A DNA stretch of 64,000 bases from assembly GCF_037975245.1 (NCBI RefSeq), contig NC_092583.1, forward strand, positions 14,485,264 to 14,549,263, in the 5' to 3' direction. Positions within the stretch are counted from its first letter, which is position 1. Every line of letters starts with the position of its first letter. Both the position numbers and the translations under genes were made by a program. The notes beneath the pieces were generated by a model, which was not told the DNA's origin, made no database searches, and saw only the letters and a program-made list of their open reading frames with translations. Source of the DNA: Apostichopus japonicus. Its lineage: Eukaryota; Echinodermata; Holothuroidea; Aspidochirotida; Stichopodidae. This document shows positions 1 through 64,000 of the stretch, piece after piece.

Positions 1-284
1 TTTTCATAGCAATCGCGGTTTTCAAGATATTGAATAATATCCAACAATATTTGTCCTTTGATTATTGTTTTAAAGTAATTCGTTTGAGACCATAAATTTT
101 GTTTTCTTAATTGAATGTGTGCTAGACTAGTTTGCACAACCAATTTAATCGATTAATGGATAACGGTTAATTATCTCAATAAAAATAATCTAATCAAAAA
201 CAGAGGAATATAGAGCTAATTGTGAGGAAAACAACATAGCATATCATTTGTTTATGCCTGTTGTCACAGATGAACAGAATGTTA

Positions 285-6591
<6,307 letters not shown>

Positions 6592-6973
6592 TTTAAATTC
6601 AGAATTATTGACTTCCAGAAATAGTATCTTTGAAAGAAACGTTTTCGAGAAACGGGAATCCTTCGCAGCGAATGTATAAAGATGTGAAACAAAACTGATG
6701 CGAAAGAAACAAAGATTGTAGCTTTTAAGCTTACTTTGGGGTGCAGGAACTCGCAAGGAATATCCGGCGGTAAACTTGTTGATCAAACATTTCTTGTAAT
6801 GAATCTTTTCAGATCTCGTATAACATCTGATATTGACACGAGAAATCAAAGTCATTTTCTCGTTTTACAGTAAAATGGTTTGCTAAATCGATATGAACTT
6901 TGTAAGTATATCTCTTATTAGCTTGCTACTTCACGGCTCAAGGGTGTATGGTTACTGATAAACAGGAAGCAGT
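6592..6973. other. Upstream region of C4-like paralogue 1
   Basis: This lies 5' of the chosen ATG on the minus strand. The frame stays open upstream to about 6855, but only the ATG at 6591 gives a signal peptide. Part is likely 5' UTR or promoter; no clear TATA box was found. Confidence 0.35.
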
Positions 6974-7080
6974 GGAATAGGCATAGGCGCACGGGACCAT
7001 TTCAGTTTGGGGGGCAGAACACTGATCTGTACAGATCAGTGGGGCAGAACTTTTTGTGCCCGAAAGTTCCCGTGACATTA

Positions 7081-7150
7081 CCTAAGCGGAGCGCCACCAT
7101 CGGTTGGCGCGTAGCGTACAAGAAAATTTTTGGCAAACAGTGCCTCTCAG
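7081..7150 (+). other. Structured motif, copy 1
   Basis: Left copy in the 6982-8521 element. Helix GCGCCA/TGGCGC is followed by GGCA/TGCC and then TGCCG-GAAA-CGGCA. The P1 5' strand is altered to CTAAG, weakening that helix. Compare the copies at 7978, 39308, 39832, 40004, 49899 and 50813. Confidence 0.55.
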
Positions 7151-7977
7151 ATTGCCGGAAACGGCACTTCTGAGGCCTTGCAAGTTGCATCTAAACATTC
7201 TTTAATTTTTAATCTCACGTTTTAGAAATTTCCACTTCCCCAAAAATATGGTAAATTAGAAGAAGAAAAAAAGGTAACATCACTTTGAAGGGGAAAAATG
7301 GGACAGTATATTTTTTAAGCTCCTATTTAGTTACCTTATTTATTATTTTAACACAGTACTCAGCTACTTCCAGAAAACATACATTGTTCAACGACACGTA
7401 GGCGGGATAATGTCGCTGTGTCGGGTGAGACTGCAATTTGTCTCACAAAAAAGTATAAAATATAACAAAGAATATGATAAACCTTTACTTTTAGGCTCGT
7501 AGGCACCCCCCCCCCCCACCATCCATGAAAAAGACAATGTTTCTTATATACACTCATGTCTGGGATGTCCAGGTCAAGTGCGGCGGAAGCACTTTCAATC
7601 TGGGGGGGGGGGCACCGACATCAAAGGGCACTTTGCAGAAATTCGATTGGACTGATGCAGCCATACCCTTTATAACTCTTATTGTATTATCTTATATCAC
7701 ATCACTCCATCAATGCCCCCCCCCCCCTCAAGGAAAATATGCTTACTAGCACTGCAATATCCAATGCGCAAATTGGGAAACAAAGAACAAGTTTTCTTTT
7801 GAGACAAAATGAGGTGAAATCATGCTAGTTGCTAATGTAGGAATCGTCCGAATTAGAGTTTTTTTCTTGTTAATATCTTAACAAATTTTGTTTCCATTCG
7901 AAATAGCTTTGAGTTTGACCCACAGAAATTCATTAAAAGTCACGGGCTTAGCCAGGATTTGCAAAGTTGTATGCACT

Positions 7978-8070
7978 ACTATCTGAGCGGAGCGCCACCA
8001 TCGGTCGGCGCGGAGCGTACTAGAAAATTTTTGGTTTTACAAACCCCTCAGATGGCCGGAAACGGCCCAT
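7978..8070 (+). other. Structured motif, copy 2
   Basis: Right copy in the 6982-8521 element. P1 ATCTGAG pairs with CTCAGAT. P2 is GCGCCA opposite CGGCGC, with one mismatch. P3 is GGTTT/AAACC. P4 is GGCCG-GAAA-CGGCC. All lie in order within about 90 bases. Confidence 0.55.
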
Positions 8071-8261
8071 CCCGAGTGTTAATTCTGGTTCCATGGCCTC
8101 TTGCTAACTTGAGGTACCTCAATTTTTATGTAGAAAAAGGCACATTTTTAACCTGAGGAAAAGTGGGGGGGGGGGCACGTGTCCCCCGGTTCCGCCACCC
8201 TTGGTCCAGGTATACAATTGACTAGTTAGAAAAAATTGATCGTGCAAAAAGGCGTGGTAGC

Positions 8262-8326
<65 letters not shown>

Positions 8327-8327
8327 A

Positions 8328-8401
<74 letters not shown>

Positions 8402-8406
8402 TATAT
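8262..8406. repeat. (TA)n microsatellite inside the hAT-type element
   Basis: TA repeats with a few interruptions lie near the right end of the element. The sister element at 49832-51436 has much shorter tracts at the same place (about 51229-51243 and 51307-51327), so the tract length has changed since the copies diverged. Confidence 0.9.
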
Positions 8407-8639
8407 TTTTTCTCCTCTTAGGCTGCCCGAATTTTCCAGGACTTTTGCCCGAATTTCTTGTCCTCTGGAAATTTGGGGGCAGTCTGCCCCCCCCCCCCTG
8501 CCCCCGCCTCGTACGCCTATGGGAATAGGCGGGAAAACCAGGGGAATTGCTGGGATAAAAGTTTTTCCAACCTGCACTTACGTTACTGGAGACGGAGGAG
8601 GGCTAGTATGGCGGACCATTATGGCGGGCCATCAGTCTC

Positions 8640-9020
8640 AAATCGTGGGTAATCGACTTATACCGATTTAAATCGACATATACCAATTTCCTTCGACTTA
8701 TACCAGTTTCCAGCAGCTAAAATTGACTTCTACCGATTTAAATCGACATATGCCAGTTTAATTCGACATATCATCGATTTCAATCGACTATATTCCAATT
8801 TATATCGATGATATGTAAAATAAATCGGTATATGTCAATTTAAATCGACATCTACCAGTTTAAATCGATGATATGTCGAATTAAATCGGTTCAATTACCT
8901 TGGACTTATACCAGTTTCTAGCAACTCAAATTGACCTTTACCTATTTAAATCGACATGTCATCGATTTAGCTCATTAACATATTCCAAATCCCGATTTAT
9001 GTCAATTTATTTTACAATAT
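8640..9020. repeat. Degenerate palindromic repeat based on ATCGATTTAAATCGA
   Basis: About 380 bp is built from variants of AATCGACATATACC and its complement, in both orientations, so that many short inverted repeats overlap. Units are too diverged for a clean period. No coding potential is visible. Origin unknown; a decayed satellite or fold-back element is likely. Confidence 0.6.
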
Positions 9021-9489
9021 ATGTCAATTTGTGTGTAACTGCTTTAAGTCTTGTTAAAATTTTAGCACATTATTTGACTTTGTAACAAATTTAGGGGCAA
9101 TACTGATTGCCTTTAAACATATGTACGTGTAATGTAGTCCAACATATAATCTTAAATAAGTTGAACTTCCGGGTCGGTAATGTTTACAAGTTTCATGTGT
9201 ATATAGTTGGTATTTAATCCTCATGCAGTCACTATGCTATAGTGTACAAGATCGCTGCTCCCTGTCAGTCTTCATGCTGCTGCCTACACATATTCTCCTT
9301 TGGTACATTACGCACACACTTGAAGTTTACGGCAGAAACGATTACCAGATATTTGGTAGCAGTACATGTAAAATTAGGCCACTTTTGTGTTTCTGGGAAA
9401 CAAATAGTTCGCTAGTTGACTGCACATATTGCTGCTAAGCTGTCCCTTTAATAGCAATGGGCTAGTAATAGTATTGATAGGCCTAGCCA

Positions 9490-9560
9490 AAAGAGCGCCT
9501 AGCCTAGTACTACTAGTACAGTAGTAGTAGTCAGTAGTAGTACTAACTTAGTAGTAGTAG
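9490..9560. repeat. (TAG)n-rich microsatellite
   Basis: Imperfect TAG/TAC trinucleotide repeats stand directly before a dispersed repeat that recurs inverted at 30745-30865. Confidence 0.75.
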
Positions 9561-10151
9561 CATGGTGGGCTCATAATTGACGCACTTAAGGATTTGATCA
9601 ACGATATCTATCAAGGAAAAATCCAAATCACTCGACTGTATGTGTTTTTCATATGTGTAGTTCCTCAGAAATGTTATGATCTCACAATATTTAAGGTTCT
9701 GTGCTAATGCACCTTACAATTGAGCAGAATTTGACCACAAAATGTCTGCTGTGTCAAGTTCTTTCATACCCCTAAATTGACACATTCGTTGTAAAGCTAA
9801 CTGTAGTGTAGGCCTTAGTATACATCCATTGACTTTAGATGCCGTTTGCTATGCTCTGAGCCTCTAAGCTCAGACTGGTCAGGTTCCAGAGAGCAGTGTT
9901 ATCATATTGAGGTAATGTTGGTTATTTTTAGGGAGTAAGATTTCCAAATGACCAAAAAATGTGCAAAACTGGTGGGAGGGTGTTAAACGCTTAAAAAATA
10001 CCACAATTTGGTCAGCAAATAGCTGAAGTGGATTCAAACTCATGAAATATGTCATTCTGCTTGACTGCAAAAAGTTTAGGTGGCCTGCTGCATCGTTGCT
10101 AGTAATAATTGAAGGTGCGTCAATTACGGGGGTGCGTCAATTATGAAGCCT
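9561..10151. mobile_element. Dispersed repeat with GGCTCATAATTGACGCAC end
   Basis: The left end GGCTCATAATTGACGCAC is matched in inverted form at the right end (GTGCGTCAATTATGAAGCC). The first 130 bp recur in opposite orientation at about 30745-30865. This suggests a terminal-inverted-repeat element, but no clear target-site duplication was found. The interior has no recognised coding sequence. Confidence 0.5.
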
Positions 10152-11509
10152 TTACTATACTAACGTTCATTAGGTTAGCGAGCCTCTGGGTCTTACTAGG
10201 CTAGGTAGTGTGATTTGGAAATGCAAGCCAAGCCTATGACAGTTTGGCAATACAAATATTTGTTTGTCAGATCATTACTGTCCACGGTCAGATTTAGCTG
10301 AAGTCATGGCAACAGCTCATGTGAAAGATGTTATTGCTTTGAAATCTATGCTCAGTCTGGGTATTGTAAACTGAAGATACTTCCAGATGGTGACCATATC
10401 ATTGATAGATTTGTAGGATAGGTTACTCTACTTTAAAAATCTACTCAATGGGGCCATGAATAGCTATTTAGAATTTTGGACAGAAAAAAAGGAATTATTA
10501 GTATTTGGCTTGATTTGCAGAGTTCAAACAGAGCTTCTCCTAGATCTTGAATATTACTGTTACAATGTTGAAATTTTGAAATCTGTCTTGGTCCTAGACT
10601 TAGTGTAAAATGCCCAGGCATCAAGAGTAGGATGGTGACTTCGAAGTTCGGCCACTTAAGACTTAAAACACCCCAAAACTAAATCTTCTGGTCTAAATCA
10701 CCAGAAAATATACTTCATATGGTGGGAGAATTGTGTTTTAGTACGATACACGGCCAAACTTTCTTTCCTGCAAACTGTTTTCACGTTGTTTTCCAAGAAA
10801 ATTCTTCGTGATTGTGGAACTGGTATTTCTTTGCTAGAGTATTGCGAAGTTCGGACACGCAACCTACAGTGTGGCGCTGGTAAAAATTGGTGGCGTAGTT
10901 GCTCTTTCAGTAATTATAACAGACTTCATAGATCTTCGTTACAAATATGTAAGTAATTTCTTGCACACGGGTCATTTTGGAGAGAAAATAACTGTAGCTT
11001 CGTACTTTTTGGTGAAATTTGGCTCTTCCTGTAGGTTTTCATGGTGAAAATCGTGTATTTCTTAGGGTGCCCGAACTTCGCAGTATGGCGAACTTCGCAA
11101 TACTGACTATACTATTAAGCCAAGGTACACTACAGTTTAGTCAGTGTCAAACCTATCATAAATTATGTTATGTTTTAATGAACTTTTCAAAATTACACAT
11201 AATTCTGTAAGCTTGTCTTGCATGACTTTCCTTAAATGTCCTAAATACGTTAGTCCATTCGAAGATTACAGAAAAGGTGATTTTCCCTCGAAAAAAAAAA
11301 CTGCAATATGCAGCTGCTAAAGGGCAGACTCCACAATGTGTGTGGTAGCTTGGTTTTCCCTCTTATCGGTGAATCATTGATTCATGCAGTGAAGGTGACA
11401 CTCCCCATGGCCAAGTCAGTATACATATAGCCCAAGGAATATTGCAACATGTAAATGATTGCTGAGCCGAGGTCCGTCTTTCTTTAAGTACTGTCTTTTC
11501 TTGGTACAG
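10152..11509. other. Region upstream of UBE2F, no gene seen
   Basis: This probably contains UBE2F 5' UTR exon(s) and promoter, which I cannot define. Between about 10638 and 11105 the sequence GCGAAGTTCG and its complement recur near both ends, hinting at a small inverted-repeat element. Confidence 0.4.
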
Positions 11510-11511
11510 AC

Positions 11512-14500
11512 ATGTTGACTCTTTCAAAGAAACTCCGGGAAGATGCTAGTCATGCCCAACCATCGTCGCAACAGAGAGAAAACACCAACAATGGAAAACG
11601 TGCATCCATCAGAGACAAACTCTTAGTAAAAGAAATCCCGGAGATGGAAGCCAACCTTCCAGGTGATTAATTCTGTGTTTTGTTTGAAAGTACGGTACCT
11701 AGTATTAAGGGTGATTACATTAATTCTTAGCCAAATGTGAGGGGTTGGGGGGAGGGGGGGTTACTAGGAAGGGCTAGTTGGACTACCCCAATTTGGAGGA
11801 TGGAACGCAGGAATAATATGTTCAGGTAGGGTAAAGAAACATTCATCTCAGTACCGTCACCATGGTTTCAAGTGTTTGGGAATGCGGTATAAAGCAAAAG
11901 TACCTAACATGACTGAACTGGTTGTGTGCGAAACTTGCCCACCGCTCTAACTCTTTGCCCCCATCAGCCCTCCCCCCCCTTGAAAATGTCTGGTTACGCC
12001 ACTGTCAGTGGTCTAGTCTAGTCTAAAGAAAAGTTGTACATTTGTTGGGGTTGTGTTAGATGGTTTGACCTTTATTCACAATATTTGTTGTCATTATGGC
12101 AGTTTAAGAGTGGCACCTGATATCAGTTTACTCTGAGAGCTTTAGTTTATGTACAGCACTGCTAGCAGATGTTGCCATTCACTCTTGAGGATTTAAGTAC
12201 AATGCAATAGCTTATTTTAAAGTATAGCTTGCAGTATCTAAATATGTGATTCTTTTCACCCTTTCCCCTCCCCCCTTTCTCCTCAGATACCATGTCCTGT
12301 TATAGAAGTTTTTCAGAAGTTCATATGTTCATTGTTGTCATCTCACAACTATTGATTTAAAATTGATTTAAAACCCCAAAATAAGAGTGTCCATAACAGA
12401 GCTGTCAACAATGGGAACTAAACAACATCTTAAAGGATTTCAGACAATTATAGTTAGTATCAGAGCACAGCTTGAGGTATTAACAATGTCATCCTCCTCA
12501 ACCCCCCCCCCCTTCCCCCACTCATCTTCCTGTCCATGCCTGTTGGTATAAATGCAGCATAAGTTGCTTATTAAAGTAAAAAATTTGACCCGCAGAAGTA
12601 CAATGTGACATACAGTGTGATCATTTTAGAGCCAAATCCCTGTCCTTTCCATGTTTCATTCCTTCAGTCTCCATTTAAAAAGGTCATCAGTATCAACCCT
12701 GGGGGCCCACCCCTGTCTCCCCCCCCCCTGTCCCGACAGCCTCACATTATGCTTGACTTAGAGAGTGAGTTTTCTTCTCACTCATTTACAAACTTTAAGG
12801 AGTGTTTTAAATCAGGCATGAGCTTATTCCGCGAATTGGCCAAATATCCGTGATTTCTTTTCTACTTCGGAGACAAAAACTATTATCCTAACACACTGTA
12901 GCATACGCAAACTGGAGCCTACAGTATACCGCAATTTTTGCAAAATTCCGTGATTTTTTTAACCCCAGGCCCATCCCTGTTAAATGTATCCATTCAGGCA
13001 TTTTAAAAGGCCTGGAATCAATAACTTGTCAAACTGAACACCCCTTTAATATCTGATACTCTGGGTGTAAGTCAGAGTGTTAAAAAGGCCGCAAATGTAC
13101 TTTTGAAAGAGGTTTACAAGCTTTTGCATATTGAATGTTGGGGGAGCTACAGTAATATTAATGTATCTTTAACATGTTCTGTTTTTCTGTATATTTTTCT
13201 GTTTGTTATGTAGGTACCTGCAGAGTGGAGTTTGATGATTCGGATCAGCTTAGTCTATTCAGGCTTACCATATCTCCCGATGAGGGATACTGGAAAGGTG
13301 GAAAGTTTGTCTTCAATGTCATTGTGCCAGATGAATACAACATGGTGGTGAGATATAGCCTCATTTTGGGTTAAATTAGGAACCTAATATCATTTCTTCT
13401 GATGTCAACTGGTGGAAATATTTAAAAGTTCCTAACCAAAAGTGGAATGTGATAAGCAGTTGAGAATGCCTGGTCGATTGCTAAATATTATGTGATAAAA
13501 AGGTCACTTTGTTTGGTTAATTGTGAAAAAGTAATTTAAGGTATTTTTGGGGTAAAATATGTCAATGGTGTTGATACTGAAATAAATGCCACCTATATGG
13601 TCATGCAAAAACAACTTCAATTGTATATAATCTGCATTTGCAAAACCCCATCGCCTTTACAGAAAATAAAAATTGTAAGAAATAAAAAAACAGTTAAAAA
13701 GAGAAATTGGCTCGATGATGTGATCAAGTCTTCAGCCTGGTGTAGGAAAGTACAGTTAATCTATGATATCTCCCAAGTGGAAAAGATTCTTCCTAGCTGT
13801 TTCGGGGAAGATGTGTTCGTAACAGTTACCTCTATCACACAGATGAATAATGAATGATGATCGGGTTGTGTGTTTTCTTTAGTACTTTTTTTCGGTGTTG
13901 AAAAAAGCTGGAAAATTTCATTCACAAGTCCTTTTATACGAAAGTGTCTCAAAAGAGGAAATAAAAGAAAGGCCAACCATTCTTTGGTAAAGTTGAGTTA
14001 AAACAGTAAACAATCTTCAGCCTCGTCTGTGAAGGAACATTTATTTCTGTGTTCCCCCATGTGGAATAAGTCCCCCTGTGGAATAAGATTTTTCTTCAGT
14101 TTTGGGGGAATATTGTTTATGGGCAGTCATCTTTATCACATCGACCAATCATGATGGTTGTGTGTTTGTGTAAAGTAACTACGAAGGAGGTCATCACCCC
14201 CTGTCTAGTATATCTCACTTCCTATATTTGTTTTGATTACATTCATTGAATTTTCCTCTAACCAGTATCAACAACAGGACATGAAAGGAACATATTAAGC
14301 ATTCCTTGTGGTGTAAAGTACAGTAACTATCGAAAGATCATCACCCCCCCCCCCTTGTCTAGTATATTGCACTTCCTTTATTTTGTTTCGATAACTTTCA
14401 TGGAATTTTCCTCTAACCAGTATCAACAACAGGTCATTAAAGGAACATATTCAGCATTCCTTATCCTAAACAAATATCCCTTGTAAAAATGTTATTTGAC

Positions 14501-17500
14501 ATCAGAGTAATCTACTTGTAAGGCACTTCTCAGTTAAGTGAACTACACAGTCTGTGGTGCTATACTGTGTTTCCAGACACTTTGAGAGATCAGCGTACTT
14601 TCAGCACCAAACTAAAAGTTCTATTCATACCCCCCACCCCGCCCCCACCCCCCCACCTTCTGTAAGAAATTTAGCATATTATTTGATTGGCCAATGAAAC
14701 CTTACAGCTAAAACCTAGCATACTAAAAAAAAAGCCTTATTTCTTTCTTAACAGTCAAACACAATGACCTACATGTCTAAACTTGAAAAAAATATTTGCA
14801 AAATGTGTGCCAAGCTCACCCACAGTGATGTCAGATAGCAGCAATGCTCACCTCAAAATTCACATGCATACACTTTGTAATGGTTAAGTTTATTACTCGG
14901 TAAGTATCATATGTAAAGTCTCCAAATGTTTCAGATTTATTGATGATTTCATAATGATTTGAATTATATCACTTCAAATAATGTAACTATAATATAACTA
15001 AATGTGTCCGAAAAGCCTTGGTTTTTTCTTTCTCGTTTGTGCAGCCTCCAACGGTAACTTGCAGCACAAGGCTTTGGCATCCTAACATAACAGAAGACGG
15101 AAAAATTTGCCTTAGGTAAAGTAATATATATGAAGCATGCTACATGAATACTAACATACTGTACCTAACTAATTCAAAATGCTCTTATATTTGCATGTAA
15201 AAAGATTCCTGATAATGTTAGGTTAAGTTGTACAGTTTTGTATGCAAATCCTGGTCTGATAGTCAGAACGAAAATGCATGCAGGAGCCGTGCAGAGCAAA
15301 TCCTGGTCATTCTGTATTGTACAGTTTTGTATGCAAACACCTGGTCATTTTGTTTTGTACAGTTTTGTTTGCAAATCCTAGTCATTTTGTATTCTACAGT
15401 TTCGTGTGCAAATCCTGGTCATTTTGGATTGTACAGTTTTGTGTGCAAATCCTGGTCATTCTGTATTGTACAGTTTTGTGTGCAAATCCTGGTCATTCTG
15501 TATTGTAGAGTTTTGTATGCAAATCCTAGTCATTCTGTATTGTACAGATTTGTGTGTAAATCCTAGTCATTCTGTATTGTGCAGTTTTGTGTGCATATCC
15601 TGGTCATTCTGTATTGTTTTGAATGCAAACTCCTGATCATTCTGTATTGTACAGTTTTGTGTGCAAATCCTGGTCATTTTGGATTGTACAGTTTTGTATG
15701 CAAAATCCTGGTCATTCTGTATTGTACAGTTTTGTATGCAAACTCCTGGTCGTTCTGTATTGTACAGTTTTGTGTGCAAATCCTGGTCATTCTGTATTGT
15801 ACAGTTTTGTATGCAAACTCCTGATCATTCTGTAATGTACATTTTGTATGCAAATCCTGGTCATTCTGTATTGTACAGTTTTGTATGCAAACTCCTGGTC
15901 ATTCTGTATTGTGCAGTTTTGTGTGCAAATCCTGGTCATACTGTATTGTACAGTTTTGTATGCAAACTCCTGGTCATTCTGTATTGTACAGTTTTGTATG
16001 CAAACTCCTGGTCATTCTGTATTGTACAGTTTTGTGTGCAAATCCTGGTCATACTGTATTGTACAGTTTTGTGTGCAAATCCTGGTCATACTGTATTGTA
16101 CAGTTTTGTATGCAAACTCCTGGTCATTCTGTATTGTACAGTTTTGTATGCAAACTCCTGGTCATTCTGTATTGTACAGTTTTGTATGCAAACTCCTGAT
16201 CATTCTGTATTGTACAGTTTTGTATGCAAATCCTGGTCATTCTGTATTGTACAGCTTTGTGTGTAAATCCTAGTTGTTCTGTATTGTACAGTTTTGTGTG
16301 CAAATCCTGGCCATTCTGTATTGAACAGTTTTGTGTGCAAACTCGTAGTCATTCTGTATTGTGCAGTTTTGTATGCAAACTTGTAGTCATTCTGTATCGC
16401 ACAGTTTTGTATGCAAACTCCTGGTCATTCTGTATTGTACAGTTTTGTGTGTGAATCCTTGTCATTCTGTATTGTGCAGTTTTGTATGCAAACTCGTAGT
16501 CATTCTGTATCGCACAGTTTTGTATGCAATCTCCTAGTCATACTGTATTGTACAGTTTTGTATGCAAACTCCTGGTCATTCTGTATTGTACAGTTTTGTG
16601 TGTGAATCCTTGTCATTCTGTATTGTACAGTTTTGTGTGCAAATCCTTGTCATTCTGTATTGTGCAGTTTTGTGTGCAAATCCTGGTCATTTTGGATTGT
16701 CCAAAATCCTAGTCATTTTGCATTATACAGTTTTGTATGCAAATCCTGGTCATTCTGTATTGTACAGTTTTGTATGCAAACTCCTGGTCAATCTGTATTG
16801 TACAGTTTTGTATGCAAACTCCTGGTCAATCTGTATTGTAGTTTTGTATGCAAATCCTGGTCATTCTGTGCAACACAGTTACGGATGCAAATCTTGTCCA
16901 CTGTGTATTTTACACTTTTGTATGCAAAATGTTTAGTAACTTTATCTTTCCTTTCAGAGAATAGTTTAAATACTACCAGATTGTTGTAAATTGCTTTAAT
17001 TGACATCTTTATGATGGCGAAACCTAAACCATTCTTTAATAGCATATAAATCATCATCTAGCAGCTTTTTAAGTTGTGGTTTGTATATTTTCCTCACAGA
17101 TTTTCAGTACTATTTAAGATATCCATCAGAATGCTTTTCGTAAGTTTAAATAACTTTAAATCGTTTCAGATTATGAGAGTTCATACTTTAAAATAAAAAA
17201 AATTTCCATTTGCTTTTGAAAAGCATGTGGGTGGCTTAATGTTTAAATCTGATAGCACCTGTGATAACATGCTCGTCAATGAGACTCTGGTGACAAAGCA
17301 AGTAGGGAGTATTGAGCTCATCAATTGTGACCTCATTCTGTTAATAAGTTCAGATTCATTTTTGAAATCACAATCCTTGACAATGTTAGAATTTGACTAG
17401 GCTGGAGTTTCAAAAGCTTTCATTATGCCCAACAAAATCAGTTTTACCTAGGAATCCATATATGGCAATGAGAAAATTGTCTGTATGAATGTTTCAAGAT

Positions 17501-18958
17501 GGTAAAAGCTAACCAAAATGACTTGTGATTTACTTGCAGCTTACTGCGTGAGCACTCCATTGATGGCACGGGATGGGCTCCAACAAGAAAACTCAAGGAT
17601 GTCGTCTGGGGTCTTAATTCATTATTCTCAGTAAGTTTAATGTTCTTCTTTTTTCTTTTTTTGGGGGTGGGGGGAGGGGTACCATTTTCAATATCCAGAG
17701 AGAGGATTCACACAGGGTCCAATGGTGATGCTTCATACACTTTGTCAGTAGCATAATGCCCTCACTAGTTTTAATCCCTACCCTACCTTACTCTCCCTTA
17801 CCAATTAGTCCTTTCCAATATCCAGAGAGAGGATTCACACAGGGTCCAATGTTGATGCTTCACACCCTTTGTCAGTAGCATAATGCCCTCACTAGTTCTA
17901 ATCCCTACCCTACCGTACTCTCCCTTACCAACCTGGCATAGAAGAAAATGAAAGGATAACAACACAAACACTCAAGAGAAAGAAACAAATTTTTTGACGA
18001 GCATTGCTTTTGTATTAACACTTTGGTCACGAAACTGATCAATTATTTGAGAACACATTTCAAGCTGATCAGTGTTATGAGAAATTGTTGCTGGTATGAG
18101 GTTCTTCTCTGTCACACTGGTGCCATTGTTTAGGCCAATGGGGTTATACATCACCCCTGTCTTACATACTCCAGTGTTTTTGTCATTATGTCATAGTTGT
18201 AGGTTATTTTCATAAGACTACAGAATTTTGTAGCCTTGAATATTATTATCACAGCTTCCCTCATTCATTGTGGTAAACCTATTTTTTTTTTTAACTGTTT
18301 GCTACTAAAATCTCGCAACAATATAGTCCCAAAGTATGACGAATGTACAGTAGTTCATTTGACATTATCAAGAAAGGATCAACTTACTTTTGGCAAAACT
18401 GTTTGATTTTGTGGAAAAAATGTCAGTTACTTTCTTCAGCTAATAATATTATTAGTATTTAACAAATATCTGGGCAAAGAATTTTTGCAATCAAATGGGG
18501 TAAATTACGATAAGATAATAATATGAGAAGATGGCATCATTTTGATTAGTTGCAACTAACTAAACAGTATACTAAGTATCACACAGCCTGAAATTATCGA
18601 CCCAACTCAAAATTTCTTCCTCTGTAACAGATGTTTTTGTTTCTTAATATGAAGATTGGAGGAAATGTCTTGGTTGTGATGTTTCTCCACAACATTATTT
18701 TTTATGTTTTACAACAATTTCCAATATTTCCTTGCAGAGGTGGTACAAAGAATTTGTATTTATTAGGTATTTTATCTTAAAAATATGCACAGTCTTTGGA
18801 AAATTGATTTTTCTCTTTTTTTAATTTACCCTTCTCATCAGGATCTTCTTAATTTTGACGACCCTCTCAACATAGAAGCATCAGAACACTACCTGAGAGA
18901 CAAAAAGGATTTTGAAGCCAAAGTCAGAATATACGTCACCAAATATGCCAAGAGGTGA
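11512..18958 (+). CDS. UBE2F: NEDD8-conjugating enzyme UBE2F (five coding exons)
   Basis: Coding exons are 11512-11662, 13214-13347, 15045-15115, 17540-17630 and 18842-18958. All junctions have GT/AG sites and consistent phases, giving 187 aa (the human protein has 185). UBE2F is the E2 that takes NEDD8 from the UBA3/NAE1 E1 by thioester and, with RBX2, modifies cullin-5. Visible support: the N-terminal MLTLSKKL tail (the E1 and DCN docking segment of the family), [17 protein letters not shown], the UBC core with [14 protein letters not shown] and the HPN motif at 107-109, catalytic Cys117 in GKICL, then [15 protein letters not shown] and VVWGLNSLF, and a C terminus ending YAKR. The start is the first ATG after a splice acceptor at 11509, so at least one upstream non-coding exon is expected. 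AATAAA at 19142-19147 may be the poly(A) signal. The N-terminal linker (about 10-30) is poorly conserved, as usual. The gene looks intact. Confidence 0.95.
11663..13213 (+). other. UBE2F intron with homopolymer-rich repeats
   Basis: No exon was recognised. G- and C-runs at about 11737-11760, 11967-11980, 12500-12515 and 12718-12730 resemble ends of small transposons. The stretch near 12955-12985 (AACCCCAGGCCCATCCCTG) has a relative near 38880-38900. Confidence 0.4.
14165..14465. repeat. Two-copy tandem repeat, about 160 bp, in UBE2F intron
   Basis: A block beginning near CATCACCCCCTGTCTAG and ending near CAGCATTCCTT is repeated twice in direct orientation with small differences, including an expanded C run (14345-14354) in the second copy. 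Confidence 0.75.
15235..16935 (+). repeat. Minisatellite, about 38-bp unit, in UBE2F intron
   Basis: Roughly 45 direct units fill about 1.7 kb of the intron between 15116 and 17539. Core blocks are TCCTGGTCATTCTGTATTG, then TACAGTTTTG, then TATGCAAA or TGTGCAAA. Many units contain ATGCAAAT or ATGCAAAC. Because the array is largely free of stops in several frames it gives long Cys/Leu/Val-rich translations; these are repeat artefacts. Longer runs of identical unit order (about 15880-16200) suggest recent multi-unit duplications. Confidence 0.95.
17685..17935. repeat. Two-copy tandem repeat, about 128 bp, in UBE2F intron
   Basis: A block starting CAATATCCAGAGAGAGG and ending near CTCTCCCTTACCAA occurs twice (about 17687-17806 and 17815-17933), nearly identical, indicating a recent local duplication just after the fourth coding exon. 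Confidence 0.85.
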
Positions 18959-19139
18959 CCACTTATGAAGATAAGCTGGATTGGTCAAGCTATGTCCTGA
19001 GCCTCGGTCTGGAGCTTTGGTATTGTGGTGCCACTGTATGGGTGACAACAAGAAAGCAGTGGTATAGTGAAGGTTACACAAAGGGGGACGCTTTGCATTG
19101 CCTTACAATGGAATGTTAAATTTATCATTGTGGATTTGT

Positions 19140-19375
19140 GGAATAAATATATACATAGATATGTATTTATATATACATATATGTATGTATATACGTATAT
19201 TTATATACATACGTATATATAATGTATGCACTAGAAAATATATATATATATATATAGATATATATATATATATTTATATATATGTGTATATAGATATACA
19301 TGTATATATATATATGTATATATATACGTATATATATATGTACGTGCTACGTATATATATATATGTACGTATACT
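19140..19375. repeat. TA-rich imperfect microsatellite
   Basis: TATA, TATG and TACG repeats run over about 230 bp downstream of UBE2F. A long Ile/Tyr translation through it has no coding meaning. Confidence 0.88.
19142..19147 (+). promoter_or_regulatory. Candidate poly(A) signal of UBE2F
   Basis: AATAAA lies about 184 bp after the UBE2F stop codon and just before a (TA)-rich tract. It is the first canonical hexamer on this strand after the stop that I noticed. Confidence 0.5.
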
Positions 19376-19447
19376 TCTCTACTGTATGAAAAACATTTGG
19401 TGACTCCCTTTGAGCATTACTAAGATCATGAAGAAATATATTTACAG

Positions 19448-19547
19448 CCTAAACTTGTCAGTTGTTAATGGCAATAAAAAGGATCAGCCTGGACAAGAGG
19501 CAGACCTTGGTGTTCCGGCTACCGATCACCGACTCAAGGCGGAAATA
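19448..19547 (+). CDS. Putative exon downstream of UBE2F, unrecognised
   Basis: A 100-bp open stretch is bounded by an acceptor-like TTTACAG and a donor-like GTAAGAA. Its open frame reads LNLSVVNGNKKDQPGQEADL and onward, polar and exon-like, but I recognise no family. A donor-like AG|GTGACC at 18955/18956 overlaps the UBE2F stop codon and would join this block in frame, giving an alternative UBE2F C terminus. It could equally belong to another gene or be chance. Confidence 0.25.
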
Positions 19548-21400
19548 GTAAGAAACTGACACTGCTAATCCATGGCAAATTTCTGGAGTTTTTTTAACTG
19601 GTTATTTACGTTCAAAAAAGTATTGTGTTTTGATAGCGATTTGTTGTTGCGCTCTGAAACTAAACCATTCAATTTGTTTCACTCTGATGGCAAAATCCTT
19701 GACCTTTAAAGGAAAGGTTTAAGATTTAAGCTGAAACATAATGTGTTAGTTTATTCCACAAAAGATGGCACCAGGAACCATTTCATAAAGTAAAACCGTT
19801 AGAAGAGTGCAATGAATTATGAAACATTGGTCATAATGTTAATATCTATGTGGGATACTGTACAATGTTTTCTTTATTTGCTGATATTGTTATTACCATG
19901 TTTACTAAGTGAAGCAAAGAGAACATTGCTTGACGGTAAAGAAATTCAGTGAAGACAGCCTCCTCAGATTATGTCACCATGGAAATGTGTGAACACAAAG
20001 CTTGTCACAACTATGAACTATGAAATGTATATTCCATAAACGTTAAAAGAAAGCAAACAGGATGTTGAAAGTTTCGCCAATTTTTGACCATTTTAGCCTA
20101 TCTAGCAATTGTTTTGTTAATTTACAGGCCTTTTCAATTGTTAATCTCATGTTTAAATGGAGAGGTATCCAGTACCTTGGTCCTAATGGTAATATCCATG
20201 ACAACATTCAGCTTTAATATTGAGTATGCTAAAACTAGCCTTAGTCCAGCCGTTTTGATTGATGAGCCTCACATGTTTAAATGGAAAGTTTCATAGGATG
20301 GAGCTCAAAAGTACACACAAAAAGTACAATAAACAAATATATGGACTTTACGGAGTCAAAGGTAGACAAATTTGTTCTTCAAGAAGTCTGATTAGTTTAA
20401 AGTCATCATCAGTATTTGGCCTCAAATTTTAGCTTGTTCAAGTTTGCCACAAAAAAAAAATGTATAAAAAATAATGCAATTTCAAAAGTACTTTCCAAGA
20501 TGTAAATTGAATAAATTAGCCATTTGATATTTTGAAATTGTAGCTGTAAGATGCTTCTGTAAATTTGAATGTGGGTGACAGTTATTAGGCTTTCTTGCAT
20601 GCTTGGCCACCAACCACGATTGACCTTACAGACATGAAGATGCAGATTGATCCAATTATTGGGAGCTTATGGACCATGATAACGCATGCAGATTATTCTG
20701 GAAGTAACATAGCCTCCATGGATAAAAAAATGCATGTGGAAAAGCTGTACAATTTTTCTCCCTTTGTTATCTACGATCTTGTATTTTGTTTAAAAACAAA
20801 TTGTCTGTTTCCATTTCATAAATTTGATCTGTATGTTACCTTTCCGTACTTACCACAATGGCTAGTGCACTTGCACACGTAATATTCAATCAGTAATTTT
20901 ACTATTTGCCCATGCTGATTCTTAGTAAACCTTTACCATCTTTGTGTAATTTCCAGATGGGTGCATTGTATTGGTTTCAGAAGGAAAATAATTTGTAACA
21001 TTTTTCTGGTCTCATGAGAGCCACTAATATAAGGCAAACACCTATTTGCAGTAGTTTTTTTCTTGTTATTGAGTATTTTGTACATAATTGAATACTTGAC
21101 TCAATTAGGAAACTTACTTTGAGTTTGAGGGTTACAGTAAACGTTTGACCATGGGTGACTATAACAATAGCGATCCAAATTCCATTACACGTTCTTTTAT
21201 CTTTCTAAGAATTTCTGGAATATAACAACTTATTAATGGAAATGGGATCAATGTGTTAGGTTTTGGGCAATTGGTTATTGTTTGAAAGTTGTTATTTGGC
21301 ATCTTTTCGCTGATAATCTGGCAAACAACAATGATGTGCATCTGGCGACCCGTGTATAGTTTCAGCAAGAAATTTATTACATTTACGACCAGAACAAGAA
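19548..21400. other. No gene recognised
   Basis: AT-rich sequence without convincing exons. Short open frames have no recognisable motifs. Confidence 0.5.
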
Positions 21401-21461
21401 GCCTATACGTTAACGATTTTTGGTTCCTTGCTAAAAGCAAAGGAACCTATGTATTCAGGTT

Positions 21462-21504
21462 GGCGTGTGTGTGTGTGCGTGCGTGCGTGTGTGTGTGTGT
21501 GTGA
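21462..21504. repeat. (GT)n microsatellite
   Basis: GT repeats interrupted by GC steps mark the left edge of the half-site-rich repeat block. Confidence 0.9.
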
Positions 21505-21539
21505 CGCTTTAGCTTGTATGCACGATAACTGAACAAGGG

Positions 21540-23900
21540 ATTGACTGATCATGATCAAACTTGGTGGGTGGGTGGCCCATAGTGAGTAGATGAACCCTAT
21601 TGTTTTTGGTGCCCACAAAGGTCACCAAAGGTCAGTTATGGTCCAAAAACCCAAAATACTAAAACTGCAATAACTCCCAGTGCCAATGTGCGACAAGGTT
21701 GATATTTTGGGACAAGTTGTGAACTGGTTAGGGGAACATTTTGAAACTGAACGGTCATGTGATCTGAGGTCACCAAAGGTCAATTAATGTTAAAAAACTA
21801 GTATTTTTGCGATAACTTGAGAACGAATTGTCCGTTAGGGTTGGGAGTTGCTTCAGTGTAATCCAATTGTCGACCCACATCTGGGTGACCCTTGACCTCA
21901 ATTTGACCTCTGGTGACCTTTTCATGTTTTGGGGATTTTTACAGTTTCGATGCTATTTTCAGATGTCAAAGGTACCTTCTGATCATAAATATCAATAGGT
22001 TGACCCCGTGTGACCTTTGTGTGCAAACTTATATGGGGTCAAAGTTTTCGGTCGGAGTTAGGATGGCTGTACAGACTTGTCGTGTTGATTTTTGGAATCA
22101 GCAGATCAAACTACATTTGAAACTAAGGTCAAAAGGTCAAAGGTCACATTAGAAAAAATGTGCTTAGTTTGGGAGAAAACGGGCGAAAAGAAAATGTTTG
22201 GTTTTGATGCTAGATTTGGATATCAAAGGTACCTTCCGATCAAAAATGTCAATGGGTTGACACCCGGGTGACCTTTGTGTGTAAAGTTATACAAGGTCAA
22301 AGTTAATTTTCAGACATTTAATGCAATAACTCCCAGTGCCAAGGTGTAACAAGGTTGATATTTTGGGACAAGTTGCAAATGGTATAGAGGAATATTTTCA
22401 AACTTAACGGTCATGTGATCCGAGGTCATCAAAGGTCAATTAATGTTAAAAAACTAGTATTTTGGGTGAGAAAATGGGCAAAGAATAAAATGTTTGAATT
22501 TTTACAGTTTTGATGCTATATTCACGTCTTACCAATCCAAAATGTCAATAGGTTTACCCCAGGTCACCTTTGTGTGTGAAGTTATATGAGGTCAAAGTAA
22601 ATTTTCAGACATTTAGTGCAATAATTCCCAGTTCCAAGGTGTGACATGGTTGATATTTTGGGACAAGTTGCAAATGGTATAGGGGAATATTTTCAAACCT
22701 AACGGTCATGTGATCCGAGGTCACGAAAGGTCAATTAATGATAAAAAACTAGTATTTTTGCGATAACTTGAGAACGAATTTTCCGTCAGGGTTGGGAGGT
22801 GCTTCAATTTAATCCAATTGTCGACCCGCATCTGGGTGACCTTGACCTCAATTTGACCTCTGGCGACCTTTTCATGTTTGAGGGATTTTTACAGTTTCGA
22901 TGCTATTTTGAGATGTCAAAGGTACCTTCTGATCATAAATATTGATAGGTTGACCCCCGTGTGACCTTCGTGTGTGGAGTTATACGAGGTCAAAGTTAAT
23001 TTTCAGACATTTAATGCAATAACTCCCAGTGCCAAGGTGTGACACGGTTGATATTTTGGGACAAGTTGCAAATGGTATAGGGGAATATTTTCAAACTTAA
23101 TGGTCATGTGATCCGAGGTCACCAAAGGTCAATTAATGATAAAAAACTAGTATTTTTGTGATAACTTGAGAACAAACTGTCCGTTAAGGTTGGGAGTTGC
23201 TTCAGTGTAATCCACTTGTCGACCCGCATCTGGGTGACCCTTGACCTCAATTTGACCTCTGGTGACCTTTTCGTGCTTTGGGGATTTTTACAATTTCGAT
23301 GCTATTTTCAGATGTCAAAGGTACCTTCTGATCATAAGTCAGTAGGTTGACCCCTGTGTGACCTTCGTGTGCGAAGTTATACGAGGTCAAAGTTAAAAAA
23401 TATTAATGAGGTCACGGGTCAAACGTGAAAAACTCCCAAGTTGCAATAACTTGGCTATTGTTTATTGGAATTTCGTCAAACTTGGTATGATGATATTGGT
23501 AGATAGTCTCCACACACTAATGTGTGTTGCAATTGATATCATGCATGTTTATAAGGGGGGGGGGGGGCTAGCATTATTTCGTTATGAAAAGTTTGTATGC
23601 ACAATAACTCAACAAGGGAATGACCAATCATTACCATACTTGGTGAGTGGGTGGCCCATAGTAAGTAGATTAACCCTGTTGATTTTGGTGCTCATATCAT
23701 GAATATTAATGAGGTCATGGGGTCAAACGTGAAATACTCCAAATTGCAATTACTTGGCTACTACTGTATTACTAGTCGGAATTTCGTCAAACTTGGTATG
23801 ATAATAATGGTAGATAGTCTTCACACACTGATGTGTGTTGCAATCGATATCAGGGCTTAGCATTACTTTGGCAACAAAAGTTTGTGAGCATAAATTAATA
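21540..23900. repeat. Complex tandem block rich in AGGTCA/TGACCT
   Basis: Units of about 300-650 bp repeat in direct orientation. Landmarks are AACTCCCAGTGCCAA (21674, 22328, 23021; a variant at 22627), AAAAACTAGTATTTTTGCG (21795, 22745, and a variant near 23143) and CGACCCGCATCTGGGTGACC (variants at 21872, 22823, 23220). GGTGGCCCAT-type segments at about 21563 and 23649 mark outer units, and a smaller duplication lies at 23415-23550 versus 23710-23860. Nearly every unit carries several AGGTCA-like hexamers, including a perfect DR1 at 22134-22146. No coding potential is visible. Confidence 0.85.
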
Positions 23901-23915
23901 CTGTTGTTGTATTAG

Positions 23916-24090
23916 GGCTTTGTAAGAAATTTCCCTATGAATGGAACTAATGAACAGCAGCAAGGAACCATGAAATGTTTTCATTCTGGTTTCCTTCCTG
24001 CGGACAGACTGTTTCGTAAAGAATTACTATGGAAGTTGTCCGGCGTGAATATGAATTTGATGATGTTAGATGGAATTCCACCTTTTGAAG
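23916..24090 (+). CDS. Putative exon, unrecognised
   Basis: A 175-bp stretch lies between an acceptor-like TTGTATTAG and a donor-like GTAGGC. It is open in the frame GFVRNFPMNG through KELLWKLSG to DGIPPFEG (59 residues, the last codon split by the intron). Its composition is less AT-rich than its surroundings. The phase is compatible with the putative exon at 19448-19547. I recognise no domain. It could be an exon of a plus-strand gene downstream of UBE2F, or chance. Confidence 0.3.
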
Positions 24091-24139
24091 GTAGGCTCAG
24101 ACTGGGCTCTGTGACTTTAGGCCGGCTGAAATATAGGCC

Positions 24140-24275
24140 TAGCCTAAACCAAGTTAGAGTTTAAGCCTAACGTTTGGCCTAGCGAAGTGTGCCTAACGTT
24201 AGGCTTTGCAATTGATAACAAAGCATGCTGGGTTTGGCTACTGTAGCTTAGGCCTAACGTTAGACCGTGCGAACA
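24140..24275. repeat. Palindromic GCCTAACGTTAGGC cluster
   Basis: GGCCTA and CCTAACGTT motifs recur several times, including a perfect 14-bp palindrome near 24190. No function is evident. Confidence 0.5.
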
Positions 24276-24364
24276 TATTCATAATTTAGTCCCAGGTTGA
24301 CTTCAGCTGCTTTATTCATGTTGTAATAATGATGACATAATTTATCCATTGTACCGCCAATTTT

Positions 24365-26108
24365 CACCAAAGTGACTATTCTGATTAAAACTAGTCGTAA
24401 CAATAATTTCCGATTACGCATGCGCAGTTGCTATTTTAACATCCAAGAGTACTATTTTTACGGTCATACTAATTAGCGTCAACAGGCCGATTTCACGACA
24501 ACTCAAGACAACAAGTGTAAAATACCATCAAATACAATGGTTGTAATCAAAGTGTATCTGGAAACACGTTTAAAACTGACTGAAAGTATCGTGCATACAT
24601 ATTTTTTACAGGAAAAAATGTGTTTTTCGTAAAAATAGTCAACTTTCTCCATCCGTAGAATTGGACGACGTGATGCTTTTGCGCCTGCGCAAAGACTTTG
24701 GACCGCACCATTATGATATGGGTTGGTTTATGTTAGGGTTTGCGAACTACCTTTGTGTACAGTGTTGGTAAGGTGCAGAGCCGTATATTTAGAATATACA
24801 GCTCTGGTAAGGCGGGTTGACGTAGTAAGAAAGCACCAAAGTAGTATGATGAATGAACGCCACATCAAGTCATTGAATGTTTTTAAAATAATGAATATTT
24901 CTTATTGTTTTTCCCTTGTAATTTACATATGTTTTTATTAATTTTTACAGAGTCTTGCTAACTATTTATTTTGTCTGGTTTTATTATTCTATCCCTGTAT
25001 TTTATCCTGTATTTTATAAGTCTTTGCTTATTTTACTTTTGACGTCTTGTGAAGACATTGACACGGGTGTTTGAGCATCACTCTCGACTTAAAAATTACA
25101 CTTATCTGTAGTGTAATGGTGGGGTCCAATGTCATTGCGCAAGCGCACTAGCATCACGTCGTCCAATGCTACGGACGGAGAAACTTGACGATTTTTACGA
25201 AAAAAACATTTTTTTCCCGTGAAAAATATGTATGCACGCTGGTTGCAGTCAGTTTTAAACGTGTTTCAAGATTTACTCTGATTACATCCATTGTATTTGA
25301 TGGTATTTTAAACTTGTTGTCTTGAGTTGTCGTGAAATCGGCCTTTTGGCGCTAATTAGTATGACCCCTATTTTTACGACTAGGAGTAACAATAATTTCC
25401 GGTTAGGGTAAGGAATAGGGTTTAGGGTTAGGATTAACCCTACTACATGCGAAGTTGCTTTATTTACTTTACTGCGCATGAATTCGCCGATGTCGTAAGT
25501 AGGGCTGTAATGGTTAAACGGTTAACCGATCGACCGGCTGGATAAACGTCCGCCGTACATCGTATAAGTTTAACCGTATTTGTAATGCCAATTACACAGT
25601 CGCTACGGCGCGTCTTCCATCACTTTGTTCCCGAAATAAACCGCAACATTTACTTCGTCAAAACTAAGCAAATACAACCTAATTCTTGACATTCACCTTA
25701 CGAAAACAACGATACTTGCAGCGCTATTTTGAGAATGTACTTCCTCATCAAAAATGGTGGCGCTCTTTCGGAATTATAATCTGAGCTATAGAACTCTGAT
25801 TTTTGGCTCTTATTTTGAGGCAACAACACGGGTTACGTTCAAACGTTAACTGTTGGTTAATAGAAACGGTTAACCTGTTAGTATGTATGTATGTATGTAT
25901 GTATGTATATGTGATCTTCCCGCAAGCAGGAACTCGCGAAAGAAGCCATGGAGGCTTGGTGGTTGGAGGTTAGTGCTTGGAGGTTAGAGGCTGGAGGTTA
26001 GAGGTTAGAGGTTGGAGGTTAGAGGCTTGGAGGTTAGTGAATTAACCGGAATGACACAGCCCTAGTCGTAAGAATAGTTCATAAATAATTGTTACGACCA
26101 GTCGTAAG
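24365..26108. mobile_element. Long-inverted-repeat element with a nested hAT insertion
   Basis: The left arm (about 24383-24710) and an inner right arm (about 25120-25400) are diverged inverted copies of each other, for example CACGTCGTCCAA at 25156 against TTGGACGACGTG at 24661. Outer ends carry GTGACTATTCT (left) and its approximate complement (right, about 26098). The right part is interrupted by the hAT element at 25500-26064. No transposase was seen. This looks like a fold-back type non-autonomous DNA element. Confidence 0.65.
25500..26064. mobile_element. hAT-type non-autonomous element, TAGGGCTGT ends
   Basis: Inverted ends TAGGGCTGT and ACAGCCCTA are flanked by an exact 8-bp duplication, GTCGTAAG, at 25492-25499 and 26065-26072. 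The 565-bp body holds a GGTTAAACGGTTAACCG segment near the left, a (GTAT)n tract at 25880-25907 and a GGAGGTTAGAGG minisatellite at about 25965-26035. No open reading frame of note. Its position inside another element makes it the younger insertion. Confidence 0.85.
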
Positions 26109-27220
26109 AATAGCCACGGCCAATTTTCACTCGTTGAGGTAGGCTAGCGCAGATTCCTTACCGTGATAATCCGAGCAGGAAAATCCACACATAATTAAAT
26201 AGCCTCGGGAGAAAGTTTCGTCACTGTTTCACAATAATTATATTCTTTATAATATACGGTCCCATGAACAATTGGATGATTTACAGATGTTAGATTAACA
26301 TCACGTTATATGCCTTGGCTAGATGAGTCGGTGGCCAATAACAGACTGACTTTTAAATTATACTCCAGAGTAAAATGCACATAAATCACAAATAGGTGCA
26401 CACAAATGTGCATGACCTGAATGGTCTAAATGATCAGTAGCAACTACATAAATTAAGAAATAGACAAAGTAACAGGGATAGATCAGATATAAATGCATTA
26501 CGTGTGAGTGCGTATCTTTGTACCCAAACAAATTATACGCTATGCATGCTATTCTAATGACAATAACAACCTCTTTCTAATTGGCAGTTCAAACCGCTAA
26601 CAAAGTTTTCTGTTGCCGTTTAACACCAAAAAAGACTTGTCTCACATAATGGGTGTAGCTGATTAGTAGAACTCACAAAATGCCTTGTAGGGAAAACATG
26701 CACAATGCTTTCAGGATTCCTGTGACACACTGTTTTGACACTGTTATTGATGTGATGTTTTACAGAATTGTTTCAAATTGGGTAAAGACGAATGTTTCTG
26801 GTGCATAACTGTTCATATATATGCACTCAGGAAGACTTTTCATGCTGGATATTAGAGGAATGTCACACAAGATATGTATTGTAAACAATTTGTCAGTAAC
26901 ATAATTGTTTGATATATCGATGCAATGCATGGTTAATGATGTCTAAACAATGCAGGCAGAAATGAGAAGAAAGGCTTGTTACAAACCCATTATACATATG
27001 AGTGGTATTGAGAGGCCAGAAATGAGCACAAATTAAACAAATACTTCATTAAACCATGTCTCTTTTATAATAAAAAAAACCTCACCTTATGTTCCTCCCT
27101 TGCACCCACCCACCCAGCCAGCCAGCTACCCCAATACCTTCCCAGCTACCCCACCACCTTCCTAGACTCAAATTCCTGGTAACTACTCTAGATACGAAAT
27201 CATATATCTTAATCATTAAT

Positions 27221-28572
27221 AGCGTTGTTCTGGATCCTGGTAGTCAAGTGAATCCCGGTATCCCGATTCCGGTATTGACTAGTCCCGATCACAGTGCAAT
27301 TTGTAACTACTACCGGTATAGGGAAACACAACCGGTTATTACTTTCGTTTCGGTATCATTCCTGGGAATTCCAGAATAATAATATCTACGTGTTACTATT
27401 TGAAATAAAGAAAAGAAAACTCATTTATTTCTGGTTTCTGTGTTCTTAGTTTGAATAATATCTGATCAAGTTACGTACTGGCCTAGACCTTTGTATTAGC
27501 GAATCAACTTTTCATGTAGTAATTTGGAACTAGGCACCAAATATCAAATGTTACTTGGGCTCGGCATGTTACGGGACCTCAAAGTTATTCTGAAATTTTC
27601 GTTATTTTCATTCTTTATTCTTCCTTCAAATGTAGATTGTGAAGGTTCCCATGTTCAAAATCTTACCCTTGTGCATTTCACCTCATTTTGTTATAATAAT
27701 TATAACAATTTAATAAATTTTGAGCCAAAACCGCAGCGGGTATATCCAGTTTAAATCCATCTTCACACGGGACTGAATATTAGTATAGCCTAGGGTTTGG
27801 TACTGGTACTGGTACACACACTGCATTGCGGTACTTGAGATTTGATGCTGTAATGAAATGGATTTGTTTATTAATGCGGGGGGTTCCACGATGCCATTTA
27901 TAGTTATCTTTCGCTACTTTTTAATTTTTAAGAACTTTTGTATGAAAGATGATATTGTACGTATTGAAAGTATATTTTCTGGAATAAACAGCCGATTAAT
28001 GACATAAATAAATCTGTACTATTCTTATGTATATAGTTTATAATCCCGTATTTACGTAACCCCTACAGTATGTTACAATCTTATTGTCTGAAGTTCCAAA
28101 CACCTGGCGACTTGTTGTTAGGTAATAACTTTCATTGTGAACTTTTGAACTTGAAGGGGTTGCCCTATTCCAATATCATGGAATAGTGGGGAACTCCCAA
28201 TTTCTTTTTGTGTACAGATTACAAGTTTAATCCACGTGAGAACGTGTTAATCTAATATCGTACGTCAAGTTTAAATGAAGGATGGTGTGGGTTTGCTTTT
28301 TTCCAAGGTTTGTGCTTTTCTTTTTGGAAGTGTATGTTAAAAAAACAAAGGCCCTAATATAGCGTGATATATATATATATTTTTTAATACCGTGCGTGTA
28401 AGAGTATGTACATAGCCTAGGCTATGCCTATTGAATGTATGACATTCACAGTCTCGTAACTAAGTGCTTATAACCATAGATGAAAGTTGAGGAAAATCCC
28501 GGTTGTAGTTACGATACCGGGATTCATGTTGCAACACTACCGGTTGTGTGAAATCCGACTACCGCACAATGC
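27221..28572. mobile_element. Insertion present only in copy A, hAT-like ends
   Basis: About 1.35 kb is flanked by direct repeats of TAATCATTAATA (27210-27221 and 28573-28584). Copy B has a single TAATCATTAATA at the corresponding empty site (about 41396-41409). The ends share an imperfect inverted repeat, and GAATCCCGGTATC near the left is matched in inverse near the right. The interior is AT-rich with a (TA) tract near 28368 and no recognised transposase. The exact duplication length is ambiguous because the target is itself near-repetitive. Confidence 0.75.
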
Positions 28573-28678
28573 TAATCATTAATAATCTATTGAACATAAG
28601 TTTTACCATAGCTACATTTGGAACATTATTAATTAACCAAAAAAGAATAAATTGTTCCTGAAGGATCCCAGCAACTTT

Positions 28679-30070
28679 TTACTTGGTGCAAACTGCGCAT
28701 GTCAGCTCGTATCCGTTAACGTAAGGACCACATGGCAATCCTCCACCAGTCCCTGAGCAAATTCCCTCAACAGGGTGCATGGCAGCATACTCGGTGCTGG
28801 CTGCAGCCGTACCAGGGCGATAAGTAGGATGCCCATCAAGGCATACATACTGTGTACGTTGATGGTTATTGCTTCTTTCAGCCATTAGGAACCCATAGTA
28901 TTCTCTAGTCCAACCACTGGGACAAGACGGACGAGCTGGGACCATCAGTACAGTGGACCGGCCGATGGACTCACAGACGGCACACGGAATGTCATGCGCA
29001 ACAACATACTGTATTGGCGGGAAATCAAATCTGTATTCTACACCATATAGTCTGCTGGTTCTGTCTTGGACACCACTCTGAGGTCTGTCATAAACTGGAC
29101 TCTCTGGAAGGCAAAGGTAATTGGCACCCCCTCCTGTAGCAGTACGATCTGGTCCTGCAGCTAAACCACTATACACCTGGTCAGCTGAGGACGGGCACAC
29201 GTCCCTCCCCCAACGGATGTAGACGCCACCTGATGAACCTGAGGAAAGATGAAGGCCGGCTTGATTAGAAATGGTTGCTATAAAGTGACACTGACTCTGC
29301 TCAGAGAATTGCAATGGCTTAAAGTCAATTAATTCTCTCAGTGAGTTGTCAAGTTCCATACCGTACACCATGGTATTTGAAATCCCTGCTACACTTCCAT
29401 AAGCTGAAGGTACAGGAAGGGTAATTTTCAAATTTATTTTAGTTTTAAAGCACATCAGTCACCCATCTATTTCTGTGTGGAGTTTTGATGTCCCCAACCC
29501 TGCTTCCACCTCCTACCTTCACGAAGCTTGCTGACTTGGCAGATTTTAGAAGAATATCGTAGCATTTCGATTTAGTTCTTTTTAGTTTGTGCTGTTAATC
29601 ATGCATATTCACGAATATGGTATATAATAAAAGGATAATTAAATTTCATGATCTTTCTATGTAGGGTTAAATGATGACACTTATAAATCTCATGCTCATA
29701 TATGTGAAGTGAATAGCCCATTACTTTCAGATGTTTTGACTTGATCAATCATCTGTGCTTTACTCCGTGCAGTCTGTACGGGATTGCTAGAGTTCTGCTG
29801 ATCGTTGGTGAATCGAGAATGGAAGAGATCGTAGAGATAGTCTAATTGTACTTGCTGATCATGAATAACCTCTGCTAAATCCACAGCATCAGTCGGACTG
29901 CTCTCTGCTCCCTCATTATTTGAGGTACCATTCTCTGCATCCGGTAGTCCAATCATCTCATTGTCGTCTATCTCAGACTGCGCTGGCATTTCCTGGGACC
30001 CTTCCATCGGTATCCCAGAACCTGTAGCCAGCACCGTCAATAAAAGTAGCTTTGTAAATGTTGCTTCCAT
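28679..30070 (-). CDS. Secreted short-chain-collagen-C4-like protein, paralogue A (two exons)
   Basis: Exons are 30070-29725 and 29238-28679, phase 1, canonical splice sites, 301 aa. Exon 1 starts at an ATG just after an acceptor-like TCCAG, so a 5' UTR intron is likely. It encodes a signal peptide (MEATFTKLLLLTVLATGSG), then an acidic low-complexity linker with N-glycosylation sites (NGT, NSS) and a short leucine-rich segment (DQQVQLDYLYDLF). Exon 2 encodes the C4-type domain: GGVYIRWGR, GGGANYLCLP, PCAVC, CPSGWTREYYGF, YVCLDGHP, ICSG...LPCGPY and terminal TCAVC, ten cysteines in all. There is no Gly-X-Y collagen repeat. A candidate 18-nt micro-exon at 29517-29534 would add ISKLREG in frame. 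Compared with copy B it has about fifteen amino-acid differences in exon 2. Probably an extracellular matrix or mucus-type secreted protein; function is not established from sequence. Confidence 0.82.
29517..29534 (-). CDS. Candidate 18-nt micro-exon of paralogue A
   Basis: Eighteen bases lie between an AG and a GTAGG donor inside the paralogue A intron. Inclusion keeps phase 1 on both sides and adds six residues that extend the linker as ISKLREG. The same bases are conserved at 42335-42352 in copy B. Both copies are recent duplicates, so conservation is weak support. Confidence 0.25.
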
Positions 30071-32090
30071 CTGGACTAGAGAAAACAAAATCCAAAAAAA
30101 GGTGTACATCATGGTCCTTCTTTTTCAAAAGATTTCAAATTGATGGCACATGTTTTCTAAGGCATCACACTTTTTCACTCTAAATTGAATTTGCATGTTT
30201 TTCTACTACAAGAGCATCATAATGTGAAGCATGAAAGAACCTGATGATAACAACACTTGAGTATCTTGCTTATACAGGAAGCTGAGGGCAAAATGAATCT
30301 ATATACGATGGTGATGGCGTGAGAGTGTGTATGTATGTGGTACCTTAGCTCCTGAACATGATAGCTCGCCAAGAGCACAGTGCATCAACTCCAAGCTTAG
30401 TATGTAGATTCCCCTTAGTAAGTTCTTGACAGCTTATTGAACAAGGTCAAAGGTCATTTGAGGTCACAAACTTGGCAAAAATATGAAAATGTTGTAACTT
30501 AGCTTACTTGAACACCTGCAGCATTGGTTTTATGGCATAACTGGGTGGTAGGTTCCCCTTTATCTTTAGCAATTTTGATGAGGTCAAAGGTCTGTTGAAG
30601 TGGACAGGAAGCAAAACCTAAACACCTTGTAAATTAGGTAACTCGATAATTCTACTCTTGATGAATCTCATTGTTGTATTAAGGGGCCCTCAGTAAGTTC
30701 TTGGCTGCTGTCCTTATTGGGAAATGTCAAATTTTTAGATCATTACATTTCTGAGGAACTACACATATGAAAAACGCATATAGCTGATTTTGACTTTTCC
30801 TTGATAGTCATCGTTGATCAAATCCTTAAGTGGGTCCATTATGAGCCCACCATGCTACTACAGTAGGTAAGAAATACTTCTAAACAATGCATACAGTCTG
30901 TCATAAGATGAAATCTGTTTTAGAGAGTTGGTGAGTCCTTTACAGTACACTGTGGGTACAGTAAACACACTTGAGCCCTGTCAGAAAATTTTATGGCAAG
31001 GAATGGTAAAGCCTTCTGGCTTTCTGCTTTAGTGTAGTAATCTTCTTGCTGTTGATAGCTTGGCAATGCTTGCGAAGTTGTCAGTGTTCTCTGTTTTTAG
31101 AATTTCTTCAAAATGCTACTTTAAGTAGAAATGATTGGATTGTTGTGATGACATCATTGAGTCACTGTTGCCAGATGCATTCACAAATTTCACCCAATTT
31201 GAAAAACCCCCAGTAAACCAGTGTTGCCACTATAATTTAAAAAAAAAATGGAGGTTGGAGGAGGGGAATTTCCCCCTTAAAATTTTCGAAGGGGGTATGA
31301 AATGTTTCTTTGAAGGGAGAGGGGGAATTATAAAAGTTACATTAAAATCAATTTGTGCTTCTCCTTACACCCTCAGAGGAAGATGTGTAAGTTTCTTTCG
31401 AGAGCTTCATTTAAATTTTGTTGACGAATTGCAATATGTAATTTATCTAATAATATTGCTAGTATGTTATTTATTGTAAACAGTTCCTTGTTAAACTGCT
31501 TTTCATAAGAGGACGATGAATTGATAATTGAAGGTAGTAATACGGTAATCCTTCTAACAACATTCAGGCATCGAAATTGTGCCCTACAGATAGTACAATG
31601 CATTCTGGGCCTGTAAAATCCCCTCTTACACAGCGTGTGCTTCGAGTGAAGGCCTAACAATTCGTTCAAAACTACATATTGAAGTACAGCAAACATTTGG
31701 GAAATATAGGTCATAGCATTGAGAAAACGCTAAATTGCACCAATATTGTTAATATCAGCTTTGGCCGATAACTGATATTTTAAATCCCAATATCCGGCCG
31801 ATACCGATCTATTACCGACACATAACAATAACAATAAAAAAGAAAATAAGTAGGCCTAAACAAGAGGAAGTTGCTGGGAGGACATTGCAGCAATTGTTAA
31901 TTTTCGACAAATGTTATGTTATTTACATTTTTTAAATGATACAAATCTATGACCATGACATCATATCGACATTGACAAGAAATCTGACCAGGTCATCAGA
32001 ATTGGCCCAAATCTTTAGCATGCTAACATTGCTACACATTTGCGAAGGTACTTTGAGGTTCTGGCTCTCATAATTATTCCCAAACTTTTT
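30071..32090. other. Upstream of paralogue A; half-site-rich and repeat sequence
   Basis: No exon recognised. A perfect DR1-type pair of AGGTCA half sites lies at about 30445-30457, with another AGGTCA just after, as in the 21.5-23.9 kb block. From about 30730 to 32090 the sequence is absent from copy B; it includes an inverted copy of the 9561 repeat (about 30745-30865). Confidence 0.5.
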
Positions 32091-32094
32091 AGGA

Positions 32095-32640
32095 TAGTTA
32101 GAATAGACTAGTCTAGGAGACTAGGACTAAACAGATCTAGAGTATGGATGGGTCTAGGAGACTAGGACTAAACAGATCTAGAGTATGATTGGGTCTAGGA
32201 GACTAGGACTAAACAGATCTAGAGTTTGGATGGCTCAGGAGACTAGGACTAAACAGATCTAGAGAATGGATGGGTCTAGGAGACTAGGACTAAACAGATC
32301 TAGAGTATGGATGGGTCTAGGAGACTAGGACTAAACAGATCTAGAGTATGGATGGGTCTAGGAGACTATAGACTAAACAGATCTAGAGTATGGATGGGTC
32401 TAGGAGACTAGGACTAAACAGATCTAGAGTATGGATGGGTCTAGGAGACTAGGACTAAACAGATTTAGAGTATGGATGAGTCTAGGAGACTAGGACTAAA
32501 CAGATCTAGAGTATGGATGGGTCTAGGAGACTAGGACTAAACAGATCTAGAGAATGGATGGGTCTAGGAGACTAGGACTAAACAGATCTAGAGTATGGAT
32601 GGGTCTAGGAGGCTAGGACTTAACAGATCTAGAGTATTTA
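32095..32640. repeat. 41-bp minisatellite, copy A (about 13 units)
   Basis: Direct units are built from GGATGGGTCTAGGAGACTAG followed by GACTAAACAGATCTAGAGTAT. The same array in copy B (43713-45116) has about 34 units. Identical flanking sequence on the right (GTATTTAAAGCTGGAATG) shows these are the same locus in the two duplicates. Confidence 0.95.
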
Positions 32641-33571
32641 AAGCTGGAATGAATATTTTTCTTACCGATATGTACAGCAGTTTGTAGGTTTCGGTGATTA
32701 GAAGTAGTAATGTTCTTCAAATTGTCCTCTGTTCTGTATCAGATGTAAGTGTTCTGTTATAAAGATCAGCATGACAAGGATATTTATTCAAATTTGCTAT
32801 TTGGTTTTAGTACCTAGAAGTCTCTTTTTTCTTTCTTTGCAGCTGTTTCTGACAGCAGAAGTATACATTAATCATAGCAAAAAGGAAATATGGTAACTTG
32901 AATCAAATTTCTTGTAAAACTGACTGGTGCTTGAATTAATAAAATAATAATAACATAAAATAAATAAGCTGTCAGGAACAGGTGTCAGCCTATAATTTAA
33001 GTTAGGCCTAATAGTAAGAAAAGAGTAATAACATTAATGTAAATACACCTACTCCAAGCTGTCATGCATTGCACTTGAGCGAAATTAATGGTTATCATCA
33101 GGGCCGCGTAAGAATTGTAATTATTTGCATTTTAAACTCTACTGTAGGCTATAGTTGTGGCCTTCATTTTATTATGGAAAATATTAGTCTAATATGTATA
33201 TATATATTAGGTAACAATGATGGGGCCGGGTGAAGGGTATGATGAATTGATTTGTTTGGGATATTTTTTTAAAGTAATGAGCAATATGTTATCTACAAGA
33301 TGTAATTTTTTCCAATGCCCAGTTGATTTTGACCTGAAAAAAATATTGTTTTGAGGTTAATCAGCTAGTGCTTATACAGTCCTTAGCTTTAAAGGTCTGC
33401 TGTGTAGACCCCAACTATAGCACGCTATCATGGAAAAGTTTCTTGAGATTACGTAAGCGACCTGCCTAGATGTAAATGATGGAATGTTAGAAATGATTTG
33501 GCAAAATTTGCTTTAATTTGTAACGTTACAGCTCTAGGCCTACACAATGTCCAAATGAATGCCCTGCTAGT

Positions 33572-33922
33572 CATAGGCGTAGGAGCCTAATTTGATTTGG
33601 GGGGCTGTAACGAACATTTTGGTAATATTTTCCTTGTTATTAACCCTTCCATATTGGTTATAATTATTGTGGAAGTCATTACAATAATAATATCAGTTTA
33701 ACCATTGAAAACACATTGCAGATTTTTCTTCTTTCACTAGGTGCCCGAAAAATTCTCAGCATATTGCCCGAATTTTCACCACAAAAAATTGAAAAAACAC
33801 ATTGCAAATTATTCTTCTCTCAGTAGGTGCCTGAAACATTCTCAGCATATTGCCCGAATTTTCACCAACAATTTTGGTTGGGGGGCTCCAGCCCCCCCCC
33901 CCCTCCGCCTCCTACGCCTATG
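33572..33922. mobile_element. hAT-type MITE, CATAGGCGTAGGAG ends, copy A
   Basis: Inverted ends CATAGGCGTAGGAG and CTCCTACGCCTATG are flanked by an 8-bp duplication with one mismatch (CTGCTAGT at 33564-33571, CTGCAAGT at 33923-33930). A G-run lies inside the left end and a C-run inside the right end. The same insertion is present in copy B at 46050-46434, so it predates the duplication. The ends are related to those of the 6982 and 49832 elements. Confidence 0.82.
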
Positions 33923-33930
33923 CTGCAAGT

Positions 33931-35650
33931 CATTTGGTACCATGTGCCTCTTTTATAGGATGAATCTTCCATCTATTAATGAAATACTGAATTTTCCAAG
34001 AATTTCTGGAAATAATGATGTCCTGTTGAAGCAGCATCCAGAATGGCATTAATTTAGGTTTATACCACACTGCCCTTTCTTCTGTCAGGCACTTTCAAAA
34101 TTCCAAATGGATATTTGTAAATAGCATGGATGATTTGGATCGAACGGGATTGTGGTTTCTCTGTATTTGTAGGAGACGGAAAGGTACATTTACAAGCAGG
34201 GTTCACCATTCACCATGCGTTCACTGGAAGCAGTTCTCCATGTCGGTAGTTATAGCTCGAAATAGTTCAATAACTTATTTTACAGGGATATTAATTTGGC
34301 CAGTGGCAGAGAGTGTGAAACTAATATTAAAATCTTGTCCAGGCTAATTTGAGTTACGTTTGAATGAATGTTAGCTAACTAACGTGACTGTTAACCCTCC
34401 CATACTAATACACATAGACCACAGTAGTTTGTCAAGTTTCTTGCTTTATGCTGTAAAATTGTTCCTTCAATCGTTTTATCTTTCTACGGAGATTTTCGGA
34501 GACTGTTGTTTGTATCACGGATAATCAAGTTAATCATTGTTTTATTCTTCGTGCGGATAATTATTATTTGGAGACAATAGCTAATAGCCTCTACACAGTT
34601 GAACTGCTCCGAGCTGTTAACTTTGTTTGAGGATAATATCATTTTTGCCTTGGGACATGACCTATTCCAGCTAATTAACTAAATTGGGGGAGTTCAATAT
34701 TTATATATTTTTACTTCCCCTAAAAGCCAACAATCAAGTGTTGCTATAATTTTATGACAAAGTAGATTCATAAGTCATAATCCATATCAATTATGTGTTT
34801 CAAACATAGTCGATGGTCGCTGTGTACACTCAAACGAGTCAAACACATGGAGTAACAAGAAATATGTAGACGATTGGTGGGGCTGTTTCAAAAAGTTTCT
34901 AATTGAGAGTTTCAGTCAGTAACATTTAGTCAATAAATGGATCATGGGTATTGGCAAAGCCTAACCAGAGGGATTTATGAGGTCTGTATCAGCTGCTGCA
35001 TATAATAACATTTCATAAGCCCTATTCATTCATTGTTGCTTTACTTGGAAATAATAATATTTAATCTATTTTCATGCGACAAGTAACTGTAGATTGTGTA
35101 TTAAGTGGTCTTGTTACTAATGATCTTTATCACACTTGTTAAATTGAGTGATATGTTGATTACACACACCAGTGATTAGTTCATGACACTAACTCCTTAT
35201 TTATCCATCTTTTGTTTTCTTGTTTCAGGCTATGAAGGTTGACAGACATCAGCTGATACTATTGGCAGTTATTGGGATTCGCGTTTCTTCAGAAAGATGA
35301 CTTTAAGTAAGTCTCGATCAAGAGCATATTCATAATATCAACACAGACTTCAGGTAAGAAATATTTGATATATTTAAACAAAAATGTTGGTGTTTATGGA
35401 GAAGAATGTTGTTTTTCCATCTCATTTATTTGCTCACCGGTGAATGTTTTCTTTGACTTGGAAATGATATGACTGTATGTCAAATAAACTTAGGTAAAAA
35501 AGAAAGAATCTTAAAATTAAAATGGATGCCAGAATTCTTGAAAGCGTCTGTAAAAGGAAGAGAAAGGTATTCATTGTCTCTCTATGGTAAAATATTAATA
35601 ATGTAGTACGTGTCCGGGGCACCTGTCGTTCATCTTTCAATTTAATATAT
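33931..35650. other. Non-coding stretch shared by both duplicates
   Basis: Highly similar to 46443-48145. Short open frames around 33960-34050 are conserved only because the copies are recent. At about 35229 an acceptor-like TTGTTTCAG precedes a short ATG frame, but the matching site in copy B has lost the acceptor (TGTTTTATG), which argues against a real exon. Confidence 0.5.
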
Positions 35651-35654
35651 TTAA

Positions 35655-36017
35655 AGGCATTGAACACTCGCCCCAAACCGCTTGCGGCCATCTGAAAAAG
35701 TTAACTTTCCGTTGCTTGCAAGTGACGTTTTGTTTGTGTCACTACAAAATGCAGACAGTACAGTAATGAAACGTGATACCTTGTTATTTTAGCTGGACCT
35801 GAGATGTCCATCGCTGTATTGTTTGTACACTGTGCTGTGGGTATTGACCGCAGCTGTATGTACTGACTGTACACTAGTGTCTAATTACCGATGGGAGCAA
35901 GCTGTGTGTGTATATTCTGGGATCGATGGTGGTGTCTAACACTCATGTTACACCTCATTTGAAACTAAGTCAGATTACCAGCATGTGAATTTCTTTTGGC
36001 GCGAGTCTTCACACCCT
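35655..36017. mobile_element. TTAA-type MITE (piggyBac-like), copy-A-specific
   Basis: The element is bounded by TTAA on both sides (35651-35654, 36018-36021). Its ends are inverted repeats, AGGCATTGAACACTCG at the left and the complement of AGGGTGTGAAGACTCG at the right. Copy B has the empty site with a single TTAA (near 48138-48145). Duplication of TTAA is the signature of piggyBac-type transposition. A sister element is at 38345-38700. Confidence 0.87.
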
Positions 36018-36879
36018 TTAACTCAGTCAAGGAACTGAGAAAAATCGAAAATTTTCATCCAAAAGTTACTCACAAAGGAATAGGACCAGAAAAGGTGTTC
36101 CAATGTCTTCAATTCTGTTTTGAAAAAGGGGGTGGGGGTGGGGAATTTTTTAGTTTTTGAATTACTTATGGAAAGAGCAAATCTGTAACTGGTTTCTTGA
36201 AAATTGCTTTAAAAGTTTAGATTGTCACACTAGCGTGATGAACCCATTAAAAAGTGGTTTTGCCAGACTCACCTCAGATTATAAATCATGAAGATTTGAC
36301 TTATTCATTATCAAATGAGATCATATCACTTTGTGAATTGTTGTTTCAGTACCAATTTTCATTCAAGATCCTTCGTTTTATGCAAATATTAATGTCGCAT
36401 TTCTTTGACAATTTGGTCGAAGATGAAAGAGTAGGCATTTAAGTTTGTAGTACACCTTCGTACGTCTCTGTCTGACAATCAGCCCATTGGTTGCTTATAT
36501 CCAACAGCTCATGTGGTATATAGCCTCTTTTATAGAATGGATTACAGCTCATTGTTATCACAGAGAAGTGGTCGTCAGAAGTGCTTGTTTAAAGTGAAAC
36601 ATTTAAAAAATTGATCAAAGCATTCCATGTCAACGTTTTCAGTCATAGTCAACAACTCAAAACCATGACATCATGGTTGGTTACGGTGGTGGTGCACACA
36701 TGGTAGTTGTGATCTTGTTACCAAGATAAAACAGAATATTGGAATCAAACGATTTTCTGGTTTTACAACACTTCTTGTTCTTTTGTCAGGCATTGCCATT
36801 AAAATATGATGCCATGCTTCTAGAACCATTAGCAGGTGTGCAATATTCTCTATCTTTTGTCTTTTCTGCAGTTGGCTTG

Positions 36880-37545
36880 TTGCTCAGTTTTGTGAGGTGA
36901 AGATGGAGAGAGCTGATGTAAGGTTTCCTTTCTTCTACTCCCTCTTTCTCCCAGTCCCCACTCCTTCTCTATGCCTCCCCATCCCTCCCTCCCCCTATCT
37001 CCCTATCGTATTTGATATGTCTCACTGTAGCCTTGTTCTTTTAGATATCAAGAAGAAGATGGAAGGAGATGCAGGACGTTGTCAGAAGACGTACGTGGCG
37101 CCAGGCAGGTTTTGTGGGGAATGTAATGCACGTGATATGTCTTAATACTATGGCAGTGTTCTTTCAGATTTCTGGAGCAAGGTGGACTTAGACTGGGACC
37201 AAAGAAGACGGATCGGGCTGCCGGGCGAATATGGAGGTGTATTTCGTTGGTTTTGATAGATCTTAACTCTCACTTGTAGTCTTGTTATTTCAGATATCAA
37301 GGAAATGATATCCTGCATCGGATGATAGAAGATGGGGGCTCCGGGCTGGATGGTGTGGTATTTTGTTGTATTTTTTTACAGCCTTATTTTTTCAGATATC
37401 CGTAACAAGGTGGACAAACACCAGGACGACAGCTAACGATGACACAAGATGGACGGCCGCACTGGGCTGAGTATTTAGTTGTATTTGATATGTCTTAACT
37501 CCCACTTTGCAGTTCAGGATGTATCCCTCCCTTTCACCCCCTCCC
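36880..37545. repeat. Diverged tandem array with TTCTTTCAGATATCAAG units, copy A
   Basis: Units of about 110-180 bp each contain a pyrimidine-rich stretch ending CAGATATC (or a variant), followed by AAGATGGA-like and GGCGCCGGGC-like segments and a TTGATATGTCTTAAC segment. Each unit therefore looks like a 3' splice site followed by a short exon, but frames are not conserved. CCCTCCCT runs lie at both sides. Copy B (49040-52060) has more units plus a transposon. Confidence 0.7.
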
Positions 37546-38344
37546 TCCCTCCCTCCCTGTCACCCTCTCCCTCCCTACAAGATATGATCGATTTCCTTGT
37601 TAGACATTTGATTGGCCATCATCATACAAATCTGTTCATGTGATACTACTGAAGTTATTCAGCAGGTGGTTCAAGTCCACCAACAGATTAACACGTACTT
37701 GGCCATTCAGATGCTAATAATAACCCAAATGCCATTTCTGTCATTGTTTTCAATCCTAAGAAATAATCCAAACTCTTTTTCACCCAGAATTTTGGTTAAA
37801 ATGCATTTGGATGATACTTGTTCCTATCCTTCCCTAGACTAGGTTGCTTGATTGACTCAGCTGTTGTTGGGAAAACATGCACAATGCTTTCAGGATCCCT
37901 GTGACACAGTTTTTGCCTGTTTGGTAACAAATTTTCAAACACAAGGCAGTTGCCATTGTGGTTTATATCACAGCTTAGGTGGTCAGCATCTCCCTCCTAG
38001 TTATCAACCCTCTTTCACATCCTGTGTCTTCTTCGGTGGTTATGGATACTGCCTAGTAATTTACAGCATGTGACTACTCTCAATGTTCCTTACTGGTTTT
38101 TTTAATTAAGGTATCACCTCATCTACCTTTAGACAGGTAGTCTGGGCTGACCATTTGCCAAATATGGGATTCTAATTTCCTTTCCAGCCTGTGGCCTTGT
38201 TACATAGTGTAAAGTATATAAGAGGTGGTTCATCTCTGTTTAGGGGTCTGTTTGCATCTCATCTTGCAAATGTGAAGGTTAGGTCTTTTTCATCACATCT
38301 TGCCATGTGAAGTTAGACCAATATTAAAGTGACTTAGCGCTTAA

Positions 38345-38700
38345 AGGCATTGAAGACTCGCCCCAAACCGCATGCCGCGCTCTGAAAAAGTTAACTTTCC
38401 GTTGCTTGCAAGTGAAGTTTTCTTCTTGTCGCTACAAAATGCAGACAGTAATGAAACGTGATACCTTGTTATCTTTTATCTGGACCTGAGATGTCATCGC
38501 TGCTATGTACACTGTGTTGTGGGCATTGACCGTAGCTGCATGTATTGACTGTACACTAGTGTCTAATTACCGACGGTACCAAGCTGTGTGCGTATTTTCT
38601 GGGATCGTTGGTGGTGTCTAACATTTCTGTTACACCTCATTCGAAACTAGGTTAGATTACAGACATCAGACGTTTCTTCGTGCGTGAGTCTTCACTCCCT
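38345..38700. mobile_element. TTAA-type MITE (piggyBac-like), second copy
   Basis: Flanked by TTAA (38341-38344 and 38701-38704), with inverted ends AGGCATTGAAGACTCG and the complement of AGGGAGTGAAGACTCA. The body is clearly related to 35655-36017, in the same orientation. No coding sequence. Confidence 0.85.
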
Positions 38701-39227
38701 TTAAACCTCTAATTTCTCAGAGCTCGACCCCTGGACCCCAACTGGGGCATTGCCCATGGCGCCCACCACGGGCCCTAAGGCAGGCCAATGAACCCCATCT
38801 GTAACTGTGTTGCGCTGCATGCTGACTGACACCTTCGGCGTTAGTATAGTATCACCCACAAAGTTCAGTGAGTTTATTTTTACCCCAGGCTCATCCCTCT
38901 TAAAGATTCCAAACCTAACTAATTTCAAATTGCATGATGGAAATCTCTCCTTTGAGCATGGATGGACGCATGAATTGCCCACTAGTCCTAGGGTATTTCA
39001 AACTTTCACCTCACGTGATTGCTAAAGGTAAAGGGTGCCAGCCGCAGTAGCATAGCTTTAGGCTTCATGGAGAGATTGCTATGCACCACCGGGTTTCTTT
39101 GTTGACAGACGTTGCAACTGAGACTGGTCGAGAATGTCAGATACTAAGTAATTCCCTGCGATGGGGTGCATGCAGTTTGTACAGAGGTTGGGAAAGGTCT
39201 TAATACCGTAAAGTTGCATACAAACAC

Positions 39228-39276
39228 ATGCACACACACATAACTAACTACTTACTAGTAGTTAGTTATGTGTATG
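39228..39276. other. Perfect hairpin, 17-bp stem, 4-nt loop
   Basis: TAACTAACTACT at 39241-39252 is followed by TACT and then the exact complement AGTAGTTAGTTA. The stem extends outward through CACACA/TGTGT for about five more pairs. It sits just before a motif copy at 39308; it may be the edge of a fold-back element. Confidence 0.75.
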
Positions 39277-39307
39277 TGCCCAGGATTTTCAAAGTTGTAG
39301 GCACGAC

Positions 39308-39400
39308 TATCTGAGCGGAGCGCCACCATTGGTTGGCGCGGAGTGTACAAGAAAATTTTTGGTTTTACAAACCCCCCAGATGGCTGGAAACGGCCCTTCC
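39308..39400 (+). other. Structured motif, copy 3 (solitary)
   Basis: Same order of helices as the other copies: P1 CTGAG opposite a CCAGA variant, P2 GCGCCA/TGGCGC, P3 GGTTT/AAACC, P4 GGCTG-GAAA-CGGCC, in which a T-G wobble replaces a C-G pair. Preceded by CCAGGATTTTCAAAGTTGTA, as at 7958 and 50787. No complete element ends were found around it. Confidence 0.5.
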
Positions 39401-39831
39401 CGAGTGTTCATTCTGGTTCCCTGTCTTCATGCTAACTTGAGACACCTCATTCAATATCACTTTAAAACCCCAAAACAAACAAGTTAAAATAGTGCGTAAT
39501 GCAATACTACATAATGTATTTAAAATAAGCAAGGTACATGTACTGAGTAGTCTTACTTTTCAACTTCTGATACTTGTAGATACAAAGATAGGCCAGAATT
39601 GTCTTTGATACAACCATAGCCAGTAATTGATACAACTGTAATTGTTTAAGTTAGCCTAATAAGAGAAGGCGAGAGCTATCCGACGATTGCCATCTGATGC
39701 AAATTTCTTCTGCACAGCTTCAACGTCATTTGCAAAGTCTCTGTGGATGTCAGTGGCGTAGTCAGGGTTTTTTCAGTGGGGGAGGGGCGCTGGGGGGGCT
39801 TGACCATTTCCTGGGAGGGCGTCTTGTTACT

Positions 39832-39915
39832 ATCTAAGCTGAGCGCCACAATGGGTTGGCGCGCAGCGTACCTAATTTTTTTAGCTAAAAGGCCTCCTAG
39901 ATCGTCGGAAATGAC
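39832..39915 (+). other. Structured motif, copy 4
   Basis: P1 is ATCTA/TAGAT, in which an A-T pair replaces the G-C pair of the 7978 copy. P2 is GCGCCA/TGGCGC. P4 is GTCG-GAAA-TGAC, with changed but still paired bases. P3 is unclear. Confidence 0.5.
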
Positions 39916-40003
39916 ACTTCCCAATTCTTGTAAGCAGGGGCCGCGTCAATCTGATTTGAAACTTGGGGGGACGTAAGCGATTCGAGTATTCCGGTCGCAA
40001 GTA

Positions 40004-40095
40004 CTATCTAAGCGGAGTGCCACCATCGGTTGGCGCGCAGCATACCAAGAAAATTTCAGATTTCAATATCTGCCAAATTGCCAGGCTGGATAGCA
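40004..40095 (+). other. Structured motif, copy 5 (degenerate)
   Basis: P2 is GTGCCA/TGGCGC with a T-G wobble. A different helix, CAGAT/ATCTG, occupies the P3 position. P1 and the GAAA hairpin are lost (TTGCCAGGCTGG). Confidence 0.4.
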
Positions 40096-40783
40096 GCCAT
40101 CTAGTTGCGTGATTTCGGGAGAAAATTACAAATTCGTCACTCAGGAAATCTGCAATAAAGTTCATGCGGCCTTATTTTTGGGTGGATTATTGCAACTTAT
40201 TAGCGATTCCAATTGACATCAACATTAGAACCCAGTGCAAGTTGACAAATGATGTGGCAAACTGGAAACCCCAGCCCCATTTTGCCCTATGTTTCAGGAT
40301 AGAATACCCCTCATTTGTTCAAACCCATGCATGACAACTAACAATCTGTGAATAAATTTTCTTCAAAATGGGCACATTATATTGCACCAAGTCGGTCAAG
40401 GAATGACCCCTAGGCCTCAGATATAGGCCTATAGGAACGATGCCGCAAAATGTCCCCGGATATACTACAGGCGAAGGAAGCTATCCGCCGCGACTGCATG
40501 TGCGACTGCGGTCGAAGTGTCGTTCATGAGTGGTCATCATGGAGATTCGAGACCATTCAGACCAATAATATATTTTTCGCACATTTGGGAGGGCGTCAAG
40601 CTTTCATGGGGGCTGTCGCCGCCACGCCCCCCTTGGTTACACCACTGGTGGATTTGCATGAGTGCCAAACCGCTGAGTCTCTCTTCATTCATTGTAGAAC
40701 GCATGTAGTTTTTTGTTCTGCGCATTGCGCTGAAAGACCTTTCAGCAGTTGCCGAAGCTATTGGCATGGTTAACCATGGTTAG

Positions 40784-41113
40784 TCTTAACTAGATGTTAA
40801 AAAACTGACAAGATCGGATCCTAGGCTTTTTCGGCGGGTAGAGTGTTGAATGAAACGGCACACGATAGAAATGACAGCCTAGATGACAGAAGAATAGGTC
40901 ACCTAATTTAGCCATATTCTTGCTACGTTCATTTCAAAAGTTTTTCCTGTCTAGACTCTTAAATTCGCCCAGCAAGCTTATGGATTTGAATTATGGGTGT
41001 TTTTAAAAAAAGATAACTTGGCCAAAAAAATTGTAGGCCCGGGCCTACAGTGCTACACACTGGCTACGCCCTGTAGGTCCGGGCATACAGTGCTGCATAC
41101 TGGCTACACCCCT
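40784..41113. other. Transposon-derived sequence, no gene
   Basis: A block containing GCATACAGTGCTGCATAC-like sequence is repeated in tandem (about 41034-41071 and 41072-41111), each ending GGCTACGCCC or GGCTACACCCC, resembling hAT ends. Copy B homology resumes just after. Confidence 0.5.
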
Positions 41114-41502
41114 GGATGCAATGCATGGTTAATGATGTCTAAACAATGCAGGCAGAAATGAGAGGAAGGTTTGTTACAACCCATAACACATATGAGTGGT
41201 ATTGAGAGGCAAGAAAATGAGCACAAATTAAACAAATACTTCATTAAACCATGTCTCTTTTATAAAAGACACCCTCACCTTCTGTTACTCCCTTGCACCC
41301 ACCCACCAGCCAGACAGCCACTCCACCACCTTCCCAGCCACTCCACCTTCCCAGACCCAAATTCCTGGTTACTACTCTAGATACGAAATCATATATAATC
41401 ATTAATAATCTATTGAACATAAGTTTTACCATAAGCTACATTGGAACATTATTAATTAACCCCCCCCCCAAAAAAATTTTCCTGAAGGATCCCAGCAACT
41501 TT

Positions 41503-42885
41503 TTACTTGGTGCAAACTGCGCATGTCAGCTCGTATCCGTTAACGTAAGGACCACATGGCAAACCTCCACCTGTCCCTGAGCAAATTCCCTCAACAGGCT
41601 GCATGGTAGCAAAATCGTTGCTGGCTGCAGCCGTACCAGAGCGATACGTAGGATGCCCATCAAGGCATACGTACTGTGTACGTTGATGTGTGCTTCTTTC
41701 AGCCATTAGGAACCCGTAGTATTCTCTAGTCCAACCACTGGGACAAGACGGACGAGCTGGGACCATGAGTACAGTGGACCGGCCGATGGACTCACAGACT
41801 GCACACGGAACATCATGCTCAACAAGAGACTGTATTGGCGGGAAATCAAATCTGTATTCTACACCATATAGTCTGCTGGTTCTGTCTTGGACACCATTCT
41901 GGGGTCTGTCATAGACTGGACTCTCTGGAAGGCAAAGGTAATTGGCACCCCCTCCTGTGGCAGCACGTTCTGCTCCTGCAGCTAAACCACTATACACCTG
42001 GTCAGCTGAGGACGGGCACACGTCCCTCCCCCAACGGATGTAGACGCCACCTGATGAACCTGAGGAAAGATGAAGGCCGGCTTGATTAGAAATGGTTGCT
42101 ATAAAGTGACACTGACTCTGCTCAGATTATTTCAATGGCTTAAAGTCAATTAATTCTCTCAGTGAGTTGCAAAGTTCCATACCGTACACCATGGTATTTG
42201 AAATCCCTGCTCTTCCATAAGCTGAAGGTACAGGAAGGGTCATTTTCAAATTTATTTTAGTTTTAAAGCCCATCAGTCACCCATCTATTTCTGTGTGGAG
42301 TTTCGATGTCCCCAACCCTGCTTCCACCTCCTACCTTCACGAAGCTTGCTGACTTGGCAGATTTTAGAAGAATATCGTAGCATTTCGATTTAGTTCTTTT
42401 TAGTTTGTGCTGTTAATCATGCATATTCACGAATATGGTATATATGTTAAAACATAATTAAATTCCATGATCTATCTATGTAGAGTAAATGATGACACTC
42501 ATAAATCTCATGCTCATATATATGAAGTGAATAGCCCATTACTTTCAGATGTTTTGACTTGATCCATCATCTCTGCTTCACTCAGTGCAGTCTGTATGGG
42601 AGTAGAGTTCTGCTTATCGTTGGTGAATCGAGAATGGAAGAGATCGTAAAGATAGTCTAATTGTACTTGCTGATCATGAATGACCTCTGCTAAATCCACA
42701 GCATCAGTCGGACTGCTCTCTGCTCCCTCAGTATTTGAGGTACCATTCTCTGCATCCGGTAGTCCAATCGCCTCATTGTCGTCTATCTCAGACTGCGCTG
42801 GCATTTCCTGGGACCCTTCCATCGGTATCCCAGAACCTGCAGCCAGCACCGTCAATAAAAGCAGCTTTGTAAATGTTGCTTCCAT
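41503..42885 (-). CDS. Secreted short-chain-collagen-C4-like protein, paralogue B (two exons)
   Basis: Exons are 42885-42543 and 42059-41503, phase 1, canonical splice sites, 299 aa. Exon 1 encodes a signal peptide (MEATFTKLLLLTVLAAGSG), an acidic linker with N-glycosylation sites (NGT, NST) and a short leucine-rich segment. Exon 2 encodes the same ten-cysteine C4-type domain as paralogue A, intact to a TAA stop. It differs from A by about fifteen residues in exon 2, concentrated in three short stretches (around AERAATGG, PPIQSLVEHDV and ASNDFATMQ), and by a one-residue deletion. Key cysteines and W/G residues are unchanged. The 18-nt micro-exon candidate is at 42335-42352. It arose by the tandem duplication that made copy B. 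Function as for paralogue A; it may be redundant or expressed differently. Confidence 0.82.
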
Positions 42886-43712
42886 CTGGACTAGAGAAAA
42901 CAAAATACAAAAAAAGTGGACAGTACATCATGGTCCTTTCAAAAAGTTTCAAATTAATTGCACATGTTTTCTAAGGCATCACACTTTTTCACTCTAAATT
43001 GAATTTGCATGTTTTTCTACTACAAGAGCAACATAATGTGAAGCATGAAAGAACCTGATGATTACAACACTTGAGCATCTTGCTTATACAGGAAGCTGAG
43101 GGCAAAATGAATCTATATACGATGGTGATGGCGTGTGAGTGTGTATGTATGTGGTACCTTAGCTCCTGAACATGATAGCTCACCAAGAGCACAGTGCATC
43201 AACTCCAAGCTTAGTATGTAGATTCCCCTTAGTAAGTTCTTGACAGCTTATTGAACAAGGTCAAAGGTCATTTGAGGTTACCAACTTGGCAAAAATAATG
43301 AAAATGTTGTAACTTAGCTTACTTGAACACCTAGCTGCAGCATTGGTTTTATTGCATAATTGGGTGGTAGATTCCCCTCTATCTTGAGCAATTTTGATGA
43401 GGTCATAGGTCAGTTGAAGTGGACAGGAAGCAAAACCTAAGCGCCTTGTAAATTAGGTAACTCGATAATTCTACCAGATTGATGAATCTCATTGTTGTAT
43501 TAAGGGGACCTTCAGTAAGTTCTAAGCAGCTGCAATCCTTATTGGGGAATGTCAAAGGTCATTTGAGGTCCTTGTAAATATGATTACTCCAAAAGTAGAG
43601 CTTCAATGAATCTCATACTTATAATATACATTCATCTTAGTGAGTACAAGAACTGTAATGTTTTTTTTTGAAGATGTCAAAGTTCAATAAAAGTCAATTG
43701 TCTGGAAACAAG
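42886..43712. other. Upstream of paralogue B
   Basis: Matches the sequence upstream of paralogue A, including AGGTCA-type half sites at about 43257-43278 and 43552-43570. No exon recognised. Confidence 0.55.
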
Positions 43713-45116
43713 TATGGATGGGTCTGGGAGACTAGGACTTTAAACAGATCTAGAGTTTGGATGGCTCTAGGAGACTAGGACTAAACAGATCTAGAGTATG
43801 GATGGGTCTAGGAGACTAGGACTAAACAGATCTAGAGTATGGATGGGTCTAGGAGACTAGGACTAAATAGATCTAGAGTATGGAAGGGTCTAGGAGACTA
43901 GGACTAAACAGATCTAGAGTATGGATGGGTCTAGGAGACTAGGACTAAACAGATCTAGAGTTTGGATGGGTCTAGGAGACTAGGACTAAACAGATCTAAA
44001 GTATGGATGGGTCTAGGAGATTAGGACTAAACAGATCTAGAGTATGGATGGGTCTGGGAGACTAGGACTAAACAGATCTAGAGTATGGATGGGTCTAGGA
44101 GACTAGGACTAAACAGATCTAGAGTTTGGATGGGTCTAGGAGACTAGGACTAAACAGATCTAAAGTATGGATGGGTCTAGGAGACTAGGACTAAACAGAT
44201 CTAGAGTATGGATGGGTCTGGGAGACTAGGACTAAACAGATCTAGGGTATGGATGGGTCTAGGAGACTAGGACTAAACAGATCTACGTATGGATGGGTCT
44301 AGGAGACTAGGACTAAAACAGATCTAGAGTATGGATGGGTCTAGGAGACTAGGACTAAACAGATCTAGAGTATGGATGGGTCTAAGAGACTAGGACTAAA
44401 CAGATCTAGAGCATGGATGGGTCTAGGAGACTAGGACTAAACAGATCTAGAGTATGGATGGGTCTAGGAGACTAGGACTAAACAGATCTAGAGTATGGAT
44501 GGGTCTAGGAGACTAGGACTAAAACAGATCTAGAGTACGGATGGGTCTATGAGACTAGGACTAAACAGATCTAGAGTATGGATGGGTCTGGGAGACTAGG
44601 ACTAAACAGATCTAGAGTTTGGATGGCTCTAGGAGACTAGGACTAACAGATCTAGAGAAAGGATGAGTCTAGGAGACTAGGACTAAACAGATCTAGAGAA
44701 TGGATGGGTCTAGGAGACTAGGACTAAACAGATCTAGAGTATGGATGGGTCTAGGAAACTAGGACTAAACAGATCTAGAGTATGGATGGGTCTAGGAGAC
44801 TAGGACTAAACAGATCTAGAGTATGGATGGGTCTAGGAGACTAGGACTAAAACAGATCTAGAGTATGGATGGGTCTATGAGACTAGGACTAAACAGATCT
44901 AGAGTATGGATGGGTCTGGGAGACTAGGACTAAACAGATCTAGAGTTTGGATGGCTCTAGGAGACTAGGACTAACAGATCTAGAGAAAGGATGAGTCTAG
45001 GAGACTAGGACTAAACAGATCTAGAGAATGGATGGGTCTAGGAGACTAGGACTAAACAGATCTAGAGTATGGATGGGTCTAGGAGAGTAGGACTTAACAG
45101 ATCTAGAGTATTTAAA
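43713..45116. repeat. 41-bp minisatellite, copy B (about 34 units)
   Basis: Same unit as 32095-32640 but expanded about 2.6-fold. Variant units (GTTTGGATGGCTCTAGG, AGAAAGGATGAGTC) recur at about 44616 and 44943, about 324 bp apart, so part of the growth was by duplication of blocks of about eight units. Confidence 0.95.
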
Positions 45117-45659
45117 GCTGGAATGAATATTTTTCTTACCGATATGTACAGCAGTTTGTAGGTTTCGGTGATTAGAAGTAGTAATTTTCTTCAAATTGTC
45201 CTCTGTTCTGTATCAGATGTAAGTGTTCTGTTATAAAGATCAGCATGACAAGGATATTTATTCAAATTTGCTATTTGGTTTTAGTACCTACAGGTCTCTT
45301 TTTTTCTTTCTTTGCAGCTGTTTCTGACAGCAGAAGTATACATAAATCATAGCAAAAAGGAAATATAGAAACTTGAATCAAATTTCTTGTAAAACTGACT
45401 GGTGCTTGAATTATTAAAATAATAATAACATAAAATAAATAAGCTGTCAGGAACAGGTGTCAGCCTATAATTTATGTTAGACCTAATAGTAAGAAAAGAG
45501 TAAGAAAATTAATGTAAATACACCTACTCCAAGCTGTCATGCATTGTACTTGAGTGAAATTAATGGTTATCATCAGGGGTAAGAATTATTTGCATTTTAA
45601 ACTCTACTGTAGGCTATAGTTGTGGCCTTCATTTTATTAGGGAAAATATTAGTCTAATA

Positions 45660-45685
45660 TGTATATATATATATATATATATATT
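45660..45685. repeat. (TA)n microsatellite
   Basis: Longer than the matching tract in copy A (about 33198-33209), showing expansion or contraction after duplication. Confidence 0.85.
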
Positions 45686-46049
45686 AGGTAACGATGATGG
45701 GGCCGGGTGAAGGGTATGATGAATTGATTTGTTTGGGATTTTTTTTTAAAGTAAAGAGCAATATGTTATCTACAAGATGTAATTTTTTCCAATGCCCAGT
45801 TGATTTTGACCTGAAAAAAAATATTGTTTTGACTTTAATCAGCTAGTGCTTATACAGTCCTTAGCTTTGAAGGTCTGCTGTATAGACCCCAACTATAGCA
45901 CGCTATCATGGAAAAGTTTCTTGAGATTACGTAAGCGACCTGCCTAGATGTAAATGCTGGAATGTTAGAAATGATTTGGCAAAATTTGCTTTAATTTGTA
46001 ACGTTACAGCTCTAGGCCTACACAGTGTCCAAATGAATGCCCTGCTAGT

Positions 46050-46434
46050 CATAGGCGTAGGAGCCTAATTTGATATGGGGGGCTGTAACGACTTGCCCGA
46101 AAAATATAAACAAAATTTTTCGCGAAAATTTTGGTAATATTTTCCTTGTTATTAACCCTTCCATATTGGTTATAATTATTGTGGAAGTCGTTACAATAAT
46201 AATATCAGTTTAACCATTGAAAACACATTGCAGATTTTTCTTCTTTCACTAGGTGCCCGAAAAATTCTCAGCATATTGCCCGAATTTTCACCACAAAAAA
46301 TTGAAAAAACACATTGCAAATTATTCTTCTCTCAGTAGGTGCCTGAAACATTCTCAGCAAATTGCCCGAATTTTCACCAAAAATTTTGGTTGGGGGGCTC
46401 CAGCCCCCCCCCCCCTCCGCCTCCTACGCCTATG
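46050..46434. mobile_element. hAT-type MITE, CATAGGCGTAGGAG ends, copy B
   Basis: Orthologous to 33572-33922 with the same flanks (CTGCTAGT, CTGCAAGT). It is 34 bp longer, with an internal stretch near 46090-46125 that is missing from copy A. Confidence 0.82.
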
Positions 46435-46442
46435 CTGCAAGT

Positions 46443-49040
46443 CATTTGGTACCATGTGCCTCTTTTATAGGATGAATCTTCCATCTATTAATGAAATACT
46501 GAATTTTCCAAGAATTTCTGGAAATAATGATGTCCTGTTGAAGCAGCATCCAGAATGGCATTAATTTAGGTTTATACCACACTGCCCTTTCTTCTGTCAG
46601 GCACTTTCAAAATTCCAAATGGATATTTGTAAATAGCATGGATGATTTGGATCGAACGGGATTGTGGTTTCTCTGTATTTGTAGGAGACGGAAAGGTACA
46701 TTTACAAGCAGGGTTCACCATGCGTTCACTGGAAGCAGTCCTCCATGTCGGTAGTTATAGCTCGAATTAGTTCAATAACTTATTTTACAGGGACATTAAT
46801 TTGGCCAGTGGCAGAGAGTGTGAAACTAATATTAAAATCTTATCCAGGCTAATTTGAGTTACGTTTGAATGAATGTTAGCTAACTAACGTGACTGTTAAC
46901 CCTCCCATACTAATACACATAGACCACAGTAGTTTGTCAAGTTTCTTGCTTTATGCTGTAAAATTGTTCCTTCAATCGTTTTATCTTTCTACGGAGATTT
47001 TCGGAGACTGTTGTTTGTATCACGGATAATCAAGTTAATCATTGTTTTATTCTTCGTGCGCATAATTATTATTTGGAGACAATAGCTAATAGCCTCTACA
47101 CAGTTGAACTGCTCCGAGGTGTTAAATTTGTTTGAGGATAATATCATTTTTGCCTTGGGACATGACCTATTCCAGCTAATTAACTAAATTGGGGGAGTTC
47201 AATATTTATCTATTTTTACTTCCCCTAAAAGCCAACAATCAAGTGTTGCTATAATTTTATGACAAAGTAGATTCATAAGTCATAATCCATATCAATTATG
47301 TGTTTCAAACATAGTCGATGGTCGCTGTGTACACTCAAACACATGGGGTAACAAGAAATATGTAGACGATTGGTGGGGCTGTTTCAAAAAGTTTCTAATT
47401 GAGAGTTTCAGTCAGTAACATTTAGTCAATAAATGGATCATGGGTATTGGCAAAGCCTAACCAGAGGGATTTATGAGGTCTGTATCAGCTGCTGCATATA
47501 ATAACATTTCATAAGCCCTATTCATTCATTGTTGCTTTACTTGGAAATAATAATATTTAATCTATTTTCATGCGACAAGTAACTGTAGATTGTGTATTAA
47601 GTGGCCTTGTTACTAATGATCTTTATCACACTTGTTAAAATTGAGTGATATGTTGATTACACACACCAGTGATTAGTTCATGAAACTAACTCCTTATTTA
47701 TCCATCTTTTGTTTTCTTGTTTTATGCTCTGAAGACTGACAGACATCAGCTGATACTATTAGCAGATATTGGGATTCGCATTTCTTCAGAAAAATGACTT
47801 GAAGTAAGTCTTGACCAAGAGCGTATTCGTAATATCAACAGACTTCAGGTATTGTATTATACATTTAACCAAAAATGTTGGTGTTTATGGAGAAGAATGT
47901 TGTTTTTCCATCTCATTTATTTGCTTACCTATGAATGTTTTCTTTGACTTGGAAATGAAATTACTGTATGTCAAATAAACATAGCTAAAAAAGAAAGAAT
48001 CTTTCAATCTTAAAATTAAAATGTATGCCAGAATTCTTGAAAGCGTCGGTAAAAGGAAGAAAAAGGTTTCTCTATGGTAAAATAATAGTATTGTAGTAAG
48101 TATCCGGGCGACCTGTCGTTCATCTTTCAGTTGAATATATTTAACTCAGTCAAGGAAATGAGACAAATCTATGAAAATTTTCATCCAAAAAAGTTACTCA
48201 AAAAGGAACAGGACCAGAAAAGGTGTTCCGATGTCTCCAATTCTGTTTTGCAAAAGGTGAGTGGGGGGGGGGGCTGGGAATCTTTTAATTTTTGAATTAC
48301 TTATGAACAGCAACTCTGTAACTGTTTCTTGACAATTGCTTTAAAAGTTTAGATTGTCACACTAGCATGATGAACCCATTAAAAAGTGGTTTTAAATTAT
48401 AAACCATGAAGATTTGACCTATTCATTATCAAATGAGATCATATCACTTTGTGAAGTGTTGTTTCAGTACCAATTTTCATTCAAGATCCTTCATTTTATG
48501 CAAATATTAATGTCGCATTTCTTTGACAATTTGGTCGAAGATGAAAGAGTAGGCATTTAAGTTTGTAGTACACCTTCGTACGTCTCTGTCTGACAATCAG
48601 CCCATTGGTTGCTTATATCCAACAGCTCATGTGGTATATAGCCTCTTTTATAGAATGGATTACAGCTCATTGTTATCACAGGGAAGTGGTCGTAAGAAGA
48701 GACTATGATGGCAGCCAGCAATTGAAGTGCTTGTTTAATGTGAAACATTTAAAAAATTGATCAAAACATTCCATGTCAATGTTTTTCAGTCATAGTCAAC
48801 AACTCAAAACCATGACATCGTGGTTGGTTACGGTGGTGGTGCACACATGGTAGTTGTGATCTTGTTACCAAAATAAAACAGAATATTGGAATCAAACGAT
48901 TTTCTGGTTTTACAACACTTCTTGTTCTTTTGTCAGGCATTGCCATTAAAATATGATGCCATGCTTCTAGAACCATTAGCAGGTGTGCAATATTCTCTAT
49001 CTTTTGCCTTTTCTGCAGTTGGCTTGTTGCTCAGTTTTGA
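46443..49040. other. Non-coding stretch shared with copy A
   Basis: Matches 33931-36880 without the TTAA-type insertion. No gene recognised. A G-run at about 48264-48275 is copy-specific. Confidence 0.55.
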
Positions 49041-49898
49041 TGTGAGGTGAAGATGGAGAGAGCTGATGTAAGGTTTCCTTTCCTCCACTCCCTCTTTCTC
49101 CCAGTTCCCTCTCCTTCTCTATGCCTCGCCATCCCTCCCTCCCCATCCCTCCCTCCCCATCCCTCCCTCCCCTATCTCCCTATTGTATTTGGTATGTCTC
49201 ACTGTAGCCTTGTTCTTTCAGATATCAAGAAGATGCAAGGAGACGCAGGACGATGTCAATAGACGGATGTGGCGCCAGGCAGGTTTTGTGGGAATGTAAC
49301 GCTTGTGATATGTCTTAACACATTTACTATAGCAGTGTTCTTTCAGATTTCTGGAGCAAGGTGGACTTAGACCAGGACCAAAGAAGATGGACGAGGGCGC
49401 CAGGCAGGATTGTGTGGTTTTCTTAATTGTATTTGATTTGATATCTTGATATGTCCTGATGAAGGCACCAGCCGGGTTGGTGGGGAAGGTAATACATGGG
49501 ATATGTCTTAATGTATTTACTATAGCCTTGTTCTTTCAGTAACCAGAAGGTGGACGGAGACCAGGACAACTGTTAAAAAAGAAAGAAGACATATGGGGGT
49601 GCCGGGGTGATTTGGTGGGGTATTTCATTGTATTTGTTAGATCTTAACTCTCACTTGTAGCCTTGTTCTTTCAGATATCAAGAAAAAGATGGATGGCTGG
49701 GGGCACCGGGCAGGATTGTGTGGTATTTGATATGTCTTAACGTTTCTCTATAGCCTTATTTTTTTCAGATTTCTGGCTCACGGTGGACGAAGGCCAATTA
49801 CAAATACGGGCAGGTGCCCGGATGGTGTGGTCATAGGCGTACGGGACCATTTCAGTTTGGGGGGGCAGAACTTTTTGTGCCCGAAAGTTCCCGTGACA

Positions 49899-49990
49899 CT
49901 ATCTAAGCGGAGCGCCACCATCGGTTGGCGCGTAGCGTACAAAAAATTTTTTGGCAAACAATGCCTCTCAGATTGCCGGAAACGGCACTT
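49899..49990 (+). other. Structured motif, copy 6
   Basis: Left copy in the 49832 element: P1 ATCTAAG opposite CTCAGAT with one mismatch, P2 GCGCCA/TGGCGC, P3 GGCA/TGCC, P4 TGCCG-GAAA-CGGCA. Confidence 0.55.
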
Positions 49991-50812
49991 CTGAGGCCTT
50001 GCAAGTTGCATCTAAACATTCTTTATTTTATAATCTCACGTTTTAGAAATTTACACTTCCCCAAAAATTTGGTAAATTAGAAGAAGAAAAAATGGTAACA
50101 TCACTTTGAAGGGGGAAAATGGGACAGTATAATTTTTAATCTCCTATTTAGTTAGCTGAGTACTGTGTTAAAATAATAACATACATACATACATACATTG
50201 TTCAACGACACGTAGGCGGGATAATGTCGCTGTGCCGGGTGCGACTGCAATTTGTCTCACAAAACAGTATAAAATGTAACAAGAATATGATAAACCTGTA
50301 CTATTAGGCTTGTAGGCACTCCCCCCCCCCCCCACCCCACCATCCATGAAAAAGAAAATGTTTCTTATATACACTCATGTTGGGGGTGTCCAGGTCAAGG
50401 CGGCGGAAGCACTTTAATCTGGGGGGCACTGACATCAAAGGGCACTTTGTAGAAATTCGATTGGACTGAAGCAGCCTTACATTTAGTACCCTTAATAACT
50501 CTTATTGTATTATCTTATTTGCGTATACACATCACTCCATCAACGCCCCCCCCCCCCCCCCCCAAGGAAAATATGCCTATACTAGCACTGCAATATCCAA
50601 TGCGCAAATTGGGAAACAAGGAACAAGTTTTCTTTTGAGACAAAATGAGGTGAAATCATGCTAGTTGCTAATGTAGGAATCTTCCGAATTAAAGTTTTTT
50701 TCTTGTTAATATCTTAACAAATTTTTTCCATTCAAAATAGCTTTGAGTTTGACCCACAGAAATTCATTAAAAGTCACGGGCTTAGCCAGGATTTGCAAAG
50801 TTGTATGTACAA

Positions 50813-50910
50813 CTATCTGAGCGGAGCGCCACCATCGGTTGGCGCGGAGCGTACTAGAAAATTTTTGGTTTTTGCAAACCCCTCAGATGGCCGGAAACGG
50901 CCCTTCCCGA
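50813..50910 (+). other. Structured motif, copy 7
   Basis: Right copy in the 49832 element. All helices are intact: P1 ATCTGAG/CTCAGAT, P2 GCGCCA/TGGCGC, P3 GGTTT/AAACC, P4 GGCCG-GAAA-CGGCC. Confidence 0.58.
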
Positions 50911-52463
50911 GTATTCATTCTGGTTCCCTGGCCTCTTGCTAACTTGAGGCACCTCAATTTTTATGTAGAAAAAAGGCACATTTTTAACCTGAGGAAAAGT
51001 GGGGGGGCTCGTCCCCCCTGTTCCCCCCGGTTCCGCCGCCGTTGGTCCAGGTATAAAATTGACTAGTTAGAAAAAAATTGATCGTGCAAAACGGGTGGTA
51101 GCCCAGATGAACTGCGCTTACGATGGTGTTACACGGAAATATTCGGGCAGCATGATGCTAAATAAAGAAAATCATGGAATTGTCGGGCAAAAATTTGAAA
51201 AAAATTCGGGCAAGCTTCTGCATATTTATATATATATATATATTTCCAGAGGACAAGAAATTCGGGCAAAAGTCCTGAAAAATTCGGGCAGCCTAAGAGG
51301 AAAAAATATATATATATATATATATCTATATTTTTTCTCCTCTTAGGCTGCCCGAATTTTTCAGGACTTTTGCCCGAATTTCTTGCCCTCTGGAAATTTG
51401 GGGGGGCAGTCTGCCCCCCCGCCTCGTACGCCTATGGGTGTGGTATTTGATTGTATTTTAAATGTTGTTACATTTTCTATAGCCTTATGTTTTTCAGATA
51501 TCCAATACAAGGTGGAGATGTCCAGGACGATAGTTAACGACATAATATTGGTGATTGCGCCGGGTGGTTTGGTGGGGTATTTCAGGTATTTTGTTTTTTT
51601 TTATGTATCTTAACTCTCAATTGTTCTATCAGATATCAAGAAGATGGACAGAGTTGCAGGATGACGTCTGAAAGAGGCGCCTGGTGGGGAAGGTAATACA
51701 TGTGATATGTCTTAATGGATTTACTATAGCCTTGTTCTTTCAGGTATCTGAAAGGTGGAGGGAGACCTGAACGACTGCTAACAAAGAATGGGGGTGCCGG
51801 GCCAATTTGGTGGTGTATGTTGTTGTATTTGATAGATCTTAACTCTCATTTGTAGCTTTGTTCTTTTAGATAAATGATGGTGGCGCCAGGCTGGATTTTT
51901 ATGGTGTGCTATTTTGTTGTATTAAATGTCTTAACATTTTTCTACAGCCCAATTTTTTTAGATATCCGGAACAAGGTGGACAAAGACCAGGACGATAGCT
52001 AGATGGACGGTGGCACTGGGCGGAGTGTTTAGTTGTATTTCATATGTCTTAACTCTCACTTTGTTCTTTCAGGATGTATCCCTCCCTATCTCCCCCTCCT
52101 TCCCTGTCAACCCCTCTCTATCACCACCCCCTCCCTCTCTATCACCCCTTTCTCCCTGTCCCTCCCTACCCTCCTAATACAAGATATGATCGATTTCCTT
52201 GTTAGTCGTTTGATTGGCCATCATCATACAAATCTGTTCATGTGATACTACTAAGTTATTCAGCAGGTGGTTCAAGTCCACCAACAGATTAACACTTGGC
52301 CATTCAGATGTTAATAACAAACCAAAATGCCATTTCTGTCATTGTTTTCAATCCTAAGAAAAAATCCAAACTCTTTTTCGCCCAGAATTTTGGTCACAAT
52401 GCATTTGGATGATACTTGTTCCTATCCTTCCCTAGACTAGGTTGCTTGATTGACTCAGCTGTT

Positions 52464-55400
52464 CGAGACCCTCTTTATAAAGTTAGGACCTGTAAATGGG
52501 AAACAAGAATTACTGTACTTTGAAGAAAAACAATCGACTTGAAGATACAAAAGATGACATTGAATACGTTTGATATTATTTTATGTCTTTTCGCATACTG
52601 ATTATGTTTCAAACCGCCACATCTCTTAACATATTAGATATATACTTCTTTCTTAAAATTGAAATAAAATCATTCTACTCATCACCAGCCGCCTTCATAA
52701 CCAAAAAGTAGAAACAAAAATGTTAACGGTGGAAACAATTTTTTTTCTTTGCAAAAAGGAAGAATGCTGTATATATATTTTATGTAGGCTTTCCTTCCAT
52801 GCTTCCACCGTCGAAAAAAGAGAAAAAAAAAACAATGAATGAAATTTTATTTGACAATTCATGTACATGATCGGTTATACGGATATTTTCTGCTAGCTTG
52901 ATAAACATAAGGACCTAATTAGTATTATGCTGTATAGTTGCTTTCCAGTTACAAATTGTACACCGATTTATTTTAATTCAATAGACTAGACACTATATAC
53001 TACATGTTATTGTTATTATTGTTGTTATTATTTTTTATGTACCTCCACAGATTTAACAAAAAGTGTTACACTTTTTTTGTTTTTAATGTGTCAGTTTAAT
53101 TTTTTAATACTAATCTACCTTACAGTAAAACTAATGCTTTAACTACTGAATAATCAGATCAGGTTATTGCTAGCTGCATGCATGCATGTGTTAAGATTTA
53201 AAGAAAATGATGCAAGTGCAGAAATGAAATGAAACTCAACGGTGATGACTTTGCTAACTGGGATTGCATGAATATTGTATGTAACTATAACACGATTAAA
53301 GGTTACGTGATACACAGCTGTTCGTTCGTGTTACTCTTCTCTTAGAATGTTTTCGAGATGGACCAGCAAGATGGTACAAAATATCATCTACATGCCTCCT
53401 GATACAGAATAATGGCTAGATCTCCATAGAGATACAGAAAATTAGTAGGTTTAATTCAAATAAACTAGCATAGACAATCAGATAATTTTATACAAAATTT
53501 GGCTATTCAGGGGCATGACCACACAAGGATATATATGGATATATAATACATCCATATATATATATATGGATACCTTTGGATATACATATACCGTTCAATA
53601 CCAATTTGTTTACTTTATATACCTTGTTTAGTATCAGCATTCAACTACTGGGTCTCACATCATTTTAAACTAGAAATGAAATAAATCCAGAAATGCTCCC
53701 AAAATTCCTCGAATTTCAGGAAACTCTAGGGAACAAAAGAACTGGTCTCACCCACACTAATAAATATTAATATGTATTATATAATAAAAATAAGAAAAAG
53801 GAATAGTACTTTTCATAGTTAAAAAAACATAAGTGTTACAACTTTATGTAGCAATTATATTCATGACAGGAACTAAACCTACATCATCATTATTATTATC
53901 AATAACCCTTATTACTGAATCGGATAGATAACGTGAAGATCACATTTTTAGTATAATATAACTAGTACACATTATGAACAGCAAAATAGTAACACTTTTT
54001 AGTACATTTTGATATTATTATGTCGCAGAGATAGTAGTAGTCACGTTGGTAGTATGAACTATGTATTTTAAGCTCCTGATACGGTAAGCACACATAACGA
54101 TTCCACATCATACAAATAGAGTACAAATTCATATATGTATACAGAGAAGAGTTGGAGACGTTGTGCACAAGGAATAATATAGATAAATTGAATACCAGCA
54201 AAACATCTTATGCTCTTAAGGTGTAGCCATGTTAAGAAGAGAAAATAGCAGAATCCTCTTCCCCCTCTCCCCCCCCCCCCTCCCTTTCCTTGTTCGTTTC
54301 CCTAGAAGCATAAACAGAAGTGTGAAATTAAATATCTTTTAACTAAGGCCATAATTTATGACTGAAAACTTTGAATGTATGAATTTTATTAGGAATAATG
54401 AACATCATGAATATAAAACATTCCAATAAAATTTCACAACTATTTAAATAGACAATATTGCACAGATAACGTCACACTAACTCACCGCCACTAGGTTCGT
54501 CCAGCCAGTGAAAGGTTCGGATTTATATTAGCACAGTAGATAGATAGGCTCTGGTTGCAAGGGCTGAATAAGTTGAATTCAAGTCCAGGTTATAAATAAT
54601 TATACAAACTCAATTATCAGGCACCCCCCAATTACACACTTGTGACCACCACTCTCAATGCCATCTGTTCCTGCCCCCCTTCCAGCCCCCCCCCCCCTTC
54701 CAGCTTATCACATTCCACAAGATTGGGTAACTGCCTCGTTGCTATGGCACCAACTAGTGAAGGTGAATATTACAATTGCAAATTAAAATAGGAAATTATG
54801 AAAACCATGTTGTCTGATGGTTTCTGGACAGGATATTGACCTGATTTTGGACTTGCATACTGTCACCATTTTGACCTTATCTGCTTGATACCCAACAATA
54901 AATGGAGGCTTGTGTGTGTAGTGCCACAGTGATGTCACAGATCTTCATGAAAATCAAACTTTGCAATAAAATTGTTAGATCTTCTCAGATAAAAGGTCAG
55001 GTCAATGGTTCTATCTCAATAAAAACTACCAGAGATGAATAAAACTTTCCCTCATCAAATCTCCTAAGGGCCAATAAACACACACACACACACAGTGTCA
55101 CAGCTGGAGGAAAACTGTTTTGAATTTCAGCCCCAGAATTGGTCTGATGTGACATTTCATCCCATTTCAAACCTTCTGTCTGTCTGTCTTACATGAGGTG
55201 AAAATATTGGCTACTGAAAACATTGAGACCGCAGCTACCATTAATTATACAATTTAAGCAGTCCTAATACTGAAGAGTAACTTTCAAGTTTGCATAATGC
55301 ATGTTCACATCGAAATGTTTATCCATATAAATAGACAAAAAAAAATGATAATTTGAATAGAAGTAACAAAGATTGTAGATAATAGAAAATATTTCTCTTA

Positions 55401-57960
55401 GAAGTGTGTTTGCCAGAAACACATTGAAAAAATTTGACTCTTTTAAAATGAAGTGAAAACAACTGAAATGAGAGCGGAAAACAAAATTCGACGGGAAAGT
55501 TAAAAAGCCGAAAGAAAATATGAGGTGCTTTTGGAAAAATCATTGCACTACTGCATCCGAAAGTGCCTGTGAAGGCTATGAATATTTATGAGGCCTCTGA
55601 CAGTTATGAATTTTAACTATGAGTTGGTTTGAAATATTCAAACAACCGATTGTGGTGAATGATGGATGACGGCAACCTGCTCTCATTAAGACAGAAACAT
55701 GAATGACATCATTCCTGTCGCTATCGACTACAGAAGTTAAAGGTCATTGTGATTGCCACAAAATATGCTAGAAGGTCGAACAATGGTCACCCATTTTCAC
55801 TCTTTTATGCAATTTGTCACCTTTGGCAACAATGGGATATTTCATTCTCTAATTTTATTAATTCCTCAATTTCAGGGAATAATTTGATGATTCTGAAATT
55901 TTGAATCCTTTAAGTGCCTTTCGGGATTTTAAAATATGGAGACAGTACTGAAGACCTTTGAAAAAACTCAAGACCTTTGTTTACCTCAAGACCTTTTGAA
56001 AAGAATGATATTCACAGATGACAGGATAGAAACAATGTAGGATATGGTATCATTTATCAGCAGGGACAGTAATAACTCTATGAGGTATAAAAGAAGTGTC
56101 TATTTTGGCCAAAGAAAAGAGCAAATAAAATATATATATCATAACTACAAACTCAAGTGAGAAGTAAAAGGCACTCAGTAAAGTTTCCGTTCTAACTACT
56201 ACGTAGAAGAATAGTGACGCTAAATGACCTCATCTTCAAGTAATATCTGGTTTTGGAATACTGCCATCACTAAAGACATTACCACTCATCAACAAGTGAT
56301 CTATTTTGGGATACTGCCATCTATAGTAGTTTACTTCCATTTACATATCCCACAATGCATCTGGCTAAGATGGCTTCATATGCTTTCATATATGGTTACC
56401 ACAATTTGATAGACATATTTTCTTACAAAATTTGTGTATGGACCTTTGACCTAGACTGAGAAACACCTCGCACCAATTACTATTTCTTGAACAAGACGCT
56501 GTTTCCTTTATGATGCACTTGTAATGAGTCTGTTAACGAGGCTGAAAACACTAAACTGCTTAAAAGAAATTCAATGAGCCTGCAATGAATCTTATTCTTT
56601 AATCAAGGATTACTCCCATGTTTTAAAATGTAGGTATAAAAAAAAACCATCCTTGCCTTTCAAACCAGTCTACCGTGTTTTACACTCGTATTTTGTTAAA
56701 AGAAACAAAATGAAGAAAAAGAGATAGAGAGAAGAAAAGTCGCTGAAGAATTGCAAAATTCCGATCAAGTCTGATGCTACCACTAGGTAGCAATGCACAT
56801 ATTCTAACAATGTATATATAGCACTTATGAAGGCATGAGTAATAATGTTATAATCAGGACACACTTTTACCACATAACTTTATACATGAATGTATGAATA
56901 TATTATATTATACAGAGCCAAACCCCCAGAATTCACTGCTGCAATTATTTTGTCATGTTACAATATGCAGGTGATAATCATAATTTAAAATAAAAAATCA
57001 CTGCAATTCATATATATCTTGTTTGGTTGTGAACCCAAGGATAAAAATCAACTAAAATGTTGTGTGTGTACATTTATCTTGTTTTTTTTGATGTTTTTTT
57101 GTGTTTTTCTTTTCTTTGTTTTTGTCTTTCTTTTTAATAATATTTCTCACTTTTTCTTGTACTTTTAAACAACAATTGAGCAAATTGAAATATTTTTAGT
57201 TTCATATGAGTTCCAACAGGAAAGAAGACCATGGATGTTTATAAGCAGTACTGAAGTACAAAATATCAAAAAGAAAAATAACTGGATTATTCACTGGAGT
57301 CCTAAAGTACAGTCTTGGTAGGGATTTAATAGTAGTAGTAAATATAAACGGATTCCCCTCCCTCGAATCCCTCCACTACAAAATCTAAGTCGAGGGCCTG
57401 CTGAGGTTAATAAACGTATCCGCAAAGCCTACACAACTTGGGAGGGTGATGCACTCTCACAAAATTGTATTTTGCACAAAAATTTGGAATAACATTTGAT
57501 TTCCTACAAACACATAACAAAGTAAAGTACCATGTTATGTTTAGAATCATAAATCAATAGCAACTATTCCTTTAAATAATTTGTCCCCTCCTGTCTCCAG
57601 CCATTACGGACCAAATAATGACCTTCAAAATTGTTGTTTATACTTACTACGTGTATCAATCCTGCTTAGCTTTTCTTCTCATCGCCTCCCTTATACTCCT
57701 CGCCTCACCGATACTCCATTACAACTTGATCCACTCTGCCCATGGAGCCGATTTAGAAATGGCGTTAATCTCTCTCGTAAGTGTATATATTTAAACCTCA
57801 AGCTTATTTAAGACTAACTTCTCTTAACATTGTACAAAAACATATTGTGTAGAACGAATACATTGCCTCCACCAATACACAATAGATAACTACAACCACA
57901 ATGGACAAAGAAACATGCAAGGATTTGACTGCCAGGTATACTCAAATTATCCCTGGTTTT
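52464..57960. other. AT-rich region, no gene recognised
   Basis: No convincing exon on either strand. It has low-complexity T-rich stretches (about 57080-57140), a C-run at 54268-54280 and another at about 54684-54697, a (CA) tract at 55078-55095 and ATATGGATATA inverted repeats at about 53525-53600. Part may be the 3' UTR of the calcium channel gene, which reads leftward from 59691; AATAAA-type signals on the minus strand occur, for example, at about 55854 and 54385. Confidence 0.45.
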
Positions 57961-57964
57961 GAGC

Positions 57965-58935
57965 TTAACCACAATGTGTAGTGGAGTTTATAACCATACT
58001 ATGCAATTAGCAGTGTGTCGCATAACCACAATGTGGAGTATGGAACTTTACCGCACCATGTAGTGTGGCATGTAACCACAAGGTGCACTATGATATGCAA
58101 CCACACTATACATTAGAAAACATAACCACAATGTAGAGTATGGAACTTCACCACACCATGTAGTGTGGCATGTAACCACAAGGTGCACTATGATATGCAA
58201 CCACACTATACATTAGGATACATAACAACTATGTATTATATGGAACTTCACTGCACCATGTAGTGTGGCATGTAACCACAAGGTGCTCTATGATATGCAA
58301 CCACACTATACATTAGGATACATAACCACTATGTACAGTATGGAACTTCACCGCACTATGTAGTGTGGCATGTAACCACAAGGTGCACTATGATATGCAA
58401 CCACACTATACATTAGGATACATAACCACTATGTACAGTATGGTACTTCACCGCACTATGTAGTGTGGCATGTAACCACAAGGTGCACTATGATATGCAA
58501 CCACACTATACATTAGGATACATAACCACTATGTACAGTATGGAACTTCACCGCACTATGTAGTGTGGCATGTAACCACAAGGTGCACTATGATATGCAA
58601 CCACACTATACATTAGGATACATAACCACTATGTACAGTATGGAACTTCACCGCACCATGTAGTGTGGCATGTAACCACAAGGTGCACTATGGTATGCAA
58701 CCACACTATACATTAGGATACAAAACCACAATGTATTATATGGAACTTCACCGCACCATGTAGTGTGGCATGTAACCACAAGGTGCACTATGATATGCAA
58801 CCACACTATACATTAGGATACATAACCACTATGTACAGTATGGAACTTCACCGCACTATGTAGTGTGGCATGTAACCACAAGGTGCACTATGATATGCAA
58901 CCACACTGCAGTATGGGATACATAACTACAATGTG
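57965..58935. repeat. 100-bp tandem satellite (about 10 units)
   Basis: The period is exactly 100 bp over much of the array (for example the unit starting CATAACCACTATGTACAGTA at 58321 and 58421). Units contain several ACCACA/TGTGGT short inverted words. Flanking units are diverged. It lies 3' of the calcium channel beta coding region. Confidence 0.93.
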
Positions 58936-59690
58936 CAGTATGTTTTACATACCTGCAGTGTGGAGAATGGCACATACCCAGCCTCTGCAGAATGGTACAT
59001 AACCACACCAAACATAGCCGCTGTGTGCCGTGTGGCACATCAAATGCACTGTAATCAAAATTATGGCGAGTCAATATCTGCTATTTATCAAAGATTTACA
59101 CCAACCTCCTGATTTCCATTATTTTGTACAGCATAACAACATTACTGCTCATGAATATTATTCCATCAGGAGTTGCTCATTTATGTGCACATTTGAGAAA
59201 AGCAGATTCAATTTTCCACATCACAAAGACTATAAAATAATGGTGAAAGCATCAAATTTCATGACAGGAGCACAAACAGTGACAAGTTAGCAGTGGAGAT
59301 AATAATCCACATCATATTTTACCAAGAACCAGCTTGTTATAAAGCATTCGTTTTTTAAGAACTGTTCACAATTTTCTCTATTTTACTTTACTCTTTGTCC
59401 TTTATCGATTTAAACTTTCTTCACATTTTAGCAAGACACTGCTGTATCCTTCCATCAACAAACCGTAGAACTGAAGGAAACGGACACTGGTCGGTCAGGC
59501 CTCCCTCCGCCGAAGCTAAAAGAATTCCACTTAAGCAGACTGGTTAGTTGTCATCTGTGAAAGTAGGCATGAAAATGGTAGGAAGCACAACTTCCATCAG
59601 TCACCCCCAAACAGACCAGAACTGGAAGAGTAAAGTTCCTCAGCAGTGACCCCTCAAGATGATATCCAAACAGAAAACAGGGTACCTCTC

Positions 59691-62600
59691 TCATGGCCTC
59701 CTGGGTCCTCGTGGAGATGGGGGCATTTCACGTCGGGCACGCTCCCTCCCTTCCGGTGGGTAATGAGAGTATTGATCGTGATACGGAGAAGCCCTCTGCT
59801 GCCTCTCGTACATGTCTTCCAGTTCGATGTCCGGTTCCCGGCCTCTACCTCTGTGACCCTGACCCTGGGCGGCGTACCGGCCTCGGTCCCCACCGTCAGG
59901 GTAGTGGTCAAAATATTCATTTTCATACCTAACAGCGTCCCTCTCTACATACTGTTTATCCCGACCATTGTAATTACGCTCAACGTCACGAGTCCTTTCT
60001 CTTGCATACTTTTTTTGCTGATCAAAGTGAGCGTCATACTCCCTATCCCTACGCTGCCCTCGTTCCGTTTCTCGGTACTCCCGTTGCCGTCTGGGTTCCG
60101 AGGAGATGACTTTCTTCTCGAATCGGTCCTCCTGGTAGTCCCCGCTCCTGTATCCGCTCTCCTCGTAGTAGTCGTTCTGTTCGTGGTTCTCCCGGTCACC
60201 TATATTACCGTCGTGGTCGTCTCGGGACCGGCTGCCGTGCTTCTCTGACTTGTGCCCGACGCGGGCCATCAAATTGTGCATCGGGGAGGAGGAAGAATGA
60301 GAGACATTGTTGACAGGGGGGATCGGAGCAGCTGGAGGAGAGACCGTTTCTGGTCCGTGGGTCGCCCGCCAGTAAGCTTCTAAGTATTCTGCTATATGTT
60401 CACAGGCATCTTCTAGTTGATTCTCGTCTAATATAACATCAAACAGCTCCTGAAAAACAAAACAAGCGGTTTAGTTTTTTGATGACGTTGCAATCCAACA
60501 TTAACTGGGAACCAATAATCTAATATCTTGTACCCTGGGGTGTTGTAGTGACCACTTCTTTAAAGCAGGGTGTTCCCAATTAACTTTATACAAGGACCAG
60601 GAAAGATACATTGGTTGGAGCAAAGGGCCAGACAGAACCAAATCTAACTGTATCTAGATTGAGCAATGTACAGGGTTGGTGAAGCCTAAGGGCCCACCTA
60701 CATGGTTATTGGAAGTGGATTGTGGGCTGAATTGTTTGTTTATACAGATATGAATGCAGGCCGCCGCATTAGACCGACAGGCCACCTTTTGACAACCTTT
60801 CTCAGTACACAATTTCTACCAGCATGTATACTCATCTTGCTGTACGCAAGTAGAAACAAAGCACTCCTTTGTTGCCCATAGAACAAGTAAAAAGTCTTTA
60901 ATTAGTTTAATTTGCTTTGATCCCAATAAAATGACCAGAACAAGTATACCTTCATGTAAGGCAGGCTGGGCTCAGTTACATCTCATGTGAAAGTTTTGTA
61001 TCACTAGTCTACAGTCTTGTTCACATTTGAGATTACTGAAGGGTGTGGGGGGGGGGGGATCTGATACAAGTTCCATATAGCTACCACAATTCTTGAAACA
61101 TATTTACCAGAATTTGAGTACTTACCGCTGGGCACTGGGCCAATTTATCTGAGGCTACAAGTTGCACATTCATGTTACGACTTTGAGATTTCGATCTGGA
61201 TTTAATTAACCTCTGTAAAACCTAAAGAGAGAAGAGAATAAAAGGAAATAATGCCAAACTGATAAAAAAAAACAATTCAACTAGAAGAGATTCATGGTTA
61301 GGTCAGGCGTTCAAGACAAGAGGGTGAATAAAAGGCCTGGGAGAAATATTGTTTAACTACATCTTATTAAGATTAAATAGGAGCCTACCCACACAACAGA
61401 GGAAGAAGCAAAGTTTCTTATCATGCAAGCTATTTCATTTATGGTTCAAGTGGGATATTACGTAAATTCACCAGATTGGATCAAGCCAAATCCACCAGAG
61501 ACAACCAGTCAAACCTCTAGCTTGGTAGCTAAACCATTTACGGTTTGAGTGAGATGTTTAGGTTAAGTAGATCAGATTGGATCAGACCAGATTAAACACG
61601 GACATGCAGTAAAACCTTGAGCTTGGTAGCAAAACCATTTACGGTTTGAGTGAGATGTTTAGTTTAGGCAGATCAGATTGGATCAGATCAGAACAACCAC
61701 AGTAATGCAGTAAAACCTCTAGCTTGGTAGCTACGCCATTTATGGTTTGAGTGAGATGTTTAGGATACTTAGATCAGATTGGATCAGACCAGATCAACCA
61801 GAGACAAGCAGTAAAACCTCTTGCTTGGTAGCTAAACCATTTACGGTTTGAGTGAGATGTTTAGGATAAGTAGATCAGATTGGATCAGACCAGAGGCAAG
61901 CAGTAAAACCTCTTGCTTGGTCGCTAAACCATTTACGGTTTGAGTGAGATGTTTAGGATAAGTAGATCAGATTGGATCAGACCAGATCAACCAGAGACAA
62001 GCAGAAAAACCTCTAGCTTGGCAGCTAAACTATTTATGGTTTGAGTGAGATGTTTAGGATAAGTAGATCAGATTGGATCAGACCAGATCAACCAGAGACA
62101 AGCAGTAAAACCTCAAGCTTGGTAGCTAAACCATTTACGGTTTGAGTGAGATGTTTAGGATAATTAGATCAGATCAGATCAACCAGAGACAAGCAGTAAA
62201 CCTCTAGCTTGGTAGCTAAACCATTTACGGTTTGAGTGAGATGTTTAGGATAAGTAGATCAGATTGGATCAGATCAGATCAACCAGAGACAAGCAGTAAA
62301 ACCTCAAGTTTGGTATCTAAACCATTTACAGTTTGAGTGAGATGTTTAGGATAAGTAGATCAGATTGGATCAGACCAGATCAACCAGAGACAAGCAGTAA
62401 AGCCTCTAGCTTGGTAGCTAAACCATTTATGGTTTGAGTGAGATGTTTAGGATACTTAGATCAGATTGGATCAGACCAGATCAACCAGAGACAAGCAGTA
62501 AAACCTCTTGCTTGGTAGCTAAACCATTTACGGTTTGAGTGAGATGTTTAGGATAAGTAGATCAGATTGGATCAGACCAGAGGCAAGCAGTAAAACCTCT

Positions 62601-63237
62601 TGCTTGGTCGCTAAACCATTTACGGTTTGAGTGAGATGTTTAGGACAAGTAGATCAGATTGGATCAGACCAGATCAACCAGAGACAAGCAGAAAAACCTC
62701 TAGCTTGGCAGCTAAACTATTTATGGTTTGAGTGAGATGTTTAGGATAAGTAGATCAGATTGGATCAGACCAGATCAACCAGAGACAAGTAGTAAAGCCT
62801 CTAACTTGGCAGCTAAACTATTTACGGTTTGAGTGAGATGTTTAGGATAAGTAGATCAGATTGGATCAGACCAGATCAACCAGAGACAAGCAATAAAGCC
62901 TCTTGCTTGGAAGCTAAACCATTTATGGTTTGAGTGAGATGTTTAGGATAAGTAGATCAGATTGGATCAGACCAGATCAACAGAGACATGTAGTAATACA
63001 TGTAAATCATCAGTGGCATAGCGAAGGAGAGCAACATATCAATGTATCACCTGATTCTGTTAACTGCTCAGTAAACAAGACTTACCTTTGGAGCTGAAAT
63101 TTTAAGATAAACTATAATAGGTGCGAGCGATGTCTTAGCTAGTTGGGCAGGGTGGTTGATAGTGTCGCAATCTAGGACAACAAGCTGCATGGAACGGGCC
63201 AACTCAAAGATGCGCTCAATTTCCGTCTGAACCTCAG
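59691..63237 (-). CDS. CACNB: Voltage-gated calcium channel beta subunit, last three coding exons (partial)
   Basis: Exons are 63237-63086, 61221-61126 and 60449-59691 (stop TGA at 59691-59693). The phases agree; 334 residues are present and the gene continues past the right edge. Beta subunits bind the alpha-interaction domain of Cav alpha-1 on the cytoplasmic side, aiding surface delivery and gating. The first exon reads [20 protein letters not shown], then [20 protein letters not shown], in the guanylate-kinase-like domain. The second reads [13 protein letters not shown] and [15 protein letters not shown]. The third begins [20 protein letters not shown] and [11 protein letters not shown], the end of the GK domain. 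These are near-diagnostic for the family. The remaining C-terminal tail, about 220 residues, is hydrophilic and very rich in Arg, Glu, Asp, Gly and Tyr, ending [10 protein letters not shown]; such tails vary between members. Which vertebrate beta it matches cannot be said. Confidence 0.94.
60450..61125 (-). other. Calcium channel beta intron
   Basis: The last intron, with a G-run at about 61046-61058. No other exon seen. Confidence 0.7.
61425..62990. repeat. 101-bp satellite in calcium channel beta intron (about 16 units)
   Basis: Units contain AGCTTGGTAGCTAAACC, ATTTACGGTTTGAGTGAG and AGATCAGATTGGATCAGACC. A shortened unit marked by ACCAGAGGCAAGCAG occurs at about 61889 and again at about 62576, and a GGATACTTAGATC variant at about 61763 and 62451, so a block of about seven units (about 687 bp) was duplicated as a whole. 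The first unit on the left is diverged. Confidence 0.93.
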
Positions 63238-64000
63238 CTGAAAAAACATAAAGATGAGATTATTGCTAATGTTACTTTTATAACGGCAGAATTTTCTGTC
63301 AATTTCTGGCTAGCAACAAGCAAATGTTGGCGTGGTAGAAAGATTCAACAATTATAATAATTGTATAAACTGCATCAACCAATCATAAAACTGTTTTTTC
63401 TTTGCTTTAGAAGAAAACAAGCTCTGCCTACAGATCAACAAACACTGGCCGATTGCAGAAGCACCATGTCAGCTTCATTGACATATTGGAAAATGGCCAT
63501 ATCTGACATCACCTGCATCAAATCCAAACTTTTTGTTTTTCTTTCATGCAATTTACCATTTCAATACAGTATAAACTTCTGTTTGACATTGTAACATTAT
63601 TCTACAAAGGTCTCCCCTGTTGATGTGATTCTTGGAGCATGAAAGAGCATACAAGAAGGAGATGATTGGAGATATCTATAGCTTTCAAGAATCACATGAG
63701 CTTTAAGAAAGCACACACTGCATTGATCACAACCAACAACCAACAGGGAACATATACTCTGCATTAATTCAACAGTATCGATTGTAAATTTCATGATTTA
63801 GGAATGACTGAGAAGATTGCTACAATTTCTTGTCATTTTCAAGGATTTTCAAGAAAACAAAAAACAATCAGATACTTAATATCATCTGTTAAAGTTATAA
63901 ATTGCTAACAGATGTGCTTGCGTTTCGGCTGGATGGTTTGATATTCCTGACACGAGAGGATGGGCTGTATCTATAGAGAGCCGGCCATGATGAAACATTT
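63238..64000 (-). other. Calcium channel beta intron running off the window
   Basis: No upstream GK-domain exon was found before the window ends. The sequence is AT-rich without recognisable repeats. Confidence 0.6.

Follow-up and report, generated by a model that had tools for sequence, protein, structure and literature searches.

A hairpin-rich repeated module near one end of hAT-type transposons as a candidate cis-acting DNA site

A hairpin-rich stretch of about 95-105 bp lies near one end of two kinds of hAT-type element in the 64,000 nucleotides of Apostichopus japonicus DNA analyzed here (the window), and some of its small inverted repeats stay matched as their letters change. The original prediction read it as a structured RNA of the plus strand. 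The locus raises the question of whether this module is an RNA, a site in DNA, or a passively inherited sequence. Our analysis points, tentatively, to a cis-acting DNA module, subterminal in one end of non-autonomous hAT-type transposons, and more likely to a DNA handling site than to plus-strand RNA.

Module copies and the elements that carry them

When a model built from the seven copies was run over the window with filters off, it returned those seven at 105.1-154.5 bits (E 2.5e-24 or better) and a best non-copy place at 13.4 bits (E 0.42); with such a model, the margin over the eighth place is the only part that carries information. The search confirmed the seven predicted positions and their single orientation, and the ends and 8-bp duplications of the elements confirmed that six copies form pairs in three hAT-type elements, with the copy at 39308 solitary. 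The motif had been described as always on the plus strand; the orientation is indeed plus, and its meaning is limited to three elements and one relic that lie the same way. The features are as follows.

6982..8521, plus strand: E1, a non-autonomous hAT-type element with ends CATAGGCGCACG.../...CGTACGCCTATG
7021..7040, no strand assigned: 20-bp perfect palindrome inside an inserted segment of the E1 left end, without counterpart in E3
7079..7172, no strand assigned: module, 5' copy of E1 (143 bits; 97 bp from the tip)
7980..8073, no strand assigned: module, 3' copy of E1 (154.5 bits; 39 bp past end-like sequence at 7941)
39280..39449, no strand assigned: 170-bp relic with the solitary module copy at 39308-39401 (148.6 bits)
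39751..40647, plus strand: E4, a non-autonomous hAT-type element of a different family from E1/E3, with ends CAGTGGCGTAG.../...TTACACCACTG
39831..39921, no strand assigned: module, first copy of E4 (116.6 bits; 80 bp from the tip)
40005..40105, no strand assigned: module, second copy of E4 (105.1 bits; 254 bp from the tip)
46050..46434, plus strand: M3, a related hAT-type element without the module (duplication 7/8)
49832..51436, plus strand: E3, second member of the E1 family, with the 8-bp duplication GGTGTGGT on both sides
49900..49993, no strand assigned: module, 5' copy of E3 (147.7 bits; 68 bp from the tip)
50814..50908, no strand assigned: module, 3' copy of E3 (152.9 bits)

E1, E3 and E4 fit the hAT superfamily by their 8-bp target duplications and short terminal inverted repeats that start with CA. 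The duplications are identical at 8/8 bases for E1 (GGAATAGG on either flank) and E3, and at 7/8 for E4 (GTGGATGT/GTGGATTT); a search for a clean empty site for any of the three found none. All three termini are CA...TG, and the inverted repeats are CATAGGCGTACG (12 bp) in E3, CATAGGCGCACG against CATAGGCGTACG in E1, and CAGTGGCGTAG against CAGTGGTGTAA in E4. E1 and E3 are identical at 1359/1462 aligned positions, and the relic is 90.0% identical to 7952-8121 and 90.6% identical to 50786-50956. The window holds 26 stop-to-stop ORFs of at least 110 aa; eight of them, including the one at 40435-40773 that overlaps E4, were queried against Pfam with no match; two low-complexity ORFs at the E1 end are among the others.

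M3, of which a second copy at 33572-33922 represents the same insertion within a segmental duplication, is 67% identical to both E3 tips, and the module's model gave it just 10.3 bits (E 2.5). Elements of this kind resemble E3 at both tips yet have no module, so movement does not in general depend on it. GCGTAC, a word from the ends of E1 and E3, also occurs within the module, with 8 of its 11 occurrences in the window falling in the elements and the relic; we treat this recurrence as weak and made no use of it, since by our estimate roughly three in every ten pairs of this kind would have some 6-mer in common.

Conservation, pairing and searches for relatives

At E 0.1 or better, E4 matches E1 and E3 only in the module and in the 40-base G-rich run that precedes it, and for the second E4 copy the common stretch is only 52-80 bases. 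Within the module, a strongly conserved 41-bp box, TATCTRAGCGGAGCGCCACCATCGGTTGGCGCGNAGCGTAC, contains the quasi-palindrome P2; the remaining ~50 bp, with two further small inverted repeats (P3 and P4), changes faster. Across four lineages, the 41-column core is identical in 17 of 22 unpaired and 17 of 19 paired columns: conservation is almost as strong outside the helices as within them, and the core keeps its letters and not just its pairing. Between E1 and E3, 90/94 positions are identical in the 5' module copies and 91/94 in the 3' copies, barely better than the 746/790 of the stretch between the modules. The two copies within an element are much less alike than E1 and E3 copies at matching positions: the 5' and 3' copies of E1 are 91% identical over the first 55 bp and dissimilar beyond, except for a 28-bp block at 86%.

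Four helices had been described as recurring in order, with pairing kept through base changes. This was confirmed in part. Plus-strand pairing holds in 41/42 cells of P2 (the figure on either strand), 32/35 of P4, 40/49 of P1 and 27/35 of P3. The full 7-bp P1 is present on the plus strand in only two of the seven copies (7978 and 50813); in the 5' copy at 49899, ATCTAAG faces CTCAGAT with an A.C mismatch. GAAA is kept in 6/7 copies, the one at 40004 having neither a homologous P4 nor the GAAA loop and carrying another hairpin, GGCTG/CAGCC, a few bases downstream. The 39832 copy, which alone has ATCTA/TAGAT in P1 and GTCG/TGAC in P4, shows a weak best hairpin at the P3 position (p 0.13 and 0.09). 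The inverted repeats themselves are genuine, and for P3 and P4, whose arms change together, pairing does persist through base changes. P3-position hairpins exceeded shuffles when four representatives were combined, with Fisher p values of 0.0004 (plus) and 4e-05 (minus), for windows picked afterwards in related lineages.

Departures from Watson-Crick pairing on the plus strand comprise 13 A.C and 5 G.T, and the counts (G.T/A.C) differ in direction among P1 (0/8), P4 (3/2), P2 (1/1) and P3 (1/2), so that they track no single strand across the whole structure. In P1, which would close the structure, the pattern runs opposite to the mismatches tolerable in an RNA from the plus strand; its bias has p 0.008 if cells are independent, which they are not. 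Of 161 cells, 91.9% pair on the minus strand and 87.0% on the plus; minus-strand P1 pairs in 98.0% of cells, with one pair running through G-C, G.U and A-U. Five pairs show double-sided changes, a number reached by 68/500 shuffles on the plus strand and 90/500 on the minus. Cell-based covariation measures on the plus strand exceed 500/500 shuffles but are inflated by the relatedness of the copies, and about four lineages lie behind all of these counts.

With all seven plus-strand sequences, RNAalifold returned two of the four helices, or three after gap-rich columns were dropped, and P1 in no run. On the minus strand it found all four unprompted, with 25 pairs, four of them with double-sided change; P3 was not recovered there from four representatives. 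From three lineages (40004 left out), all four helices appeared on both strands. On either strand, the consensus fold was more stable than 500/500 column shuffles (z -5.2 and -5.4; dinucleotides not kept). The covariation term of this comparison, whose sign convention is unconfirmed, was not exceptional: 377 and 475 of 500 shuffles were as low or lower. Single-copy folding lay further below shuffles on the plus than on the minus strand in 6/7 copies, with plus-strand MFE z-scores of -0.99 to -3.43; plus-strand energies gain from the energy model's bonus for the GAAA loop.

Rfam gave no match in the whole window at gathering score. At E 10, the segment 39250-40150 again gave none, and 49832-51000 gave five weak matches only; two of these reach into the final 10 bases of one copy, with scores far under the gathering thresholds. 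Within this scope, known RNA families were rejected; the original prediction had likewise recognized no Rfam family. Also rejected were a tRNA-like structure (ARAGORN 0), a hammerhead, whose CUGANGA core was not seen on inspection by eye, and a unit of retrozyme or LTR type, for which the copies within a single element differ too much.

Two contig collections, viral_contigs and genome_contigs, which may leave out the window's own genome, were also scanned. The viral_contigs scans yielded 0, 6, 0, 86, 0 and 6 stretches: the first set of six was one identical sequence throughout, without the hairpin; the second had no match to E 10 and appears unrelated; and all 86 look like chance, the 80 tested with model R1 giving no match to E 1. 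In genome_contigs, 22 bacterial loci gave eight matches to E 1 (best 24.1 bits, E 0.002), but all eight were confined to model positions 29-56, a span made up of the 21-base pattern used for the search plus a few neighboring bases. They were thus selected by the pattern, and we rejected these loci as relatives. A literature search with literal sequence words of the module returned no paper, and titles and abstract openings held no description of it.

A site in DNA or a structured RNA

For the DNA module, we infer the following as the most likely course of events. A transposase from an autonomous relative may bind the module through BED zinc fingers, two of which would cooperate on one quasi-palindrome, and the bound module would mark that end for transpososome assembly; template switching, which can alter hairpin-prone DNA, would let the two sides of each small inverted repeat stay matched as their letters change. 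This reading is suggested by a module common to two families that are otherwise dissimilar, the G-rich run apart, by core letters kept in unpaired columns too, by pairing departures that follow no one strand overall, and by a first copy 68-97 bp inside the left tip in all three elements. It also has a precedent in Hermes, where two subterminal repeats form a quasi-palindrome in the left end that is bound jointly by two BED domains (PMC10368747). The template-switching step draws on PMC8794818, in which template switching is able to produce compensatory changes, and on the 20-bp palindrome of E1 that E3 lacks. Against the DNA module, M3 resembles E3 at both tips but has no module; a conserved unit of ~100 bp is unusual beside the short motifs (4-8 bp) known to be bound in hAT elements; the letters of P3 and P4 change, which one would not expect from a protein of fixed specificity; all four minus-strand helices come out of RNAalifold unprompted, as for an RNA; and the E1/E3 modules are barely more conserved than the sequence that separates them.

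A structured minus-strand RNA in an element transcript, in which the P4 hairpin would be followed by P1 closing a junction with the P3 and P2 hairpins, and which could serve stability, processing or self-cleavage, seems somewhat unlikely. The unprompted four-helix fold, the nearly complete pairing of P1 with its three pair types at one position, and the higher share of paired cells all favor it. However, its double-sided pairs are matched by 90/500 shuffles, single-copy folding is weaker than on the plus strand in 6/7 copies, P4 and P2 show A.C there where the plus strand shows G.T, P3 is lost with four representatives, and the Rfam searches gave no family at gathering score and none or weak matches leniently. 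We know of no transcript for such an RNA. A new four-helix family on the minus strand, carried by at least two cut-and-paste hAT families and kept as nearly all else turned over, is likewise unlikely; to our knowledge, no DNA transposon carries a structured RNA of this kind.

Also unlikely, in our judgment, is a module with no present function, inherited passively and swapped between families by recombination, its inverted repeats being part coincidence and part template-switch products. The few lineages, the similar preservation of modules and intervening stretch in E1 and E3, and the lack of a module in M3 fit this account; a core kept between families otherwise dissimilar, apart from the G-rich run, does not, and the E1/E3 differences may postdate insertion, when no constraint would be expected. 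The weakest account is the plus-strand RNA under selection first proposed, with a GNRA-capped P4: 87.0% of cells pair, GAAA is present in 6/7 copies, P4 has 3 G.T against 2 A.C, single-copy folding favors this strand and RNAalifold gives three helices once gap-rich columns are dropped, but the P1 excess of A.C (eight against no G.T), double-sided changes reached by 68/500 shuffles and the lack of P1 in RNAalifold from seven sequences make it very improbable.

Symmetric protein sites combined with template switching, acting at the DNA level, also predict the data. Should the module serve as a platform for transposase, hAT families would have in common a long, modular and exchangeable end signal, one that would go some way toward explaining the mobilization of non-autonomous copies across families. 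Should it be an RNA, cut-and-paste transposons would be added to the elements with a conserved structured RNA. In both cases, the module offers a good test case for separating genuine covariation in RNA from the repair of DNA palindromes by template switching, with the direction of wobble by strand (G.U or A.C) over many copies deciding between the two.

Comparison with known systems

Hammerhead-bearing retrozymes and Penelope-like elements are mobile elements with structured RNAs. Like them, the elements described here have direct repeats carrying a compact multi-helix structure; unlike them, they yielded no Rfam family and look cut-and-paste, and, unlike in retrozymes, no two near-identical direct repeats bound one unit.

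Another likeness is to the hAT subterminal repeats of Hermes, Herves and Kat1, in that the module's motif is repeated a short way inside the transposon end; Herves has imperfect 100-bp tandem repeats in its left end. As in Hermes, a quasi-palindrome (P2) lies near the left tip, the first module copy being 68-97 bp from it and the Hermes quasi-palindrome within the first 27 bp (PMC10368747). In contrast to the subterminal binding motifs of 4-8 bp given for Hermes, Herves and Kat1, and for Ac, Tol2 and Tag1 as cited in the papers on them, the module is a single unit of ~100 bp, contains three or four inverted repeats and occurs in two families.

Module copies and their host elements

The original prediction of seven module copies holds. 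Searched with a covariance model derived from the copies themselves (filters off), the window yielded these seven and no others, at scores of 105.1-154.5 bits; the next-best place reached 13.4 bits (E 0.42). The 5' part of the module aligned without gaps over ~60 bases, and the majority of these columns were invariant. No relatives of the module were found in the two collections scanned (viral contigs and genome contigs), and all inferences below have as their basis seven copies from ~4 lineages. E1, E3 and E4 carry two copies apiece in the same orientation.

Elements carrying the module
6982-8521: E1, hAT-type, one family with E3; perfect 8-bp duplication
49832-51436: E3, hAT-type, one family with E1; perfect 8-bp duplication
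39751-40647: E4, hAT-type, family other than E1/E3; duplication matching at 7 of 8 positions
39280-39449: relic of 170 bp with the seventh copy; 90% identity to the surroundings of the E1 and E3 3' copies

E1 and E3 were identical at 1359 of 1462 aligned positions, with 154 gap positions. No transposase was seen among the window ORFs of at least 110 aa (26 listed, with Pfam run on 8). The sequence CACGGGCTTAGCCAGGATTT lies at 7941 and 50775, 39 bp ahead of the E1 and E3 3' copies, and we take it to resemble a hAT end, so that E1 and E3 may be composite elements; no duplication that would back this was found. Near the E3 right end, 51242-51397 is an inverted repeat (78-nt arms, 95% complementary), the corresponding part of E1 containing a long TA repeat, and another inverted repeat at 39230-39279 (23-nt arms, 96% complementary) directly adjoins the solitary relic.

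When E4 was compared with E1 and E3 in a sensitive search (to E 0.1), eight matches were obtained, all on a single strand; seven of them start no more than 3 bases from the module start, and the remaining one starts 40 bases earlier, within a G-rich run. Matches of the first E4 copy reach 14-19 bases past helix P4; those of the second (40004) span just 52-80 bases and end ahead of P4. From their position and extent, the part common to the two families is the module, or its first half.

The window also holds a broken segmental duplication (28573-37865 and 41396-52463, ~12.5 kb apart, pieces 82-95% identical). The E3 site belongs to a part of the second unit without counterpart in the first, and a minus-strand ORF without a Pfam match is doubled (28679-29458 and 41503-42126). 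In another minus-strand ORF (5892-6263), Pfam identified a GIY-YIG domain (24.6 bits, E 3.1e-05); this ORF is perhaps a Penelope-like element remnant.

Tandem repeat arrays (self-comparison, units from offsets)
15296-16930: unit ~37 bp
32111-32637: unit ~41 bp
43711-45111: unit ~41 bp
58021-58942: unit ~100 bp
61436-62996: unit ~100 bp

Pairing, covariation and strand

Scored over 161 cells, the 23 originally predicted pairs of helices P1 to P4 formed in 87.0% (plus strand) and 91.9% (minus strand), and a shift of the partners by 1-3 columns left 30-47% of cells paired. Five pairs showed double-sided change on either strand, a number reached by 68 (plus) and 90 (minus) of 500 shuffles. The number of cells with double change (10 plus, 11 minus) and the covariation score were each matched or surpassed by at most one shuffle in 500, relatedness inflating both. 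RNAalifold on all seven sequences gave 15 plus-strand pairs (P2 and P4), or three helices (P2, P3 and P4) with gap-rich columns removed, and 25 minus-strand pairs in all four helices. With one sequence per lineage (n=4), the plus strand retained P2 and P4 and the minus strand P1 and P2, together with a shortened P4; without 40004 (three lineages), all four helices formed on both strands. Consensus energy was better than in 500 of 500 column shuffles on plus and minus alike, and the covariation term was not outstanding, 377/500 and 475/500 column shuffles being equal or lower.

In plus-strand letters, the 161 cells comprised 135 Watson-Crick, 5 G.T, 13 A.C and 8 other combinations. The excess of A.C over G.T gave p 0.096 for all cells and p 0.008 for P1 alone, from few, non-independent events, and some departures arose after insertion, in single copies. 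P1 had 8 A.C and no G.T, the opposite of what is expected of a plus-strand RNA; on the minus strand A.C becomes G.U, and P1 was paired there in 98.0% of cells. P4 had 3 G.T and 2 A.C. Any RNA may come from either strand, P1 pointing to minus and P4 leaning slightly to plus. In single-copy folding, the plus strand lay further below its shuffles than the minus strand in six of seven copies (z of -0.99 to -3.43 versus -0.07 to -2.61), an advantage to which the energy model's GAAA bonus contributes.

Conserved letters and possible template switching

The reading preferred to a structured RNA is a cis-acting DNA module in which template switching may keep the hairpin arms complementary. With columns gapped in any of four lineages excluded, the 41-column core had identical letters across lineages at 17 of 22 unpaired columns and at 17 of 19 paired columns, compared with 6 of 24 and 8 of 26 outside it; the core is kept as sequence. 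In P3 and P4 the letters differ between lineages and the arms stay complementary. At P3 the loop is altered too (GGCAAACAATGCC versus GGTTTTACAAACC), for which a multi-base template-switch event would account as readily as stepwise compensation; PMC8794818 describes compensatory changes arising from template switching. The E1 left end has a 20-bp perfect palindrome inside an insertion, absent from E3.

A related family and hAT precedents

33572-33922 and 46050-46434: M3, third hAT-type family; one insertion, doubled by the segmental duplication

M3 and E3 have both tips in common (67% identity), and their left-end match stops at 49886, short of the E3 module at 49900. The module covariance model found no module in M3 (best score 10.3 bits, E 2.5), which counts against a general need for it.

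A transposase may bind the module, by analogy with known hAT elements. Subterminal repeats are used, or thought to be used, by Kat1 and Herves (PMC4763223 and PMC3143072). According to PMC10368747, two BED domains jointly bind a quasi-palindrome of two subterminal repeats at the Hermes left end, and ~70% activity remained after mutation of more interior sites. The arrangement in E1, E3 and E4 fits this precedent: the module contains a conserved quasi-palindrome, and its first copy lies 68-97 bp inward of the left tip.
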